Assembly: GCA_900547455.1 (NCBI GenBank) | Contig: URGV01000001.1 | Location: forward strand, 1 to 64,000 | Length of the DNA stretch: 64,000 bases | Origin: an uncultured Oscillospiraceae bacterium | GTDB lineage: Bacteria; Bacillota; Clostridia; Oscillospirales; Ruminococcaceae | Reading direction: 5' to 3' | In this document: piece by piece, positions 1-64,000 of the stretch | Position numbering within the stretch: position 1 is the first letter of the stretch | Layout: the number at the start of each line of letters is the position of its first letter | Position numbers and translations under genes: made by a program | Notes under the pieces: generated by a model | What the model was told of the DNA's origin: nothing | The model's database searches: none | What the model saw: only the letters and a program-made list of their open reading frames with translations

Positions 1-126
1 TTGGTGACTTTCCCCGCGACGGGAAAGTCACCCGGGGTGGAGGGGCGGAGCGCCCTCCCCATGGGGGCTGTGGGGGCGCAGCCCCCCAAAAAAACCAGGG
101 TCGCGTAGGGGCCCCCGCCCCTCGCT
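1..126. repeat. GC-rich cluster of palindromes
   Basis: This non-coding start of the window is dense in inverted repeats. Positions 3-14 and 21-32 form a perfect 12-bp stem (GGTGACTTTCCC and its complement). A second G/C palindrome at about 61-90 is followed by seven A. It lies downstream of the minus-strand hemolysin III gene and may serve as its terminator, or it may be a dispersed intergenic palindrome. No ORF is supported here. Confidence 0.5.
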
Positions 127-783
127 CTACAAAACGACGTAGAAAACTACCGCCAGGAAGTGAAAGAACGTCCCCAACAAAATGAAGACATGAAACAATT
201 CGTGGAAGCCGAAGGTCGGCGAAGGATTCGGCTTCTTGAGGATGTAAAACACCGCCCCAATCGAATAGGAGATGCCGCCCGCAAGCAGCAGGGCAATCGC
301 TCCCGCTGGAATCAGCTCCAGCGCCTTCCAGTCAAAAACGATGGCCCAGCCCATCAAAAGATAAAACCCCGTATACAGCGCCCGTGGGGCGTTCATCCAG
401 CAAAGCTTGACCAGGATGCCGCACAGCGCCACCGCCCACACCCCACAGACAAACAGGATGCCGTGCGTCCCCTCCATGAACTTGAGGCAAATGGGGGTGT
501 AGGAGCCCGCAATCAGCACGTAGATCATTGCGTGGTCCAGCTTGCGCAGGTACTCCTGCTTAAAAACGGGGCCGTTGTAATAGTGATAGATCGAGCTTGC
601 ACTGTACAAGGCCAGCATTGACCCGCCAAACGCCAGGATGGAAACCAGCATCCGCACCGAAAAATCCCCGGTCAGGTTATTTAAAACCACCAAAAAGACG
701 GTGCCGACAGCGGCAAAGATCACCCCTAAAAAGTGGGTGTAGCTGCTCATTGGTTCGCGCGCGTTTTTAAAAAGATTGTACAT
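127..783 (-). CDS. Hemolysin III / PAQR-family membrane protein
   Basis: A 218-residue integral membrane protein of the hemolysin III (TrhA/YqfA, PAQR) family. It has about seven hydrophobic segments and the family's conserved polar positions: a Ser-x-x-x-His near residue 15 (SSYTHFLG), the SSIYHYY stretch near residue 64, and a C-terminal HELFHVF His pair near residue 193. The His residues resemble the putative metal site of PAQR hydrolase-like proteins. Family members have been tied to membrane-lipid homeostasis; the hemolysin name is historical. It is divergent from the DUF1836 gene, and a palindrome sits in its promoter spacer. Length is normal for the family. Confidence 0.9.
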   Translation of the reverse strand: MYNLFKNAREPMSSYTHFLGVIFAAVGTVFLVVLNNLTGDFSVRMLVSILAFGGSMLALYSASSIYHYYNGPVFKQEYLRKLDHAMIYVLIAGSYTPICLKFMEGTHGILFVCGVWAVALCGILVKLCWMNAPRALYTGFYLLMGWAIVFDWKALELIPAGAIALLLAGGISYSIGAVFYILKKPNPSPTFGFHELFHVFILLGTFFHFLAVVFYVVL

Positions 784-797
784 AATCTTCCTCCTTA

Positions 798-829
798 CAA
801 TATGTAGTTTTTAAAACTACTTTATGCAA
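798..829 (-). promoter_or_regulatory. Hemolysin III promoter with operator palindrome in the spacer
   Basis: On the minus strand TTGCAT (824-829), a 17-bp spacer and TACATA form a sigma-A-like promoter. The spacer holds a perfect palindrome GTAGTTTT-T-AAAACTAC at 804-820, the position expected for a repressor site or for a MerR-type distorting activator. The binding protein is not known; the divergent DUF1836 gene product is one candidate. Confidence 0.5.
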
Positions 830-867
830 TCTATGATAACAAATACAGAGGAGTTTTTCAAGATGTC

Positions 868-896
868 TTGCGAAATGTTCAAAAATAATATAAAAT
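868..896 (+). promoter_or_regulatory. Promoter of the DUF1836 gene
   Basis: TTGCGA (868-873), 17 bp, then TAAAAT (891-896), 46 bp ahead of the start codon. It is a plausible housekeeping promoter. The match is moderate. Confidence 0.45.
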
Positions 897-941
897 AGAA
901 AACAAGATATTCCCTTAAGGGGCAGGCCGGGAGGTTGCAAG

Positions 942-1520
942 ATGGAAATTGAAAAAACACAGCTGGAACAGATCATTGCCCAGGCGGCAAATCCGGACCG
1001 GTTGGAACCGGACCAGATTCCGGAGCTGGATCTCTACATCGACCAGATCCTGATGCTGTTCGAGGACAAGCTGGGGGACAACCGCCGGCACGAAAAGGAC
1101 AAAATCCTGACCAAATCGATGGTCAACAACTACAGCAAGGAGCGGATGATCCGCCCGATGCGCGGCAAAAAGTACACCCGCGAACAGATTTTGCAGATTC
1201 TGCTGATCTGCTCGCTGAAAAATATGCTCTCAATCGGCGACATCAAGCGCCTGATGACCGTCCTGATGGAGGAGGGGGTGCAGGCACAGGGCCTGGAGGA
1301 AATCTTCCGGAACGACCGCGACAACCAGCAGTCGCTCCGGCAGGATGTCGAGGTTATTATTCAGCATTTGCATTCTGACTATGCAGAGCAAATGGACACC
1401 ACTGAGCTTGTCTCGCTGTTGCTCGGCCTGGCCCGCATCTCCAACTGCTGCCGCCGCGCCTCCGAGACGATCATCGACCGTTTCTTTGTGCAGGACGAAC
1501 ACGGGAAAAATTCAAAATAG
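942..1520 (+). CDS. DUF1836 domain-containing protein
   Basis: A 192-residue cytoplasmic protein with a DUF1836 core (roughly residues 25-150). The conserved segment around KSMVNNYSKERMI and the following YTREQILQILLICSLK resemble the N-terminal part of MerR-like winged-helix regulators (KSMVNNY corresponds to a recognition-helix region), so a DNA-binding role is plausible but not shown. The start is supported by the Shine-Dalgarno-like GGGAGG nine bases upstream. A strong hairpin terminator follows directly. It is divergent from hemolysin III, with an operator-like palindrome between the two genes. Confidence 0.85.
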   Translation: MEIEKTQLEQIIAQAANPDRLEPDQIPELDLYIDQILMLFEDKLGDNRRHEKDKILTKSMVNNYSKERMIRPMRGKKYTREQILQILLICSLKNMLSIGDIKRLMTVLMEEGVQAQGLEEIFRNDRDNQQSLRQDVEVIIQHLHSDYAEQMDTTELVSLLLGLARISNCCRRASETIIDRFFVQDEHGKNSK

Positions 1521-1524
1521 ACAA

Positions 1525-1576
1525 AATAGGGAAACGCCGCATCCATCCCTGGACACGGCGTTTCCCTATTTTTTAT
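1525..1576 (+). terminator. Terminator of the DUF1836 gene
   Basis: Perfect 15-bp stem, arms 1525-1539 and 1556-1570, followed by a T tract. The remaining bases up to 1767 hold no supported gene. Confidence 0.85.
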
Positions 1577-1767
1577 TACACAACATGAGAAAGAAGTTAG
1601 CCTTTTAAATTTTTTTAATATTACCAACTGTGCAGCAAAAAATCAAGGGGCGCACGCAAAAAAGTGGGCGGCTGCGGCAAAAAACGTCAAATCAATCAAA
1701 AATGCGCGCCCCTTACCAAAACTTTTTGGAAGGGTGGAGCGCAGCCTGCGGTGGAGCAATCCGCCGT

Positions 1768-1810
1768 ATAAAAACAAAGCGGCTCCTGTGTTTTTGCACA
1801 GGAGCCGCCC
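1768..1810 (-). terminator. Terminator of the FAD dehydrogenase gene
   Basis: GGCGGCTCCTGTG-type stem (about 1779-1808) with the complementary T-rich tract TTTGTTTTT on the minus strand, just after the minus-strand gene ending at 1860. Confidence 0.75.
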
Positions 1811-1859
1811 GCGGCAAAGCTGCAACTTTTGTAAAGGAATCCTGCGTAGGCTATCCTGC

Positions 1860-3239
1860 TTACTGCTGCGCGCAGATCAGGTCGGCGACGTACAGTCCGT
1901 TTGCCGCCGCCTGGGAGAGCGACCGGGTAAAGCCCGCGCCGTCCCCGATGGCATAGATATTCTGGCAGCCGCTGATCTGGAAATTTTCGGTCTGCGGCCG
2001 GGCAGAATAATACTTGCACTCGATGCCGTACAGCAGGGTGTCATAGTTGGCGGTGCCGGGCGCGACCGCATCCAGCGCGTGCAGCGTCTCGATGATGTTG
2101 TCCAGCTGGCGCTTTGGCATGCACAGGCTCAGGTCGCCGGGCACGGCACTCAGGGTTGGCCGGGTGGTGGAGTTTGCCAGGCGCTTGGCGTCGGTGCGGC
2201 GGCCATTTTCCAGGTCGCCCAGCCGCTGAACCAGCACGCTGCCGCCGGAGATCAGGTTTGCCAGGCTGGCCACATGGCGCGCGTAGTCGATGGGCTGCTT
2301 GAACGGCTCGGTAAAGCGGATGGTGGAGAGCAGCGCGAAGTTGGAGTTTTCGGTCTTGCGGCTCTGGTCGCGGTAGGAGTGGCCGTTGACGGTCAGAACG
2401 CCGTCGGTGTTTTCGGTGACGACGCTGCCGCGCTCGTTAAAGCAGAACATCCGGGTCTTGTCGCCGTACTGCTTGGAGCGGTACCAGATCTTCGGCTCAT
2501 AGATGCGCTTGGAAAAGTCCTCCCAGACGATGGCGGGCAGCTCGACGCGAACGCCGACGTCCACCTGGTTATTTTCCAGCGGGATGCCGTTGCGGCTGCA
2601 CCAGCCGGAGAAGAAGCGGCTGCCCACCCGGCCCACCGCAAAGATCACCTTGCCGGCGTGCAGCTGCTGCTCGCCTTTGGCGCTGCGGGCGGTGATCTCC
2701 AGCGTCTGCCGGTCCACATCGGTGACTTCGGTGTCGGTGAGGATGTCACAGCGGGTGCGCAGCTGCTCGATCAGGCGGCGCATCGTCTCAAAGTTGGAGT
2801 CAGTGCCAAGATGCTTGAGCTGCGCCTGGTTCATGTGCAGATCGTGCGCCAGGCACAGCTTTTTGAGCTCATTGTCCGGCAAAAACCGCTCGGTCGTCGC
2901 GCCGAACGAGACCAGAATCTGGTCGGCCTGCTCGATGTAGTCGATGACCGTCTCCGGCTTTAAAAAGTCGGTCAGCCAGCCGCCGTACTCGGTGGAGATG
3001 ACATATTTGCCGTCCGAGAAGGCCCCAGCGCCCGCCAGCCCCTCCATGATGGCGCAGGACGGGCATTTGATGCACTTGTCCACCTTTTTGGCGACGATGG
3101 GGCAGGTGCGCTTCTCGATGCTGTGGCCCTTTTCGATGATGCACACCGAGAGGGCCGGATCGCGCTCGGTCAGGCGCCAGGCGGTCATCAGCCCGCCGAT
3201 GCCGCCGCCGATGATGGCGATGTCGTAGTAATTTTTCAT
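1860..3239 (-). CDS. FAD-dependent dehydrogenase (COG2509-like)
   Basis: A 459-residue flavoprotein. The N-terminal Rossmann motif (DIAIIGGGIGGLMTAWRL, residues 6-23) binds the ADP part of FAD, and the C-terminal YAIGDGAGFTRSL stretch is the second FAD contact. A Cys cluster near residue 55 (KCIKCPSCAIMEG) precedes the GAFSDGKY motif typical of this uncharacterised dehydrogenase family. The substrate is unknown. I chose the internal ATG at 3239 because GGAGGC lies eight bases upstream of it; the more upstream ATG has no ribosome binding site. It is a single gene with its own terminator. Confidence 0.85.
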   Translation of the reverse strand: MKNYYDIAIIGGGIGGLMTAWRLTERDPALSVCIIEKGHSIEKRTCPIVAKKVDKCIKCPSCAIMEGLAGAGAFSDGKYVISTEYGGWLTDFLKPETVIDYIEQADQILVSFGATTERFLPDNELKKLCLAHDLHMNQAQLKHLGTDSNFETMRRLIEQLRTRCDILTDTEVTDVDRQTLEITARSAKGEQQLHAGKVIFAVGRVGSRFFSGWCSRNGIPLENNQVDVGVRVELPAIVWEDFSKRIYEPKIWYRSKQYGDKTRMFCFNERGSVVTENTDGVLTVNGHSYRDQSRKTENSNFALLSTIRFTEPFKQPIDYARHVASLANLISGGSVLVQRLGDLENGRRTDAKRLANSTTRPTLSAVPGDLSLCMPKRQLDNIIETLHALDAVAPGTANYDTLLYGIECKYYSARPQTENFQISGCQNIYAIGDGAGFTRSLSQAAANGLYVADLICAQQ

Positions 3240-3474
3240 GTTTTTTCGCCTCCAGACAAAAATAGGGAAGTGCAATAACTTTTTCTGTTTCCAATTTTCT
3301 CTTCACTTTTTTGCCCAAACGATTTTAGTTTAGCACACAAGGCGGGTAAAATCCAGCAATTTTTAAAGAGAAAGTGTAACAAGAAAAATAACTTTTCTGC
3401 CATGCAAATGCAATTGCAAAAAAGAAGGGAAGATGGTAAGATAAAAGTCAGAAAAGAAAAAGGGAGGACGAAAG

Positions 3475-5004
3475 ATGAAAAAAATTCTGCGCTTTATCAC
3501 CCAGCGGGTGGTTATCACCGCGCTGCTCATTGTGCTGCAGGCGCTGCTGCTGTTCGGCTTTATCTGGAAGCTGGACAACTACTTTGTCTACTTCTATGCG
3601 GGCAGCGTCCTGCTGAGCCTGCTCATCACCTTAGGGATCATCAACAGCAAGAGCAACCCCGCCTACAAGATCGCGTGGCTCATCCCCATCCTGCTGTTCC
3701 CGGTCTTTGGGGGACTGGTCTACCTGCTGTTTGGCTCGGACAGGACCGGCCGCTACCTGCGCAAAAAGCTGCAGGGCATCGGCACCGAGATGGACAACGT
3801 CATCGGCGAGGCGCACCGGCGCTCGGGCGCGGAGCAGCTGCCGCCGGACGCCGCCAACCAGTCCCGCTACATCTCCCACTGCGCCTACTGCCCGCCCTAC
3901 CAGAACACCACCACCGAGTATCTTCCGCTCGGCGAGGTTAAGTTTGAGCGGATGGTGGAGGAATTAAAGAAGGCCAAGCACTACATCTTCCTGGAATATT
4001 TCATCATCCAGGAGGGCAAGATGTGGAACACCATCCTGGACATCCTGCGCCAGAAGGCGGCGGAGGGGGTGGACGTGCGGGTCATCTACGACGACATGGG
4101 CTGCATCATGATCCTGCCCACCGGCTACGACAAGACCCTCGAGCAGATGGGCATCAAGTGCCGCATCTTTAACCCCTTTGTGCCGATCCTGTCCAGCCGC
4201 TTCAACACCCGCGACCACCGCAAGATCTGCGTCATCGACGGCAACGTCGGCTTCACCGGCGGCATCAATCTGGCCGACGAGTATATCAACGCCTACGAAA
4301 AGCACGGCCACTGGAAGGACACCTCCATCCTGCTCAAGGGCGAGGCGGTCTTTAACCTGACCGTCATGTTTTTGTCGATGTGGGACTACCTCGACGGCAC
4401 CACCGGCAAGACCGACTACAGCCGCTACTATCCCACCGTCTGGGACGAAAACGCAAAGGGCTACGTCCAGCCCTTTGCTGACAATCCTCTGGACGACGAG
4501 GCGGTGGGCGAGACGGTCTACCTCAACCTCATCAACAAGGCCAAGCGATACGTCTACATCACCACGCCGTACCTGATTTTGAGCAGTGAGATGCTCACTG
4601 CCCTCACCAGCGCCGCCAAGTGCGGGGTGGACGTGCGGATCATCACCCCCCACATCCCGGACAAGTGGTATGTCCACGCGGTGTCCCGCTCCCATTATCA
4701 GACGCTCATCGAGGCGGGGGTGAAAATTTACGAGTACACCCCCGGCTTCATCCACGCCAAGACCTTTGTGGTGGACGACGACTACGCGGTGGTGGGCACC
4801 ATCAACCTGGACTATCGCAGCCTGTATTTGCATTTTGAGTGCGCCGTCTGGATGTACCAGACCCCCAGCGTGGCGCAGGTGCGGGACGACTTTTTCAAAA
4901 CCCAGCGGATCAGTCAGGAGATCACGCTGGAGGAGTGCAGGAGCCTTTCCTTCCCGCGCAGACTGGGCCGCTCGGTGCTGCGGGTGTTCGCACCGCTGAT
5001 GTAA
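3475..5004 (+). CDS. cls: Cardiolipin synthase
   Basis: A 509-residue phospholipase-D superfamily enzyme that condenses two phosphatidylglycerols into cardiolipin plus glycerol at the membrane. Two N-terminal transmembrane helices (about residues 10-70) lead into a linker and two PLD domains. Each has an HKD motif: HRKICVIDGNVGFTGG near residue 247 and HAKTFVVDDDYAVVGT near residue 427. Length and order match bacterial ClsA-type synthases. The GGGAGGA ribosome site precedes the ATG, and a hairpin terminator follows. Confidence 0.93.
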   Translation: MKKILRFITQRVVITALLIVLQALLLFGFIWKLDNYFVYFYAGSVLLSLLITLGIINSKSNPAYKIAWLIPILLFPVFGGLVYLLFGSDRTGRYLRKKLQGIGTEMDNVIGEAHRRSGAEQLPPDAANQSRYISHCAYCPPYQNTTTEYLPLGEVKFERMVEELKKAKHYIFLEYFIIQEGKMWNTILDILRQKAAEGVDVRVIYDDMGCIMILPTGYDKTLEQMGIKCRIFNPFVPILSSRFNTRDHRKICVIDGNVGFTGGINLADEYINAYEKHGHWKDTSILLKGEAVFNLTVMFLSMWDYLDGTTGKTDYSRYYPTVWDENAKGYVQPFADNPLDDEAVGETVYLNLINKAKRYVYITTPYLILSSEMLTALTSAAKCGVDVRIITPHIPDKWYVHAVSRSHYQTLIEAGVKIYEYTPGFIHAKTFVVDDDYAVVGTINLDYRSLYLHFECAVWMYQTPSVAQVRDDFFKTQRISQEITLEECRSLSFPRRLGRSVLRVFAPLM

Positions 5005-5015
5005 ATTGAATAGAC

Positions 5016-5066
5016 AGGGCAGCCCTCTTGTGCGTCAGGAGCAAGGGAGCTGCCCCTTTCTTTTTG
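5016..5066 (+). terminator. Terminator of cls
   Basis: GGGCAGC/GCTGCCC stem (about 5017-5055) followed by CTTTCTTTTT. Confidence 0.75.
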
Positions 5067-5127
5067 GGAATAGCGGGCGGCGCGCCTTCATAGGATGCAG
5101 TATCCATCAAAAAAGGGAGGGAGATCG

Positions 5128-5307
5128 ATGAAGCAAGCGCCTGCATACCGCACCGAGAAGGAGAAGCTGTCGGAGGGGAGGATGCAGTTTTGGGTGCTCA
5201 ACCGCTGCCCGCAGTACCCCGCAGGGGAGAATACAAAGGCCCGCGCACAGGTGGAGCAGCAGCTCTTTGCCGCCTTTGAGCAGCAGCAGGAATCCAGCAG
5301 GAGGTGA
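5128..5307 (+). CDS. Small protein upstream of serine recombinase R1
   Basis: A 59-residue charged protein with no family I recognise. Start chosen for the strong GGGAGGGAG site. Its stop codon (TGA) overlaps the AGGAGGTGA ribosome site of the recombinase that begins seven bases later, so the two are almost certainly co-translated. It may be an accessory factor of R1 (for example a directionality factor), but only the position suggests this. The Glu/Gln-rich C-terminus is probably helical. Confidence 0.6.
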   Translation: MKQAPAYRTEKEKLSEGRMQFWVLNRCPQYPAGENTKARAQVEQQLFAAFEQQQESSRR

Positions 5308-5313
5308 GAACCG

Positions 5314-6816
5314 ATGTACGACGCGCTCTATGCCCGGCAGTCGGTGGAGAAGGTGGACAGCATCTCGATCGAAAGCCAGCTGGAATACTGCCGCCACGAG
5401 GCCCGGGGCAATCCCTGCCGGGAATATATCGACCGGGGCTACAGCGGCAAAAACACCAATCGCCCCGCCTTCGAGCAGCTGCTGGCCGACGTCCGCCAGG
5501 GGAAGGTGGCGCGGGTGATCGTCTACAAGCTGGACCGCATCAGCCGCTCAATTCTCGACTTTGCCAACATGATGCAGCTGTTCCAGCAGCACCGGGTGGA
5601 GTTTGTCTCCTCGACCGAGCGGTTTGACACCTCCACCCCCATCGGCAGGGCGATGCTGCACATCTGCATCGTCTTTGCCCAGCTGGAGAGGGAGACCATC
5701 CAGAAACGGGTCACCGACGCCTACTACTCCCGCTGCAAAAAGGGGCTGTACATGGGAGGGCGGGTGCCCTACGGCTTTGCCCGGCAGCAGACGGTGCTGG
5801 ATGGGGTCAGGACCTCGATGTTTGTCCCGGTGCCGCAGGAGGCCCGGCAGGTCCAGCTGATCTATTCGCTCTACGCCGACCCGGCAAACTCGCTGGGGGA
5901 CCTGGTGCGTTACCTCAACGCACACGGCCACAAACAGCTGCGCGGCGGCATGTGGAGCACGGCGCGTTTAAGCGAGATGCTGCGCAACCCGGTCTATGTC
6001 CGGGCGGACGCCGCGGTCTACGACTTTTTCAAGGAGCAGGGGGTGCAGATCCTCAACCCGGCCGCGGACTTTACCGGCTACAACGGTTGCTACCTCTATA
6101 AAGGCGCTGGCGGGGAGGGGCGCAGCCCGTCGAATTTAAGCGGCAGGGAGGTCGTGCTGGCCCCGCACGAGGGGCTGGTCTCCTCCCGTGACTGGCTGCG
6201 CTGCCGCCTTCGCTGCCAGCAAAACCGCCGCTCCACCACCACCTGCAAGGCCAAAAGCTCCTGGCTGCTGGGCAAGGTCAAGTGCGGCCGGTGCGGCTAT
6301 GGGCTGAGCGTCGTCAAATCCGACACCCGCTGGCAGCGCTACTTGGTCTGCTCGGCGGCTTTGGCTTCCAAAAAGCAGAGGTGCCCGGGCACAGGCGGGA
6401 CGGTCTACGCGCAGCTGCTGGAGGCCTATGTGTCGCAGGAAATCCAAAGGCGGCTGGGCCTTTTTGATAAGCTCTGCCAGCGGGAGGAGCCGCAGTTTGA
6501 CCGGAAGCGCAACGAGCACCGCATCCGCCTTGCCGAGATCGAGCGGGAGATCGAGCAGCTGCTTTGCAAAGTCAGCGGCGCCAACGACATCCTGCTGGCC
6601 TACATCAACAGCCGGGTGGGCCAGCTGGATGAGGAGCGCCGCCAGCTGCAGACAGAAGCCGAACGGCTGGCGCACCAGGAAGGCGCAGCGGTTATCTGCA
6701 ACCCCGCGCAGCTCTGGACCAAGGCCGGCTTTGCGCAAAAACAGGCGGTGGCCGACGCGCTGATTGAAATAATCAAAGTAGCGGACGGCGAGATTGAGAT
6801 TGTCTGGAAGATTTAA
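5314..6816 (+). CDS. Large serine recombinase R1 (adjacent to the split cotJC tail)
   Basis: A 500-residue large serine recombinase. The resolvase-type catalytic domain carries the nucleophile motif YARQS (Ser10) and the arginine region KLDRISRS near residues 72-79. A recombinase domain (about 165-290), a zinc ribbon starting at KCGRCGYG (about residue 324), and a C-terminal coiled coil rich in Glu/Arg (about 390-450) follow. Such enzymes integrate and excise DNA between attP and attB without homology. It ends 50 bp before a fragment encoding the C-terminus of CotJC, and the junction there is half of an attP-like inverted repeat. The likely target site is therefore cotJC itself. Confidence 0.92.
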   Translation: MYDALYARQSVEKVDSISIESQLEYCRHEARGNPCREYIDRGYSGKNTNRPAFEQLLADVRQGKVARVIVYKLDRISRSILDFANMMQLFQQHRVEFVSSTERFDTSTPIGRAMLHICIVFAQLERETIQKRVTDAYYSRCKKGLYMGGRVPYGFARQQTVLDGVRTSMFVPVPQEARQVQLIYSLYADPANSLGDLVRYLNAHGHKQLRGGMWSTARLSEMLRNPVYVRADAAVYDFFKEQGVQILNPAADFTGYNGCYLYKGAGGEGRSPSNLSGREVVLAPHEGLVSSRDWLRCRLRCQQNRRSTTTCKAKSSWLLGKVKCGRCGYGLSVVKSDTRWQRYLVCSAALASKKQRCPGTGGTVYAQLLEAYVSQEIQRRLGLFDKLCQREEPQFDRKRNEHRIRLAEIEREIEQLLCKVSGANDILLAYINSRVGQLDEERRQLQTEAERLAHQEGAAVICNPAQLWTKAGFAQKQAVADALIEIIKVADGEIEIVWKI

Positions 6817-6852
6817 GTCAGAGTGTGCTGGCGCTTTTTTTCGGGCCACCCT

Positions 6853-6898
6853 GCTTTAATCTTCCCGCTTTGGTGAAATGCTCCGTTATACACAGGAG
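6853..6898 (+). other. Hybrid attachment site A (R1 side / CotJC tail)
   Basis: The left part (6853-6874) is one arm of an attP-like inverted repeat; its partner arm is at 21456-21477. The core CGCTTTGGTGAA (6866-6877) matches CGCTTCGGTGAA at 21445-21456 with one mismatch. Joining the two outer arms gives a 46-bp palindrome with 18 of 22 arm pairs complementary, centred on GA (6875-6876, equal to 21454-21455), which is the likely crossover dinucleotide. Confidence 0.75.
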
Positions 6899-7003
6899 CA
6901 GCTGGACAGCAAAAACTTCTATGCGTTTAATCCGTCCTACGACACCGCCACCAAAGCCCGCCGCACCGCCAGCAGCGGCAATAGCACCACAACCCGCCGG
7001 TAA
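6866..7003 (+). CDS. cotJC: CotJC C-terminal segment (third piece of the split gene)
   Basis: The open frame from the core encodes RFGE followed by MLRYTQEQLDSKNFYAFNPS and a basic tail ending at 7003. From family knowledge, clostridial CotJC proteins end with a LDSKNFYAFNPS-type tail after FQRFGE, so this is the CotJC C-terminus. No ribosome site precedes the ATG at 6878, which in the joined gene is just an internal methionine codon. It is in frame with the catalytic piece that ends at 21456. The Thr/Ser/Arg-rich last 15 residues resemble coat-protein tails. A strong terminator follows, as expected at the end of the cotJ operon. Confidence 0.85.
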   Translation, partial: RFGEMLRYTQEQLDSKNFYAFNPSYDTATKARRTASSGNSTTTRR

Positions 7004-7008
7004 CGGCA

Positions 7009-7050
7009 AAACAAAAGGGCCTGCTTTTTTAAAAGCAGGCCCTTTTGCTG
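7009..7050. terminator. Terminator after the CotJC tail
   Basis: A perfect 16-bp stem, arms 7013-7028 and 7031-7046, with A and T runs at both ends; it can work in both directions. It is the natural 3' end of an intact cotJABC operon, and it may also stop transcripts leaving the feo operon on the minus strand. Confidence 0.8.
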
Positions 7051-7095
7051 TTGTGTTGGTAATAAGAGAGAAAGCTCTATCGATTTTCCTGCCGG

Positions 7096-7482
7096 TCAGG
7101 CGGACATCTGGGGGAGATGCTCTGCTGAAAAGCAGGAACAGACATTTTTGAGCGTTTGGTCCGAAAGCTGTGAAAGCAGCGCCATCGAGCACTCCTGCGC
7201 GTCATATTCGCTCAATCCCAGCTGCTGAAAGATTGGACAGAGCGTTTGGTACTGCTCCTCGTGCTCGCGGGTCAGCTGGTGGCCCAGCTCGGTGATGCGA
7301 AGCGATTTGTCCGGCAGCTGTTCCAGCAGCCCCTCCTTGGTCAGGGAGGAGAGCATCTTGCAGACCGAGGCACGGGAGATGCCCAGCTGAACCGCCACAT
7401 CGATGCAGCGCACCCGCGGCAGCGACTTTTCCAGCGAATCGATTGTCAGAAGATAACGCAGTTTTCCAGAAGTCAGTTTCAT
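7096..7482 (-). CDS. DtxR/MntR-like metal-dependent regulator, short form
   Basis: A 128-residue protein whose first 65 residues form a winged helix of the DtxR/IdeR/MntR type (RYLLTIDSLE, then VAVQLGISRASVCKMLSSL as the helix-turn-helix). The helical remainder corresponds to the dimerisation/metal domain (residues LTREHEEQYQ and ECSMALLS). It is shorter than classical IdeR and lacks the SH3-like third domain. The start at 7482 is preceded by AGGAG. It is the last gene of the feoA-feoA-feoB operon, with a 48-bp gap after feoB, which suggests it senses iron and controls the TTAG-N6-CTAA boxes upstream of the operon. Confidence 0.8.
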   Translation of the reverse strand: MKLTSGKLRYLLTIDSLEKSLPRVRCIDVAVQLGISRASVCKMLSSLTKEGLLEQLPDKSLRITELGHQLTREHEEQYQTLCPIFQQLGLSEYDAQECSMALLSQLSDQTLKNVCSCFSAEHLPQMSA

Positions 7483-7530
7483 AATTCCAGGGCTCCTTTC
7501 ACCGGCATCCCACCTGCTCAAAAGGGGGGA

Positions 7531-9672
7531 TTATGCCGCAGCTTTTGCGGATTTTAATTTCTTGGCGCGGTCCTCCGGGTTTGGACGAACCAGCAGGTAG
7601 ACCAGGGCAGCAACCAGGATGATTGCCACGATGGTGCCCAGGCCAAAGACGCCGGTTGCAAACCAGGTGCCGAGCTGATAGATGATGAGCGAAACGATGT
7701 AAGCGAAGATGCACTGATAGCCGATGGCAATCCAGGTCCATTTCGCGCTGCCCATCTCCCTGTGGATGGCGCCGATGGCCGCAAAACACGGTGCGCACAG
7801 CAGATTGAAGACCAGGAAGGAGTAGGCGGAAATGGCGGTGAAGTTCTGGGCAAAGACGCTCCACATCTCGTCGCCGTTCTCCGCCACCTCAGCAAAGCCG
7901 TACAGGATGCCCATGATAGCGACCAGGTTCTCCTTTGCAACCAGGCCGGAGATGGTGCCGACGGCGGCCTCCCAGTGGCCCCAGCCAAGCGGCGCAAAGA
8001 TCGGGGCGATGACGCGGCCGATGGCGGCCAGGATGGAATCGCCGGTGTCGACCATCTGCAGCTGGAAGTTAAAGCTGGACAAGAACCAGATAACGACCGA
8101 GGACAGGAAGATGATGGTGCCGGCCTTGCGAACGAAGGCTTTGGCGCGGTCCCACATATGGATGAGGACGCCTTTTACGCTCGGGATGTGGTAAGCGGGC
8201 AGCTCCATGACGAAGGGGGCCGGTTCACCCGCGAACAACTTGGTTTTCTTGAGGATGATGCCGGAGATGATGATGGCGGCGATGCCGACAAAGTAGGCGG
8301 AGGTCGCTACCCAGCCGGATTCGTTAAACAGCGCGCCGGCAATCAGGCCGATGATCGGGAGCTTTGCCGAGCAGGGGATGAAGGTGGTGGTCATAATGGT
8401 CATCTTGCGGTCGCGGTCGTTCTCGATGGTGCGGCTTGCCTGTACGGCAGGAACGCCGCAGCCCAGACCGATCAGCATGGGGATGAACGACTTGCCGGAG
8501 AGGCCGAAGCGGCGGAAGATGCGGTCCATGATGAAGGCGATACGGGACATGTAGCCGCAGTCCTCCAACAGGGCAAGGAGCAGGAACAGCACCAGCATCT
8601 GCGGCAGGAAGCCCAGCACCGCGCCGACACCGGCGACGATGCCGTCCAGAATCAGCGATTGCAGCCAGTCGGCGGTGCCGACGGATACCAGCAGGCCCTC
8701 AACGGCAGGCGGAATGATCTCGCCGAACAGCACGTCGTTTACCCAGTCGGTCATCATGGTGCCGACGGTGGTGATCGAGATGTAGTAGATCAGGAACATG
8801 ACAACGGCAAAGATCGGCAGTGCAAGAATGCGGTTGGTGACAATCTTGTCGATCTTGTCGCTGGTGGTCAGCTTCTGCTTGGACTGTTTGCGGTAGCAGG
8901 TTTTGAGCAGGTCGGCAATCACGACATAGCGTTCGTGGGTGATGATGCTCTCGACGTCATCGTCAAATTCCTTTTCTGCCTCCTGGCGCAGCCCTTCGAT
9001 CTCTTCCAGAGCAGCGGGGCTGAGTTTGAGCTGCTCGATCGCCTTCTCGTCTCGTTCAAACAGCTTGATCGAGTACCAGCGCAGATTCTGCGGCTGGCAG
9101 GCGCCCTGCAGGAGCCTTGCAATCCGGGCCAGGATATTTTCCAGTTTGTCGTTAAACTTCAGCGGCTTTGGCGCGGCAGCCTTGCTCTGAGCCAGGTTCA
9201 GGGCAGCCTTGGCGACCTCGGTGCTGCCCTCGCCCTTGACGGCGCTGGTCTCGATGATCTGGCAGCCCAGCGCATCGGAGAGCTTTTTGACGTCGATCCT
9301 GTCGCCGTTCTTGCGGACCATATCCATCATGTTGAGGGCGATGACCATTGGCACGCCGATCTCCAGCAGCTGGGTGGTCAGGTACAGGTTGCGTTCCAGG
9401 TTGGAAGCGTCGATGATGTTGATCATCGAGTCTGGGTGCTCGTTTACCAGGTAGTTTCGGGTGACAACCTCCTCCAGTGTGTAGGGGGAGAGGGAATAGA
9501 TGCCCGGCAGGTCCTGAATGATAGCCTGCTTGTTGGCCTTGAGTTTACCCTCTTTTTTTTCAACGGTTACGCCCGGCCAGTTGCCGACATACTGGCTGCT
9601 TCCGGTCAGGTCGTTGAACATCGTCGTCTTTCCGCAGTTGGGGTTGCCAGCCAGCGCGATTTTATACTCCAT
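7531..9672 (-). CDS. feoB: Ferrous iron transporter B
   Basis: A 713-residue FeoB, the membrane channel for Fe(II) uptake. The N-terminal G domain has the P-loop GNPNCGKT (residues 9-16), G3 DLPGIYSL, and the guanine motif NMMD. A helical regulatory region follows, then Gate/Nramp-like membrane helices with the conserved GCGVPA and PCSAKLP regions. Length is typical. It is preceded by two separate FeoA genes and followed by the short DtxR-like regulator on the same strand. Confidence 0.96.
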   Translation of the reverse strand: MEYKIALAGNPNCGKTTMFNDLTGSSQYVGNWPGVTVEKKEGKLKANKQAIIQDLPGIYSLSPYTLEEVVTRNYLVNEHPDSMINIIDASNLERNLYLTTQLLEIGVPMVIALNMMDMVRKNGDRIDVKKLSDALGCQIIETSAVKGEGSTEVAKAALNLAQSKAAAPKPLKFNDKLENILARIARLLQGACQPQNLRWYSIKLFERDEKAIEQLKLSPAALEEIEGLRQEAEKEFDDDVESIITHERYVVIADLLKTCYRKQSKQKLTTSDKIDKIVTNRILALPIFAVVMFLIYYISITTVGTMMTDWVNDVLFGEIIPPAVEGLLVSVGTADWLQSLILDGIVAGVGAVLGFLPQMLVLFLLLALLEDCGYMSRIAFIMDRIFRRFGLSGKSFIPMLIGLGCGVPAVQASRTIENDRDRKMTIMTTTFIPCSAKLPIIGLIAGALFNESGWVATSAYFVGIAAIIISGIILKKTKLFAGEPAPFVMELPAYHIPSVKGVLIHMWDRAKAFVRKAGTIIFLSSVVIWFLSSFNFQLQMVDTGDSILAAIGRVIAPIFAPLGWGHWEAAVGTISGLVAKENLVAIMGILYGFAEVAENGDEMWSVFAQNFTAISAYSFLVFNLLCAPCFAAIGAIHREMGSAKWTWIAIGYQCIFAYIVSLIIYQLGTWFATGVFGLGTIVAIILVAALVYLLVRPNPEDRAKKLKSAKAAA

Positions 9673-9702
9673 TGTCCATCCTCTTTTCTGTTACAGTTTA
9701 AA

Positions 9703-9716
9703 TTAGTTTTTGCTAA
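9703..9716. promoter_or_regulatory. TTAG-N6-CTAA operator box upstream of feoB
   Basis: TTAG, six bases, CTAA, located 31 bp before the feoB start. Same architecture as the boxes at 10354, 10388 and 10433. Confidence 0.5.
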
Positions 9717-9776
9717 CTCTAGCGGCTTGAAAACAGCGCCGTTTTGCAGGCGCCGTCTGGTTCGCACTTTTGAAAA

Positions 9777-10001
9777 CTAGGCAGTCACTTCGATCTGTTC
9801 GCAGTCTGCTTTACGCAGCGAAAGCTCATAGCTGCGGACGTTGACCTCGATGGGATCGCCCAGCGGAGCTACCTTTCGAACATAGACCTCGGTGCCCTTG
9901 GTCAGCCCCATATCCATGATCCGGCGCTTGACAGCACCCTCACCATGGAGCTTGACGATGGTGACGGTCTGACCCGGCTTCACATCTTTGAGTGTTTTCA
10001 T
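9777..10001 (-). CDS. feoA: FeoA domain protein
   Basis: A 74-residue SH3-like FeoA protein. It shows the family pattern: an N-terminal LKDVKPGQTVTIVKLHG strand, the RRIMDMGLTKGTEV turn, and the terminal LRKADCEQIEV strand. FeoA proteins assist FeoB, probably by contacting its cytosolic domain. The start at 10001 has GGAGGG nine bases upstream. It lies between the second FeoA and feoB in one operon. Confidence 0.92.
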   Translation of the reverse strand: MKTLKDVKPGQTVTIVKLHGEGAVKRRIMDMGLTKGTEVYVRKVAPLGDPIEVNVRSYELSLRKADCEQIEVTA

Positions 10002-10075
10002 CGCAATATCCCTCCTATATTCCATTGGCTTTGCCGCACAGGCGGCGCCAATCCAGACAAAATGTTGGGGTAGCT

Positions 10076-10288
10076 TTACAGCATTACCCTGCGTGCCATC
10101 GTTTCGTCCAGAGCAATGCGGCTGCCCTTGACATTGATGATCAAATTTCCATTTAAAGACGAGACAACGGTCACTTCCTGCCCAGCTACAAAGCCAAGCT
10201 CCGCCAGATGCTGGCGAACGTCATCCTTTCCGGTGATTTTACGGATGACACTGGGTGTGCCGATGGGCGCAAGTGTTAATGGCATCAT
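10076..10288 (-). CDS. feoA: FeoA domain protein (first of two)
   Basis: A 70-residue SH3-like FeoA protein with LAPIGTPSVIRKITG, the QHLAELGFVAGQEVTV turn, and the C-terminal RIALDETMARRVML strand. Two ATG codons are adjacent (10288 and 10285); the GGGAGG site fits either. It is the promoter-proximal gene of the feo operon, directly downstream of three operator-like boxes. Confidence 0.9.
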   Translation of the reverse strand: MMPLTLAPIGTPSVIRKITGKDDVRQHLAELGFVAGQEVTVVSSLNGNLIINVKGSRIALDETMARRVML

Positions 10289-10353
10289 GATACCTCCCTC
10301 TTTCTATGGAATCTCAAAAAGTTGGCTGGAAAAGTGTTGTTTGACATCAGTAA

Positions 10354-10446
10354 TTAGCTCTAGCTAACTTTTGAATCTGGTGTTAGTTTAGCACAGACTA
10401 ACTCTCATGTCAATAAAGCCTGCGCCAATATGTTACCTTAGGCTAA
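10354..10446 (-). promoter_or_regulatory. Feo control region with three TTAG-N6-CTAA boxes
   Basis: Three 14-bp boxes precede the feo operon: TTAGCTCTAGCTAA at 10354-10367, TTAG-CACAGA-CTAA at 10388-10401, and TTAC-CTTAGG-CTAA at 10433-10446. They resemble the half-site pattern of DtxR/IdeR iron boxes (TTAGG...CCTAA). The first is a perfect palindrome apart from its 2-bp centre. The spacing suggests several repressor dimers covering the promoter. Confidence 0.65.
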
Positions 10447-10484
10447 CACTGAGGTTGCTAGATACAAAATATTTATAAAATTTA

Positions 10485-10544
10485 TTGACAAAGAGGAAAG
10501 GAAATGGTATACTGAAGCCGTAAATATATCGCATATCGATATAT
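10485..10544 (+). promoter_or_regulatory. padR promoter and operator
   Basis: TTGACA (10485-10490), 17 bp, TATACT (10508-10513): a near-consensus sigma-A promoter. Just downstream lies a palindrome ATATATCG-CATAT-CGATATAT (10524-10544), well placed for autorepression by the PadR protein. Confidence 0.8.
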
Positions 10545-10558
10545 CGGGAGGCGATTAC

Positions 10559-10882
10559 ATGAAGGAGACACATCAGCCGCTGACCGATGCCGTCTTTTAC
10601 ATCCTGCTGGCGCTGCGACGCCCCAACCACGGCTACGGCGTCGTGCAGCAGGTGGAGCAGATGACCGGCGGCAGGCTCATTCTGGGGCCGGGGACGCTGT
10701 ACGGGGCGCTCAATCAGCTGACCGAACGGGGCTGGATCGAGGTCTACAGCCAGCAGACCACCTCCCGCAAAAAGAAGGAATATGTCATCACTCCGCAGGG
10801 GCGGGAAGCCTTTGCCAAAGAGTTGGAGCGATTAGAGGAGATGCTGCGCAACAGCGCGCTGATGGAGGAGGATGCACAATGA
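10559..10882 (+). CDS. PadR family transcriptional regulator
   Basis: A 107-residue winged-helix repressor of the PadR family. Landmarks are DAVFYILLALRRPNHGYGV (helix 1 and the conserved HGYG), then GPGTLYGALNQLTERGWI (recognition helix and wing), and KKKEYVITPQGREAF. The protein ends with a short dimerisation helix. It overlaps the next gene by the ATGA tetranucleotide, so the two are translationally coupled. A palindromic operator lies over its transcription start. Confidence 0.92.
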   Translation: MKETHQPLTDAVFYILLALRRPNHGYGVVQQVEQMTGGRLILGPGTLYGALNQLTERGWIEVYSQQTTSRKKKEYVITPQGREAFAKELERLEEMLRNSALMEEDAQ

Positions 10883-11394
10883 AACAACTGCACCGCTGGA
10901 AGTTATACTTTGACAAGGACCTGGAAGAAAGCTGGCTCAACCAGCTGGCGCAGCAGGGCTGGGGATTGACCTCCTTCTGCCTGGGGCGCTACACCTTTGA
11001 GCCGATCGAGCCGGGGGAATATATCTACCGCGTCGATCTGCTGCCCAGCGACGAGGAGAAAAAGCAGGAATACTTCTCCCTCCTGCGCGAGATGGGGGTG
11101 GAGGTCGTCCAGCAGTGGGGCTTCTGGTTTTTCTGCCGCCGCCGCGCAAGCGAGGGCCCCTTCGAGCTGTACAGCGACGCGCCCTCCAAAGCCAGCCACT
11201 ACGGCCGCATCGCCAGGATGTTTTTTCTGGTTGCGCTGCTGGAAATTGTCTGCGCCCTCTTTCAGATACCCGCCATCCTCACCGGAGACGGCCAGATCAA
11301 CCTGGCCGCGATGGTGCTGCTGCTTTTATTGGGCGCGGTGCTCCTGCGGCAGGGGATGCGGTTTCAGAGAAAGCAAAAGGAACAGCAAAAGTAA
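10879..11394 (+). CDS. DUF2812 membrane protein
   Basis: A 171-residue protein of the DUF2812 family, which typically sits directly behind a PadR regulator. The N-terminal soluble part carries the conserved WKLYFDKDLEESWLNQLAQQG and the aromatic GRYTFEP segment. Two hydrophobic helices (about residues 113-132 and 139-157) anchor the C-terminal part, and a short basic tail follows. The function is unknown; the pairing suggests it is the main target of the PadR protein, perhaps in envelope stress sensing. Confidence 0.85.
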   Translation: MKQLHRWKLYFDKDLEESWLNQLAQQGWGLTSFCLGRYTFEPIEPGEYIYRVDLLPSDEEKKQEYFSLLREMGVEVVQQWGFWFFCRRRASEGPFELYSDAPSKASHYGRIARMFFLVALLEIVCALFQIPAILTGDGQINLAAMVLLLLLGAVLLRQGMRFQRKQKEQQK

Positions 11395-11438
11395 AGAACG
11401 GAGCGCTTGCCAAATGCGGCAAGCGCTCCGTTCTTTAC
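11391..11438. terminator. Bidirectional terminator between convergent genes
   Basis: A perfect 21-bp stem, arms 11391-11411 and 11418-11438. It overlaps the stop codons of both the DUF2812 gene and the minus-strand acetyltransferase. Confidence 0.9.
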
Positions 11439-12184
11439 TTTTTGAGGATTCGTTTTAAGGTGGCAAGGTCCAGCAGGTTGACCGTCTGGAACTGCCCCTT
11501 ATAAAAGACCGCCCAGTTGTTAAAGACGCAGGGCAGCGCCTTTGCCTTCTCCAGCGTGTCCACCTCGATCAGGTGGAAGGGGACAGCGTTCTGCTCGCAG
11601 TGCTGCCGCACCGTCTTGAGGGCTTGCTCGGTGTAGGGGCACTGGCGGCTGAAGTAGATGGTCAGCTCCTGCTCCTCGATGGTCTGGAGCTTTGCATTGG
11701 GCAGAAAGTGCGGCTTGGTTCCATCAAAGGAGAGGGCCAGCAGCTCGTAACCGTCAGCGGTTGTGTCGACGGGGACAAAGCCAAACTTTTTGACAAACTC
11801 CTGGTCGGAGAGCCATGCCTTCTTCTTTTGCGCGCCCAGCATGCAGACGCCGGATTTTCCCTGCTTGCGGGCGTCGTCGATGCAGTATTCCATCAGCGCC
11901 CGGCCATAGCCCTTGCCCTTATAGTCGCCCAGCACCCACAGGCAGTAGATGTACAGAAAGTTGCTGCCCGCAACCGGGACCCACGCGGTCTCCAGCGGGG
12001 CGTACTCGATAAAGACGGTCGCCTTGGCGTCCAGCTTGCGAAAGACGTGCCCTTCCCGCAGGCGCTGGGCAAGCCATTGCCGTTTTGCCTCCACGCCGGG
12101 GTGCGGCTTTTTGCTGCGGATGATGCAGCACAGGTGCTGCTCGGACAGATTTTCGGGGGACAGGTTGATAAACTGCTCGTCCAT
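11435..12184 (-). CDS. GNAT acetyltransferase with YoaP-like domain
   Basis: A 249-residue two-domain protein. Residues 1-150 form a GNAT fold with the acetyl-CoA loop VLGDYKGKGYGRALM near residue 87. The C-terminal part (from about residue 173) is a YoaP-type thioredoxin-like domain that begins with TIYFSRQCPYTEQAL. Bacillus YoaP has the same arrangement; the substrate is unknown. It is followed on the minus strand by the shared terminator and preceded by the ABC exporter gene with a 27-bp gap. Confidence 0.85.
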   Translation of the reverse strand: MDEQFINLSPENLSEQHLCCIIRSKKPHPGVEAKRQWLAQRLREGHVFRKLDAKATVFIEYAPLETAWVPVAGSNFLYIYCLWVLGDYKGKGYGRALMEYCIDDARKQGKSGVCMLGAQKKKAWLSDQEFVKKFGFVPVDTTADGYELLALSFDGTKPHFLPNAKLQTIEEQELTIYFSRQCPYTEQALKTVRQHCEQNAVPFHLIEVDTLEKAKALPCVFNNWAVFYKGQFQTVNLLDLATLKRILKK

Positions 12185-12211
12185 ACGCTCCTCCTTTGGC
12201 GGTGCTGGCAG

Positions 12212-13930
12212 TTAAATCCGCGCGAACTGCGCCTCGTACAGCTCCTTGTAGATGCCGTTGCCGCGGGCTAAAAGCTCCTCGTGGGTGCCGCGCTCTTCGA
12301 TGCCGTCGCGATCCATCACGATGATTTCGTCGGCATTTTTGATGGTGGACAGGCGGTGGGCCACCACGATGGTGGTGCGGTTTTTGCACAGCTCATCCAG
12401 CGAATCCTGGATGTAATTTTCGGTGACGTTGTCCAGCGCGGAGGTCGCCTCGTCCAGCACCAGGATCGGCGGGTTCTTTAAAAAGACCCGCGCAATCGAG
12501 ATGCGCTGCTTCTGTCCGCCCGACAGCTTGACGCCGCGCTCGCCCACAAAGGTGTCGTAGCCCTCCGGCAGGCTCATGATGTAGTCGTGGATATTCGCCT
12601 TCTTGGCCGCCTCATAGACCTCCTCGCGGGAAGCGCCCAGCTTGCCGTAGGCGATGTTGTCGAAGATGGTGCCGGTGAAGAGGAAAACGTCCTGCTGCAC
12701 AATGCCGATCTGGCGGCGCAGCGAGGCGCGGGTGACGTCGCGGATGTCGTGGCCGTCCACCAGGATGGAGCCGCCGGAAATCTCATAGAAGCGGGGAATC
12801 AGGTGGCACAGGGTGGTCTTGCCGCCGCCCGATGGGCCGACGATGGCAACCATCTTGCCCTGCGGGAAGGTCAGCGAGATGTGGGAGAGGACCTCCTTAT
12901 TCTCGTCGTAGTGGAAGGTGACATCGTCAAAGACTATCTCGCCGCGGACGTCCTTGAGCTCGATGGCGCCCTTCTCGTCCTGCTCCGGCTCCACATTCAT
13001 CAGCTCCTGGAAGCGGACGTAGCCGGTGATGGCGTTTTGGAACATCTCGACAAACTGGATGAGCTTTTTGATGGGGTTGACGAACATGTTGATAAACAGC
13101 ATGTAGGCCACCATGTCGCCGACGTTGATGACGCCGCGGTAGACGCAGTAGCCGCCCGCCGCCAGGATGACGACGTTCATCAGCGAGGTCAAAAAGTTGG
13201 TACCGGAGAAAAACTCCGCCATGACGCGGTAGGAGCGCTCCCGCACGGTGACGTAGCGCTGGTTGTTTTCAGCAAACTTTTTCTCCTCCTCGCGCTCGCC
13301 GGTGAAGGCGCGGGAGACGCGGATGCCGGCGATGCTGTTTTCCAGGCTGGCGTTGACCTCGGCGATCTCGATGCGGTTTTTGCGGAAGGCCATGGTCATG
13401 GCGGACCGCTTTTTGATGATGAACAGCACCAGGAACGGCAGCACCGCAAAGGTGATGAGTGTCAGCGGGATGTTGACGGTGCACAGAATGATGAAGGCGC
13501 CGACCACGGTGACGATCGAGATGAACAGATCCTCCGGGCCGTGGTGGGCAAACTCGGAGATGTCCATCAGGTCGTTGACGATGCGCGACATGATGACGCC
13601 GGTCTTGTGCTCGTCAAAGTAGGAGAACGGCAGCTTCTGCAGGTGCTCAAAGACGTCGCGGCGCATGTCTGCCTGCATGCGCACGCCGACGATGTGGCCC
13701 TGGTACTGCATGAAGTACTGCATGACGGTCTGGATGATGTAGATCACCAGCAGCGCCGCGCACCAGGTCAGGATCAGCCGGATGTTTTTGTCCGGGATGT
13801 AGGTGTTGATGATGTTGCGGGAAACCACCGGATACACCAGGTCGCAGCCGGCGGCAACCAGCGCGCAGATCATGTCGAACACAAACAGCTTCCAGTGCGG
13901 CTTGTAGTAATGGGCAAACGATCTCAGCAT
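12212..13930 (-). CDS. ABC exporter, fused membrane and ATPase domains
   Basis: A 572-residue half-transporter of the multidrug/lipid exporter type. Six membrane helices cover about residues 1-310. The nucleotide-binding domain has Walker A GPSGGGKTT, signature LSGGQKQR, and Walker B ILVLDEATSA followed by the AHRLST switch. It would act as a homodimer, as only one such gene is present. The ATG at 13930 is preferred over the GTG at 13939 because GGGAG lies eight bases before it and abuts the GTG. The cargo cannot be deduced. Confidence 0.93.
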   Translation of the reverse strand: MLRSFAHYYKPHWKLFVFDMICALVAAGCDLVYPVVSRNIINTYIPDKNIRLILTWCAALLVIYIIQTVMQYFMQYQGHIVGVRMQADMRRDVFEHLQKLPFSYFDEHKTGVIMSRIVNDLMDISEFAHHGPEDLFISIVTVVGAFIILCTVNIPLTLITFAVLPFLVLFIIKKRSAMTMAFRKNRIEIAEVNASLENSIAGIRVSRAFTGEREEEKKFAENNQRYVTVRERSYRVMAEFFSGTNFLTSLMNVVILAAGGYCVYRGVINVGDMVAYMLFINMFVNPIKKLIQFVEMFQNAITGYVRFQELMNVEPEQDEKGAIELKDVRGEIVFDDVTFHYDENKEVLSHISLTFPQGKMVAIVGPSGGGKTTLCHLIPRFYEISGGSILVDGHDIRDVTRASLRRQIGIVQQDVFLFTGTIFDNIAYGKLGASREEVYEAAKKANIHDYIMSLPEGYDTFVGERGVKLSGGQKQRISIARVFLKNPPILVLDEATSALDNVTENYIQDSLDELCKNRTTIVVAHRLSTIKNADEIIVMDRDGIEERGTHEELLARGNGIYKELYEAQFARI

Positions 13931-14059
13931 AAAAAACACTCCCTCATGATTGTCTTACCTCTAATCAGTTCTTTTATGATACACCTTTTTGCATTTTTTT
14001 GCAATCCGGCAGGGAAGCAAAAAGAAAATTTTGCCGCGCCTTTGTTACACAGGACAATC

Positions 14060-14088
14060 AAAAAAGCCGGCAGCGATGCCGGCTTTCG
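14060..14088 (-). terminator. Terminator of the alpha/beta hydrolase gene
   Basis: AAAGCCGGC/GCCGGCTTT stem (14063-14071 and 14078-14086) with a T tract on the minus strand. Confidence 0.75.
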
Positions 14089-14132
14089 GGAGAGAATATG
14101 AAAAAGAAATGTTGTCCAATGAAAGGGAAATT

Positions 14133-15134
14133 TTACAGGTAGACGGAGATCTCCTCCGAAATTTCGTCCTCGAATCGAACTTTTTCTAAAAGTGCCTCGA
14201 TCTGGCGGCGGTACTCCTTGGGGTTGGTGCTGTAGCAGTTCATGTGCTTGGCGCCCTCGATCAGGCAGAGGGTGATGTCGGGGTTTGCCTTGGCGATCTC
14301 CTGGCTCATTGTATAGGGCACCAGCGGATCGGCCGTCCCGTGAAAGAGCAGGACCGGAACCTTGATGGCAGCGGCGGCCTTGACGGCGGAGACCTCGTTC
14401 ATGTCCGCCCCCGTGCGCCGGCGGATGATCGACTTGACCAAGGGGAGCAGCGGGGAAGGGTTAAAGCCAAAGCGCTTTTGACCCTGCAGGACCATCTGGC
14501 TGTCCCAGTCGGAGAAGGGGCAGTCGGCGATGCAGAACAGCGGGCGGTTTTCCAGCGGCAGCTCGGAGGAGTTCACCTTGGCCATGCTTATCAGCGCGGT
14601 GACTGCGCCCATCGATTCCCCCATGATGCCGATGCGCGCCCGGTCAAAGCCGTTGGTCTGGGCGCACTTTTGAATCTGGGAGAGCCATTCCAGACAGTCG
14701 TCGCTTTCCAGCGCGCCGAAGGTGATGTAGTCCCCCTGGCTTTCTCCCTGCGCCTGCATGTCGGGCACAAAGACGTTGAAGCCCAGGTCCAGCAGCATCC
14801 GCAGATATTTTAAAGCGCCAATCCAGGGATAGTTGTAGCCGTGCACAAACAGGATGTACCGGTCGGTCTGGCTGGCCGTCGGGTAAAGGCGGGCGGTCAG
14901 CTCCTGCCCCCGGCGGTTGGTTAGAAAAAGTTTGTCATATTTTAAATCCATCAGGGAGGCGTCCAGGTGATTGCGGGTCACTTCCTCACTGAGCACCGCG
15001 CCATAGCGCACTGGTTTGGGGCGGATGGCCTGCAGGGCAAAGTTAAGTGCCAGGCGATAGATGGCAATCGCGAGCGCCAGGACAAGGACGATCAGGACAA
15101 CAAGGATGATAGCGGCAGCCTGCCATGTAAACAT
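14133..15134 (-). CDS. Membrane-anchored alpha/beta hydrolase
   Basis: A 333-residue serine hydrolase. A single N-terminal membrane helix (residues 5-28) tethers it, with the enzyme probably outside the membrane. The nucleophile elbow is GESMGA (Ser near residue 170). The acid is probably the Asp of HGTADPLVP, and the His lies in EGAKHMNCY near residue 298. The oxyanion strand FVHGYNYP supports the fold. Similar proteins of Firmicutes (YqkD/BAAT-like) have no firm substrate. It is a single gene with its own terminator. Confidence 0.9.
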   Translation of the reverse strand: MFTWQAAAIILVVLIVLVLALAIAIYRLALNFALQAIRPKPVRYGAVLSEEVTRNHLDASLMDLKYDKLFLTNRRGQELTARLYPTASQTDRYILFVHGYNYPWIGALKYLRMLLDLGFNVFVPDMQAQGESQGDYITFGALESDDCLEWLSQIQKCAQTNGFDRARIGIMGESMGAVTALISMAKVNSSELPLENRPLFCIADCPFSDWDSQMVLQGQKRFGFNPSPLLPLVKSIIRRRTGADMNEVSAVKAAAAIKVPVLLFHGTADPLVPYTMSQEIAKANPDITLCLIEGAKHMNCYSTNPKEYRRQIEALLEKVRFEDEISEEISVYL

Positions 15135-15289
15135 TCAATCACCTCTACACGATTTTAATAGAATTTTTATCCTGATGTATTATAACACAGATGCCTGTAG
15201 AAAATAAAAACTTTTTGTGAAATATCCTTCCCTTTTTCTGTAAATAAAATCCCTCCCCGTGGCAATGGGGAGGAATGAAAATGTGCAAT

Positions 15290-15988
15290 CTATTCTTTGA
15301 TCTGTCCGTCGATCGAGATAATCTCTACCTGCCAGGGAATCAGCTTGCCGCAGGCGGCCAGCGCCTTTTTGAGGGCGTTTTCCAGCCCGCCGCAGCAGGG
15401 GACCTCCATCCGGACCAGGGTGATGCTCTTGATATGGTGCGATTTTAAGATTTCGGTCAGCTTTTCCGCATAGTCCACCGGGTCCAGCTTGGGGCAGCCG
15501 ACCAGCGTCACCCGGTTGCGGATGAAGCGGTTGTGGAAATCGGCATAGGCAAAGGCGGTACAGTCGGCGGCGATCAGCAGGTGCGCGTCCTCAAAGAAGG
15601 AGGCGTTTGGCGCAACCAGCCGCAGCTGCACCGGCCACTGGGAAAGCTGGCTCTGCGGAACGGCTGTAGAGACGTTGGCGGCAGGCTGCGGGTGCAGTGC
15701 CCTTGCCATCGAGCCGGGGCAGCCGTGCGGTTTCTGCCCAGTGGAAGCTTTCGCCGCCTGACTTGCCAGAACGGCCTGCTCGTCATAGGCGGCAGCCTCC
15801 CGCTCAATGATGCTGATGGCGCCGGTGGGGCAGGCCGGCAGGCAGTCGCCCAAGCCGTCGCAGTAGTCGTCGCGGATCAGCTTTGCCTTTCCATTCACCA
15901 TCGCAATCGCGCCCTCGTGGCAGGCGCTGGCGCACAGGCCGCAGCCGTTGCAGAGTTGTTCATTGATCGAAACAATTTTGCGGATCAT
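15290..15988 (-). CDS. 4Fe-4S ferredoxin-type protein
   Basis: A 232-residue protein with two [4Fe-4S] motifs at its N-terminus: CNGCGLCASACHEGA (residues 14-28) and a variant second motif DYCDGLGDCLPACPTGA. The remaining 160 residues include a CPK and the CCGGLENAL motif, found in stand-alone proteins that pair with Crp-type regulators. It probably carries electrons or senses redox state. It is divergent from the Crp-family gene, sharing a 121-bp intergenic region, which suggests common control. Confidence 0.88.
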   Translation of the reverse strand: MIRKIVSINEQLCNGCGLCASACHEGAIAMVNGKAKLIRDDYCDGLGDCLPACPTGAISIIEREAAAYDEQAVLASQAAKASTGQKPHGCPGSMARALHPQPAANVSTAVPQSQLSQWPVQLRLVAPNASFFEDAHLLIAADCTAFAYADFHNRFIRNRVTLVGCPKLDPVDYAEKLTEILKSHHIKSITLVRMEVPCCGGLENALKKALAACGKLIPWQVEIISIDGQIKE

Positions 15989-16035
15989 CGTTTGATACCT
16001 TCCCTTTCTTCTATCGCATGATTGTAATTTTTGAA

Positions 16036-16094
16036 TTGACCTTCTGAGAAAAGGATACTATAATGGGGAAAAAAGATCTGTTGGATTTCCAACA
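16036..16094 (+). promoter_or_regulatory. crp-family gene promoter and palindromic operator
   Basis: TTGACC (16036-16041), 17 bp, TATAAT (16059-16064). The perfect palindrome TGTTGGA-TT-TCCAACA (16079-16094) lies just downstream of the expected start of transcription. That position fits repression, likely autoregulation by the encoded Crp-family protein. Confidence 0.7.
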
Positions 16095-16109
16095 AAACGA
16101 GGTGAAGAG

Positions 16110-16772
16110 ATGGATTGTCAAAAACTCACAGCGGTTTCGTTGTTTGCCGGGATGCAGCCGGAGGAGGTCGAGGCGGTGCTAAACTGCTTTGGCGTTCAGT
16201 CGGCGCAGTACGAGCGCGGGGAGGTGATCTTTGCCGCGGGGCAGAAGATTCGCCAGATTGGGATCGTCCTTTCCGGCAAGGTGATGGTCGAGCGGGACGA
16301 CTATTGGGGCAATCGCTCCATCCTGGCAGCGGTCGGGGAGGGGGAGGTGTTCGCGGAAACCTACGCCTGTCTGTCCCAGGCAAGGTCGGACGTCAACGTC
16401 GTGGTGGCGCAGCACAGCGAGGTGTTGCTGCTGCAGGTGCAGAAGGTGCTGACCCTCTGTCCCACCGCCTGCCCCTTTCATCGGCGCATCCTACAAAATC
16501 TGCTGGAGGTGACCGCAAACAAAAACCGCCAGCTCAGCCTGAAGCTCGAGATTCTCTCCCGCAAAACCACCCGCGAAAAGCTGCTGGCCTACCTCTCCTA
16601 TCAGGCAGGGATGGCTCCCGGGGGCGGGAAGGCGGCCTTTGTCATCCCCTTTAACCGCCAGCAGCTGGCGGACTACCTCTCGGTGGACCGCAGCGCCATG
16701 ACGGTGGAGCTGGGGAAGCTCAAAAAGGAAGGCCTCATCGACTTTGACAGGAACACCTTCCGCATCTGCTAG
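16110..16772 (+). CDS. Crp/Fnr family transcriptional regulator
   Basis: A 220-residue regulator. The N-terminal cyclic-nucleotide-binding-like beta roll spans residues 5-120 (GEVIFAAGQKIRQIGIVLSG, GEVFAETYACLS). It is followed by the dimer helix and a C-terminal helix-turn-helix, FNRQQLADYLSVDRSAMTVE. The beta roll has no Fnr-type N-terminal Cys set. In similar gene pairs in Clostridia this type of protein sits opposite a ferredoxin-like gene and reacts to oxidative or nitrosative stress; that role is inference here. Confidence 0.9.
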   Translation: MDCQKLTAVSLFAGMQPEEVEAVLNCFGVQSAQYERGEVIFAAGQKIRQIGIVLSGKVMVERDDYWGNRSILAAVGEGEVFAETYACLSQARSDVNVVVAQHSEVLLLQVQKVLTLCPTACPFHRRILQNLLEVTANKNRQLSLKLEILSRKTTREKLLAYLSYQAGMAPGGGKAAFVIPFNRQQLADYLSVDRSAMTVELGKLKKEGLIDFDRNTFRIC

Positions 16773-16853
16773 GGGCAGTTCCTTGCCCGAAAAAATTTTG
16801 TCAGGAATTTGCGGATGAACATTTGGCGCAGGAGCACAAAATAAGAGAAAAGC

Positions 16854-16979
16854 CTCACCGCTCCGGCAGGGACAGGCGCCATTCGCCGGACGGTCTGCCG
16901 GCACCGGCCCCCGCCGCGGCGCATAGTCTGGGAATGTAGGCGCTGCCTGCAAACCATTTTCAGAAAAAGGAGCGGTGAG
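16854..16979 (+). promoter_or_regulatory. cotJ leader: inverted repeat that can pair with the ribosome site
   Basis: A perfect 11-bp inverted repeat, CTCACCGCTCC at 16854-16864 and GGAGCGGTGAG at 16969-16979, encloses a GC-rich stretch with smaller hairpins. The right arm contains the cotJA ribosome site (AGGAG). If the transcript starts upstream of 16854, the site could be masked. I found no convincing mother-cell sigma promoter in this stretch. Confidence 0.5.
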
Positions 16980-16984
16980 ATACC

Positions 16985-17191
16985 ATGCTGTTTCATCTGA
17001 ACAACAGCGAACAGGAGAGCGGCTGCTCGGTGTTTACTGACCAGCCGATTTCGCTGGCGATGGCATATGTCCCCACCCAGAAGTGGGAAGATTTATACGA
17101 AAGCAGTCTCGGCTTTGCGCGCGGAACCATTTTCGCCCAACTGGATAAGCCATTCATCGGAGAGGAGGCTGTGCCAAATGGCTCAAAATAG
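16985..17191 (+). CDS. cotJA: Spore coat protein CotJA
   Basis: A 68-residue protein matching the CotJA family: a core around LAMAYVPTQKWEDLYESSLGFARGTIF and the following LDKPF. CotJA is an inner-coat component made in the mother cell. The length is normal. It is the first gene of cotJABC, and its last 14 bases overlap cotJB. The ribosome site lies in the right arm of a long-range inverted repeat. Confidence 0.92.
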   Translation: MLFHLNNSEQESGCSVFTDQPISLAMAYVPTQKWEDLYESSLGFARGTIFAQLDKPFIGEEAVPNGSK

Positions 17192-17456
17192 CACCAGACA
17201 AACCCTGATGAAGCGGGTGCAGATGTACGAGTTTGCGCTCGTCGAGGCAAACCTCTTTCTGGACAGCCACCCGGACGACCAGGAGGCGTTAAAATACTAC
17301 AGCAAGTACGCAGGCCTTTTGCAGGAAGCCAAGGCGGCGTATGAAAAGCAGTTCGGCTCCCTGACCCCGGCTGTCGCCGACGGCGCGACCCGTTGGAGCT
17401 GGGTGGACGATCCGTGGCCGTGGGATCTGCAGGCCAATACAGGGGAGGAGGCATAA
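17178..17456 (+). CDS. cotJB: Spore coat protein CotJB
   Basis: A 92-residue CotJB-family protein with LMKRVQMYEFALVEANLFLDSHPDD and the Trp-rich end WSWVDDPWPWDL. The start at 17178 follows GAGGAGG inside the end of cotJA. CotJB is needed with CotJA and CotJC in the inner coat. It is followed four bases later by the start of the split cotJC. Confidence 0.93.
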   Translation: MAQNSTRQTLMKRVQMYEFALVEANLFLDSHPDDQEALKYYSKYAGLLQEAKAAYEKQFGSLTPAVADGATRWSWVDDPWPWDLQANTGEEA

Positions 17457-17460
17457 CATC

Positions 17461-17571
17461 ATGTGGAGTTATAGCAAGAAACTGGAATACCCGGTGAAGA
17501 TTGCGCGCCCCAATGCGGCGGCCGCAAAGGTCATCATCTCACAATTGGGAGGACCCAATCGCAACATCTGA
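17461..17571 (+). CDS. cotJC: CotJC N-terminal segment (first piece of the split gene)
   Basis: MWSYSKKLEYPVKIARPN and onward is the start of the Mn-catalase-like CotJC; codons 1-31 are true to the family. The frame then reads PNRNI and stops at 17571, after the core CAATTGGGAGG (17542-17552). The family sequence continues as GGPDGEL, which is found in frame at 21013. Unjoined, this would be a 36-residue peptide without catalytic residues. A terminator follows at once, so a cotJ transcript from the interrupted locus ends here. Confidence 0.93.
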   Translation: MWSYSKKLEYPVKIARPNAAAAKVIISQLGGPNRNI

Positions 17572-17575
17572 CTAT
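17530..17575 (+). other. Attachment site of the 3.47-kb element, left end
   Basis: The core CAATTGGGAGG at 17542-17552 is repeated at 21013-21023. The element-side arm ACCCAATCGCAAC (17553-17565) pairs with the element-side arm at the other end: 10 of the first 13 positions after the central GG (17551-17552) are complementary. This is typical of a serine integrase attP that was split by integration. Confidence 0.8.
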
Positions 17576-17578
17576 GCA

Positions 17579-17618
17579 AAAGCCAGCGTGTATCTTGAAG
17601 GCGCTGGCTTTCTCTTTT
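17579..17618. terminator. Terminator between the CotJC fragment and R2
   Basis: AAAGCCAGCG/CGCTGGCTTT stem (17579-17588 and 17602-17611) followed by CTCTTTTTC. It can serve both the truncated cotJ transcript and the convergent R2 gene. Confidence 0.75.
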
Positions 17619-17619
17619 T

Positions 17620-19050
17620 CTAAAGATAATAGTGGATCTCGATACAATTGTTCTGCCGGTCAAAGCGGACCTGCCGGATCAGCGCGCGCAGCAGCCGGTT
17701 TTTTTCCGCCCCGGAAATGGCGGGGTCGGACAAAAAGGGAAGCACCGGCTGCTCCCGATAGAGTGGCAGGCGGGATGCTTGCGGCTGAGGGCTTTCCTGC
17801 GCCTGCAGGAGGGCGAGCTGGCGCCTTAGCTGCTCGAGTGTGGCGGAGAGCTTTTCTTTGTTTTGCCGGTACTCCTCCAGCGTGTCGATGCCGGCCTCAT
17901 AGGCCCTGCGGACGCGCTCTAACCGGCTTTGCTCCCGCGCAATCTGCCCCTGCAGCAGGGCGATGGGGTTGGCAGCGGGGGCGGGTTGACGCAGGTGCAG
18001 CGAAAAAGCAGCTTCCCCGAAGTCGACCCGCAGCGTTTCGATCACCCAGCGCACAAGCTTCTGCTCCTGAATCGAGTGGGAGACGGTGCACCGGCCGCGG
18101 GCATAGGCGTTGCACTGCAGGCTGTTGGCGTTTCGGACCAGCGTTGCGCCGCAGCTGCTGCACCGCACCAGCCCGCGCAGCATAAATTCGCAGCCGGGCC
18201 TGACAGACGGCTTTGCCTTTTGCGGGTACAGGCTTTTGAGCTGGGCAATGCGCCTTTGTGCGGCGTCCCAGTCCGCCGGGGAGACAAGCGCCTGGTGCTG
18301 GCCGTCGGCGAGGATGGAGGGGACAGAGAGGGATTTGCTGTGGGGGTTCCAGCGAATCTTTCCAGCATAGACGGGGTTTTGCAGGATGTAGGCGACGCCG
18401 CGGCTCTCCATCCGGTTGCCAAAGCGGGTGCGCACCTGCAGGGTGTCGAGCTTCTGCACAATCTCCCGGTAGCCCATCCCGGCCAGAAAGTCGGCGTAGA
18501 TCATCTGCACCAGCGGCGCCGTGACCGGGTCGGGCAGATACCGCTTATCCTCAATGCGGTAGCCGAAGGGAGCGTAGGTCAGCGGCTGGCCGCGCCGCGC
18601 CTTCTCCGCCATGCCGCGGGTCACCTCCTCGGCGAGATTGACGCTGTAAAACTCATCCATCGCCTCGATGATGGCCTCGGTGATGATCGCCATCTTGTCG
18701 TCGCCCAGATATTCGCTGACCGAGATGACGTCAATGCCCAGCTCCTTGCGCAGCATCGACTTGTAGACGATGCTGTCCTGCCGGCTGCGGGCAAAGCGGG
18801 AATATTTCCAGACCAGGATGGCGTCGAAGGGCTTGGGGCTCTGCTTTGCTGCAGCAATCATCCGCAAAAATTCGGGCCGCTTGCTGCTCTGCCGCCCGGA
18901 ACGCCCCTCCTCCTCGACAAAGACCCACTGCTGCGGCAGAAAAAAGCCGTTGTCTTTGGCGTAGCGGCGAATCTGCAAAAGCTGGCTGTCCGGGGAATAT
19001 TCCAGCTGGTCGTCGGTCGACACACGGATGTAAGCGGCGGCTGTCCTCAC
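17620..19050 (-). CDS. Large serine recombinase R2 of the cotJC element
   Basis: A 476-residue large serine recombinase. The catalytic domain starts AAYIRVSTDDQ (Ser11) and includes the WKYSRFARSRQDS arginine region. It is followed by a recombinase domain, a zinc ribbon (RCSSCGATLVRNANSLQCN, about residue 294 on) and a coiled coil (about 365-420). The GTG at 19050 is favoured by GGGAG eight bases upstream; an earlier GTG (19059) abuts that site. It lies 48 bp from the left boundary of the element and should catalyse recombination between 17542 and 21013. Confidence 0.92.
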   Translation of the reverse strand: MRTAAAYIRVSTDDQLEYSPDSQLLQIRRYAKDNGFFLPQQWVFVEEEGRSGRQSSKRPEFLRMIAAAKQSPKPFDAILVWKYSRFARSRQDSIVYKSMLRKELGIDVISVSEYLGDDKMAIITEAIIEAMDEFYSVNLAEEVTRGMAEKARRGQPLTYAPFGYRIEDKRYLPDPVTAPLVQMIYADFLAGMGYREIVQKLDTLQVRTRFGNRMESRGVAYILQNPVYAGKIRWNPHSKSLSVPSILADGQHQALVSPADWDAAQRRIAQLKSLYPQKAKPSVRPGCEFMLRGLVRCSSCGATLVRNANSLQCNAYARGRCTVSHSIQEQKLVRWVIETLRVDFGEAAFSLHLRQPAPAANPIALLQGQIAREQSRLERVRRAYEAGIDTLEEYRQNKEKLSATLEQLRRQLALLQAQESPQPQASRLPLYREQPVLPFLSDPAISGAEKNRLLRALIRQVRFDRQNNCIEIHYYL

Positions 19051-19073
19051 AAAAACCACTCCCTTTCACTTTA

Positions 19074-19082
19074 AAGGTATGC
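19074..19082 (-). promoter_or_regulatory. Possible mother-cell sigma -10 element of R2
   Basis: On the minus strand GCATACCTT lies about 24 bp before the R2 start. It fits the SigK -10 pattern (GCATANNNT) and in six of eight positions the SigE pattern (CATACAAT). No matching -35 is obvious, so the call is weak. Confidence 0.25.
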
Positions 19083-19164
19083 GGTGCGGGGACGGGAAAG
19101 AAGCAGAACCGCGGTATCGGACAACCTGCTCAATCCATACAATAGAGCCAGGAGGTGAACCCGA

Positions 19165-19374
19165 ATGGGCAAACAGAAGCTGACGTCTAAAACTTATGTT
19201 CATCTGCCGGACGGAAGGGTGCTGCCGGTCAGCACGGTACACGACGCCGGCGGGGCAGAGATGCAGATCGAGCGCCATCTGCCCTGCGAACAGTGGGAAC
19301 AGATGGTCCAGAAAATGATGGAGCGGGCGGGGGAGGTGATGTCGGACTGCTACAGCGCGCAGATGGGCAGGTGA
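19165..19374 (+). CDS. Small hypothetical protein of the cotJC element
   Basis: A 69-residue soluble protein I do not recognise. It has an excellent ribosome site (AGGAGGTGA) eight bases before the ATG, and a predicted beta-rich first half and a helical second half (EQWEQMVQKMMERAGEVMSD). It is divergent from R2 within the element. A role as excision factor is possible from position only. Confidence 0.6.
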   Translation: MGKQKLTSKTYVHLPDGRVLPVSTVHDAGGAEMQIERHLPCEQWEQMVQKMMERAGEVMSDCYSAQMGR

Positions 19375-19528
19375 TAACGCAAGCGTTCGCACGATTCTTT
19401 CTCTTTAAATTTTTTTGTCGAATTTTGCAAAAACCGCAGGATCCTGCGGGGACAAATGCGCCGAAATCTGGTATGCTCTAATTAGTAAATTTTGGAAATT
19501 TTTCCGATGTGGCAAGGAGGATTTGAGG

Positions 19529-19759
19529 ATGAGCAATCCAAAGAAAAGAAAGCAGGGGAGCGTCTTGAAACAAAAGCGCATGGAAGCGGGTTTGACACAG
19601 GAAAAAGCGATCGAATATTTAGGGTTTTCCCTGAGAAGTCTGCAGGCTTATGAAAAGGGAGAGTCTACGCCTTCCCTGGCGAAAGCGGTGGAGATGGCTC
19701 GGCTTTATGGATGCAAGGTGGATGATCTGACCGAGAGAAAAGAGGATGAGGAAGAATGA
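19529..19759 (+). CDS. XRE-type helix-turn-helix regulator of the element
   Basis: A 76-residue Cro/CI-type DNA-binding protein. The helix-turn-helix spans about residues 9-65 (KQKRMEAGLTQEKAIEYLGF, SLRSLQAYEKGESTPS). GGCAAGGAGG precedes the ATG. Upstream is an AT-rich promoter region (TGGTATGCTCTAATTAG). It overlaps the next gene by ATGA. It probably regulates genes of the element, perhaps R2. Confidence 0.85.
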   Translation: MSNPKKRKQGSVLKQKRMEAGLTQEKAIEYLGFSLRSLQAYEKGESTPSLAKAVEMARLYGCKVDDLTERKEDEEE

Positions 19760-19977
19760 CGCTATACTATGTGGTGCCATCGCCCCACCCTGCGGCGGGG
19801 TGGAGCTACAGCATCGTCGGGCAGGAATTTGACCCGCAGGGGTCGACGATACACAGCGTGCTGATTCCGGATATTTCCTGCGACAAAAATTTTGTTATAA
19901 AGCTGGCGGAACGCTGCACGACGGGACAGCTGCTGATGGAGCAGCTGTGCGAAGTAGTCTACGACGCGCTGCCATAA
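19756..19977 (+). CDS. Hypothetical protein coupled to the XRE regulator
   Basis: A 73-residue protein with no recognised family. It overlaps the XRE gene by four bases and so is translationally coupled to it. No membrane segment or signal is visible. A regulator partner or antitoxin-like role would be a guess. Followed by 190 bases with only a terminator for the convergent gene. Confidence 0.55.
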   Translation: MTLYYVVPSPHPAAGWSYSIVGQEFDPQGSTIHSVLIPDISCDKNFVIKLAERCTTGQLLMEQLCEVVYDALP

Positions 19978-20045
19978 AGGGGGATTTTTCCTGCTTTGCA
20001 AACCGCCAGGCTTTTGAGGATCCGGCGGCCTCTTTTTCTGCATAC

Positions 20046-20074
20046 AAAAAGGCAGCCGCTTTGAGCGGCTGCCC
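20046..20074 (-). terminator. Terminator of the element's membrane-protein gene
   Basis: GCAGCCGCT/AGCGGCTGC stem (about 20052-20072) followed on the minus strand by TTTTT. Confidence 0.75.
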
Positions 20075-20167
20075 GCAATAGTGGTGCGGAAACAAAAAAT
20101 TCGCTGCCATTCCGGAAAATACCAGGCATGACCTTTCTGAGCCGAAAACGGCGATTTTAAAGGAGTT

Positions 20168-20914
20168 TTAAGGGTTGCACACCCCGCAGGGGATAAACCC
20201 TTGGGCGATTGCCTCCTCCCGGCTGGAGCAGGTCCGGTAGTTCTCGGGGCTGATTTTGGAAGCATAGCGGCAGTTGGCGTAGTGAAACTTCATCGAGTTT
20301 GTGTTGAGCACATAAGTTACGGCGGCAGTGTTGTTTTCGCTTCCCAGGAGGTCGCCGCCCTGGCCGGTGGATTCACTGCCGGTTTGTACTTCCGGGACAG
20401 TGGCGGCAGGGGACTGCACGGCCTGCGATTCGCCGATGACCGGCGGGTCGTCCTCTTCGGGAATTTCCTCCTGTGGAGAAGTCGGCGGGATGGAGGGTGT
20501 CTGACCCGCCATCGCCTGCATAATGAAGGAGGAAAGCAGCTCGACGCTGGGATTTTCTTCTGCGGGCATTTCTACAATAACCTGGGAAGGGGCACTTTGT
20601 GCTGGAGCTTGCGTGATTGTCTGGGAAGGCACGGCTGTCTGCAATGAATTGATAGGGAGCGGCGGCGGCAGGATCAACCGGCCACCGGCAAAGAGCAGCA
20701 AGGAGAGTAGGCAGAGGATGGATTGAAAGCGGCCGCGCATGATCTTTTGTTGCACGGGAGGCGTAGCAAGCACAGCCCCCGCCAAAAAGCATAGCGAGCT
20801 GAGTGTGAAGAAGGAATCCAGGAATTCCCCCAGCAGCAAAATGCAGATCCCCCACTGGAGCAGCCGGATTGCCAGCTGGACCCAGTCCGGGCGTGATTTT
20901 TTGGAAACGGGCAA
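20168..20914 (-). CDS. Element-encoded membrane protein with C-terminal Cys-rich motif
   Basis: A 248-residue protein. Hydrophobic helices occupy about residues 10-80, followed by a Pro/Gln/Glu-rich linker, then a compact C-terminal domain beginning TYVLNTNSMKFHYANCRY and ending PCGVCNP. Such NTNSxKFH...C...CGxCxP tails are found at the ends of secreted nucleases and other exported proteins of Firmicutes and look metal-binding. I chose the TTG at 20914 because GGGGAGG precedes it and because the upstream ATG codons lie near or across the attachment site. Its function is unknown. Confidence 0.6.
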   Translation of the reverse strand: MPVSKKSRPDWVQLAIRLLQWGICILLLGEFLDSFFTLSSLCFLAGAVLATPPVQQKIMRGRFQSILCLLSLLLFAGGRLILPPPLPINSLQTAVPSQTITQAPAQSAPSQVIVEMPAEENPSVELLSSFIMQAMAGQTPSIPPTSPQEEIPEEDDPPVIGESQAVQSPAATVPEVQTGSESTGQGGDLLGSENNTAAVTYVLNTNSMKFHYANCRYASKISPENYRTCSSREEAIAQGFIPCGVCNP

Positions 20915-20999
20915 GACAAATCCCTCCCCTGAGCAATCGCTTGATAAGCCTATCATATCACAAAAGGAAGGAGAAGGAAATAAGAGAAAGCGGCAAATT

Positions 21000-21045
21000 T
21001 CATCTCTTGCTGCAATTGGGAGGGCCCGATGGAGAGTTGGGCGCG
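21000..21045 (+). other. Attachment site of the 3.47-kb element, right end
   Basis: The core CAATTGGGAGG at 21013-21023 is the direct partner of 17542-17552. The element-side arm GCTGCAATTGGGA precedes the central GG (21022-21023), and the gene side continues as the CotJC reading frame. Confidence 0.8.
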
Positions 21046-21555
21046 GCGACACGCTACCTCAGCCAAAGATATTCGGCGCCCTGGGGCCAGGTGAAGGCAG
21101 GGCTGACCGACATCGGCACCGAGGAACTGGCCCACATCGAGATTGTCAGCGCCATCCTGTACCAGCTGACCAAGGGCCTGAGCATCGACGAGATCAAGGA
21201 GGGCGGCCTGGAGACATATTTTGTGGATCACACCACCGGCATCTACCCGCAGGCGGCTTCGGGCATGCCGTTTTCGGCAAGCACCCTGCAGTCGACCGGC
21301 GACATCATCTGCGATTTGACCGAGGACCTCGCTGCGGAACAGAAGGCCAGGGTGACCTATGACAACATCCTGCGCCTGGTGGATGACCCGGATGTGCGCG
21401 ATCCGATCAAGTTTTTGCGCGAACGGGAGATTGTCCACTTCCAACGCTTCGGTGAAGCAAACCGGGCAGAGAAAAGCATCGGCTTTTCCTCATTTTCCGG
21501 TAGAAAAAGAGCAGCAAAAAATCGGAAGGAATCCCTTCCGATTTTTTGCTGCTGA
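21013..21555 (+). CDS. cotJC: CotJC catalytic segment (middle piece of the split gene)
   Basis: From 21013 to 21456 the frame encodes 148 residues of Mn-catalase-like CotJC, including all expected metal-ligand regions: PDGEL, IGTEELAHIEI, LAAEQKA and REREIVHFQRFGE. It has no start codon or ribosome site of its own. After the second core (CGCTTCGGTGAA, 21445-21456) it departs from the family and runs through NRAEKS… to a stop at 21555. The true continuation is the tail at 6878-7003. Joined, the three pieces give 27 + 148 + 41 = 216 residues, a normal CotJC length. Confidence 0.9.
   Translation, partial: QLGGPDGELGAATRYLSQRYSAPWGQVKAGLTDIGTEELAHIEIVSAILYQLTKGLSIDEIKEGGLETYFVDHTTGIYPQAASGMPFSASTLQSTGDIICDLTEDLAAEQKARVTYDNILRLVDDPDVRDPIKFLREREIVHFQRFGEANRAEKSIGFSSFSGRKRAAKNRKESLPIFCC
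21430..21477 (+). other. Hybrid attachment site B (CotJC middle / former R1 element arm)
   Basis: CGCTTCGGTGAA (21445-21456) is the partner of 6866-6877. The bases to its right, GCAAACCGGGCAGAGAAAAG, form the second arm of the attP-like repeat whose first arm is at 6853-6874 next to R1. Direct orientation with site A; crossover-to-crossover distance is 14,579 bp. Confidence 0.75.
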
Positions 21556-21556
21556 T
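21508..21556. terminator. Bidirectional terminator
   Basis: A perfect 20-bp stem, arms 21510-21529 and 21534-21553, with A6/T6 runs inside the arms. It lies between the cotJC middle piece and the convergent lipoprotein gene. Confidence 0.85.
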
Positions 21557-21569
21557 AAAAATGCTGCCT

Positions 21570-22376
21570 TTATGCGGTAAACAGTCCCGCGATATATTCG
21601 GTCAACGTTTCGGTATCGGAGAAGTCGATAAAATCTCCGGCGGTGAAGGTGACGGTGCCGCTTTCTTCGGCGCCGCTTAACAGTTCGTCCCGCATGGCGT
21701 CAAATTCCTCCAGAGAAATTTCCTGCGCGCCGGCGACGATGCTGTCATAGTAGGTGTCCACTCCGTCGTAGGTGGTGGAGAACAGAATCTCCTGCAGCAC
21801 CTTTCCATCCTCCAGCGTGATGTAGCTCTCCTCGGTCTCGCTGCCGCTCTGACCGGAAAGCTCCCGCACCGCGATGTGGCGCAGAATGCTGCCCTCGCTG
21901 CCGTCAAAGATGGTGAAGTGCAGCTCCGGAGAGGTGTTGGAGAGGGTAAAGCTGCCCAGCTCCTCGGCGCTGTCCCCGCTGACGCGGTAGACCACGGCGT
22001 CGTAGTGGATGTCGTTGTCGTAGAGGAAGATCAGTTCTCCCAAGCCGTCCCCATCCAAATCGGCCAAAAAGCCGCAGCCCGTCATGGTGCTGGTGACGCC
22101 GTCCTCCTCAATGGCAATCCACTTGCTTGCCCAGGTTTGGGTAAAGTCCTCGGCGATCTCCTGCGCGCTGCGGGAGTAGCTCATTTGGGTGCTGGAATCA
22201 GCTGTTTCCGTCTCGGCCGTCTCTTCGGTCTGCTGTGATTCGGTTTGTTCCTGCGTCTGCTGGGTGGTGTTTGATTCACTTTCAGCCTGCTGGGTGTCCT
22301 GTCCGCAGCCAGCCATTCCAAAGGTCAGCAGGCAGGCCAGCAGCAGAGCGCACCATCTTTCTTTATGATTTTTCAT
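21570..22376 (-). CDS. Lipoprotein, unknown function
   Basis: A 268-residue exported lipoprotein. A basic N-terminus and hydrophobic helix lead to the lipobox FGMAGC (Cys near residue 24), followed by a Gln/Thr/Glu-rich linker to about residue 65. The folded C-terminal part has an acidic calcium-like stretch, LADLDGDGLGELIFLYD, which recalls FG-GAP/EF-hand-like loops. The ATG at 22376 has a better-spaced GGGGG than the one two codons upstream. No assigned role. Confidence 0.75.
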   Translation of the reverse strand: MKNHKERWCALLLACLLTFGMAGCGQDTQQAESESNTTQQTQEQTESQQTEETAETETADSSTQMSYSRSAQEIAEDFTQTWASKWIAIEEDGVTSTMTGCGFLADLDGDGLGELIFLYDNDIHYDAVVYRVSGDSAEELGSFTLSNTSPELHFTIFDGSEGSILRHIAVRELSGQSGSETEESYITLEDGKVLQEILFSTTYDGVDTYYDSIVAGAQEISLEEFDAMRDELLSGAEESGTVTFTAGDFIDFSDTETLTEYIAGLFTA

Positions 22377-22450
22377 GGCCATTCCCCCATTGCGATCGTT
22401 CTGTTACAAGATTATTGTAGCAGATTTTCTGCCAGGAAGAAACAGCCCAA

Positions 22451-24253
22451 TTATGAATTTTCCCGCTGCAGAATCAGACAGCTCAGCCCGGGAAGGGAAA
22501 TGCTGTCGGAAGAAAGCGGCTCCTTGTCCACCTCCTGCTCCGACTGGCTGTCCAGCAGCAGGCGATAGGCAGAAGGGGTGGCGGGAAGGTGGGCAGAAAG
22601 CGGATAGTTTGGGCAGTCCCGGTCGGAGAGGTTGAGCAGCAAAACCAGTTCCTGCCCGCTGCCGTCCCGCCGCTGGATGGCGAAGATTTCAGGGAAAACG
22701 CTGCCCATGTCCAGCCACTGAAAGTAGCTGCTGTCAAAATCCTGCTCCCACAGGGCGGGGCAGGTGCAGTAAAGGGTGTTCAGGCGCTGCAGGAAGACGT
22801 GGAAGCTGCGGTGAACCGGATAGTCCAGCAGGTTCCAGCCGGGCTGGCGCTCCTCGCTCCACTCCATAAATTCGGCCAGCTCGTTGCCCATGAACGAGAG
22901 CTTTTTGCCCGGGTGAAAGAGCATATAGCAGTACAGGCAGCGCAGCTGGGCAAACTTTTGCTCATAGCTGCCCCAGAGCTTGTCGATGATTGTCTTTTTG
23001 CCGTGCACCACCTCGTCATGGGAGAGGGGAAGAATGTAGTTTTCCTGATAGAAGTAGCTCATCGAGAAGAGGAAGCGGTTTTTCATCCCAGCCCGCTCGG
23101 CAAAGGGGGTGGCCAGATAGTCCAGCGTGTCGTGCATCCAGCCGAGATTCCACTTATAGTCAAAGCCCAACCCGCCGTAGGCCACCGGTGCGGTCACCTT
23201 GAGGTAGTCGCTGGAGTCCTCCGCAATCAGCATCACCTCGGGGTGGTCCTGCTGCAGGGTGAAGTTGGTGCTCCGCAAAAACCACAGCCCCGGTTCGTTG
23301 AGGCCCTTGTCCTTGCTGCCGCCCTGGTAGATCAGATTGGAGACTGCGTCGTATCGGATGCCGTCGAAGTGGTAGACGGTGATCCAGAAATCCAGGGCCG
23401 AGCGCAGAAAGCTCAGGACGTGCGGCTTTGTGAAGTCGAACAGGACGGTGCCCCACGGGCTGTCCCGCAGGTTTGGGTTATCCGACTCGTACAGGCAGGA
23501 GCCGTCAAAGCGGGCCAGCGCGTAATAGTCCGGGACAAAGTGGGTGGGAACAAAGTCCAGAATCACCCCGATGCCGGCCTGGTGGCAGCGGTCAATCAGC
23601 GCCATCAGCTGGTGCGGGGAACCGTAGCGGCTGGTGGCGGAAAAGTAGCCGGATACCTGATACCCCCAGGAGGCGTCCAACGGGTACTCGGTGAGGGGCA
23701 GCAGCTCGATGTGGGTGTAGCCCATCTGCCGGATGTAGGGGATGAGCTGGTCGGCCAGCTCGTCATATTGGAGGAAGCGTTCACATCCATCTCCATCCTT
23801 CATTCGCCAGGAACCGGCGTGCAGCTCGTAGATGTTGAGCGGGCGGTTAAAATTTTTCTGCCGGGTGGATAAAAAGGCGCCGTCCTGCCAATGATATCCG
23901 TCCAGCCGCTGAATCACCGAGGCGGTGTTGGGCCGCAGCTCGGTGAAGAAGGCAAAGGGATCGGCCCGGTCCCAGATTTCGCCCCCGGCGGTGGTGATGC
24001 GGTATTTGTACCGGTCCCCCGGCTGTGGATCAGGGGAGGTCAGCACCCAGACGCCGCAGTCCAGCTGCTGCATCGGCCAGGGGTTCCAGGCGTTGAAGTC
24101 GCCGATCAGAGAAACTACCTTTGCCTGTGGAGCATAGACGGCAAAGCGCACCTGCGATTGGTTGTTTTCCCAGACAAAGTGCGCGCCGAACAACTCATAG
24201 CCCTTGGAGGAACGTCCGCGCAGATAATCGATCATGAGAGAAAAGTCAATCAT
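22451..24253 (-). CDS. glgB: 1,4-alpha-glucan branching enzyme
   Basis: A 600-residue GH13 branching enzyme that makes alpha-1,6 branches in glycogen. An N-terminal CBM48/E-set domain (FAVYAPQAKVVSLIGDFNAW, about residues 37-56) precedes the catalytic barrel with DFVPTHFVPD, the nucleophile region FDGIRYDAVSN, the acid/base region MLIAEDSS, and LPLSHDEVVHGK. A C-terminal all-beta domain follows. It is slightly shorter than typical GlgB but complete. No other glycogen genes are in the window. Confidence 0.93.
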   Translation of the reverse strand: MIDFSLMIDYLRGRSSKGYELFGAHFVWENNQSQVRFAVYAPQAKVVSLIGDFNAWNPWPMQQLDCGVWVLTSPDPQPGDRYKYRITTAGGEIWDRADPFAFFTELRPNTASVIQRLDGYHWQDGAFLSTRQKNFNRPLNIYELHAGSWRMKDGDGCERFLQYDELADQLIPYIRQMGYTHIELLPLTEYPLDASWGYQVSGYFSATSRYGSPHQLMALIDRCHQAGIGVILDFVPTHFVPDYYALARFDGSCLYESDNPNLRDSPWGTVLFDFTKPHVLSFLRSALDFWITVYHFDGIRYDAVSNLIYQGGSKDKGLNEPGLWFLRSTNFTLQQDHPEVMLIAEDSSDYLKVTAPVAYGGLGFDYKWNLGWMHDTLDYLATPFAERAGMKNRFLFSMSYFYQENYILPLSHDEVVHGKKTIIDKLWGSYEQKFAQLRCLYCYMLFHPGKKLSFMGNELAEFMEWSEERQPGWNLLDYPVHRSFHVFLQRLNTLYCTCPALWEQDFDSSYFQWLDMGSVFPEIFAIQRRDGSGQELVLLLNLSDRDCPNYPLSAHLPATPSAYRLLLDSQSEQEVDKEPLSSDSISLPGLSCLILQRENS

Positions 24254-24364
24254 ACAATCTTCCTTTCAAAAGAAGCTTGATTTTATCCATATTCTACAAT
24301 ATTTTGATACAAAAGGCAATAAACAAAAAAGGACGTTTGATAAGAGAAAGCAAAATCAGAAAAA

Positions 24365-24419
24365 AATAGTTGATATTTTTTTATCAACTATTGAAAAAAT
24401 TCTATAAATATTGCATAAT
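24365..24419 (+). promoter_or_regulatory. ald promoter with inverted repeat
   Basis: TTGAAA (24391-24396), 17 bp, CATAAT (24414-24419). A perfect 11-bp inverted repeat AATAGTTGATA/TATCAACTATT (24365-24375 and 24382-24392) abuts the -35 box, a common position for an activator site. The binding factor is unknown. Confidence 0.6.
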
Positions 24420-24480
24420 AAGAAGGGGAAAAAGACGCGTTTTTCTCGCAACTGTAATTAGAGAAAGAGAGGCAAGATTT

Positions 24481-25590
24481 ATGAAGATCGGAAGCGTAAA
24501 GGAAATCAAAAAGTTTGAGTACCGCGTCGGCCTGACACCGGACAATGTCCGAAGCTACGTCAACGCTGGACACCAGGTCTATATCGAGCGCAACGCCGGC
24601 GTCGGGTCAGGCTTTATGACCGACGATTACATCAAGGCGGGCGCCACCATTCTGGAAACGGCGCGCGAGGTGTGGGAAACAGCTGAGATGATCGTCAAGG
24701 TCAAGGAACCGCTTTCGGACGAGTACCAGTATTTCCGCAAGGGGCAGATCATCTACACCTACCTGCATCTGGCGGCGGACCGCGCGCTGACCGACGCGAT
24801 GTTGGCCGCCGGCGTCAAGGGCGTGGCCTATGAGACGCTGGATCAGAACGGTTATCTGCCGCTGCTTGCCCCGATGAGCCAGATTGCGGGCCGCCTGAGC
24901 GTGCAGGAAGGCGCCAAGTATCTGGAGAAGATTTACGGCGGATCCGGCGTTCTGCTCTCCGGCGTGCCCGGAACCCCGAAGGCGCACGTCGTCATCATCG
25001 GCGGCGGAAGCGTCGGCACCAACGCCTGCAAGATTGCGGTCGGCATGGGCGCGGACGTCACCGTCATGGATGTCAACATCCACCGCCTGGAGTACCTGGA
25101 CGACATCTTCGGAGCGCGCATCCAGACCCTTTACTCCAACGACGTCAACGTCGAAAACGCGCTGAAGACAGCCGACCTGGTTGTCGGCGCGGTGCTGATC
25201 CCCGGCAAGAAGGCACCGAAGATTATCAGAAAATCTTATCTGAAAGAGATGCGCCCCGGTTCGGTCATCGTCGACGTCGCGGTTGACCAGGGTGGCTGCT
25301 GCGAAACCACCCACATGACCTACCACGACGATCCGATCTATAAGGTGGATGGAGTCGTCCATTACTGCGTCGGCAATATGCCGGGCGCTGTTCCGCGCAC
25401 CTCCACCATCGCGCTGACCAACGCCACCCTGAGCTACGGCCTCCAGATAGCCGCGAACGGCCTGGAAGAAGCCTGCCGCAGAAACGAGACGATCTATTCG
25501 GCGATCAACACCTACGATGGCAAGCTGACCTGCAAGAACGTTGCGGACAGCTTCAAGATGGAGTATACCGACATTCATAGTTGCTTCTAA
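24481..25590 (+). CDS. ald: Alanine dehydrogenase
   Basis: A 369-residue NAD-dependent enzyme that interconverts L-alanine with pyruvate plus ammonium. The N-terminal substrate domain starts MKIGSVKEIKKFEYRVGLTP with the family motif EYRVGLTP and later VKVKEPL. The NAD domain has VVIIGGGSVGTNACKIAVG, followed by the MDVNIHRLEYLDD acidic strand end. The C-terminal NMPGAVPRTSTIALTNAT is diagnostic. The start follows an AGAGAGGC site. A terminator follows. Alanine metabolism is often linked to sporulation and germination. Confidence 0.96.
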   Translation: MKIGSVKEIKKFEYRVGLTPDNVRSYVNAGHQVYIERNAGVGSGFMTDDYIKAGATILETAREVWETAEMIVKVKEPLSDEYQYFRKGQIIYTYLHLAADRALTDAMLAAGVKGVAYETLDQNGYLPLLAPMSQIAGRLSVQEGAKYLEKIYGGSGVLLSGVPGTPKAHVVIIGGGSVGTNACKIAVGMGADVTVMDVNIHRLEYLDDIFGARIQTLYSNDVNVENALKTADLVVGAVLIPGKKAPKIIRKSYLKEMRPGSVIVDVAVDQGGCCETTHMTYHDDPIYKVDGVVHYCVGNMPGAVPRTSTIALTNATLSYGLQIAANGLEEACRRNETIYSAINTYDGKLTCKNVADSFKMEYTDIHSCF

Positions 25591-25604
25591 AAAATATTCT
25601 GACA

Positions 25605-25640
25605 GCAAAAAAGCTGCCCTTTCTGGGGCAGCTTTTTTAC
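25605..25640. terminator. Terminator of ald
   Basis: AAAAAAGCTGCCC/GGGCAGCTTTTTT stem (25607-25619 and 25626-25638). It can act in both directions, although the convergent carrier-protein gene stops 94 bp further on. Confidence 0.85.
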
Positions 25641-25733
25641 TTTGTCTGATTTTGTAAAAATATTTTTCCGAGAGCGTTGCCTGGGAAATGAAAAAACAAA
25701 AGAAGGCTTTGCCAGGGGAGATTCCCCAGCGCA

Positions 25734-25991
25734 TTAGGTTGCCTCAGGGGATTCCTTTGCCGTCCTGCACAGCTGCAGAATCCCTTCGACGCTGCGAAAA
25801 CAGCTGCGGTCCACCTGGGTGGGCTGGATTTCGATGCCCATATCCTCCAGCCCGTCCAACAGGGTAATGAGTCCGAGACTGTCTAATAATCCGCTTTCCA
25901 GCAGGTCTATTCCCGGCTCCAGGACACGACGGCTGCTGCACGCCTCGACCAGTAGCTTCTTGACCGCCTGTTCCAGCTCTTTTTCATCCAT
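25734..25991 (-). CDS. Acyl/aminoacyl carrier protein, DltC-like
   Basis: An 85-residue carrier protein. The phosphopantetheine serine lies in LLDSLGLITLL near residue 38, and the following DGLEDMGIEI helix is typical of DltC (D-alanyl carrier) rather than fatty-acid ACP. It overlaps the 3' end of the adenylation gene by eight bases, so it should receive the activated amino acid. No dltB or dltD neighbours are present. Confidence 0.8.
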   Translation of the reverse strand: MDEKELEQAVKKLLVEACSSRRVLEPGIDLLESGLLDSLGLITLLDGLEDMGIEIQPTQVDRSCFRSVEGILQLCRTAKESPEAT

Positions 25992-27426
25992 TTTGCAACA
26001 TCTCCTTCAAACCCTGCAGATCACACTTTCCATTTTGATTGACCGGCATCCGCTCTACCGGGAGCCAAACCTTTGGCAGCATATACGCCGGCAACGATTT
26101 TCGCAGCTGCGCATCACAGTCAGCTGTTTTTGGAGGAGGTCCCATCCACTCCACCACAGCGGCCAGGGCAACCACCTGACCTCCCGCTGTCATGGGCAGC
26201 ACTGCCGCTGCCTGTACCTGAGGCCAGGAGCGGATGACGGCTTCGATCTCTCCCGGCTCGATGCGATAGCCCTTATATTTGAGCTGGCGGTCCAGCCGTC
26301 CGCTGTACCAGAGCAGGCCGTTTTCGATCCTGCCAATATCGCCGGTGCGGTAAAGCCGCTGCCCCTGCCAACTGCCAAACCGTTCAGCAGAAGCGTTGAG
26401 GTATCCGCTTGCGACACTTTGGCCGGCGATGGCGATCTCCCCGCTTTGCCCCGGCGGCAGCTCGTTCCCGTCCCGGTCTAAAATCAGCAGCTGGCAGGCC
26501 GCATTTGCCAGCTGTCCGACCGGCAGTGGTTCGCCTGCTCCCGTCACCTCCACGGCACAAACTGCACAGGTTGCCTCGGTGGGGCCGTAGGCGTTGAGAA
26601 CTGTGACATCCGGAAAGCGTTGCCTGAGCTGCCGAACCGTCCTGGCAGGCAGTGTCTCGCCGCAGAAAAAGACGGTCTGAAGCGCAGGCATCAGTTCGCG
26701 CTGAAAGCTTTTATCGCACAGACAGAGCCGAGCGAAGGATGGAGTGCAGCTCATCCGCGTGGCCCCGCTTTCCCCTAGCGCCCGGTAAAGCGTATCAAGG
26801 TCAGCTTGCTGAGAGGGTTCCAGCGCAAAGACGGTCTCGCCCATCATCCAGGCAGGCCAAAGGTCGGCCACCGACAGGTCGAAGGAAAACTGCGCCTGAT
26901 TGAGCGCGGCTCCCGGTTTCTTTCGGGAGCGGATGGCTGGGAGCGCACAAAACCAGCGCACGAAATTTTCCAGCGCGGCAAGGGAGATGCGCACCCCCTT
27001 TGGGCTGCCGCTGCTGCCGGAGGTGAACAGCCAATAGGCATCCCGGGAAGGGTTGCCTGGAATCAAAAAATTCTGCATGGCAGGCTCCCGTTTGAGCCAT
27101 TGTTCCGCTTTTGCCTCCCGACAATCGATCACAGTGCCGGGATTGGCCTGGGAGAGAATGCGCTGCAGCCGCTCCTTTGGCTGGTCGGAAGAAAGTGGCA
27201 GGTAGGGCCGACCGGCAAGCAGGCTTCCCAGCATCCCCACTGCCATCATTGGCTGCTTTGTCCCGATCAGCGCCACCGCACCGGCACCGTCCTGCAGCTG
27301 CGCGGCCAGCAAACAGGCGGCGTTCCACAGTTGGGAATAGGTTAAGAACTCCTCCCCGCAGCGATAGGCAGGGTGCTCTGCAAGGAGAGAAGCGTTTTGT
27401 TGAATCTTTTCCAGCAGCATCCTCAT
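25984..27426 (-). CDS. Amino acid adenylation enzyme, DltA-like
   Basis: A 480-residue stand-alone adenylation enzyme of the ANL superfamily. It has A3 LFTSGSSGSPKGVRIS, A5 NAYGPTEAT, A7 YRTGDIGR, A8 KYKGYRIEPGEIE and A10 NQNGKCDL with the catalytic Lys. The overall form is closest to DltA, which loads D-alanine on a carrier protein. The partner carrier gene overlaps its end. ATG at 27426 overlaps the stop of the VanW gene (ATGA); ATG at 27420 is an alternative start. The substrate is not certain, because the rest of a dlt operon is missing. Confidence 0.82.
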   Translation of the reverse strand: MRMLLEKIQQNASLLAEHPAYRCGEEFLTYSQLWNAACLLAAQLQDGAGAVALIGTKQPMMAVGMLGSLLAGRPYLPLSSDQPKERLQRILSQANPGTVIDCREAKAEQWLKREPAMQNFLIPGNPSRDAYWLFTSGSSGSPKGVRISLAALENFVRWFCALPAIRSRKKPGAALNQAQFSFDLSVADLWPAWMMGETVFALEPSQQADLDTLYRALGESGATRMSCTPSFARLCLCDKSFQRELMPALQTVFFCGETLPARTVRQLRQRFPDVTVLNAYGPTEATCAVCAVEVTGAGEPLPVGQLANAACQLLILDRDGNELPPGQSGEIAIAGQSVASGYLNASAERFGSWQGQRLYRTGDIGRIENGLLWYSGRLDRQLKYKGYRIEPGEIEAVIRSWPQVQAAAVLPMTAGGQVVALAAVVEWMGPPPKTADCDAQLRKSLPAYMLPKVWLPVERMPVNQNGKCDLQGLKEMLQNG

Positions 27427-28268
27427 CCCTCGCTTTCTGTTCTCGATTGAATCTGATCGGCGGGGATTAGGGCTGGGTCATACATCACCTTGGAATGGTT
27501 GTCCAGCACCAGTTCCTTGGCAATTTCCAGCCCGCTTGCCCGGTCGATCACCCTTCGGTAAACCTTGCTGATCCGGTACCAGCCATCCGCCTCCTCGACA
27601 AATCCGCTGTCCTCCTCGATGATTCGATAGCGGTAAGGGAAGGGCTGGGTGGTGTGCAGCTCCCCGCACAGGTCGGTGTCGTCCAACCAGAGAAGCAGCT
27701 GCACCGGCTGATCGGTCGTGTTGCGAAATTGGTAGTCCACGTTCTTGTAAAAGACAGAGGTGCCCGTCCCAAACGGCACCGTGCGGCGCTCGTCAGGAAA
27801 CAGGGCATCGGAATGGTGGTGCAGCTCGGTGACGGTGAGCGGACTGTTGAGCAACAGCCAGTGCACCATGTTGGCCAGCTGGCACAGGCCGCCGCCTACG
27901 CCAGAGCGAAAGCCGCCGCTGGAAATCATCAATCCCTCGGTGTATCCCTTTTTGCGGGTCGCTTTGCCGACCAGTTTCCAAAAGGAAAAGGTTTCCCCGG
28001 GCTGAATGACGATCCCGTTAATCCGTGCGGCCGCAATCCGCAGGTTGACCGCTTTGCCCTCCTGCAGGCGCATGTCCACCCCATGCAGCCGGCGCAGCAG
28101 CAGCGAGGTGTGTCCCTTGACTAGGCAAGGCAGAGGGGTGGGGTCAATTTTGGTAGCAAAACGTTCCCTGCTCAAAAGATTTTTGATATCCCGCAGCAGA
28201 TACTCCTTGTGCAGTGAAAGCCAGTAGCCGACAGGGCCCATCTGGCAGAGCATTTTACGATGTTTCAT
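27423..28268 (-). CDS. VanW family protein
   Basis: A 281-residue protein with a central VanW domain: ARINGIVIQPGETFSFWK, then GLMISSGGFRSGVGGGLCQL and the aspartate/histidine-rich ELHHHSDAL. VanW occurs in some vancomycin-resistance clusters, but most copies, like this one, lie elsewhere and have no proven reaction. The start at 28268 has AGGAG four bases upstream; the upstream in-frame ATG lies in a TATAAT promoter box. It starts an operon with the adenylation and carrier genes. Confidence 0.88.
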   Translation of the reverse strand: MKHRKMLCQMGPVGYWLSLHKEYLLRDIKNLLSRERFATKIDPTPLPCLVKGHTSLLLRRLHGVDMRLQEGKAVNLRIAAARINGIVIQPGETFSFWKLVGKATRKKGYTEGLMISSGGFRSGVGGGLCQLANMVHWLLLNSPLTVTELHHHSDALFPDERRTVPFGTGTSVFYKNVDYQFRNTTDQPVQLLLWLDDTDLCGELHTTQPFPYRYRIIEEDSGFVEEADGWYRISKVYRRVIDRASGLEIAKELVLDNHSKVMYDPALIPADQIQSRTESEG

Positions 28269-28573
28269 GATTCTCCTCTTTTCCTGTGAAACAATCTGCT
28301 TGCTTTGTAAAATCTGCTCCTTCGTCTCCATTATAGCACAAGAATAGAATAAATACCAGATGATTGTAGAAAAAAGAAGCAAGAAGAATGATCTAGAAAA
28401 AATAGGGAGGAAAGCGCAGTATGTAAGGGCTCAAGAAGCTCTTTTTACCCACACCTTTACGGATATAGTGGCCTGTAGTATACTAATACTATCGAATAAG
28501 AAAAATTGTGAAGGGGTCCAAGACCGGGAACTATAAACAGCCCAAATTCTGCAACGAAAAGGAGCGAGAGAAA
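28269..28573. promoter_or_regulatory. Divergent promoter region (no gene)
   Basis: A 305-bp intergenic region. The VanW operon has an extended -10 (TGCTATAAT) at about 28323-28331 on the minus strand. The plus-strand gene has TTTACG (28456-28461), 17 bp, TATACT (28479-28484). No ORF or other structure is evident. Confidence 0.55.
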
Positions 28574-29053
28574 ATGAAAAAAGAAAAGGCGATCTTACTT
28601 GCCATCTTGGGAATCGGCGTTCTGGGGGTACTGTGTTACTGCCTGCCGGTTTTTTCGTTCGGAGAGGTGCTGGCGAAAGAAGGGGTGGAAGGGTACCGCG
28701 AGACCGAGGTGTGGGACTTTGATGCGCGGATTTCGTATGAGCCAGATGCGCAGAAGCTGCTCGAGCTGCTGGAGACGCTTCCGGTACGCAGAAATATCGG
28801 TGACAACCACTGGCGTGGGAAGGAGCACCAGCGGGAAAAAGGTCCACAATATGCAATTGCCTTTCGATACGGGAAGAAGGGGAATTTCTGGATGCAGTTC
28901 TGCGAGCGGGAGGTCAGCTTCCAGAGTCCGAGCGGCGGCCGGTTTTCCGATTTTGATTTTAACACCTATCTGATCGCAAGCTCGGAGGACTACGAGCAGT
29001 TTATCGGGCAGCTTGGAGAGCTGCTGGAACAAAGCCCATCTGAGCCGCTGTAG
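28574..29053 (+). CDS. Hypothetical membrane-anchored protein
   Basis: A 159-residue protein. One N-terminal hydrophobic helix (about residues 6-30) is a signal anchor or uncleaved signal; the rest is extracytoplasmic and polar, with a C-terminal helix. I do not recognise a family. The ATG is preceded by AAAGGAGCG. Likely monocistronic, as the next gene has its own promoter. Confidence 0.7.
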   Translation: MKKEKAILLAILGIGVLGVLCYCLPVFSFGEVLAKEGVEGYRETEVWDFDARISYEPDAQKLLELLETLPVRRNIGDNHWRGKEHQREKGPQYAIAFRYGKKGNFWMQFCEREVSFQSPSGGRFSDFDFNTYLIASSEDYEQFIGQLGELLEQSPSEPL

Positions 29054-29081
29054 AAGTGGCTTCGGCAAGAGTTTTTTTGCC

Positions 29082-29110
29082 TTGACGTACGCTGTGCCCT
29101 ATGGTATACT
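29082..29110 (+). promoter_or_regulatory. Promoter of the ABC-F gene
   Basis: TTGACG (29082-29087), 17 bp, TATACT (29105-29110). Confidence 0.75.
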
Positions 29111-29144
29111 CATACCGATTAAAAACAGAACGGAGAATGTATTC

Positions 29145-30755
29145 ATGATTACGGTCAACAACGTCAGTCTGGATTTCAGCGGCCAGAAGCTGTTTTCCGA
29201 TGTCAATCTTTTGTTCAACGCCGGCGAGTGCTACGGCGTTATCGGCGCAAACGGCGCTGGAAAATCTACCTTTTTAAAGATCCTCTCCGGCGAGCTCGAG
29301 CCCTCCACCGGCACGGTGGAGATCCCGGACGGCGAGCGCATGTCGGTATTAAAGCAGGACCACTTTGCCTACGACAGCTTTTCGGTGCTGGACACCATCA
29401 TCCAGGGCAACCCGCGCCTGTATGAGATCATGCAGCAGAAGGACGCTCTCTATAATAAGGAAGATTTTACCGACGAGGACGGCGAGCTTGCCGCCGCGCT
29501 GGAGGCGGAGTTTGCAGAGCTTGGCGGCTGGGAGGTTGAGACCGAGATCAGCAAGCTGCTCAAAGGTTTGGGCCTTGACCAGAACCTGCTGTATGAGCAG
29601 ATGGGCTCCCTGCCAGACAAGGACAAGGTCAAGATTCTGCTGGCGCAGGCGCTGTTTGGTCAGCCGGAGATCATCCTGCTGGACGAGCCGACCAACCACC
29701 TCGACCTTGCCTCCATCACCTGGCTGGAGGAGTTTTTGATGGACTATCAGGGAACGGTCATCATCGTTTCCCACGACCGTCACTTCCTCAACAACGTTTG
29801 CACCCACATCGTCGACATCGACTACAATAAAATCAAAATGTACGTCGGCAACTATGATTTCTGGTACGAGTCCAGCCGCCTGATGCAGCGGATGATGGCC
29901 GACCAGAAGCGCAAGGCGGACGAGAAGATCAAGGAACTGCAGAACTTCATCGCGCGCTTTGCCGCCAACAAATCCAAATCCAAGCAGGCGACCTCCCGCC
30001 GTAAGCTGATCGACAAGCTGACGGTGGAGGAGCTGCCCGCTTCCTCCCGCAAATACCCCTATGTCGGCTTCACCATGGACCGCGAGATCGGCAAGGATGT
30101 GCTGACCGTCGACCGCGTCAGCAAGACGGTGGATGGGGTGAAGGTGCTCAACGACGTCTCCTTCACCGTCGCCAAGGGGGACAAGATTGCCTTCATCGGC
30201 GACAATGAGATCGCGCTGACCACCATGCTGCAGATTTTGGCCGAGGAGCTGGAACCGGATTCCGGTTCGATCAAGTGGGGTGTCAGCACCTCCCGCTCCT
30301 ACTTCCCGAAGGACAACTCGGAATATTTTAACGGCTGCGACCTTTCGATTCTGCAGTGGCTCTCGCAGTACTCCAAGGATATCACCGAGACCTATCTGCG
30401 CGGCTTTTTGGGCAGGATGCTCTTCTCCGGCGACGATGTCTACAAGCCGGTGCAGGTGCTCTCCGGTGGCGAGAAGGTGCGCTGCATGCTCTCGCGGATG
30501 ATGCTCTACGGGTCCAACGTCCTCATACTCGACCAGCCAACCAACCACCTCGACCTCGAGTCGATCACCGCGGTCAACAATGGTCTGGTGGAGTTTAAGT
30601 CCAACGTGTTCTTCACTTCTCACGACCATGAATTTGTGCAGACGGTGGCCAACCGCATTATCGAGATCACCCCGGACGGCATCGTCGACCGCCGCTGCAC
30701 CTTCGATGAATATCTCGAGTGGCGCGCAGAAAACGGCAAAGCGGTCCGCAACTAA
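29145..30755 (+). CDS. ABC-F type ATPase
   Basis: A 536-residue soluble protein with two ABC ATPase domains and no membrane part, as in the ABC-F ribosome-associated family. Domain 1 has Walker A GANGAGKST and Walker B IILLDEPTNHLDL. The inter-domain linker contains the basic KRKADEKIKELQNF helix. Domain 2 has a degenerate Walker A region (GDNEIALTTML), an LSGGEKVR signature and LILDQPTNHLDL. The change at the second P-loop and the DQPT are family features of the YdiF/YkpA-like group. Members act in translation, some in antibiotic protection; none can be assigned here. Confidence 0.92.
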   Translation: MITVNNVSLDFSGQKLFSDVNLLFNAGECYGVIGANGAGKSTFLKILSGELEPSTGTVEIPDGERMSVLKQDHFAYDSFSVLDTIIQGNPRLYEIMQQKDALYNKEDFTDEDGELAAALEAEFAELGGWEVETEISKLLKGLGLDQNLLYEQMGSLPDKDKVKILLAQALFGQPEIILLDEPTNHLDLASITWLEEFLMDYQGTVIIVSHDRHFLNNVCTHIVDIDYNKIKMYVGNYDFWYESSRLMQRMMADQKRKADEKIKELQNFIARFAANKSKSKQATSRRKLIDKLTVEELPASSRKYPYVGFTMDREIGKDVLTVDRVSKTVDGVKVLNDVSFTVAKGDKIAFIGDNEIALTTMLQILAEELEPDSGSIKWGVSTSRSYFPKDNSEYFNGCDLSILQWLSQYSKDITETYLRGFLGRMLFSGDDVYKPVQVLSGGEKVRCMLSRMMLYGSNVLILDQPTNHLDLESITAVNNGLVEFKSNVFFTSHDHEFVQTVANRIIEITPDGIVDRRCTFDEYLEWRAENGKAVRN

Positions 30756-30763
30756 AAAGATGA

Positions 30764-30804
30764 TGAAAAAAGGAAACGTCCTCGAAAGACGTTTCCTTTT
30801 TTGT
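30764..30804. terminator. Terminator between ABC-F gene and uppP
   Basis: AAAAAAGGAAACGTC/GACGTTTCCTTTTTT stem, arms 30766-30780 and 30788-30802. It suits both convergent genes. Confidence 0.85.
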
Positions 30805-30818
30805 GTGAAGAAAAACGG

Positions 30819-31670
30819 TTAAGCCATCATTGCCTGCGCGCCAAAGTAGAGGATGACCACGATGCCCAGCACGATGCGGTACCAGCCGAAGGCGGTGAAG
30901 TCGTGCTTGCGGATGAAGTTCATCAGGAACTTGATGGCAAACAGCGAGACGATGAAGGCTACCGCCGAACCGATCAGCAGAATACCCCACTGTGCCCCGG
31001 TGATGGAGGAGAGGCCAACCTGCAGGATGAACTTGAGAATCTTGTAGGCGCTGGCGCCGAACATGACCGGGATGGCCATGAAGAAGGAGAACTCGGTGGC
31101 GACAAAGCGCGAACAGGACAGCAGCATGGCGCCCAGAATGGTTGAGCCGGAACGGGAGGTTCCGGGGATGATGGCCAGCAGCTGCAGGAAACCGATGCAG
31201 GCGGCGGTGCGGTAGCTGAGCTGCTCAAAGGAACGGATGCGCGGCTTGACCTGTTTGTTTCGTTTTTCCAGCAGGATGAACAGTACGCCGTAGATAATCA
31301 GCGCGGCGGCGACAACAGTTGGGGTGTAAAAGTGCTCGGTGACCCAGTCGTCGACCAGCAGGCCGATGACGCCGATGGGCAGCACCGCAACCAGTACTTT
31401 GAACCAGAGCTGGAAGGTGGAGAGCCGCTCGGCGCGGGACTTGGAGGGGGAGAAAGGGTTGAGCTTTTGGAAGTAGAGCACGACCACCGCCAGAATGGAG
31501 CCCAGCTGGATGACAACATAGAACATATCCATAAACTCTTTGGGCTGGTTGAGGTTTAAAAAGGCATCGGCCAGAATCATGTGGCCGGTGCTGCTGATGG
31601 GCAGCCATTCGGTGATGCCCTGGATGATGCCCAAGACAACCGTCTTGAGAATCTCGATCACAAATTCCAT
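30819..31670 (-). CDS. uppP: Undecaprenyl-diphosphatase
   Basis: A 283-residue polytopic enzyme (BacA/UppP) that recycles the lipid carrier for cell-wall synthesis by removing one phosphate from C55-PP. The two signature loops are present: QGITEWLPISSTGHMIL near residue 13 and PGTSRSGSTILGAML near residue 170. Eight or so membrane helices are visible. I chose ATG 31670 over an upstream TTG because AGGAG lies ten bases before it. High expression of this gene confers bacitracin tolerance. Confidence 0.95.
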   Translation of the reverse strand: MEFVIEILKTVVLGIIQGITEWLPISSTGHMILADAFLNLNQPKEFMDMFYVVIQLGSILAVVVLYFQKLNPFSPSKSRAERLSTFQLWFKVLVAVLPIGVIGLLVDDWVTEHFYTPTVVAAALIIYGVLFILLEKRNKQVKPRIRSFEQLSYRTAACIGFLQLLAIIPGTSRSGSTILGAMLLSCSRFVATEFSFFMAIPVMFGASAYKILKFILQVGLSSITGAQWGILLIGSAVAFIVSLFAIKFLMNFIRKHDFTAFGWYRIVLGIVVILYFGAQAMMA

Positions 31671-31761
31671 AAAAATCAGTCTCCTATCCAATTGTTAAAC
31701 ATGCTGTTTTATTATAGCATACCTGTCGGAGAATTAGAAGCCCCCTTTTGGAAAAAAGCAG

Positions 31762-31795
31762 AAAAATAGGCGGCAGTTTCTGCCGCCTATTGGGC
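31762..31795 (-). terminator. Terminator of the ECF-sigma operon
   Basis: AATAGGCGGCAG/CTGCCGCCTATT stem (about 31766-31792) with a minus-strand T tract, directly after the gene ending at 31801. Confidence 0.75.
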
Positions 31796-31800
31796 GCTGT

Positions 31801-32694
31801 TTATGCCAGTGCGGAGGAGCCGACCGTCATCTCGGAAGCGGCATCTTCGCTGGAAATTTCGGTGTCCTCATCGTAGCTTTCTTCATCATATTCGTCGGAT
31901 TCGGCATACTCCACATCCGGGTCTTCCTCAATCAGGTTCAGCAGACCGTTCACGTCCAGCCGCATCGAAAAGCGGTCGTTGAGGTAGGCGATGTACCGCC
32001 CGCCCTCATAGTCGGCAAAGACGCGGGCAGAAAGGTTTGGATACTGCTCCGGATCAATGCTGTCGAACAGGGTGCGGATCTGTTGAGCAAAGCCGGCCTT
32101 GTCGGTCTGATTGCCCAGGGTGATGTAGAGAACGACCCTGTCCGCAGAGGTCAGTTCCTGCGCGCTCATGCTTTCTCTGGCCGGGGTGACGCTGCGGATT
32201 TCGCAGTCGACGTCCAGTGCCTGCACGTCGAGACTGGAAGGGATCTGCTGGTACAGCTCGTCAAAGATTTCACCGCTGACCTGCTGCTCCACCTTCCAGC
32301 TGGCAGGGCCAAACTCCATGTACAGCGGGTAAAAGACGCTGCAGAAGCAGGCGACACAGATGACCAGCAGACAGAACAGCGTTCCCCAGAAATCGTACCG
32401 GAGCTCCTCGCCGTGGTGGCGGCTGTACTGCCAGATGATTTCGATGCCCAGCAGGATCAGCAGCACCGGCGAAAAACGCATCAGGCTAAAGAGGTCGAAC
32501 GGCTTAAAGAAAAAGACCAGCAGGATGATGCCGACCAGAATCAAGGTGACGCCCATCGTCAGGGTGCCGATGCGGCGCGTTGGACGCTTGGGCGGTTGGT
32601 GCGGCTGATATGGATTGGGGGTTGGGCCGCTGTTTGACCTGTTGTTTTGTTTTCTATTTTGATTTGAGTCGGAATAATCATTCTGATTTAACAT
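31801..32694 (-). CDS. Membrane protein of the ECF-sigma operon
   Basis: A 297-residue protein. An Asn/Gln/Pro-rich cytoplasmic N-terminus (about 1-40) precedes a DUF5668-like pair of helices (MGVTLILVGIILLVFFF and SPVLLILLGIEIIWQYS), then a third helix (about 110-130). A large extracellular domain ends in an acidic Glu/Asp/Ser tail. Related domains occur in cell-envelope stress proteins of the LiaF kind, but this is remote. Last gene of the sigma-factor operon. Confidence 0.7.
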   Translation of the reverse strand: MLNQNDYSDSNQNRKQNNRSNSGPTPNPYQPHQPPKRPTRRIGTLTMGVTLILVGIILLVFFFKPFDLFSLMRFSPVLLILLGIEIIWQYSRHHGEELRYDFWGTLFCLLVICVACFCSVFYPLYMEFGPASWKVEQQVSGEIFDELYQQIPSSLDVQALDVDCEIRSVTPARESMSAQELTSADRVVLYITLGNQTDKAGFAQQIRTLFDSIDPEQYPNLSARVFADYEGGRYIAYLNDRFSMRLDVNGLLNLIEEDPDVEYAESDEYDEESYDEDTEISSEDAASEMTVGSSALA

Positions 32695-32732
32695 GATAGC
32701 ACCTTCCTTTTGGGAATAGAAACGGAGGGGGT

Positions 32733-32769
32733 GATTGTGTAACCGGAAATCCTTCCCGGTTACACAATC
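32733..32769 (-). promoter_or_regulatory. Intercistronic hairpin without T tract
   Basis: A perfect 14-bp stem, GATTGTGTAACCGG/CCGGTTACACAATC (32733-32746 and 32756-32769), lies between two genes of the ECF-sigma operon. With no T run behind it, it looks more like an RNA stability or processing element than a terminator. Confidence 0.5.
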
Positions 32770-32778
32770 GTTCGTCCG

Positions 32779-33336
32779 TTAAAGAGATTGGTTTTCCTGG
32801 TGAGAGGAATCTTGGTGGTATTCCTGGTAGTCATCCTCGATTGCTTTGTGCGAGACGGTGCTGCGGATCAGATAGATACCCAGCAGGATGATGCCTACTG
32901 CGACGATCAGTGTCGGCAGGCCCTCAAAGAGCGGGTAGAGGTTGATGTTGAAGGTGAAGTAGAAGATTGGCACCACAAAGGTATGGAGCAGAATATAGAT
33001 ACCGACCAGAATCAGCAGCACACCGGCCAGCAGGTGACGGCGCTGGAAAAATTTAACCAGTTCCGGCGCGTTGATCGAATCCAGATGGAACAGGAAATCG
33101 TCCTGCGGGAGGAATTCATAGCTCATCGAGCGCAGATTCATCGTATCAAAAAAGGCATAAAACCAGATGATAGGCAACAAAAAAGCAAGAAAGCTTAATC
33201 CAAGAAAACCCATGATGGCAAATATCAGAAAGAACAGACCCATCAGCGAGACGCCACGCTTCATGTATCCCAGATACATCTGGCCGGCGCCGGGCCACAG
33301 TGCGAACAAGAAGGTCAGAATCCTACTTTTTCTCAT
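32779..33336 (-). CDS. Multi-pass membrane protein of the ECF-sigma operon
   Basis: A 185-residue membrane protein. The start MRKSRILTFLFALWPGAGQMYLGYMKRG is TM2-domain-like (GAGQMYLGY), followed by helices at about 30-60 and further helices at about 100-160. The cytoplasmic tail is rich in Glu, Gln and His. It lies between the anti-sigma gene and the gene at 31801, on the same strand. The function is unknown; expression under the ECF sigma factor is likely from gene order. Confidence 0.7.
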   Translation of the reverse strand: MRKSRILTFLFALWPGAGQMYLGYMKRGVSLMGLFFLIFAIMGFLGLSFLAFLLPIIWFYAFFDTMNLRSMSYEFLPQDDFLFHLDSINAPELVKFFQRRHLLAGVLLILVGIYILLHTFVVPIFYFTFNINLYPLFEGLPTLIVAVGIILLGIYLIRSTVSHKAIEDDYQEYHQDSSHQENQSL

Positions 33337-33362
33337 AACAAAAACTCCTTTGACAGAAAACT

Positions 33363-33407
33363 ATTCCCAAACCCCTTTGGGAATTTGGAAGAACCTGGTT
33401 CTTCCAA
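33363..33407 (-). promoter_or_regulatory. Two tandem perfect palindromes in an intercistronic leader
   Basis: ATTCCCAAA-cccc-TTTGGGAAT (33363-33384) is followed without a gap by TTGGAAGAACC-t-GGTTCTTCCAA (33385-33407). Neither has a T tract on the minus strand. They lie between the anti-sigma gene and the next gene of the operon. Three GATTCATCC repeats (33419, 33462, 33481) are nearby. Confidence 0.55.
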
Positions 33408-33521
33408 GCATACTATTCGATTCATCCATAAAGAAACTCTTTTCAATTGACTGTATTCCGTGATTCATCCATCCGATTTTGATTCATCCTGTAAAAGAAA
33501 CCCAGTGTTGGTGTAGCCGGC

Positions 33522-34088
33522 TTACTGGTTTTTGGGGGAGAAGGAAAATTTCCATTTCAGAAAATCTCCCTGCAGAGAACGGAAGAAATCTCCCAAGCTG
33601 CTGGAAATCTCCTCGGTCTGTTCCAGAATGGTCTGGGAGGAGCTGTGCAGTCCCTCCACCATGTTGTCAACAACTCCGGACAAGGTTCCGGAAGTGAACA
33701 GGCCGCCGGACCAAAAGACCAGCGCCAGTGACGCGGCAACCACCAGGGAGGTGGCCTTCTTCAAATAAAAGACCTGCGCCCTCTGCCGCAGCTTTTGCAG
33801 AATGCCGGGCAGCAGCGGCTGCGGCGGTTCGATCAGGTGGGCGGTGACGGGAAGCGCCTGTTCTGCGCCGCCTGCATCGGGGATCGGCTCTCCGCATAAA
33901 ATAGCGGTGTATCGTTCCAGACAGCGGTCGCAGAAGGAAAGGTGTTCCGAGACCTCCAGGCTTTGCAGAGGATCCAGCTTTTCCTGGATCAAAAGCGCGA
34001 AGGCGCTGTCTGTCAGATGGCCGTCAGCGGTGAAGAGCTCCAGATTTTCCAGTGGCATCCCAACCGACGACTCATCGATTTTTTTCAT
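33522..34088 (-). CDS. Anti-sigma factor, zinc-finger type
   Basis: A 188-residue membrane protein. The cytosolic N-terminus holds a HLSFCDRC motif (H-x3-C-x2-C, about residues 49-56), the zinc-binding anti-sigma (ZAS-like) signature. One membrane helix (about residues 132-150) follows, then a short external amphipathic region. The start overlaps the end of the sigma-factor gene by 17 bases. It should hold the ECF factor inactive until an envelope signal releases it. Confidence 0.82.
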   Translation of the reverse strand: MKKIDESSVGMPLENLELFTADGHLTDSAFALLIQEKLDPLQSLEVSEHLSFCDRCLERYTAILCGEPIPDAGGAEQALPVTAHLIEPPQPLLPGILQKLRQRAQVFYLKKATSLVVAASLALVFWSGGLFTSGTLSGVVDNMVEGLHSSSQTILEQTEEISSSLGDFFRSLQGDFLKWKFSFSPKNQ

Positions 34089-34614
34089 AGCTGTATACCT
34101 CCTTAATCTGTTTTTGTAAGATCGCTCTTGCGCGGTAAAGCTGCGTCTCTACCGTTTTCTTGGGCCGGCCGAGAATCTGCGCGATCTCCTGCGTGTCCTT
34201 TTCTTCCAGAAAACGCAGGATGCACACCTCCCGGTACGGCTCCTTGAGGGAGCGGATCATTTGCTCGATGGCGTTGGAACCCTCCTTTTGGATGTACGCT
34301 TCGTCCGGCTGTTCGGAAAAATCCGCCGCCCGCATACTGGCTATATCCTCCACCGAATCCTCCTCGCTGGAGGCCAGCATCACCCGCCTGGAGTAGGCGC
34401 TGTTGAGGTAATCCTTAGCTTTGTTGGTGGCGATTCGGGCAATCCAGGGCTTGTAGTTGTCACCCTGATAGCTGTCGATGTGGCGGTAGGCGGAGAGGAA
34501 GGTTTCCTGCGAAAGGTTCTGCGCCTCGTGATAGTCTTTGACAAACTGGTAGCAGATGGTGAATACCAGCTTTTCATATTGGGTGACGAACTGACTAAAC
34601 TCCCGTTGTGTCAT
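34072..34614 (-). CDS. ECF-type RNA polymerase sigma factor
   Basis: A 180-residue sigma-70 family factor. Region 2 runs from about residue 8 to 80 (YEKLVFTICYQFVKDYHEAQ, then ETFLSAYRHI), and region 4 has the helix-turn-helix DTQEIAQILGRPKKTVETQL near residue 145. Regions 1 and 3 are absent, as in ECF factors. It is the first gene of an operon with its anti-sigma factor and two membrane proteins. Upstream (34615-34856) is an AT-rich region shared with the divergent gene at 34857. Confidence 0.92.
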   Translation of the reverse strand: MTQREFSQFVTQYEKLVFTICYQFVKDYHEAQNLSQETFLSAYRHIDSYQGDNYKPWIARIATNKAKDYLNSAYSRRVMLASSEEDSVEDIASMRAADFSEQPDEAYIQKEGSNAIEQMIRSLKEPYREVCILRFLEEKDTQEIAQILGRPKKTVETQLYRARAILQKQIKEVYSYEKNR

Positions 34615-34856
34615 GCAAAGTATTCACCAGCTTTCCGTTTTACAAATTTGTTCCTTCCGGAACCCCTTACACTTATGAAACGGGGCGGGGAAGAACAATA
34701 CTTCAAAAAATAAAAATTTTTTCTTTTTTGTGTCCACAATTAGGCAATCTATCGTAAATTGTGAAAAAAGGGAAAAAATTGACAGGATTAGATTGACACT
34801 TGACAAATTTTGTAGTAACCTGAAAATGGATTAAATTTTTTTAAGGAGGAAGGTTT

Positions 34857-36257
34857 ATGAATGGCAAAAAGATCATTTTGATCACGACCCTTGTCGCATC
34901 CATTATCCTGATCAGCCTTACCATGCTCTTTGCCCGATTTGTTCTGCAGATAGATTTTACCGGGAATGATACACAGCAAACACTGGAGAACACGTCCGGG
35001 GAAACATCCTCGCAGACGCAGGAGGAGGACCAGCAGACCGAGCCGTCTGTCGATCAGCCGCAGTCCCCCCAGTCGGAAGAGGAAAATACCCAGACCGAAG
35101 ATGAAAATAAGGATGAACAGGACGCGGATCAACAAGAAAATACAGATGAGGAGCAGACAGCCTTTGCTCCAAAATCCACCATCACAACCGCGCAGATCAC
35201 CATCACCCAGGACGATGGCACCGGGCAGCTGACCATCGGTCAGGCGGAGGAGGAAGCGGACCAGCAGGCCGAGCAGGCCAAACTGGACCAGCTGCTGCAG
35301 GAGATTCAGAAGCTGCAGCTGGTGAGCGTGGGACAGTCGGTTGCCCTGCAGGATGCCAACTGGGAGGCTTCGCTCAACCTGAGCATGGAGGACGGCACCG
35401 CCCTCAGCTGCAGGCTGTACGATTCCACCCTGTCCGGCAGCAAGACCACCCTCTCCACCGGCTCCACCACCTATGAGTCCACCGAGTCGATCAGCAGCAT
35501 CCGTACCCTGCTGGAGGGCTGGCTCGAGGAGGAGACACAGAACGGCTTGAACATCGCTGCGGACGAGTTTGAGCAGGCCTCCCGCGTCCTTGCACTGGAT
35601 CTTGGCAGCATGGAGGTGCAGGACATTGCCGCCAGCAAAGCGGCCCTGCAGGAGGCGCTGGGCGCGCTGAAGGTCACCGATACCCTCACCGGCAGCATCA
35701 ACCCGGGCGTGGAAAACACCGACCTCACCATGATCAATCTCGCCGACGATGAGCACACCCTCTTTACATTTGAGTTTTATGAGACCGGCATCCTGGCCTA
35801 CCGCTCGGAAAATAATCAGGAATTTTACGTCTGCGAACCGGCCAGCCTCGCCAGCTTTTACCAGACGGTGGAGCAGATCTGTTCCCAGTACTCCTCCACC
35901 CCGGCCAGCCTTGCGCTGATGGATTACGGCGCGCTGAACAGCATGACCATCTCCAGCACGACCGGCACCTCCCGCAAAGAGGTTGGCCTGATCCGCGATC
36001 ACGCGCAGACGCTGTTCTCCTTCCTGCAGCAGCTGCATGTCAGCAAGGGCAGCGTGCGCGAGGAGAGCGTGATGTTCAGCCGCCCGGAATATCACGCCGA
36101 CATTGAATTTGCCAGCGGCATGGTGATCCGCCTGGACATCAACAGCGGAAGTTTGCTCATCGACGGCGGCGACGGCGTCATTCTGCACTACACGATGATT
36201 GGCGACAGCAATATGGATCGTGTCCGCGCCGAATTTGAGCGCCTCATCAACGACTAG
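34857..36257 (+). CDS. Exported protein with acidic linker
   Basis: A 466-residue protein. The N-terminal helix (about 5-30) is a signal anchor, followed by a 75-residue linker made mostly of Glu, Gln, Asp, Thr and Pro, and then a repeated alpha/beta domain: residues around LDQLLQEIQKLQLVSVGQS and around NTDLTMINLADDEHTLFTFEFY. The second unit resembles part of the next two genes. No enzyme motif is seen. GGAGGAAGG precedes the ATG. It is divergent from the sigma operon. Confidence 0.7.
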   Translation: MNGKKIILITTLVASIILISLTMLFARFVLQIDFTGNDTQQTLENTSGETSSQTQEEDQQTEPSVDQPQSPQSEEENTQTEDENKDEQDADQQENTDEEQTAFAPKSTITTAQITITQDDGTGQLTIGQAEEEADQQAEQAKLDQLLQEIQKLQLVSVGQSVALQDANWEASLNLSMEDGTALSCRLYDSTLSGSKTTLSTGSTTYESTESISSIRTLLEGWLEEETQNGLNIAADEFEQASRVLALDLGSMEVQDIAASKAALQEALGALKVTDTLTGSINPGVENTDLTMINLADDEHTLFTFEFYETGILAYRSENNQEFYVCEPASLASFYQTVEQICSQYSSTPASLALMDYGALNSMTISSTTGTSRKEVGLIRDHAQTLFSFLQQLHVSKGSVREESVMFSRPEYHADIEFASGMVIRLDINSGSLLIDGGDGVILHYTMIGDSNMDRVRAEFERLIND

Positions 36258-36518
36258 TCCAATCTCACCAACGGAATATTCATAATTCTGTTAGATTACA
36301 CAAAAAGGTACAAAATCGGATGACTTTTACATCATGCTTGTGGTATGATGAGGTTAGAAGGTTTTGTGCCTTTTTGTTTTTCCTCCCAATTCCTCCCCAG
36401 CGAATCGCACAGGCGACGGCGGCCTGTTTTGGCAAAGAGGGAGAATTAGGGGAAATAGCAGAGACGAAGTGAAGCAATTTTTCAAAATTTGGACACCGAA
36501 ACAATAGGAGGAGAGAAA

Positions 36519-37643
36519 ATGAAGAAAAGATTTTTCCAAAAGATGTTTGCCTTTGTTTTTGCTCTCACAATGCTGGGGTCGATCCTCTGCGGTGCGGCGG
36601 TCATTCTGCTGGACAAAGAAACAGAAGCGCCAGCGCCCTTTGCGCTTTCCGATGTTTGCAGCGTCACCTATCGAAACGGGAGCGGTCAGCAAATCACCAT
36701 CACCAACCGACCGATGCTTGACCAGTTTGTTGCCTTGATGAACACCGCCGGTGCAAAGCCGTCGCAGGTCAATCCCAACCTTCCAAACGGCATCGGTTTT
36801 TCGGTGCGTGGGCAAGGCTGGGAGATTGGCTACACGCTGGGCAGCCTGCCGGAGGATGTACAGGAACGGCAGATTATTTTTACCAGCCAGGGCGCCTATC
36901 AGGTGCAAAATGGCAAGACGATAATCAAGTTTTTGGAGGATGCCCTTGCAACCCTTGACCCTTACGGCTGCTTTGCGATGGGGAGAAGGGTTCAGCAGCT
37001 TCGCATCCTCGACAATCAAAAGCGGCAAGCGGCGCTGCTGGATTATGAGCGGGAGGAGGACTTCGCGCCCATCCTCGAATCCTTGGAGCTGCTGGAGCCC
37101 CAGAAGGTGGAGAAGGACCAGCTGGGGCTGCCGCTGACCGGCGCATCCGAACTGCGGATTGAGACGATTGGCCGGGACAGCAAAGAATACAGCTATCAAC
37201 TCTACCAGTATGGAGTAGCGGTTCAGTCGAATGGCGAAGAAGTGGGCTCTTTTCTCTGCGACCTGCCGGTCAGAAAGCAGCTCTATCGCGAAATGCAGAG
37301 CGTTTTTGATGGGAGCTCCAAGCACGCATCCTGGATGTCCCTTGCAAGGGCAGGCCGCATACGCGGCATGGAAGTGATGGTGGACGGTAAGGTGGTCGAG
37401 GAGGGCGTGACGCACCTGGAGAATTGGAAAGGTCTGAGGGTTGGTTCCGTCACCGAACGGGAGGCCCTCTGGACGGCCCCGGAGCTGGAATGCCGCATCC
37501 ACTTTGTCACCGGGGTCGATTACCGTGTGCAGATTTTAAACGGCAAACTGCGCATCTGGGCCTCGGATATGCCGCAGGTTTTGGAATACACCATTGGTGA
37601 CCAGCAGCAGGAAGCCCTGCTGGTCACCTTGCAAAACGCCTAA
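36519..37643 (+). CDS. Exported protein, paralog of the next gene
   Basis: A 374-residue protein with a signal peptide (MKKRFFQKMFAFVFALTMLG, cleavage near residue 25). Its mature part shares conserved blocks with the gene at 37695: DPYGCF(A/T), LELLEPQKV, TGASELR, YSYQLYQYGVAV, and near the end LRIWASDMPQVLEYT. These suggest a gene duplication. The function is unknown. AGGAGAG precedes the ATG at 36519. Confidence 0.72.
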   Translation: MKKRFFQKMFAFVFALTMLGSILCGAAVILLDKETEAPAPFALSDVCSVTYRNGSGQQITITNRPMLDQFVALMNTAGAKPSQVNPNLPNGIGFSVRGQGWEIGYTLGSLPEDVQERQIIFTSQGAYQVQNGKTIIKFLEDALATLDPYGCFAMGRRVQQLRILDNQKRQAALLDYEREEDFAPILESLELLEPQKVEKDQLGLPLTGASELRIETIGRDSKEYSYQLYQYGVAVQSNGEEVGSFLCDLPVRKQLYREMQSVFDGSSKHASWMSLARAGRIRGMEVMVDGKVVEEGVTHLENWKGLRVGSVTEREALWTAPELECRIHFVTGVDYRVQILNGKLRIWASDMPQVLEYTIGDQQQEALLVTLQNA

Positions 37644-37694
37644 CAGGGAAAACGGAATCCCTTTTGATAGAACAACACAGAGAGGAGAAAAAGT

Positions 37695-39449
37695 ATGAAG
37701 CAGAAGAAAATGTTATCGCTCCTGCTGGCAGCGGCGACGCTGATGAGCGGCCTGTCACTCACCGCCTTCGCGCAGGAGGAAAACCTGTTTGTGCTGGAGG
37801 ACCCGTATATGATTGAGTACAGCGTCGGGGAACGGGGACTCAACTTCAGCAGCGAGCAGGCCATCCAGCAGGTGGAGAAAGCCTTTGCCGGTCTTGACCC
37901 GACACCTATCGGTCAAGATACGGTGGTGGAGCAGGACGCCCGCTATCTGGAAATCTGGCAGGATTCAATGCCGGATCGGTTTATCTTTCAGGACGACAAG
38001 CTGCTGACCTACCCGAATGACTACAAGATCCCCCAGGCGCTGCTCGATCTGGAAGCAGACCTGCAGGCGCAGATGAAGGAGCTAGACCCCTACGGCTACT
38101 TTACCTGGTCGGAGGACTATACCTGCATCTGCCTGCTGGACAATACCAGCCGCTATGCGGTCTTTAACGAGGAGACGGAAAACAAGATTCTGATGCTGGA
38201 ACGGTTGCAGTCGCTTGAGCCCTCCAAGATCAACGCCTCGCAAAAGGCAACCTTAGGCAAGGAGCGAACCGGCGCTTCCGAGCTCCGTGTCAATGTTGCC
38301 ACGGCGGCCAGCCTTCCGGAAAATGTGACCTACTCCTACCAGTTTTATGACAAGGGCGTCGCCGTCACCGCATACACCGGCGACGGCGCAGGTGTGACCC
38401 AGTATTTTGCCTGTGACCCGACAGCGATCGGCAGCCTGACCGCGCAGATGCAGAAGTTCTATGACAGCCAGCAAAAATCCGCCACCTGGCTTGCCATCAT
38501 CAACCCCGCCCGGGTGGAGAGCCTTCACGTTGGACGAAAGGGAAAAGAGCCGGGCGAACCATACGGCGAAGCCTTCCCACTGACTAATTGGAACAGTGCT
38601 GCGATTATCGACTTGCTGCGCACCCTGCCGGTGGAGGGCGCTGCGGAGACCAACCGCCTGTGGACAAGGCCGGACGTCGAGTACCGCCTTGGCTTCACCA
38701 ACGCCCTGACCTATTGCGTACAGGTGCAGGGCAACCAGCTGCGCGTCTGGGCCTCGGATATGTCGCAGGTGCTGCAGTTCACCGTCCCGCAAAAAGAGGT
38801 GGAGGAGCTGCTGACCGAGACGGACAACCGCATCACCTACGAGAAGGAGAACATCGAAAAGCCAAATCCGGAGACCGCAAAGCCGGTCATCTATCTCTAC
38901 CCCGAGCAGGAAACGAAGGTCAACGTGCAGCTTACCTTTAACGGCACCCTCACCAGCACCTACCCGACTCTGCCGCCGGAAGGCTGGACCGTCGCTGCAC
39001 AGCCGGACGGCACCCTCACCGATGAGGAGGGCAGAAGCTACCGTTACCTTTTCTGGGAGGGAGTTGCGGATGTCGACTGGAAGCAGGACAGTGGTTTTCT
39101 TGTCAAAGCGGAGGACGCGCGCGAATTCCTCGAACAAAGCCTCACCCAGCTGGGATTAAACGAGCTGGAACAGAACGATTTCATCACCTACTGGCTGCCC
39201 AAGTTGGAGAAGAACGGGGAAAGCTTTGTCACCTTTGCCGCAAAGCAGTACACCGACAACGCCGTCCTCACCGTCACCCCACAACCGGACAGCGTCCTGC
39301 GGGTGCAGATGCTGATTTCCAAGGTGGACGACAGCAACCGCGCTGCCTTCCAAAAGCTCCCGGAGCAGGAGCTGCCGCGTTTTGAGCGGGAAGGATTTGT
39401 CCTGGTCGAGTGGGGCGGCACCGACCTTGGCACCGGCAAAACAGCCTAA
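37695..39449 (+). CDS. Exported protein, paralog with extra C-terminal domain
   Basis: A 584-residue protein with a signal peptide (about residues 1-26, ending LTAFAQ). Residues 30-380 repeat the architecture of the preceding gene (LDPYGYFTWSED, LQSLEPSKI, TGASELRVN, LRVWASDMSQVLQF). An additional domain starts at AKPVIYLYPEQETKVNVQL and contains Trp-rich strands such as YLFWEGVADVDW; this kind of domain is common at the end of secreted clostridial proteins. No catalytic residues are evident. A strong terminator follows. Confidence 0.75.
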   Translation: MKQKKMLSLLLAAATLMSGLSLTAFAQEENLFVLEDPYMIEYSVGERGLNFSSEQAIQQVEKAFAGLDPTPIGQDTVVEQDARYLEIWQDSMPDRFIFQDDKLLTYPNDYKIPQALLDLEADLQAQMKELDPYGYFTWSEDYTCICLLDNTSRYAVFNEETENKILMLERLQSLEPSKINASQKATLGKERTGASELRVNVATAASLPENVTYSYQFYDKGVAVTAYTGDGAGVTQYFACDPTAIGSLTAQMQKFYDSQQKSATWLAIINPARVESLHVGRKGKEPGEPYGEAFPLTNWNSAAIIDLLRTLPVEGAAETNRLWTRPDVEYRLGFTNALTYCVQVQGNQLRVWASDMSQVLQFTVPQKEVEELLTETDNRITYEKENIEKPNPETAKPVIYLYPEQETKVNVQLTFNGTLTSTYPTLPPEGWTVAAQPDGTLTDEEGRSYRYLFWEGVADVDWKQDSGFLVKAEDAREFLEQSLTQLGLNELEQNDFITYWLPKLEKNGESFVTFAAKQYTDNAVLTVTPQPDSVLRVQMLISKVDDSNRAAFQKLPEQELPRFEREGFVLVEWGGTDLGTGKTA

Positions 39450-39477
39450 AAGATTGACCGGGAAATAGCCGCACAAA

Positions 39478-39518
39478 CCAAAAGGCTTAGAAAGCAAACG
39501 CTTTCTAAGCCTTTTTTG
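39478..39518. terminator. Bidirectional terminator
   Basis: AAAAGGCTTAGAAAGC/GCTTTCTAAGCCTTTT stem (39480-39495 and 39500-39515), between convergent genes. Confidence 0.9.
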
Positions 39519-39537
39519 AATCTCTTTCAAAGAGCGG

Positions 39538-40194
39538 TTATTCTTCCTGGTTTGCGTCCGGGTCGATGCCGCGGCTCTGCAGGAAGATGCGCACCGCGTG
39601 CTCCACCAGGTCGCAGCTCTTTTCGATGCCCAGCAGCGAGGTGTTCAGGCACAGATCGTATGTTCTGGCGTCGCCCCACTCCATGCCGGTGACGCTGCGG
39701 TAATATTTGGCGCGGTCCTTATCCATCTTTTTAATCTTCTTTTTGGCTTCGTCCTTGCTGACGCCGTAGATTTCGGCGATGTGGTCGATGCGGTCCTCCA
39801 TGTCGGAGGAGAGGAAGATGCGGATGCAGTTGGGGTTGTCCCGCAGGAGGTAGTCGGCGCAGCGTCCAACGATGACGCAGCTTCTGCTGCTGGCAAATTC
39901 ACAGATCAGCCGGCTCTGCACACCGATCAGCTCCGCCTCGGTGGTGACATAATTAAAAGCCATGCTGTTTCCGCCATAGGCGACAGGGAAGACGTTCTGC
40001 ATAAAGTTCATCGACCGCTCGTCGATGCTGGCCAGATATGCCTCGTCCACGTTGAGTTCTTTGGAGGCGCAGGCCAAAATTTCACGGTCGTAATAATGAA
40101 TGTGAAAGCGCCGGGCAAGCTCCTTGCCGACCATTCTGCCGCCGCTGCCGCGCTCTCTGCCGATGGTGATGACAAATCTTTGGTTTTTATTCAT
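39538..40194 (-). CDS. Cytidylate kinase-like protein
   Basis: A 218-residue P-loop kinase of the cytidylate-kinase-like family. The P-loop is variant: ITIGRERGSGGRMVGKELA (about residues 9-27), and the sequence goes on YYDREIL, the VGRCADYLL block, and the RAKYYRSVTG lid. Such proteins are common in Firmicutes and their substrate is not settled; true Cmk has a different lid and length. A run of T-rich DNA and an AGGTGTTCG site precede the start. Confidence 0.85.
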   Translation of the reverse strand: MNKNQRFVITIGRERGSGGRMVGKELARRFHIHYYDREILACASKELNVDEAYLASIDERSMNFMQNVFPVAYGGNSMAFNYVTTEAELIGVQSRLICEFASSRSCVIVGRCADYLLRDNPNCIRIFLSSDMEDRIDHIAEIYGVSKDEAKKKIKKMDKDRAKYYRSVTGMEWGDARTYDLCLNTSLLGIEKSCDLVEHAVRIFLQSRGIDPDANQEE

Positions 40195-40300
40195 ACGAAC
40201 ACCTCCTTTATATCCATTATAGCATAAAAGAACAAAAAATCAATCAAGACAGCGTGAAAATTATATCTTTTTTCCAAAAGCGAAAAAGGTAAGGTGACAA

Positions 40301-40335
40301 AGAAGGGGCGCGGCGAAATTCGCCGCGCCCCTTGC
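40301..40335 (-). terminator. Terminator of lysS
   Basis: AAGGGGCGCGGCG/CGCCGCGCCCCTT stem (40303-40315 and 40321-40333) followed by TTCTTTGTC on the minus strand. Confidence 0.75.
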
Positions 40336-40362
40336 GCTCTCATTTTCAGAATAAAATTTTTA

Positions 40363-42345
<1,983 letters not shown>

Positions 42346-42449
42346 TCAATAAAATAAGATTACAAGGGTGATAGGGAGGGCGCTGTGCAAGGGCGCCCCC
42401 AACAAAAAAGATACTTCTATATTATAGCTTTTTTTTCGACGAAATACAA

Positions 42450-42519
42450 TCAAAAAAATACGGGCATTTTGTGCCGCACTTTCGTAAGATTCTACCAAAA
42501 GAGCGGCTGCAAAATGCCC
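42450..42519 (-). terminator. Terminator of greA
   Basis: A long stem with arms GGGCATTTTG(T)GCCGC at 42462-42477 and GCGGC(T)GCAAAATGCCC at 42503-42519, followed on the minus strand by TATTTTTTTG. Confidence 0.8.
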
Positions 42520-42546
42520 ATTTTCCATCGTGAAACAAAAAGGGAT

Positions 42547-43020
42547 TTATTCTACCTTGATGATCTGGTACTCGATCTGAGCGCCGGAGGGGATGGTGAC
42601 CTCGACTGTCTCGCCGGCCTTGTGCCCGAGCAGCGCCTTGCCGACAGGGGACTCGTCGGTGATGGTGGACATATCGTTGCTGGATTCGACCGAGCTAATG
42701 ATGCGGTAGGTCATCTCATCGCCGAACTCCACGTCACGGATGGTGACAAAGCTGCCCAGGGAAACGGTGCCCTTGACGGTGTCGGATTTTTCGATGATCT
42801 TTACGTTTTTGAGCTGATTTTCCAGAGTCAGGATGCGGGCCTCCACAATGGCCTGCTCGTTTTTCGCCTCATCATATTCGCTGTTCTCAGAAAGATCGCC
42901 GAAGCCGCGTGCAACACGGATTTTCTCGGAGATCTCTGCGCGGCGGGTCGTTTTCAGCTCGTTGAGCTCCTTGACCAGGTCGTCGTAGCCCTCTTTGGTC
43001 ATCACGATCTCGTTTGCCAT
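42547..43020 (-). CDS. greA: Transcription elongation factor GreA
   Basis: A 157-residue GreA, which rescues backtracked RNA polymerase by stimulating transcript cleavage. The N-terminal coiled coil (TKEGYDDLVKELNELKTTRR) carries the tip acidic residues within RGFGDLSENSEYDEAK. The C-terminal FKBP-like domain is typical (ISSVESSNDMSTITDESPVG). The ATG at 43020 follows a GAGAGGAGC site. It has its own consensus promoter and a leader terminator-like hairpin. Confidence 0.96.
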   Translation of the reverse strand: MANEIVMTKEGYDDLVKELNELKTTRRAEISEKIRVARGFGDLSENSEYDEAKNEQAIVEARILTLENQLKNVKIIEKSDTVKGTVSLGSFVTIRDVEFGDEMTYRIISSVESSNDMSTITDESPVGKALLGHKAGETVEVTIPSGAQIEYQIIKVE

Positions 43021-43088
43021 GATACATGCTCCTCTCAGCGGTGGTTGCCGCCGTAAAAATATAATCCGCCGATTACCTTTCATCGACA

Positions 43089-43185
43089 TAAAAAAACAGC
43101 CGGATTTTACAGCCGGCAGCCTCAAATATGGATGGGTAACCTTTGTGATAAGTAGTATTATAATCAAATCCCGCTTTTCTGTCAA
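43089..43185 (-). promoter_or_regulatory. greA promoter and leader attenuator
   Basis: Minus strand: TTGACA (43180-43185), 17 bp, TATAAT (43157-43162), a perfect-consensus promoter. About 40 bases downstream, GCCGG/CCGGC (43113-43117 and 43099-43103) plus a run of seven T (43090-43096) forms an intrinsic terminator before the greA start, suggesting premature termination control. Confidence 0.7.
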
Positions 43186-43207
43186 GACGGAACCGGACAA
43201 AAGCATT

Positions 43208-43283
43208 AAAAAAGAGGGGGGGATGTGCGAGGAAATTGTAAATTTTTTGTAGAACCGCCCCGATCTCACATCCCCCTCTTTTC
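43208..43283 (-). terminator. Long inverted repeat after the unknown gene
   Basis: GAGGGGG-GATGTG (about 43213-43225) can pair with CACATCCCCCTC (about 43267-43279), with A/T runs outside. It lies at the 3' end of the gene ending at 43266 and may be its terminator; the arms enclose AT-rich DNA. Confidence 0.5.
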
Positions 43284-44114
43284 ATGGAAGAGCTGCAGCA
43301 GGATGCGGGAGGCTTCGGCGGGGGCAATTTCTTTTTCCGTCTCCCCATTTTTTCGAAGGTACAGCGAAGCGGGCCCCTGCTTTTCCAGCATTTTGCAGCG
43401 TTCCAGCGCATAAAGCGCTTCGAGCAAATCCCTGCCGTCCACCCCTTCTGCGGTTAGCGCGGTGAACTGTTCGGGGAGAACGGGTTTTGGCGAATAAAAG
43501 ATGGGAGCGGCTCTGGCCGTATCAGCAGATGGTTGGGTTGGAAAAAGCAGCGGCAGATTCCGCTCCGGCAAAATCCCTTCCGGCGAGAAGGTCAGACCGT
43601 CCTCCGGCAGGATGCTGGGGTTGTCGCTGAAGGTGACCGGCGCGCCGTACTCCGCCATCATCTGATGGGCAAACTGCTGGGCGGCGGGGAGGTTATCGGT
43701 CAAAATGCGCACCTGGGTCAGGTGAAGAAGCGCATAGAGGGCCAGCGCCGCATGGCGAAAGTGCGGATCGATGATCCCAAGCGCCTGGCAGGGGAAGGGA
43801 ATCCCGCTTTGTTCCAGCAGCTCGATGGCGCAGTTTACACACAGCCGCAGCGACAGGGGAGAGACGGCGGGCGCGGCGTACAGACGCATTCCAGCGCGCG
43901 CAAGTAGTTCCCGCTGTTTTTCTCCAATCTGGGAGGAGAGCAGGACCGGCATGTTCTGGCACAGCGCTGCCAGCTTGCGGGCAGGCAGGTGGGAGGCGCG
44001 GTTTAAGCAGAGCAGACGAATCTTTTTTCCAAACAGTTCCACCTGCTCCTGCTCACAATGAAAGCGCAGTCGCTGCCGGAATCCACCCTCTTGGCACCGG
44101 ATAATCAAGAGCAT
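43266..44114 (-). CDS. Hypothetical protein
   Basis: A 282-residue cytoplasmic protein that I cannot assign. The first part is Leu/Arg-rich with predicted alpha/beta order. A central segment (ALGIIDPHFRHAALALYALL, then VRILTDNLPAAQQFAHQM) looks like a small Rossmann-like unit, and the C-terminal 60 residues are helical. No signal peptide or membrane helix. It has no close partner: a terminator lies on each side. Confidence 0.65.
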   Translation of the reverse strand: MLLIIRCQEGGFRQRLRFHCEQEQVELFGKKIRLLCLNRASHLPARKLAALCQNMPVLLSSQIGEKQRELLARAGMRLYAAPAVSPLSLRLCVNCAIELLEQSGIPFPCQALGIIDPHFRHAALALYALLHLTQVRILTDNLPAAQQFAHQMMAEYGAPVTFSDNPSILPEDGLTFSPEGILPERNLPLLFPTQPSADTARAAPIFYSPKPVLPEQFTALTAEGVDGRDLLEALYALERCKMLEKQGPASLYLRKNGETEKEIAPAEASRILLQLFHEKRGM

Positions 44115-44184
44115 CCGCCTTCCCCCTTTGCTTTCAATGTTGGGTTTTCTATTTATTTTATATGAGAAGGAAGAAAAAGATATG

Positions 44185-44239
44185 ATACAAAAAATCAGCC
44201 TTCCCTATTTGGACAGCAGGGAAGGCTGATTTTTTGTGT
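44185..44239. terminator. Terminator downstream of the copper genes
   Basis: A perfect 20-bp stem, arms 44187-44206 and 44218-44237, with A6/T6 runs. It ends the copA-HMA operon on the minus strand. Confidence 0.9.
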
Positions 44240-44251
44240 ACCGTATCGGAA

Positions 44252-44452
44252 TTACTCAATGACGTCGTAGCCCAGGTCCTCAATGGCCTGCGCCAGCTCG
44301 TCGCGGTTGAGATTTTCGCCGTTGACAACGACTGCGCCGTCAGAAGCGGTGGCGACGACCGAGGAGACGCCTGGCATCGAGGAGAGGCGCTCGGTTACTC
44401 TGGCCTCGCATTTGCTGCAGGCCATGCCTTCGGTGATGAATTTGATTTCCAT
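44252..44452 (-). CDS. Heavy-metal-associated (CopZ-like) protein
   Basis: A 66-residue ferredoxin-like HMA domain with the metal-binding GMACSKCEARV motif (CxxC at about residues 9-12). It is probably a cytosolic Cu(I) chaperone that delivers copper to CopA, whose gene ends 37 bases upstream on the same strand. The Met-Ala-Cys spacing differs slightly from the classical MTCxxC. Start at 44452 has GGAGG eight bases before. Confidence 0.9.
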   Translation of the reverse strand: MEIKFITEGMACSKCEARVTERLSSMPGVSSVVATASDGAVVVNGENLNRDELAQAIEDLGYDVIE

Positions 44453-44488
44453 AACAAATACCTCCAAAAATGATTTATCTGTCACAGC

Positions 44489-46726
44489 CTATTTTTTGCT
44501 TTTGTCAGGCTGATAACGGGTCAAACGAAGCGAGTTGGTGACGACCGATACCGACGAGAAGGCCATTGCCGCGCCGCCGAATACCGGAGAAAAAGCTGGA
44601 CCGCCGAACAGCACCAGCAGACCGGCTGCGATCGGGATGCCGATCATGTTGTAGATGAATGCCCAGAACAGGTTCTCACGGATGATGCGCATCGTCTGCC
44701 GGGCCAGTTTGAGCGAGTCGACCACTGCGTGCAGGTCCTCGCGCATCAGAATGATGCCGGAAGATTCCGCCGCGACGTCGGTGCCGGAGGAGAGGGCGAT
44801 GCCCACATTGGCGCCCGCCAGCGCAGGGGCGTCGTTGATGCCGTCGCCGACCATCGCGACGATGCGGCCGTTTTCCTTAAACTCCTCCACAGCGCGGTGT
44901 TTGTCCTGCGGCAGCACCTGCGCCTTGATCGAGGAGATGCCCGCTTCTTTGGCGATCAGACGGGCGGCGCCCTCGTTGTCGCCGGTGATCATGACCGTCT
45001 CGATGCCCATCGCGTTGAGCTGGGCGATGGCCTCGCGGGCGTCCGGGCGGATGGTGTCGGACAGGGCGATCATGCCCAGATATTTTCCATCCACCGAGAC
45101 ATAGATGGCGGTGCAGCCTTCCGGCACCTTGGTGTCGGCGTTTTCTGGAATGGAAATTTTCTCCAGCTCCATCAGCGCCATGGTGCCGGCGACGATCTTC
45201 TTGCCGCCCAGGTCGGCGATGATGCCGCGTCCGGGAACACTCTGGGTGGAATCCGGGCGGGCGGCTTCGATGTTGTCCTCCTGCACGCGGTTGAGCACCG
45301 CTTCGGCAATCGGGTGCTCCGAGCCGTATTCGGCGGTGGCACAGTAGGAGAGGACGTCCCGCTCACTGACACCCTCCATTGGGACGACGGCGGCGGTTTT
45401 CAGCTTGCCGTAGGTGATGGTGCCGGTTTTGTCAAAGATGACGGTGTTGACGCCAGCGGCAGTCTCCACGACGTCGCCGCCGCGGTAAAGGATGCCCAGA
45501 TTTGCACCGCGGCCGGTGCCGGCGATGACGGCGATTGGGGTCGCAAGGCCCAGCGCACAGGGGCAGGCGACAACCAGAACGGCGACAAAGTTATTGAGAA
45601 CAAAGGAAATGTCCCGCCCGCTGATTGCCCACAGCAGCGAGGTGACGACGGCGATGGTGACAACCGTCGGGACAAAGATGCCGGAAATCTTGTCGGCAAG
45701 GCGCGCGGCGGGGGCTTTGCGCTCCTGCGCTTCGGTCACCAGGCGCAATACCTGGGAGATAGCGGTGTTGCCGCCGACGCCGGTCGCCTCGATTTTGAGC
45801 ATGCCGTCCTTGCAGATGGTGCCGCCCGAAACGTGGGAACCGGCCTCCTTGTAGACCGGCAGGCTCTCGCCGGTCAGCATCGACTCATCCACCGAGGCCT
45901 GGCCGGACAGGACGGTTCCATCGACTGGGATGCGGGAGCCGGGCTTGATGATGACGGTGTTTTTGACCCGGACATTTTTGGCGGGGATCTCCACCTCCTC
46001 GCCCTCCTTGTTGAGGATGATGGCGGTGTTGGGGATCATTGAGACCAGCGAATTGATCGCCTGCTTGGCGGAATTTTTGCTATTTTCTTCCAGATACTTG
46101 CCCAGCAGCACCAGCGCGACGACCACAGCGGCGGATTCAAAGTAGAGGTTGTGCGCGCCATGCGCGTTGCCCTGCACGATGGTCCAGGTGTTGTACAGGC
46201 TGTAAAGGAAGGCGGTGGTGGTGCCGATCATCACCAGCGAGTCCATGTTCGGGTGCAGTTTGACCAGATTCTTGGTGCCGTTGATGAAGAAGTTGCGGCC
46301 GCAGATCAGCACCGGGATGGTGAAGATCAGCTGGATCAGCGCGAAGTTTAAGGGGTTGTAACGGTCGTCGATGATCTCCGGCAGCGGCAGGCGCACCGGC
46401 AGCATGTGGGACATGCCGATATACAGCACCACCGCGCCGCAGATCAGCGCGACGATCAGCCGCTTTTTGCTGATGGTGTGGGTGATGGCGACGCTGACGT
46501 CGTCCACATCGGCCAGTGCTCCTTGAAAACCGGTTTTGTTGACGATGTCTACCAGCGACTGCTCGGCGACAGAAGGGTCACACAGAATGGTGGCGCTGTT
46601 GGTGGCAAGGTTGACGTTGACCTGAACAACGCCGTCGGCACGGCGCAGCGCGCGTTCCACCGAAGCGGAACAGGCGGCGCAGGTCATGCCCTGAATATTA
46701 ATTTTGACATGTTTTGTTTCGGTCAA
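44489..46726 (-). CDS. copA: Copper-exporting P1B-type ATPase
   Basis: A 745-residue P1B-1 ATPase. A single N-terminal HMA domain ([15 protein letters not shown]), membrane helices, the ion-pathway CPC in [13 protein letters not shown], the phosphorylation motif [14 protein letters not shown] and [10 protein letters not shown] identify it as a Cu(I) exporter. Translation appears to start with TTG at 46726, behind a GGATGAG site. It forms an operon with the HMA chaperone. Its promoter lies at 46803-46830, near a MarR-type palindrome. Confidence 0.94.
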
Positions 46727-46802
46727 GAAAACTCATCCTTTCCTGTTGGAGATGGTTTATAGGGAAGAGGGTTATCGGAAATAAAGATTGGATGCTGGTT
46801 TT

Positions 46803-46830
46803 ATTATACACCAATTTCCTATCTTTTCAA
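46803..46830 (-). promoter_or_regulatory. copA promoter
   Basis: On the minus strand TTGAAA (46825-46830), 16 bp, TATAAT (46803-46808), about 75 bp ahead of copA. Confidence 0.65.
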
Positions 46831-46886
46831 GGAAAGAAAGTTTCCCAGGGCAAAAGCCGGGCAGGTTGTTTTTTCTTGCAGAGCAT
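46827..46886 (-). CDS. Possible 19-residue leader peptide before copA
   Basis: A short frame starting MLCKKKQPARLL and ending FFP has a very good ribosome site (AAAGGAGG, seven bases before the ATG at 46886). It lies just after a GTGTATATACAC palindrome and ends at the copA -35 box. It may be a leader peptide, or chance. Cys and three Lys near the start are the only notable residues. Confidence 0.35.
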   Translation of the reverse strand: MLCKKKQPARLLPWETFFP

Positions 46887-46909
46887 CCGACAATCCTCCT
46901 TTCAGCAAA

Positions 46910-46921
46910 GTGTATATACAC
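46910..46921. promoter_or_regulatory. GTGTATATACAC operator upstream of copA
   Basis: A perfect 12-bp palindrome, identical to the one at 47431-47442 over the marR promoter. Preceded on the minus strand by CATTAT, a possible -10 box in the same relative position. Confidence 0.6.
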
Positions 46922-46967
46922 GATAATGGCAAAATCTTCCACCGAAGGAAGAAAGAAAAGCATGGGG

Positions 46968-47408
46968 TTAATTCAGTTCCAAAATGGCGGAGATCAGGTG
47001 GTTCAATTCCGCAATCTGCTCCTGGCCCAAAAAGGCTTCCAGCTCGTCCTGCGCCTGCTGCCAGTAGATGCGGGCCCGGGCAAAGGTTTCCTTTCCCTCC
47101 ACGCTGAGCTGAAGACTGCGGCTGCGGCCCTTGCAGGCAGCGTCCACAATCAGACCGCGCGCTTCAAGAGGTTTCAGGTTGCGTACCAGGGTAGTGCGCT
47201 CCAGGTCCATTGTCTCGGCCAGGGCGCTGACGCTGATGCCGGGGTTGCGTTCAATGTTGGCCAGCAGCGCGTACTGCCCCCGCGTGATACCCGCCTTTTC
47301 CAGGTGACGGTTGTACAGCGCGGTGATTTTGTTTTCGGCGCGCTTGATGTTGGCACAGTAGCAGTTGCTGCTGGCGCAGTGGCAGCGCTCCAGAGAATAA
47401 TCCTTCAT
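46968..47408 (-). CDS. MarR family regulator with Cys-rich N-terminus
   Basis: A 146-residue MarR-type winged-helix repressor. Before the core lies CHCASSNCYC (residues 9-18; two CxC pairs), a likely metal or redox-sensing site. The DNA-binding part is GISVSALAETMDLERTTLVRNL near residue 64, followed by the wing GRSRSLQLSVEGKE. The gene sits upstream of copA on the same strand and has the operator GTGTATATACAC over its own start site, repeated before copA. Copper sensing is inference from this context. Start at 47408 follows GGAGG. Confidence 0.88.
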   Translation of the reverse strand: MKDYSLERCHCASSNCYCANIKRAENKITALYNRHLEKAGITRGQYALLANIERNPGISVSALAETMDLERTTLVRNLKPLEARGLIVDAACKGRSRSLQLSVEGKETFARARIYWQQAQDELEAFLGQEQIAELNHLISAILELN

Positions 47409-47430
47409 CCCGCTTGCCTCCTTCCTTATC

Positions 47431-47471
47431 GTGTATATACACATTATAGCCGCCGCTAACTGATTTGTCAA
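47431..47471 (-). promoter_or_regulatory. marR promoter with palindromic operator
   Basis: Minus strand: TTGACA (47466-47471), 17 bp, TATAAT (47443-47448), then GTGTATATACAC (47431-47442) directly over the start of transcription. A clear autorepression layout. Confidence 0.85.
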
Positions 47472-47534
47472 GCAGAAAAATAAAAATTCCCGCAAAGTTT
47501 GCGAGCTTTGCGGGAATGAAGAAATACGAAGAAT

Positions 47535-48641
47535 TTACTTGTCCTGAACCAGGGTCTCGCAATAGATGCAGCGGTAGGTCTTTGTCGCCTCGTCCGCCAA
47601 ACGGAAGGACTGCGGCAACTCCTGCTCGATGGTGGTGATGCAGCGCGGATTAGTGCAGTGCAGGTGATGAACCACCGGCGCGGAGGTGTCGCGTTCAGGC
47701 GCAGGCAGCTCCTGATTGAACGGCTCCGGGATCAGGTCCAGCAGCTTCATAATCAGCGCCATCCGGATGATCTTGCCGCAGAATACCTGGGTGAAGTAAG
47801 CGGCGCGCGGATCGCTGTCGACCGCAACCGAGATTTCGTTGACGCGCGGCAGCGGGTGCAGGATGTACATGTCCGGTTTTGCCTTTTCCAGCTGCTTGGG
47901 GGTGAGGATGTAGCTGTCCTTCAGGCGCTGATACTCCTCCTCGCTGGCAAAACGCTCCCGCTGGATGCGGGTCATGTACAGCAGGTCCAGCTGCGGCATC
48001 GCGTCGTCCAGGCTGTGCACCTCGGTGTAGGGGATGTGGTTTTTGTCCAGAACCTCCTCCTTGACGTAGTCCGGAACCTTCAGCTCGTCCGGGGAGATCA
48101 GCACAAAGCGGATGCCCATGTAGCGGGAGAGGGCCAGGATGAGCGAATGGACAGTGCGTCCAAACTTCAGGTCGCCGCACAGACCGACGGTCATGTTGTC
48201 CAGACGGCCCTTCAGACGGTGGATGGTCATCAGGTCAGTCAGGGTCTGAGTGGGGTGCTGATGGCCGCCGTCGCCTGCATTGATGACCGGAATGGGGGAG
48301 TTCATCGCGGCGACCATCGGCGCACCCTCTTTAGGATGACGCATGGCGGCGATGTCCGCAAAGCAGCCGATGACGCGGATGGTGTCGGCGACGCTTTCGC
48401 CCTTGGCGGCGGAGGAAGAATCGGCAGAGGAAAAGCCGATGACGCTGCCGCCCAACTCCAGCATGGCCGACTCAAAGCTCAGGCGGGTGCGGGTGCTTGG
48501 CTCATAGAACAGGGTCGCGAGCTTTTTGCCCTTGCAGATTGCGGCGTATTTGTGCGGATGTTGGATGATGTCGTCGCCGACCGCAAGCAGCTGATCAATT
48601 TCCTCAACGGTGAGATCCATAGGATCGATAAGATGACGCAT
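47535..48641 (-). CDS. pyrB: Aspartate carbamoyltransferase with PyrI-like zinc domain
   Basis: A 368-residue ATCase, the first committed step of pyrimidine synthesis. The catalytic part has the carbamoyl-phosphate motif [16 protein letters not shown] near residue 46, HPTQTLTDL and the [10 protein letters not shown] segment. The C-terminal extension has the four-Cys zinc pattern of PyrI: CTNPRC (C-x4-C), 23 residues, then CIYC (C-x2-C), the same spacing as in E. coli PyrI. So catalytic and zinc parts are in one chain; the allosteric nucleotide domain of PyrI is missing. Start 48641 has GGGAGG. Confidence 0.93.
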
Positions 48642-48667
48642 AAGATGACCTCCCATAATTTCAACGT

Positions 48668-48754
48668 AAAACAAAAGCCCTCTCAAGCCGGAGGGCAGGA
48701 AAGGGCAGAAGGATATTGTGCGGTATCAAAGCCCTTTTCAGCCTCTCGGTGCTG
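48668..48754 (-). promoter_or_regulatory. PyrR-type attenuator leader of pyrB
   Basis: On the minus strand CACCGAGAGGCTGAAAAGG (about 48733-48751) matches the PyrR-binding hairpin loop consensus. Downstream, AAAGGGC and GCCCTTT can form an antiterminator, and the stem GCCCTC/GAGGGC (48677-48696) with TTTTGTTTT is the terminator. UMP-bound PyrR should favour termination. The rest of the region up to 49008 holds the promoter of the divergent gene. Confidence 0.75.
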
Positions 48755-49008
48755 TTTTTAAAGGGGGATTTTCTTTAACATAGGATACTATAATCCCACT
48801 AAAAAGTCAAGTATAAGGGCGCGTTTTTCGGGATTTTTCGTCTCGGAGAGCTTCTTCTTTTGTGCGGGAAGCAAAGAGGCTGTTTGATAAAAACAATCTA
48901 TTTTGTAAAATCGATTGAAAAAATCGATTTTACATATTCTCAAAAAATGCTATACTGATTGTGAGAAAGCATTATACTCAAAATATACAAAAAGAGGGGT
49001 GCATTTTT

Positions 49009-49482
49009 ATGATGAAAACACAGATCCCCGGCTGGGGCGAGCTTGAAATCAAAAATCTGATCCTTGATTTCAATGGAACGATCGCAAAGGACGGCAAGGT
49101 GCTGGAAGGCGTCAAGGAGCTGCTGGGCAAGATCCACGAGGCAGGCATCGAAATTTATGTTGTCACCGCTGACACCAACGGCACTGTAGCGGCCGAGTGC
49201 GAAACCCTGCCGGTTCATGTCAAAATCTTTGGCAGCGACACCGTTGCCAGAGACAAACGCTGCCTGTGCCAGGAACTGGGCTGCCGGAACACCGCCAGCA
49301 TCGGCAACGGCAGAAACGACATTCAGGTATTCCCGGCAAGCGTGCTTTCGATTGCGGTCATCGGCAACGAGGGCGCTTTCACCAAATCCGCAATGCTGGC
49401 AGACGTTCTGGTCAACGATGTTTGCCAGGCACTGGAACTGCTGCTTTCTCCAAACCGCCTGATCGCCACCCTGCGCGAGTAG
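49009..49482 (+). CDS. Soluble HAD protein (COG4087, P-type ATPase-like)
   Basis: A 157-residue HAD-fold protein related to the catalytic domain of P-type ATPases. The motif I is DFNGTIAKDG (Asp near residue 19, with Phe-Asn in place of the usual Lys-Thr), motif II VVTADTNGT, and motif III IGNGRNDI replaces GDGxND. Such stand-alone proteins are found in Clostridia and archaea with no proven role. Two adjacent ATGs (49009 and 49012). A terminator follows. Confidence 0.85.
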   Translation: MMKTQIPGWGELEIKNLILDFNGTIAKDGKVLEGVKELLGKIHEAGIEIYVVTADTNGTVAAECETLPVHVKIFGSDTVARDKRCLCQELGCRNTASIGNGRNDIQVFPASVLSIAVIGNEGAFTKSAMLADVLVNDVCQALELLLSPNRLIATLRE

Positions 49483-49492
49483 GCACGTTCCC

Positions 49493-49523
49493 CCAAAGGG
49501 CGCCGGAACCCGGCGCCCTTTTT
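49493..49523 (+). terminator. Terminator of the HAD gene
   Basis: AAAGGGCGCCGG/CCGGCGCCCTTT stem, 49495-49506 and 49510-49521, followed by TTG TTTT. Confidence 0.85.
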
Positions 49524-49616
49524 GTTTTCCAGGAACCGGGGAAGGGGAGAGGGCATAGAATGGTGGTGTAAGAGACACCCCCCAACGTCTCTGCAAACAG
49601 TAAGGAGGATTTTCAT

Positions 49617-49964
49617 ATGAGTTATTGTAATTCCTGCAACCAGTCTTCGCAGAGTTCCCAGACCAATACGTCTCTCTCTGACTTTTTCCCGGCCGGCTAC
49701 CGCGTTCAGGCGGCGCATCCGGATTATCCGTACTACATCAGTGTCCCAGTTTTCCTTTCCGAGGAGGAGGACACCGATAGCTGTGGCTGCAACTGCTGCT
49801 GTTGCCATCCGTGTTGCTGCAACTCGTGCTGCTGCAATTCTTCTTCCGACAGCTCTTCTTCCAGCTCTGGCAACTGCTGCTGTGGCTGCACAAGCTCCAG
49901 TTCCAGCAGTTCCAGCAACGGCAACTACAATCGCATCCGCTGCACAACCCGTTTCTGCCGTTAG
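49617..49964 (+). CDS. Cysteine/serine-rich low-complexity protein
   Basis: A 115-residue protein with 20 Cys and about 29 Ser. The N-terminal 50 residues look ordinary (FFPAGYRVQAAHPDYPYYIS). The C-terminal half alternates Cys clusters (GCNCCCCHPCCCNSCCC) with Ser runs of up to eight. The gene has a perfect ribosome site (TAAGGAGGA). Possible roles are a disulfide-linked spore-coat or crust component, or a metal-binding protein. Cys-rich, Ser-rich, start-conserved proteins are common in spore coats, but homology cannot be claimed. Two terminators follow. Confidence 0.7.
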   Translation: MSYCNSCNQSSQSSQTNTSLSDFFPAGYRVQAAHPDYPYYISVPVFLSEEEDTDSCGCNCCCCHPCCCNSCCCNSSSDSSSSSSGNCCCGCTSSSSSSSSNGNYNRIRCTTRFCR

Positions 49965-50056
49965 CCGTTTTCCCGCACTGCCGCTGGCTGAAAAACCAGC
50001 GACAGAAAAGCGCCGCTTAAAAAAGCGGCGTGTACTTAGAATCGAAATCCTTCCTT

Positions 50057-50094
50057 ACAAAAAAGACTCCGCTTTTTAAGCGGAGTCTTTTTTA
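50057..50094. terminator. Bidirectional terminator
   Basis: AAAAAAGACTCCGCTT/AAGCGGAGTCTTTTTT stem (50059-50074 and 50078-50093) between convergent genes. Confidence 0.9.
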
Positions 50095-50099
50095 CAATG

Positions 50100-51245
50100 C
50101 TATTTTGGCAGATTTGCTTTGATGCGTTTGACCGCTTCCTCGACATAGCTGCGTGGGCAGGCAAGGTTGATGCGGACAAATCCGCTGCCTTCCGGTCCAA
50201 AGAAGGTGCCGCCGTTAAGCATCAGGTGGCATTTTTCTTTAAAGAAGGCGGTGAGCTCCTCGTCGGTCATGTTCAGGGCGCGGCAATCGATCCAGCCGAG
50301 GTAGGTAGCTTCTGGGCAGTGGATCTTCAGCGGGGTGATGCCGTTGATCTCCTGGCAGAAGTAGTCCATGTTGCCCTTGATGTAGGCGTTGAGCTCGTCC
50401 AGCCACTGGTCACACTGGGTGTAGGCCGCGATGACAACGTCGTTTACAAAGGCGTTTGCACCGCCGATGTGCAGGTTGTTCAGCAGGGTCTTGAACTTGT
50501 TGCGCAGCTCCTCATTCTTAATAATGATGTTGGAAGCCTGCAGGCCAGCCAGGTTGAAGGTCTTGCTCGGTGCGGTGCACAGGATGGTGCGCTCGGCCAG
50601 CTCAGCGGAGATGTTGTTCATCACGATGTGCTCCTTGAAGAGCAGGTCGTTGTGAATCTCGTCCGCAATCAGATAGAGGTTGTGTTTCAGGCAGAAGTTG
50701 GCGATGCCTTCCAGCTCCTCTTTGGTCCATACACGGCCTACCGGGTTGTGCGGGCTGCACAGCATGAAGGCTTTGGTGTTTGGAGTGACGCGCTTTTCCA
50801 TGTCCTCAAAGTCGATGGTGTAGTAGCCGTCGTTGTTGACCAGCGGGCTTTCAATCAGCTTTCTGCCACAGGCGGTGGTGGCTCCGCGGAACGGGCCATA
50901 AACAGGGGAGAGAATCATGACTTCCTCGCCTGGCTCGGTGACAGACTGAACGCCGAGGGTCAGCGCAACAACGACGCCAGGGGTGAAGACGATCCAATCC
51001 TTTTCTACATGGAAGTTGTGGCGGCGCTGCATGAAGTCGATGACTGCCTGATAGTACTGTTCGCTCAAGCGGCTGTAAGCATAAACGTGGTGAGCGGCAC
51101 GGTTTTCAAATGCTTCATAGATTGGGGCCGGCGCCTCAAAATCCATATCGGCGATCCACATCGGCAGCATCTGCTCATCGCTGAAGATGTCCCACTTGGT
51201 GCAGTTGGTGCCTTTGCGGTTATAGGGTTTGTCAAAGTTATACAT
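50100..51245 (-). CDS. MalY/PatB-type PLP-dependent lyase
   Basis: A 381-residue fold-type I PLP enzyme. The PLP lysine is in APSKTFNLAGLQAS near residue 228, the phosphate/ring contacts are in CSPHNPVGRVWT, and the pyridine Asp is in LIADEIHND. The N-terminal MWIADMDF motif is diagnostic of the MalY/PatB cystathionine beta-lyase group. It should convert cystathionine or cysteine to pyruvate, ammonia and a thiol. The ATG at 51245 has AGGAGG. Single gene. Confidence 0.92.
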   Translation of the reverse strand: MYNFDKPYNRKGTNCTKWDIFSDEQMLPMWIADMDFEAPAPIYEAFENRAAHHVYAYSRLSEQYYQAVIDFMQRRHNFHVEKDWIVFTPGVVVALTLGVQSVTEPGEEVMILSPVYGPFRGATTACGRKLIESPLVNNDGYYTIDFEDMEKRVTPNTKAFMLCSPHNPVGRVWTKEELEGIANFCLKHNLYLIADEIHNDLLFKEHIVMNNISAELAERTILCTAPSKTFNLAGLQASNIIIKNEELRNKFKTLLNNLHIGGANAFVNDVVIAAYTQCDQWLDELNAYIKGNMDYFCQEINGITPLKIHCPEATYLGWIDCRALNMTDEELTAFFKEKCHLMLNGGTFFGPEGSGFVRINLACPRSYVEEAVKRIKANLPK

Positions 51246-51608
51246 TTTTATGACCTCCTGTTTCGCGGAAGAACCGCAGTCTTGACATAAAAAAGTATAT
51301 TCCTTCTTGCAAAGAATGTCAATGAAGGAACGGAGAAGATCAGAACAGATTCTATCGATCAAAAAAGGGGAAGTTATTGCAAAAATAAATAAAACCTCCG
51401 GGGAATTCGCAAAAAGATGCCCTATAACATAGGTAGAAACCACAAATAAGGAGCTTGTTTGTTTTGCATTTTCACAAGGGAAAAGGTTGATTTTACACAG
51501 CTTTAACAAAAATCCGATTTTAGATTTTACGCATACCCCTTATACTAAGAGACAGCCTGAGAGGTTAAAAAGAAAAAACAGACACAGGTAAGTAAGGAGA
51601 TTTTGAAA
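51246..51608 (+). promoter_or_regulatory. Control region of pst: Pho boxes and promoter
   Basis: A 363-bp intergenic region. Near pstS it has four direct-repeat-like elements TTTACA (51492), TTTAAC (51502), TTTTAG (51518) and TTTTAC (51525), resembling PhoP boxes (TTTAACA), followed by TATACT (51541-51546) with no -35 box. The layout fits activation by the PhoP encoded downstream. The rest of the region is AT-rich and otherwise empty. Confidence 0.6.
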
Positions 51609-52538
51609 ATGATTTACAAGAAATTATTAGCAACCGTACTTGCAGCAATGATGGTAATGAGCATGGCAGCTTGCAGCAGCGAAGGAACTTCTTCCACAAG
51701 CGACGAGGGTAGCACAACCACCACTACCAACGAAACCGAGGCTACCACCGAAGAGTCCACCACCGAGGAAGCACCGGCTGAGGAAACTTCTTCCCTGTCC
51801 GGTACCGTTTCCACCAACGGCTCCACCTCCATGGAGAGCGTAATCGGTATCCTGTCTGAGCAGTTCATGGCGGACAACCCGGATGTAACCGTTACTTATG
51901 ACCCAACCGGTTCCGGTACTGGTATTGAAGCTGCTTCTTCCGGTTCTGCAGATATCGGCCTTTCTTCCAGAGCACTGACCGATGAGGAAACTGGTTCCGG
52001 TCTGGAAGGCACCACCGTTGCGCTGGATGGTATCGCCATCATCGTAAACGCTGAAAATCCGGTAGAGGATCTGAGCGTTGATCAGATTGCCCAGCTGTTC
52101 ACCGGCGCTGTTGCCGACTGGAGCGAGGTAGGCGGCGATGCTGGTGCGGTAGCTGCTATCGGCCGTGAGGCTGGTTCCGGCACAAGAGATGGTTTTGAGT
52201 CCATCACTGGCACCGAGGACGCTTGCGTACTGTCCCAGGAGCTGACCTCCACCGGCGCTGTTATTGAGGCTGTTAAGAGCAATCCAAGCGCAATCGGCTA
52301 CGCTTCCCTGTCTGCAGTAGAAGGCCAGGAAGGCATCAAAGCAATCACTGTTGACGGCGTTGCCTGCACCGAGGAAACCGTTCAGGATGGCAGCTACCAG
52401 ATTCAGAGACCATTCGTCATGGTAACCAACAGCGCTACCGAGCTCAGCGAAGCTGCTCAGGCTTTCATGGACTTCGCAACCTCTTCCGATGCAAACGAAC
52501 TGATCATCGAAGCTGGTGCGGTTCCGGTAGCTGAGTAA
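51609..52538 (+). CDS. pstS: Phosphate-binding lipoprotein PstS
   Basis: A 309-residue periplasmic-type binding protein attached by a lipid anchor (lipobox SMAACS, Cys near residue 20). A Ser/Thr/Glu linker (about residues 23-60) is followed by the phosphate-binding fold: NGSTSMES, DPTGSGTGIEAA, GREAGSGTRDGFE. It hands phosphate to the PstCA channel. Start at ATG 51609, nine bases after GGAG. Codon use is markedly biased to GGT/GTA/ACC as in highly expressed genes. Confidence 0.95.
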   Translation: MIYKKLLATVLAAMMVMSMAACSSEGTSSTSDEGSTTTTTNETEATTEESTTEEAPAEETSSLSGTVSTNGSTSMESVIGILSEQFMADNPDVTVTYDPTGSGTGIEAASSGSADIGLSSRALTDEETGSGLEGTTVALDGIAIIVNAENPVEDLSVDQIAQLFTGAVADWSEVGGDAGAVAAIGREAGSGTRDGFESITGTEDACVLSQELTSTGAVIEAVKSNPSAIGYASLSAVEGQEGIKAITVDGVACTEETVQDGSYQIQRPFVMVTNSATELSEAAQAFMDFATSSDANELIIEAGAVPVAE

Positions 52539-52589
52539 TTCAGAAAGAACATTCAAAGCAGAGACCACCTGATGCAAGGAGCATGATTT

Positions 52590-53558
52590 ATGCAAGACCA
52601 GAATGTAGCAAATGTCCCTTATGATGCGAGCGAAGCTCGGAACGAACAACGAGCTTCCCGCAACGGTGGTCAAAAGTACAAAAACATAAGAGAAGCAATG
52701 GAGATGGCGATGCACGCCATCTTCCTCTTATGTGGTGTAGTTGCTGTCGCCTTTGTACTTTTGATCAGTATCTACCTGATTATTTCCGGCATCCCGGCAA
52801 TCAGGGAGATCGGCCTGGTGGACTTCCTGTTTGGCCAGACCTGGGCGCCAACCCACAGCACCAATCCATCCTACGGAATCCTTCCGTTTATCCTGACCTC
52901 GATCTACGGCACCGCAGGTGCGGTTCTGATCGGTGTGCCGGTAGGACTGCTGACTGCTGTTTATCTTTCCAAATGCGCTCCGCCGAAGGTTGCGGCGGTT
53001 GTCCACACAGCAGTTGAGCTGCTGGCCGGTATTCCATCGGTTGTTTACGGTCTGGTTGGCATGATTGTGCTGGTTCCGGCAATTCGAGATTTGTTTAATC
53101 TTCCGTCCGGCGCCACCCTGCTGGCGGCCATTGTGGTTCTGGCAATCATGATTTTGCCTTCCATCATCAATGTTTCGGAGAGCGCACTCAATGCGGTTCC
53201 AAAGGAATACGAGGAAGCTTCCCTGGCGCTGGGCGCCACCAAAATCGAGACCATCTTCAAGGTAAGCCTGCCTGCTGCCAGAAGCGGCGTTGCTACCGCG
53301 ATTGTTCTCGGTGTTGGCCGTGCGATCGGCGAGGCTATGGCAATTATCATGGTGTCGGGCAACGTCGCCAATATGCCGGGCCTGCTCACCTCTGTTCGAT
53401 TCCTGACTACCGCTATTGCGTCCGAGATGTCCTATGCGGCTGTCGGCTCTCTGCAGAGAAACGCTCTGTTCTCGATCGGTCTGGTGCTGTTCTTGTTCAT
53501 CATGCTGATCAATGTAATCCTCAATGTCTTCATCAAGAACAAAAAGGAAGGGGACTAA
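52590..53558 (+). CDS. pstC: Phosphate ABC transporter permease PstC
   Basis: A 322-residue permease with a long N-terminal cytoplasmic arm (about 45 residues) and six helices. The EAA loop is EEASLALGATKIETIFKV near residue 210. It forms the channel with PstA. It lies 51 bases after pstS and three bases before pstA in the same operon. Confidence 0.95.
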   Translation: MQDQNVANVPYDASEARNEQRASRNGGQKYKNIREAMEMAMHAIFLLCGVVAVAFVLLISIYLIISGIPAIREIGLVDFLFGQTWAPTHSTNPSYGILPFILTSIYGTAGAVLIGVPVGLLTAVYLSKCAPPKVAAVVHTAVELLAGIPSVVYGLVGMIVLVPAIRDLFNLPSGATLLAAIVVLAIMILPSIINVSESALNAVPKEYEEASLALGATKIETIFKVSLPAARSGVATAIVLGVGRAIGEAMAIIMVSGNVANMPGLLTSVRFLTTAIASEMSYAAVGSLQRNALFSIGLVLFLFIMLINVILNVFIKNKKEGD

Positions 53559-53561
53559 TCG

Positions 53562-54410
53562 ATGAAGGAACTTGATTTTCGCCGGAAGGTCTATGACCGC
53601 ACGCTCAAGGTTTTGATGTACCTGTGTGCGGGCATTACCTGCGCCCTGCTGATTTTCCTGATCGGCTATATCTTTTATCGCGGCGTGGGCAGCGTCAGCT
53701 GGGAGCTCTTGACAACCCAGAGCAGCTACCGCAACGATACGATTGGTATTCTTCCGAATATTTTAAATACCGTTTACATTATCCTTGTTTCGATGGTCAT
53801 CGTGCTGCCGCTTGGCGTCGGCGCGGCGATCTATCTGACTGAGTATGCAAAGAACCGAAAGCTGGTTGCAATCATCGAACTGGCGACCGAGATTCTGACC
53901 GGCATCCCGTCGATTATCTTCGGCCTGGTTGGTATGCTGTTCTTTATCCAGATGATGGGCCTCAAGCAGGGTATCCTGGCCGGCGGCCTGACGCTGGTTG
54001 TCATGATTCTGCCGACTATTGTGCGCACTACCCAGGAGAGCTTAAAGACTGTTCCACAGTCCTACCGCGAGGGCGCTCTCGGCCTGGGCGCAGGCAAATG
54101 GCACATGATCCGCACCGTCGTCCTGCCAAACGCGGTGGACGGTATCGTCACCGGCTGCATCCTGGCGATCGGACGTATCGTCGGCGAGTCTGCGGCCCTG
54201 CTGTTTACCGCCGGCTTTGGTCTGGTGCTCAACGGCTTTGTCGAGTCGCTGCAGTCCTCTTCCGCAACGCTGACCGTCGCGCTGTATGTCTATGCCAGCG
54301 AGCGCGGTGAGACCGCAGTTGCATTTGCGATTGCGACCATCTTGATGGTGCTGACCTTTATCATCAACTTCGCGGCAAATCTGGCGGCGAAAAAGCTCAA
54401 AAAAGTATAA
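53562..54410 (+). CDS. pstA: Phosphate ABC transporter permease PstA
   Basis: A 282-residue permease with six helices and the EAA loop REGALGLGAGKWHMIRTV near residue 169. It partners PstC. It starts three bases after pstC ends. Confidence 0.95.
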   Translation: MKELDFRRKVYDRTLKVLMYLCAGITCALLIFLIGYIFYRGVGSVSWELLTTQSSYRNDTIGILPNILNTVYIILVSMVIVLPLGVGAAIYLTEYAKNRKLVAIIELATEILTGIPSIIFGLVGMLFFIQMMGLKQGILAGGLTLVVMILPTIVRTTQESLKTVPQSYREGALGLGAGKWHMIRTVVLPNAVDGIVTGCILAIGRIVGESAALLFTAGFGLVLNGFVESLQSSSATLTVALYVYASERGETAVAFAIATILMVLTFIINFAANLAAKKLKKV

Positions 54411-54470
54411 GAGCAACGGCTTGTATAGAAGAAACCAACAGGATTTTATAAGAAAGGCATGGTTGACAGA

Positions 54471-55226
54471 ATGTCTACTATTATATCGGTCCAGGGGCTG
54501 AACCTCTGGTACAGCGCAAATCAGGCGCTTTATGATGTGAGCATGGAGCTGCCGGAGCACGAGATTACCGCCTTCATCGGCCCATCCGGCTGCGGTAAAT
54601 CCACCTTCTTAAAGACACTCAACCGCATGAACGACCTGATCGAGGGTGTCCGCATCGAGGGCAAAATCCTCTATGAAAATCAGGACATCTATGCGCCGCA
54701 GGTTGACACCACCTGGCTGAGAAAAGAAATCGGCATGGTGTTCCAGAAACCAAACCCGTTCCCAATGTCCATCTACGACAACATTGCTTACGGCCCCAAG
54801 CTGCAGGGTATCCGCTCCAAGGTAAAGCTGGATGAGATTGTAGAAAATTCTCTGAAAGGCGCCGCTATCTGGGACGAGGTCAAGGATCGCCTGAACAAGA
54901 GCGCTCTGGGCCTTTCCGGTGGTCAGCAGCAGAGACTTTGCATCGCGCGTGCGCTGGCTGTAGAGCCGAAGGTTCTGCTGATGGATGAGCCGACCAGCGC
55001 GCTGGACCCAATCTCCACTTCCAAGATTGAGGAACTGGCAGCGGAGCTGAAAAAAGACTATACCATTATCATGGTTACCCACAACATGCAGCAGGCGGCC
55101 AGAATTTCTGACAGGACTGCGTTCTTCCTGCTGGGCAAGATGATCGAATACGGCGAAACCGAGCAGATTTTCTCGATGCCAAAGGATAAACGCACCGAAG
55201 ATTACATTACAGGAAGGTTTGGTTAA
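54471..55226 (+). CDS. pstB: Phosphate ABC transporter ATPase PstB
   Basis: A 251-residue ATPase with Walker [10 protein letters not shown], signature LSGGQQQR and Walker [14 protein letters not shown]. It powers the PstCA channel. The start is uncertain: ATG 54471 gives [10 protein letters not shown], typical for PstB, while ATG 54459 is nearly touching the AAAGG site. It is followed two bases later by phoU. Confidence 0.96.
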
Positions 55227-55228
55227 TC

Positions 55229-55891
55229 ATGAGAACAAGATTTGATGAACAGCTTCGCCAGCTGAATGTTGAGTTGATTCGCATGGGAAGCCTGTGCGAG
55301 GAGGCGATCTCCATCGCCGCAAAGGCTTTGGAGGGAAATGAGAAGGTCGATGCCGGACGTGTGTTCTCTCTGGAAAACGATATTGATCAGATGGAGCACG
55401 ACATCGAGTCGCGCTGCATGAGAATGCTTTTGCAGCAGCAGCCGGTTGCGACCGACTTGCGCGTCATCTCCGCGGCGTTGAAGATGATCTCTGACATGGA
55501 GCGCATCGGCGATCAGGCGGCTGACATCGCCGAGATGGTGGACTATGTCAAGGACACCGTCGCGCAGGGCAAGGTCCATATCACCAATATGGCGCGCGCT
55601 GCTGTCTCGATGGTCACCGAAAGCGTTGAAGCTTTCGTCCAGGCGGACATGAAGCTGGCCCAAAAGGTCGTACAGGATGATGATAAAGTTGACGAATTGT
55701 TTAGCAAAGTCCGCAAGGAGCTGATTCAGAGCCTGAAGGACGAGAGCGGCAATCCAGAAGCGATTCTGGACCTGTTGATGATCGCCAAATACTTTGAGCG
55801 CATCGGCGACCACGCTGTCAATATCGCTGAATGGGTGGAATATTCCATTACCGGGGTACATAAAAGTAGTGAACATCACCAGGAAGTATGA
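55229..55891 (+). CDS. phoU: Phosphate signalling protein PhoU
   Basis: A 220-residue all-helical protein made of two PhoU repeats with the conserved (D/E)xxxD metal patches, for example MISDMERIGDQAADIAE near residue 88 and YFERIGDHAVNIAEWV near residue 188. PhoU connects the PstSCAB transporter to the PhoR kinase and prevents signalling when phosphate is plentiful. It starts two bases after pstB. Confidence 0.95.
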   Translation: MRTRFDEQLRQLNVELIRMGSLCEEAISIAAKALEGNEKVDAGRVFSLENDIDQMEHDIESRCMRMLLQQQPVATDLRVISAALKMISDMERIGDQAADIAEMVDYVKDTVAQGKVHITNMARAAVSMVTESVEAFVQADMKLAQKVVQDDDKVDELFSKVRKELIQSLKDESGNPEAILDLLMIAKYFERIGDHAVNIAEWVEYSITGVHKSSEHHQEV

Positions 55892-55913
55892 TACAATATC
55901 CATGAGGTGATGA

Positions 55914-56597
55914 TTGATGATTTATGTCCTGGAAGATGACGAAAGCATTCGTGAATTGATTATTTATACGCTCAACGGCCAGAGCATGGAAGCCAGGGGC
56001 TTTGCAGCCCCCAGCGAATTCTGGGCCGCGATGAGCGAAAAGACGCCCTCTCTGGTGCTGCTGGATATCATGCTGCCCGAAGAGGACGGCTTTTCTATCT
56101 TGCAAAAATTGCGTGCTGCGCCGGCCACCAAGCGTCTGCCCATCATTATGCTGACCGCAAAGGGAAGCGAGTATGACATTGTACGCGGGCTGGATATTGG
56201 CGCAGATGACTACATCCCAAAACCGTTCCGGATGATGGAGCTGCTTTCCCGCATCCGTGCTTTGCTGCGCCGCAGCGGGGGAGACAACGGGAAGATGGAG
56301 GAGTACCGGGTCGGAAATCTCTATGTTAACCCAATTAAACATGTGGTCGAGGTGGACGGCAAGGAGATCATCCTGACGCTCAAGGAGTTTGAACTGCTCA
56401 GCCTGCTCATCTCCCGGCAGGGGATTGTCTTTACCCGCGCCCAGCTGCTCGATGAAATCTGGGGCTACGGTTTCGACGGCGAAAGCCGGACGGTGGATGT
56501 TCACATCCGTACCCTGCGGCAGAAGCTGGGTTCGGCCGGAAGCTACATTGAAACGGTGCGCGGCATCGGCTATAAAATAGGCGGGGAAAAAGAATGA
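55914..56597 (+). CDS. phoP: Response regulator, PhoP/PhoB type
   Basis: A 227-residue OmpR-class regulator. The receiver domain has acidic pocket VLEDDESI, phosphorylation site LVLLDIMLPEEDG and the switch Lys in YIPKPFRM. The C-terminal winged helix ends with RTVDVHIRTLRQKLG and RGIGYKI. It probably binds the Pho boxes before pstS. The gene overlaps phoR by four bases. MM start; either ATG is possible. Confidence 0.93.
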   Translation: MMIYVLEDDESIRELIIYTLNGQSMEARGFAAPSEFWAAMSEKTPSLVLLDIMLPEEDGFSILQKLRAAPATKRLPIIMLTAKGSEYDIVRGLDIGADDYIPKPFRMMELLSRIRALLRRSGGDNGKMEEYRVGNLYVNPIKHVVEVDGKEIILTLKEFELLSLLISRQGIVFTRAQLLDEIWGYGFDGESRTVDVHIRTLRQKLGSAGSYIETVRGIGYKIGGEKE

Positions 56598-58330
56598 CAA
56601 AACGAATTTTCCGCGCTTTGATAGGAATTTCTCTGGTCGTCTGCCTGGTTGGCATGGCGACCGTCTTTGCTGTCCTCTATTATTATTTTGAAAATCAGAT
56701 CACCATGGAGATGGAGAGCGAGGTAAAATACTTAGCTGCTTCAGTGGAGGAATATGGCCAGCAGGCCCTGGACAATCTGCCGTCGGATGCGCAGCGGGTG
56801 ACGTTGATCGCGCCGGATGGAACGGTCCTGTTTGACAACTATGCCGACCCGGCCCAGATGGACAACCACCTGAACCGGGAGGAGGTGCAGATGGCGCTGC
56901 AAAATGGCTACGCACAGTCCACCCGCCGCTCCGACACCTTCCGGCAGCAGATGGTGTACTGCGCTATCCGCCTGGAGGACGGCAATGTTTTGCGCATTTC
57001 CAGCACCCAGTACACCGCGGCGGCTGTGCTGGAGAGCATGATCCAGCCGGTAATTGGCATTGTGATCTGTATTTTGCTGGTGGTGGGCTTTTTGGCGGCC
57101 CGCATTTCCCGCAAAATTGTCGAGCCGCTCAACCAGCTCGATCTGGAAAATCCAGAGAAAAACGAGAGCTATGATGAACTGACGCCGCTGCTGACCAAAA
57201 TCAGCTGGCAGCAAAAGACGATACGCGAACAGCTGCTGCAGGCGATGCAGCAGCAGGAAGAACTGAAAATGATTACCGACAACATGCAGGAGGGCCTGCT
57301 GCTGATCGATAACAAAGGAGACATCCTCTCCAGCAACACCAGCGCTCTGAAGATTCTGGGCGTTTCCCCGCAGATGCAGCACATGATGGGCAGCCACAAG
57401 GAAAATGTGCTGGCCCTCAATCGCAGCGAAGCCTTTCGCAAAGCGGTGGACAATGTGCTGGCCGGAAAACATCGGGAGACGATGCTGGAAGTGGACGGCG
57501 GCTATTATCAGATGACGGTCAATCCTGTGTTGCGCAGCGGCAAGGTGGAAGGCGGCGTTCTGCTGTTTGTCGACATCACCGAGCAGCGCCAGAACGAGAT
57601 GCTCCGCCGGGAATTTACCGCCAATGTCTCCCATGAGCTCAAAACCCCGCTGACCTCCATCTCCGGTTTTGCAGAGATTATGAAGGATGGCTTTGTCCGG
57701 CCGGAGGATATCCCGCAGTTTGCCGGCAAGATCTTTTCTGAATCGCAGCGTTTGATCGACCTGGTGGGCGACATCATCAAGATCTCCCAGCTCGACGAGG
57801 ATATGCTCCCCTTTGACCGGGAGCCGGTCAATCTTTTTGCGCTGACCCAGGAAATTGTTTCCCGTCTGCAGGAGCGCGCGGACAGAAAAGGCATTACTAT
57901 CCGCCTCACCGGCCAGCAGGTGATGGTAAACAGTGTTCGGCAGATCACCGACGAGGTGATTTATAATCTGTGCGACAACGCCATTAAATATAACGTCCAG
58001 GACGGCAGGGTGGACATCCACATCCAGATGGAGCAGGAACAGGCGGTTCTCACCGTCAGGGACACCGGCATCGGCATCTCGCCCGCCGACCAGCGCCGCG
58101 TCTTTGAGCGCTTTTACCGGGTGGATAAGAGCCACTCCAAACAGATTGGAGGCACCGGTTTGGGCCTCTCGATTGTCAAGCACGGCGCGGCTTATCTCGG
58201 CATCAAGGTCGCTCTGGAAAGCGTTGTGGGGAAGGGCAGCACCTTCTCTTTGATCTGGCCCAAAGAAATAATCTGCCCGCAGGACAGTGCAGAATCGAAG
58301 AAAGGGCTTGAAACGGCGGCCAAGATGTGA
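56594..58330 (+). CDS. phoR: Sensor histidine kinase, PhoR type
   Basis: A 578-residue membrane kinase. Two helices (about residues 8-30 and 154-174) flank an extracytoplasmic sensor region. A HAMP-like linker, a PAS domain (about residues 220-330), the H box FTANVSHELKTPLTSISGF near residue 346, N box and G boxes (RDTGIGISPADQRRVFERFYRVDKS split as RDTGIGIS and FERFYRV) follow. It should phosphorylate the adjacent PhoP. Its last codons contain the promoter of the SCIFF gene. Confidence 0.94.
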   Translation: MTKRIFRALIGISLVVCLVGMATVFAVLYYYFENQITMEMESEVKYLAASVEEYGQQALDNLPSDAQRVTLIAPDGTVLFDNYADPAQMDNHLNREEVQMALQNGYAQSTRRSDTFRQQMVYCAIRLEDGNVLRISSTQYTAAAVLESMIQPVIGIVICILLVVGFLAARISRKIVEPLNQLDLENPEKNESYDELTPLLTKISWQQKTIREQLLQAMQQQEELKMITDNMQEGLLLIDNKGDILSSNTSALKILGVSPQMQHMMGSHKENVLALNRSEAFRKAVDNVLAGKHRETMLEVDGGYYQMTVNPVLRSGKVEGGVLLFVDITEQRQNEMLRREFTANVSHELKTPLTSISGFAEIMKDGFVRPEDIPQFAGKIFSESQRLIDLVGDIIKISQLDEDMLPFDREPVNLFALTQEIVSRLQERADRKGITIRLTGQQVMVNSVRQITDEVIYNLCDNAIKYNVQDGRVDIHIQMEQEQAVLTVRDTGIGISPADQRRVFERFYRVDKSHSKQIGGTGLGLSIVKHGAAYLGIKVALESVVGKGSTFSLIWPKEIICPQDSAESKKGLETAAKM

Positions 58331-58336
58331 TATAAT
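58308..58336 (+). promoter_or_regulatory. Promoter of the SCIFF precursor gene
   Basis: TTGAAA (58308-58313), 17 bp, TATAAT (58331-58336). The -35 box and spacer lie within the end of phoR. It gives the small peptide gene its own strong transcript. Confidence 0.8.
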
Positions 58337-58384
58337 AGAACAACAGACAATGGGTTTACCAATTTTTGAAAGGAATGTTGTTGC

Positions 58385-58528
58385 ATGAAACACGTAAAAA
58401 CTTTAAATAAGGCGAATCTGAAAGAAACTGCTGCAAAGGGTGGCTGCGGCGAGTGCCAGGCTTCCTGCCAGTCTGCTTGCAAGACCTCCTGCACAGTTGC
58501 AAACCAGAAATGCGAGCACGCAAAATAA
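58385..58528 (+). CDS. scfA: SCIFF precursor peptide (six cysteines in about 45 residues)
   Basis: A 47-residue peptide starting MKHVKTLNKANLKETAAK and then GGCGECQASCQSACKTSC. Six Cys lie at residues 21, 24, 28, 32, 36 and 43, the SCIFF pattern found almost universally in Clostridia. From family knowledge the radical SAM partner forms thioether links between Cys sulfur and residues such as Thr (ranthipeptide type). The mature product's function is unknown. AAAGGAATG precedes the ATG. It is directly upstream of its maturase gene, with an attenuating hairpin between them. Confidence 0.95.
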   Translation: MKHVKTLNKANLKETAAKGGCGECQASCQSACKTSCTVANQKCEHAK

Positions 58529-58554
58529 GTTTGCGTCAAGATTGAGGTTAAAAC

Positions 58555-58588
58555 AGATAGGGGCAGCAGTGCTGTCCCTATTGTTTTG
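58555..58588 (+). terminator. Attenuator between the SCIFF gene and its maturase
   Basis: ATAGGGGCAGCA/TGCTGTCCCTAT stem (58557-58581) followed by TGTTTT. It probably keeps peptide transcript well above maturase transcript. Confidence 0.7.
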
Positions 58589-58641
58589 CGTATCGGGATT
58601 TTTGAAAATGGGCGTCCTTTGGGGCAGGAAAGGAAGAAATA

Positions 58642-60051
58642 ATGTTACATAGCTTTCAATTAAATGGATACAACATCGTCATGGATGTCAACAGCGGGGC
58701 GGTCCATGTCGTCGACGAAATGGTATATGATATGATCCAGCTGTTGGACGCGGAATTTTTGGCGCGATCCTTTGACGGCAAAGTTGCAGAAAAGCTGGAA
58801 AAAGCATATCCGGCGGCAGTTTTTGCGCCGCTGGAGGCCCGCTTTGGCCGCGATGAGCTGGAGGAGGCCTACGGCGAAATCTACGAGATGTACGACAATG
58901 GCCAGCTCTTCACAGCGGACGATTATGAGCAGTTTGCGGACATGATGGTTTCCGCACCGATCAAAGCCATGTGCCTGAATGTGGCGCATGACTGCAACCT
59001 GCGCTGCTCCTACTGCTTTGCCTCCACCGGCGATTTTGGCGGCGAGCGCAAGCTGATGACCCCGGAGGTGGGCAAAAAGGCGATCGACTATCTGCTCAAA
59101 TATTCCGGCGACCGCCACAACCTGGAGATGGACTTCTTCGGCGGCGAACCGCTCATGGCTTTTGATGTCGTCAAGGAGGTTGTCGAGTACGCCCGCTCCA
59201 AGGAGAAGGAATACAACAAAAACTTCCGCTTCACCATCACCACCAACGGCATGCTGCTGACCGACGACAAGATCGACTACATCAACAAGGAAATGTACAA
59301 CGTCGTCCTCTCGCTCGACGGCAGAAAAGAGGTCAACGACCGCATGCGCTTCTGCGTGAACGGAAGCGGCAGCTACGACATCATCCTGCCCAAGTTCCAG
59401 AAGCTGGTTCAGAAACGCGGCGACGGACAGTACTATGTCCGTGGAACCTTCACCAAATACAACAAGGACTTCACCAACGACGTCCTACACTTCTTTGACC
59501 AGGGCTTTGAGCAGATTTCCATTGAGCCGGTTGTCACCGATCCAAAGCTGCCTTACGCGCTGACCGAGGAGGATCTGCCGGAGGTCTTTGCCGAGTACGA
59601 AAAGCTGGCCAAGGTCATCATTGAAAAGCGCAAAAACGGCGAGTTCTTCAACTTCTTCCACTTCATGATTGACCTCGACCAGGGTCCGTGCGCCATCAAG
59701 CGCCTGCGCGGCTGCGGCTGCGGCAACGAGTATGTTTCGGTTACCCCGGAGGGCGACGTCTACCCGTGCCATCAGTTTGTCGGCAAGAAGGAGTGGATCA
59801 TGGGCAGCGTCAACGATCTGTCGCTGAACACCGAGATCAAGGATTCCTTTGCGAAGACCACCGTCTACACCAAACCGGAGTGCCGCACCTGCTGGGCAAA
59901 ATTCTACTGCAGCGGCGGATGCAACGCCAACAATCTGGAGTATGCAGGCGCAATCAAAAAGCCGTATAAGCTGGCCTGCGACCTTGAGAAAAAACGTCTG
60001 GAGTGTGCGATTATGATTAAAGCCGCTCTGGCCGACTTGGAAATCGAATAA
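58642..60051 (+). CDS. scfB: SCIFF radical SAM maturase
   Basis: A 469-residue radical SAM/SPASM enzyme. The N-terminal leader-binding region (RRE-like, about residues 1-100) precedes the cluster motif CNLRCSYC (Cys118, 122, 125) and GGEPLM. The SPASM part has RGCGCGNEY, YPCHQF and CRTCWAKFYCSGGC (from residue 414), giving two auxiliary 4Fe-4S clusters. It installs thioether cross-links in the SCIFF peptide. Its length and motifs match the family very well. A terminator follows. Confidence 0.97.
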   Translation: MLHSFQLNGYNIVMDVNSGAVHVVDEMVYDMIQLLDAEFLARSFDGKVAEKLEKAYPAAVFAPLEARFGRDELEEAYGEIYEMYDNGQLFTADDYEQFADMMVSAPIKAMCLNVAHDCNLRCSYCFASTGDFGGERKLMTPEVGKKAIDYLLKYSGDRHNLEMDFFGGEPLMAFDVVKEVVEYARSKEKEYNKNFRFTITTNGMLLTDDKIDYINKEMYNVVLSLDGRKEVNDRMRFCVNGSGSYDIILPKFQKLVQKRGDGQYYVRGTFTKYNKDFTNDVLHFFDQGFEQISIEPVVTDPKLPYALTEEDLPEVFAEYEKLAKVIIEKRKNGEFFNFFHFMIDLDQGPCAIKRLRGCGCGNEYVSVTPEGDVYPCHQFVGKKEWIMGSVNDLSLNTEIKDSFAKTTVYTKPECRTCWAKFYCSGGCNANNLEYAGAIKKPYKLACDLEKKRLECAIMIKAALADLEIE

Positions 60052-60059
60052 TCAAAAAT

Positions 60060-60112
60060 AAGGCGCCGCCGGAAAATCCGTTTTGGGACAATCCGGGCGG
60101 CGCTTTTTTGTG
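60060..60112 (+). terminator. Terminator of the SCIFF operon
   Basis: GCGCCGCC/GGGCGGCGC stem (about 60062-60104) followed by TTTTTTG. Confidence 0.85.
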
Positions 60113-60215
60113 TCACTTTTTGTGCTGATGGCTTTCACGGGAAGGACACTTGACAAATGACGAATAAGAGGGTATTCTAAACAGGAGAGAATCAAGGACG
60201 AGGTGCATGTTGAAT

Positions 60216-61157
60216 ATGAAAATGAAAAAAACAGATTACATTCGAATATTATCGCTGCTGCTGGCAGCGTCGGTGCTGATGGGAGGCTGTTCTTCTCGCA
60301 GCGCACAGCAATCTGAACAGACCAGTCAGTCTATACAGCAGGAAACGCAGGTGGGGGAAGAGCTGTCAGAAACTGCCGAACAGGATCAGCAGCAGGAGCA
60401 GGAACCGCAGGAGACCTCCGAGGAGGACCAGCAGCAAAACGACTCTGCTCAGGAGGAAGCGCCGCCACAGGATGAGGTGCAGACTGGGGAAGAAACAGAT
60501 CATCCATCGGAGCAAGCGCCGGAAAATACAGAGGAAACAGAAGAAAACGCAGAGCAAACGGAAGATGCTGCATCCAACGGGTCGACCTATACGGCGGAGC
60601 AGTACATACAGTACGACCAATTTGTTGAGCCGCTGCGCACTTCTCAGATTTTACAGCAGGATTTTTCGCCCGAACAGCCGCCGGCTTTTGGCAATCATGT
60701 CTGGTACGGCCTGACGGTGTATGGCTTTGATCCCACCCTGAGTGCCTATGCGGGGCAGGACGGCAACGGCCACTTTGCAGCGGAGACAATCGAAGGGCTG
60801 ATTATGGAACATTTTGACGTCACCCCCGAGCAGATTCGGGCGGACAACGATGCCTACTCGGAGGAGTTTGGCACCTATATCGAGCCGCAGGGTCTGGGTG
60901 GGTACACGCCGGGCTTTGGCATCAGCGGTGCGGACCGGGAAGGGAACACGCTGGTGCTGGTGGTTGACCAGTACACCGACCAGAACAAAATCTTCCACAC
61001 CTCGGTGCTGACCATTCAGCTGGAATCGGAGGACACCACCGAGACCGAGGATACTGAAGAAACCGAGGAGACGACAGGAGGCGGCGAGGACACCTTCACC
61101 ACCTGGAAATACCTCTCCAACCAGACCATCTACGACAACCAGGCAGCCTGGGAATAA
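60216..61157 (+). CDS. Lipoprotein with Gln/Glu-rich linker
   Basis: A 313-residue exported lipoprotein. The signal ends in a SVLMGGC lipobox, followed by about 100 residues of Gln, Glu, Thr and Pro. A folded domain (about residues 130-270) follows, with aromatic YGLTVYGFDPTLSAYAG and TPGFGISGADREGN, and then a second Thr/Glu-rich tail. No family recognised. Start uncertain: ATG at 60207 and 60222 are also in frame; GAGGTG suits 60216 best. Confidence 0.65.
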   Translation: MKMKKTDYIRILSLLLAASVLMGGCSSRSAQQSEQTSQSIQQETQVGEELSETAEQDQQQEQEPQETSEEDQQQNDSAQEEAPPQDEVQTGEETDHPSEQAPENTEETEENAEQTEDAASNGSTYTAEQYIQYDQFVEPLRTSQILQQDFSPEQPPAFGNHVWYGLTVYGFDPTLSAYAGQDGNGHFAAETIEGLIMEHFDVTPEQIRADNDAYSEEFGTYIEPQGLGGYTPGFGISGADREGNTLVLVVDQYTDQNKIFHTSVLTIQLESEDTTETEDTEETEETTGGGEDTFTTWKYLSNQTIYDNQAAWE

Positions 61158-61216
61158 TTTGGACAGGCCGCGCATAACCATGAATCAAGAAAGGACGCCA
61201 AAAGGGGTTGGGATTG

Positions 61217-61867
61217 ATGGTGAAAGCGATGGACAAGATGCGTTACCCCCGCAAGAAGGGTTACGCGGGTCGCTATGTGCGGCATGAGCTGGGGAAAAAT
61301 AAGCTGAATCTGTTGTTAGGATGCGTGTTTTTGCTGGGTGCGCTGGTCGGCTGCCAGCTGGCCGGGCAAGATCCGGAGACAATTTTGTCCCAGCTGGGTA
61401 GCCTCTTTTCCGCAACGGGACAAAGCGCAGGATTTTTGGATACGGTGGTTGCCTCCTTTGCGGCCAATGCTGCCCTGCTGCTGATTCTTTGCCTGTGTGG
61501 GCTGGGGGCAGTTTTTCAGCCATTGGCGCTGGGGGTGCTGTTCTGGAGGGGCTTGGGCCTCGGTGTGCTGGGTGTTTACTCCTACAGTACAGGGGAACGT
61601 GCGGCGGTGCTCTATTATCTTCTGGTGCTGCTGCCGCAGGCGCTGCTTGAGGTGCTGCTGCTGGTGAGCGCCGCCGGGGAGAGCCTGCACTTTTCGGTTC
61701 GCTTTTTCACCCAACTGTTGCCGAAAAGGGTGACTGAAACGCTGCCTGCCCCGCATGGAAGTTTGGGTGGATACCTGGCAAAGTTTTTGATTTTTTATCT
61801 GCTCAGCGGAACTGCTGCTCTGCTGACAGGGGTGTTGCGCCTTGTCTTTTGTTCTCTCGCAGGTTGA
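61217..61867 (+). CDS. spoIIM: Stage II sporulation protein M family protein
   Basis: A 216-residue membrane protein of the SpoIIM family, which forms part of the DMP (SpoIID-M-P) machine that drives engulfment of the forespore in endospore formers. Helices cover about residues 30-50, 75-105, 110-135 and 185-210. The conserved block near FLDTVVASFAANAALLLIL and LPQALLEVLLLVSAAGESL supports this. The ATG at 61217 is preferred over the upstream TTG. Its neighbours do not belong to the DMP complex, so it may be a paralog. Confidence 0.75.
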   Translation: MVKAMDKMRYPRKKGYAGRYVRHELGKNKLNLLLGCVFLLGALVGCQLAGQDPETILSQLGSLFSATGQSAGFLDTVVASFAANAALLLILCLCGLGAVFQPLALGVLFWRGLGLGVLGVYSYSTGERAAVLYYLLVLLPQALLEVLLLVSAAGESLHFSVRFFTQLLPKRVTETLPAPHGSLGGYLAKFLIFYLLSGTAALLTGVLRLVFCSLAG

Positions 61868-61972
61868 GTGTGCGCCGAATGGCTTGACCGGGCTTGCAAA
61901 AATGAATCAAAATGCGAACGCTCGGCTTATCAAAAACACAGCAACCGGACAACAAGACAAGGAGTGATTTTC

Positions 61973-62467
61973 ATGCCAATTCCAGGAATCGAGCAGCCGG
62001 AGCTGCTCCCCGTTGACGAGGAACTGCGGCTGCGCAGATATGATGAAGAGGACGAATTTGCCCTCGCCTGGTATCAGGACGAGGAGACGCTGATGCTGGT
62101 GGACGGAAAATTTCAGCCGTACGATCGGGAACGGTTAAAGAAGATGTACCACTATCTCAACGACCGCGGGGAAGTTTACTTCATCGAGCTCAAGGACGAA
62201 AACGGCTGGCGGCCGATTGGGGACGTCACCTTTTGGCAGGAGGACATGCCCATCGTGGTGGGAGAAAAGGGACTGCGCGGCAAAAAGATTGGCCGCTGCG
62301 TGGTGAAGGCACTTATTGAGCGGGCAAAGCAGCTCGGCTACAAGGAGCTGTATGTGGATATGATCTACCACTACAATACCGGCTCCCAGCGCATGTTTGA
62401 GAGCGTGGGCTTCACCGCCTACGAGACAACCGAAAAGGGCAAAAAATATAAGCTAAAATTGTCGTAA
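61973..62467 (+). CDS. GNAT family N-acetyltransferase
   Basis: A 164-residue acetyltransferase. The acetyl-CoA loop is variant: EKGLRGKKIGRCVVKALIERAKQ without its usual Gly triad, in the motif-A position. The remainder is typical of small GNAT enzymes (YHYNTGSQRMFESVGFTAYE for motif B). Substrate unknown. The ATG at 61973 follows AAGGAGTG. Confidence 0.85.
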   Translation: MPIPGIEQPELLPVDEELRLRRYDEEDEFALAWYQDEETLMLVDGKFQPYDRERLKKMYHYLNDRGEVYFIELKDENGWRPIGDVTFWQEDMPIVVGEKGLRGKKIGRCVVKALIERAKQLGYKELYVDMIYHYNTGSQRMFESVGFTAYETTEKGKKYKLKLS

Positions 62468-62505
62468 GAAAAAAGCTGGAAGAAATTTTCTTCCAGCTTT
62501 TTTGG
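62467..62505. terminator. Bidirectional terminator
   Basis: AAAAAAGCTGGAAGAA/TTCTTCCAGCTTTTTT stem (62469-62484 and 62488-62503), between convergent genes. Confidence 0.9.
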
Positions 62506-62515
62506 CGGTACGATT

Positions 62516-63103
62516 TTACAGGGTGATGACCTTATCGGCCATGTGCATCCGCTCGCTGATGTCGTACATGTTGGAAACGGTGCCGATCTTCTGCTTGCCT
62601 TCCAGGTCGAAGAACTTTAAGCAGGTGCCGCAGACCAGAATCTCAGAGCCCTTTGCCTGCAGGGTCTGCAGGTGCTCGACAACCTGATCGTTTTCCACGA
62701 CCAGCTTAACGCCGCTGTTCATAAAGAGGATGTAGCGCGGAGCGTCGTTGGACTCGGCCAGGGTGTAGAAGAACATGGTCATCAGCGATCCGCCCAGCTC
62801 CTCGGAGCCGTCGCCGATAAAGTTCTTGCCGATAAACAGCGCCCAGTTTTTCGGTTTAGCGGTTTCTTCCGCGGCCGGAGCGACAGCGCTGCCGTCGCCG
62901 GTGAAGGAGACGTGGAAGTTGCCGTCCTTGGTCTCCACGCTGGCCTGATAGCCCTGGCTCTCCGCCAGACGTTTCAGATTTTCAACCGCGGTCTGATTGT
63001 CAACGGCGACAACAAAGGAGGTGTTGCCGGCGTCGATTTCCTTCTTTGCCATAATGACAGGCATAGGGCAGGCCTTGCCCAGCGCATCTACGAACTGATT
63101 CAT
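62516..63103 (-). CDS. yedF: YedF, sulfurtransferase-like selenium-metabolism protein
   Basis: A 195-residue two-domain protein. The N-terminal TusA-like domain has ALGKACPMPVIMAKKEID (Cys12), and the C-terminal DsrE-like part begins at ALFIGKNFIGDGSEELGG and holds ILVCGTCLKFFDL near residue 158. YedF is linked by context to selenium metabolism, but it is common in Clostridia without selenoproteins; the reaction is unknown. Start at 63103 has AGGATTGAG. Confidence 0.88.
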   Translation of the reverse strand: MNQFVDALGKACPMPVIMAKKEIDAGNTSFVVAVDNQTAVENLKRLAESQGYQASVETKDGNFHVSFTGDGSAVAPAAEETAKPKNWALFIGKNFIGDGSEELGGSLMTMFFYTLAESNDAPRYILFMNSGVKLVVENDQVVEHLQTLQAKGSEILVCGTCLKFFDLEGKQKIGTVSNMYDISERMHMADKVITL

Positions 63104-63371
63104 AAAGCTCAATCCTTTCGGTTTTGATTTCGATTTTAAGTATACTATTCCCGCCAGCTTTTTGCAAGAATATTGATTTTTTCGCATGGCTGCCGCTGAA
63201 TGATAGATTTTATCGATAAGATTCGATGGAGAAAGTCTGCTTCTTTGCAAAAAATTCATATTGTTTGTGCAGGAAAATGCCAGAGAACGTACACTTTATC
63301 TTTGAAGGATGGAGAAGGAACATCGCTTCCCAAAAAGAATTTTGATAATTAAGAAATGGAGATTTACATCG

Positions 63372-63935
63372 ATGAAAAAAATAATGATTATTTGCCTGAC
63401 CTTTGCCCTGACCCTGACCATGCTGACCGCCTGCACCCAAAACCAGAGCGGCTCGCAGCAGGACGGGCAGACAGCGCAGGAAGAACAGACCCAGCAGCCG
63501 GACCTGCAGGAGATTGTGCAGGCGGTCAAGGACGCCTACGGCGACAACTATCTGCCGTCTATGCAGATGGATGAGCAGATGATGACCGACGTTTACGGCG
63601 TCGATATGGACAATGTTGAGGAGTTTGTCGCAGAAGGCCCGATGATCAGCGCCCATGTCGATACCTTCATCGCCGTCAAAGCCAAGGAAGGAAAGGGCGA
63701 GCAGGTGCAGCAGGAGCTGCAGGCATACCTCGATTATGTTCAGGAGAATGCGCTGCAGTACCCGATGAACACCGCAAAGGTGCAGGCGGCGCAGGTGGTT
63801 CGCCACGGCGACTATGTGTTCTATGTCCTGCTGGGCGGCTACGATGAGCGCACCGACGTCACCGAGGAGGAGAGCGTCACCTTTGCCAAGGAGCAGGTTC
63901 AGATTGGCCTGGACGCGATCGCTTCCTTCTTTTAA
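63372..63935 (+). CDS. DUF4358 lipoprotein
   Basis: A 187-residue exported lipoprotein with lipobox TMLTAC (Cys near residue 21). A short Gln/Thr/Glu linker is followed by the DUF4358 fold, which has IVQAVKDAYGDNYLPSMQM and later YVLLGGYDER. The family is found in Clostridia. Its role is not known. Weak ribosome site. Followed by 65 bases to the window end, which may contain the start of another gene. Confidence 0.85.
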   Translation: MKKIMIICLTFALTLTMLTACTQNQSGSQQDGQTAQEEQTQQPDLQEIVQAVKDAYGDNYLPSMQMDEQMMTDVYGVDMDNVEEFVAEGPMISAHVDTFIAVKAKEGKGEQVQQELQAYLDYVQENALQYPMNTAKVQAAQVVRHGDYVFYVLLGGYDERTDVTEEESVTFAKEQVQIGLDAIASFF

Positions 63936-64000
63936 TAAGGGGTTGTTCCCTGCAAGGGTGTAGCTGGAACCGAAAAAATGAATGGAAAAAGGCAGCTTTT

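Follow-up and report, generated by a model that had tools for sequence, protein, structure and literature searches.

The window, that is, the whole 64-kb stretch of DNA analysed here, carries a cotJC gene, regarded as a sporulation gene on its family name, in three separate pieces: N (17461-17541), M (21013-21444) and C (6866-7003). They lie along the window in the order C-N-M (end-start-middle), with the last piece upstream of the first, as the original prediction had stated. The organism of the window is a Negativibacillus-like bacterium. The features of the locus are as follows, where G319 is a related genome.

3475..5004, plus: cardiolipin synthase gene, left outer flank (NCBIfam TIGR04265, above cut-off)
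5128..5307, plus: 59-aa ORF directly upstream of R2 (homologue before the L170 recombinase)
5314..6816, plus: R2, large serine recombinase of the residue-176 break (PF00239, PF07508, PF13408; tree)
6866..6877, plus: shared core CGCTTTGGTGAA, start of the C piece, attR-like (R2 ORF ends 49 bases upstream)
6866..7003, plus: cotJC C-terminal piece, from residue 172, stop included (ORF, profile alignment)
7096..10025, minus: DtxR-like regulator and FeoB (Pfam for both) and, presumably, FeoA; inside the predicted excisable stretch
10559..16772, no strand assigned: genes that we take to encode a PadR-like protein, an ABC transporter, a hydrolase and an Fe-S protein (some of these from matches under the cut-off), and a Crp-like gene (Pfam); predicted excisable stretch, colinear with G319
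16985..17191, plus: presumably cotJA (ORF; matches before cotJB in relatives)
17178..17456, plus: cotJB (PF12652)
17461..17552, plus: N-terminal piece of cotJC, coding for residues 1-27, followed by core CAATTGGGAGG at 17542
17553..21012, no strand assigned: E1, element bounded by the two CAATTGGGAGG cores (3,471 bases from core to core)
17620..19059, minus: R1, large serine recombinase of the residue-28 break (Pfam, tree)
19165..19374, plus: 69-aa ORF, divergent from R1 (homologue next to the G319 recombinase)
21013..21456, plus: middle piece of cotJC, coding for residues 28-171, followed by core CGCTTCGGTGAA at 21445 (profile, PF05067)
21457..21480, plus: attP-like arm after the M piece, attL-like (comparison with site-176 junctions)
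21570..22382, minus: gene presumed to be lipoprotein-like, right outer flank (no NCBIfam family)

Both breaks are marked by shared cores. On both strands of the 64-kb window, CAATTGGGAGG is found only at 17542 and 21013, and CGCTTYGGTGAA only at 6866 and 21445; all copies lie on the plus strand, both pairs are directly oriented, and two copies of either core were obtained in 0 of 100 shuffles. Joining N, M and C at the two cores gives a frame of 651 nt, stop included, which encodes 216 residues with no internal stop. The joined protein aligns with a CotJC profile as a single gapless domain over residues 1-200 with 373 bits, compared with 46.9, 283.6 and 37.7 bits for N, M and C taken separately. 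The profile was built from 56 CotJC proteins drawn from the best 80 of 577 matching loci; being the best matches, these 80 over-represent intact genes, and they were excluded from estimating the frequency of splits. The last 16 residues of the join, which fall outside the profile, are present with changes in the public protein P0001 and exactly in P0002. The M ORF matches PF05067 (E 2.5e-38), and the join belongs to the CotJC/Mn-catalase family (PF05067) over the whole protein. The proposal of a cotJC in three pieces is borne out. The earlier sum of 27, 148 and 41 residues is correct in its total of 216, but the core supplies the codon for residue 28 (Q) on either side of the break, and the middle piece of 148 is recut here as 144 codons (28-171) followed by a four-codon core.

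Recombinases and the recurrence of breaks in cotJC

R1 and R2 each carry Resolvase, Recombinase and zinc-ribbon domains, match the PHROG 95 integrase and are complete, as befits large serine recombinases of about 480-500 aa. In the recombinase tree, R2 falls within a single clade containing 13 of the 13 recombinases labelled site 176 (support 100/100), and R1 within a clade whose 18 members are labelled site 28 (support 100/100), among which the identical rows L218 and L219 were kept under that label although they start at residue 57. The prediction that each of two breaks has its own serine recombinase stands, with R1 at residue 28 and R2 at residue 176, and recombinase phylogeny, as far as the compared sequences go, follows the insertion site in cotJC. 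R1 and R2 probably act on the cores described above. R1 shares 67-68% identity with the G319 recombinase; a search of viral contigs with the R1 and R2 proteins confirmed no relative.

Besides R1, E1 carries a small ORF, a gene for an HTH protein and, at 20168, a further gene that matches no Pfam family. The small ORF of 69 aa has a homologue adjoining the G319 recombinase (48% identity) and weaker matches in L206 and L208, away from the recombinases there, and is a candidate directionality factor. As well, the 59-aa ORF has a homologue at the equivalent position upstream of the recombinase of L170, the closest relative of R2 (33%, E 2.6e-4); a search of 11 further loci gave no match better than E 0.38. 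This ORF may represent an R2 partner or directionality factor. A scan for sigma-E/sigma-K promoters gave a best sigma-E-like site before cotJA with 5 mismatches (equalled in 102 of 200 shuffles), sites with 4 mismatches before R2 (15/200 shuffles as good) and before the 69-aa ORF (21/200), and no sigma-E-like site within 5 mismatches upstream of R1.

Of the first 12 bases of the arm at 21457, 7-10 are shared by 8 of the 11 other site-176 junctions, whereas the remaining three share 3, 4 and 6. At random window positions the average is 3.1, and 1.9% of them reach 7. Both breaks of the window and that of G319 lie at cores whose arms resemble those of in-order elements. Moreover, lone C-piece ORFs of 38-63 aa recur in ten protein clusters (five inspected), with 78-100% identity across 85-100% of the 41-aa query.

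Among the matches listed, cotJC is hit at at least four sites, with a maximum of at least three elements per gene; both figures are lower bounds counted by hand, and some pieces end at contig ends. The original prediction had put forward two recombinase-tagged breaks with the last exon first as apparently new. Double breaks are not, for cotJC is in four pieces with three recombinases in G114, has two or more breaks in each of G141, G163 and G092, and shows both breaks of the window in the viral contigs L217, L224 and L231. Nor is the permuted order confined to the window, as it is also seen in G319, opened at a different site; with at least two pieces on one contig, 21 genomes or contigs were mapped, of which 19 keep the pieces in order and only G319 and the window are permuted. 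No split or scrambled cotJC was found in the titles and abstract openings of the PMC papers covered by text search.

The permuted order in the relative G319

In G319 the same neighbourhood and the same permuted order are found on a 1.69-Mb contig, with cotJC opened at site 28. Its N piece lies at C1:1313657-1313755 and its M-C piece at 1325077-1325628, both on the minus strand, so that M-C comes before N in the reading direction. Between the 3' piece and cotJAB-N, the window (7105-17537) shares genes, order and orientation with G319, including the DtxR-like, FeoB and FeoA genes (identities of 73%, 85% and 99%, respectively). The chromosomal homes differ: in G319 the cotJ-feo stretch lies beside sigK, whereas in the window it is flanked by the cardiolipin synthase and lipoprotein-like genes. 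The outer flanks of the window are directly joined in G319, where some 60 bases separate the homologues of the cardiolipin synthase gene and of 21570-22382 and the homologues of window genes 127, 942, 1860, 3475, 21570, 22451 and 24370 are continuous, indicating that window positions of about 5005-21569 represent a 16.5-kb insertion. A rotated small plasmid was set aside, because the flanking genes follow the G319 chromosome.

Between the window and G319, dN/dS values are 0.065/1.81 for N and 0.143/1.21 for C, and dN is 0.083 with saturated dS for M; dN is slightly raised because the N stretch also includes the core with two codons of the arm, and the M stretch extends four codons beyond the core. 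All three pieces look selected given their low dN, part of which may date from a time before the breaks.

Proposed rebuilding of cotJC onto a circle and competing explanations

It is rather probable, judging from the cores, the gapless join, the recombinases, the low dN, the joined public proteins and the match with G319, that the C-N-M cotJC, split at two serine-recombinase-type cores, is rebuilt by R1 and R2 onto a circle. R1 would remove E1 and join N to M, while R2 would recombine the M and C cores and excise a 14.6-kb stretch (11.1 kb without E1). Given the C-N-M order, recombination by R2 would excise the whole gene on the circle and leave the chromosome unmended, and the 11.1-kb circle would carry an intact cotJABC together with feoAB. 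By analogy with skin-type elements, the recombination presumably occurs in the mother cell during sporulation, where loss of feoAB from the chromosome would be harmless because the mother cell dies. However, feoAB excision would be costly if it leaked in growing cells, which counts against this explanation, as do the three site-176 junctions whose arms differ from that of the window and the in-order pieces in 19 of the 21 mapped cases. As for its history, the cotJ-feo stretch probably circularised via an att site in cotJC and entered at a recombinase-plus-attP site, the route being through site 28 beside sigK in G319 and site 176 in the window. The fuller reading is more tentative, possible but short of probable: the scrambled cotJC would be unscrambled in the mother cell onto a cotJ/feoAB circle, and this operon circle would relocate from one chromosomal site to another among related species by changing the att core in cotJC at which it opens, the chromosome keeping the recombinase and attP.

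Programmed DNA rearrangement in sporulation has been described for a small number of genes, with a single element per gene in the cases compared here, including the sigK skin, spsM-SPbeta, spoVFB vfbin, spoVR vrin and gerE gin (with a 9-bp core) elements (PMC5595907, PMC4191935), and also yabG yin. The cotJC breaks are similar in that an element with its own recombinase interrupts a sporulation gene at a short repeat and the join restores the frame; both breaks show the interrupted gene, short end repeats, frame-restoring join and terminal recombinase of such elements. In the cases compared the mended gene is left on the chromosome, whereas cotJC involves two recombinases, permuted pieces and a predicted circle. 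E1, at residue 28, has a layout that would leave the join on the chromosome; the R2 break does not, as C lies upstream and the join would fall on the circle. Several elements in one gene are also known from cyanobacterial heterocyst genes, 10 of 87 interrupted genes having multiple elements and Rivularia nifD four (PMC4874684), but these belong to another developmental programme and are not known to have out-of-order pieces; the main text of that source does not use the term "inversion". In C. difficile, the att site of prophage phi027 adjoins a CotJC-like spore-coat gene, cotG/CDR20291_1465 (PMC11222575, PMC12122855), which recalls the cotJC breaks; however, that gene is described as lying downstream of attR and is unsplit, with one prophage, in order.

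Ciliate scrambled genes also store their pieces in the wrong order, corrected by DNA recombination, but they are eukaryotic, RNA-guided and in many pieces, whereas cotJC would use two site-specific serine recombinases. What sets cotJC apart is that at least four recurring positions are hit in many related genomes and viral contigs, by recombinases grouping by position, and that in one genus the pieces are permuted, so that repair would yield an extrachromosomal coat-gene circle. This raises the questions of why cotJC is such a frequent recombinase target, whether coat genes are expressed from excised circles in the mother cell, and whether host operons travel as circles via phage-type integrases.

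The predicted join of the window is represented among public proteins by P0001-P0004, the joined forms closest to it, and P0004 is identical to the join over residues 1-190, across both joins. Likewise, the predicted join of G386 equals P0080 (207/207 residues; longest contig 185,966 bases). P0001-P0004 may stem from element-free strains or be assembler chimeras, since the same protein set seems, by eye, to contain chimeras with unlike halves (P0132, P0088 and others), and P0080 may also represent an element-free strain. Such strains would account for the joined proteins if cotJC were a frozen relic, broken by phages or islands, scrambled by rearrangement and never rejoined. This is an unlikely explanation, although just four joined clusters, on contigs of 721-1180 bases, are closest to the window, against the split middle forms P0121-P0128 on contigs of up to 139,637 bases, and in other Negativibacillus strains cotJC is found unbroken on contigs that are long (P0015, 920 contigs). 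A relic is hard to reconcile with low dN in all three pieces despite high synonymous change, with cores that still match and keep the frame, and with two complete recombinases.

Alternatively, the cotJ-feo circle might serve mainly as a mobile or alternative-location cassette that relocates the operon over evolutionary time and has no sporulation role. This fits the different chromosomal positions of the stretch in the window and in G319, both of them opened at a cotJC core; it is nevertheless improbable, since the chromosomal gene is broken, joining is still needed to make CotJC, and the pieces look selected. Least credible is an assembly artefact with the true order N-E1-M-E2-C, which was rejected: the in-order arrangement is usual in relatives and such elements do end contigs (e.g., L064, L124, L128, L130), but the junctions of C to DtxR and of Crp to cotJAB-N recur in the same permuted order on the long G319 contig, lone C-piece ORFs recur, and the run-on of M into antisense sequence of the 21570 gene is seen again in P0124, P0126, P0128 and P0131.

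Predicted rejoining of the cotJC pieces

The three pieces of cotJC lie in the window in the order C (6866-7003), N (17461-17541) and M (21013-21444), and two recombinases stand beside the breaks:

5314-6816, plus strand: R2, at the residue-176 break, with all three large-serine-recombinase Pfam domains
17620-19059, minus strand: R1, at the residue-28 break, with all three large-serine-recombinase Pfam domains

Both are also matched by PHROG 95, a family of phage integrases. Going by the ends of the profile matches, 64 bases separate R1 from N, and R2 precedes C by 53 bases. Each break has its own recombinase, as originally described.

A search of both strands of the window placed CAATTGGGAGG at 17542 and 21013 and nowhere else, and CGCTTYGGTGAA at 6866 and 21445 alone. 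All four copies are on the plus strand, and none of 100 shuffles contained two matches to either core. Fusion of N, M and C at these cores yields 216 residues free of stops, which gave a single gapless match (residues 1-200, 373 bits) to a profile of 56 CotJC proteins from relatives, so no residue is gained or lost at either join. The final 16 residues, outside the profile, recur letter for letter in the public protein cluster P0002 and with changes in P0001. With unique core pairs and a gapless match, the predicted continuous frame is confirmed.

Public clusters contain both forms. P0001-P0004 carry both joins and are 96-99% identical (contigs of 1180, 721, 1160 and 1160 bases), P0004 being the same as the window join over residues 1-190. 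The split middle forms P0121-P0128, on contigs of up to 139,637 bases, all leave cotJC at site 176, and six of the eight enter from E1, the element between N and M (17553-21012). Like the window, P0124, P0126, P0128 and P0131 continue into the antisense of the lipoprotein-like gene at 21570-22382 (minus strand). Short C-piece ORFs fall in ten clusters (P0145-P0154, 78-100% identical), from a search that admits short proteins only and hence does not weigh split against joined forms. In the related genome G386, where N and M-C are on two contigs, the predicted join equals the database protein P0080 at 207 of 207 residues, and the longest contig of P0080 has 185,966 bases. The match checks the join rule independently, with the reservation that P0080 had been listed before the join was made. 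Seven proteins (P0079, P0084, P0085, P0086, P0088, P0099 and P0132) apparently have the front of one species and the back of another, switching after about residues 100-176, and are likely assembler chimeras, so joined forms on short contigs call for caution. Joined CotJC proteins may also derive from strains without the elements.

Between the window and G319, which belongs with G386 to a genus set of six genomes, dS and dN were 1.81 and 0.065 for N (33 codons) and 1.21 and 0.143 for C (27 codons), while M (152 codons) had saturated synonymous sites and a dN of 0.083. The corresponding values against G386 were 1.80 and 0.112 (N), 1.27 and 0.133 (M), and 0.84 and 0.098 (C). This pattern is unlike that of a long-dead gene, although the signal may be partly older than the breaks.

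cotJC as a recurrent recombinase target

cotJC is a recurrent recombinase target. Among the matches listed for 148 genomes around G103, hand counting gave at least 60 genomes in which one match covers approximately residues 1-193 or a longer stretch, and 46 in which the listed CotJC-like matches (at least 55% identity) are pieces only, some of these pieces terminating at contig ends; the piece ends group near residues 28, 61, 135 and 176. In IMG/VR, a CotJC relative is encoded at 40 loci, where none of the 40 matches begins at residue 1; 12 start at 25-31, 25 at 54-65 and three elsewhere (L236, L244 and L245), and four end at 175-177. Two recombinase-tagged breaks in one cotJC are not unique to the window: its pair of breaks recurs in viral loci L217, L224 and L231, where the middle piece is flanked by a recombinase before site 28 and another after site 176, and G114 carries cotJC in four pieces that, together with three recombinases, lie in order on a single 1.55-Mb contig.

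A tree was built from 66 recombinases, 61 of them distinct, taken from ORF matches that are 1,100 bases or longer and lie at most 2,500 bases from a break. Those labelled site 176 form one clade of 13 members including R2 (support 100/100), and R1 belongs to an 18-member clade, all with the label site 28, while neither site-61 nor site-135 recombinases form a single clade. The best match carries the same label for 65 of 66, and the four labels need 5 changes on the tree vs 32.7 in shuffles.

As side observations, a contig of G007 (C38, L064 10001-10532), where cotJC is otherwise joined, stops a few bases past the residue-176 core, as though an element at that point had broken the assembly. The stretch before the G386 M-C piece (C30, L198 698-4069) encodes a 1123-aa protein, which we take from its sequence to be restriction-enzyme-like; some cotJC elements may thus carry defence genes.

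Permuted order and the empty site in G319

The order of pieces was tallied from fetched stretches of genomes with at least two pieces mapped to a single contig. They are in order on one strand in 19 genomes (G140, G142, G170, G196, G159, G182, G193, G167, G141, G149, G093, G114, G119, G109, G163, G239, G145, G092 and G438) and permuted in two, G319 and the window. The last piece does lie upstream of the first in the window, as originally described, but this arrangement is not unique to it. G060, G386, G144 and G466, with pieces on different contigs, were left out; in G466, the cassette's ABC-transporter gene within about 160 bases after the 3' piece suggests a shared permuted neighbourhood. 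G144 (C5, L115 12569-14163) has an R1-type recombinase and a homologue of the window's 20168 gene some 11 kb downstream of M-C. Fe-S and Crp genes resembling those beside cotJA are about 3.5 kb away from them, and cotJB is on another contig.

Taken in reading direction, the G319 locus, on a 1.69-Mb contig, contains: genes like those at window 25734-28382, an R1-type recombinase, a small ORF, a 254-aa protein (weak minor-tail match), a holin, M-C, DtxR, feoB, feoA, PadR-like and others, ABC, hydrolase, Fe-S protein, Crp, cotJA, cotJB, N and sigK (NF004471 above cut-off; TIGR02846 298.5 vs a cut-off of 298.65). Gene order and orientation from C to N, the cassette, are identical in both, with cotJC opened at residue 28 in G319 and at residue 176 in the window, where the small E1 sits in normal order between N and M. 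In G319, sigK directly follows the N piece and its attP-like arm (C1 ~1312747-1313616, L194), so the attachment site of the permuted cassette adjoins the gene that hosts skin elements in other species.

Homologues of window genes 127, 942, 1860, 3475, 21570, 22451 and 24370 form one unbroken row in G319, with about 60 bases between the cardiolipin synthase (3475) and lipoprotein-like (21570) genes. Window ~5005-21569, comprising a 59-aa ORF, R2, the cassette, E1 and M, is thus an insertion relative to G319, whose own cassette lies about 114 kb from this empty site. The same stretch is in different places in the two species, each time cut open at a core inside cotJC, and a circular intermediate with whole cotJC would be the simplest link between the layouts. 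The neighbours of the G319 cassette (C1 ~1329390-1332183) have inverted homologues at window 25734-28382, roughly 4 kb to the right of the cassette there, so further rearrangement has taken place around these loci.

Attachment arms and predicted excision

The window sequence 3' of the M core is GCAAACCGGGCA, which shares 7-10 of 12 bases with eight of the 11 other site-176 junctions having enough sequence and fewer with L149 (6), L127 (4) and L152 (3); random window positions share 3.1 on average, and 1.9% reach 7. The window and G319 have similar arms before M at site 28 (local alignment score 62), and directly following N the two share GGACCCAATC and then diverge. From these likenesses, the 3' side of M bears an attP-like arm. 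R2 is followed by C, an arrangement also seen in the in-order elements L126, L129, L131 and L170. The M and C cores are direct repeats; their recombination is predicted to excise 14,579 bases, a length that falls to 11,108 if E1 has been removed.

By analogy with the known skin-type systems (PMC5595907, PMC4191935), programmed excision in the mother cell is the most likely way in which cotJC would be rebuilt. Unlike in those systems, the mended gene would be on the excised circle, together with its operon start. A literature search, mostly of titles and abstract beginnings and with preprints and most subscription journals outside its scope, found no paper that describes cotJC as split or scrambled. 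Several elements in one gene are also found in cyanobacteria, where, according to PMC4874684, 10 of 87 interrupted genes have several and one nifD has four. In C. difficile R20291, the attR of prophage phi027 adjoins a CotJC-like gene, described as lying downstream and unsplit (PMC11222575, PMC12122855); this attachment site suggests that integrases are drawn to the CotJC family outside the sampled genomes as well.
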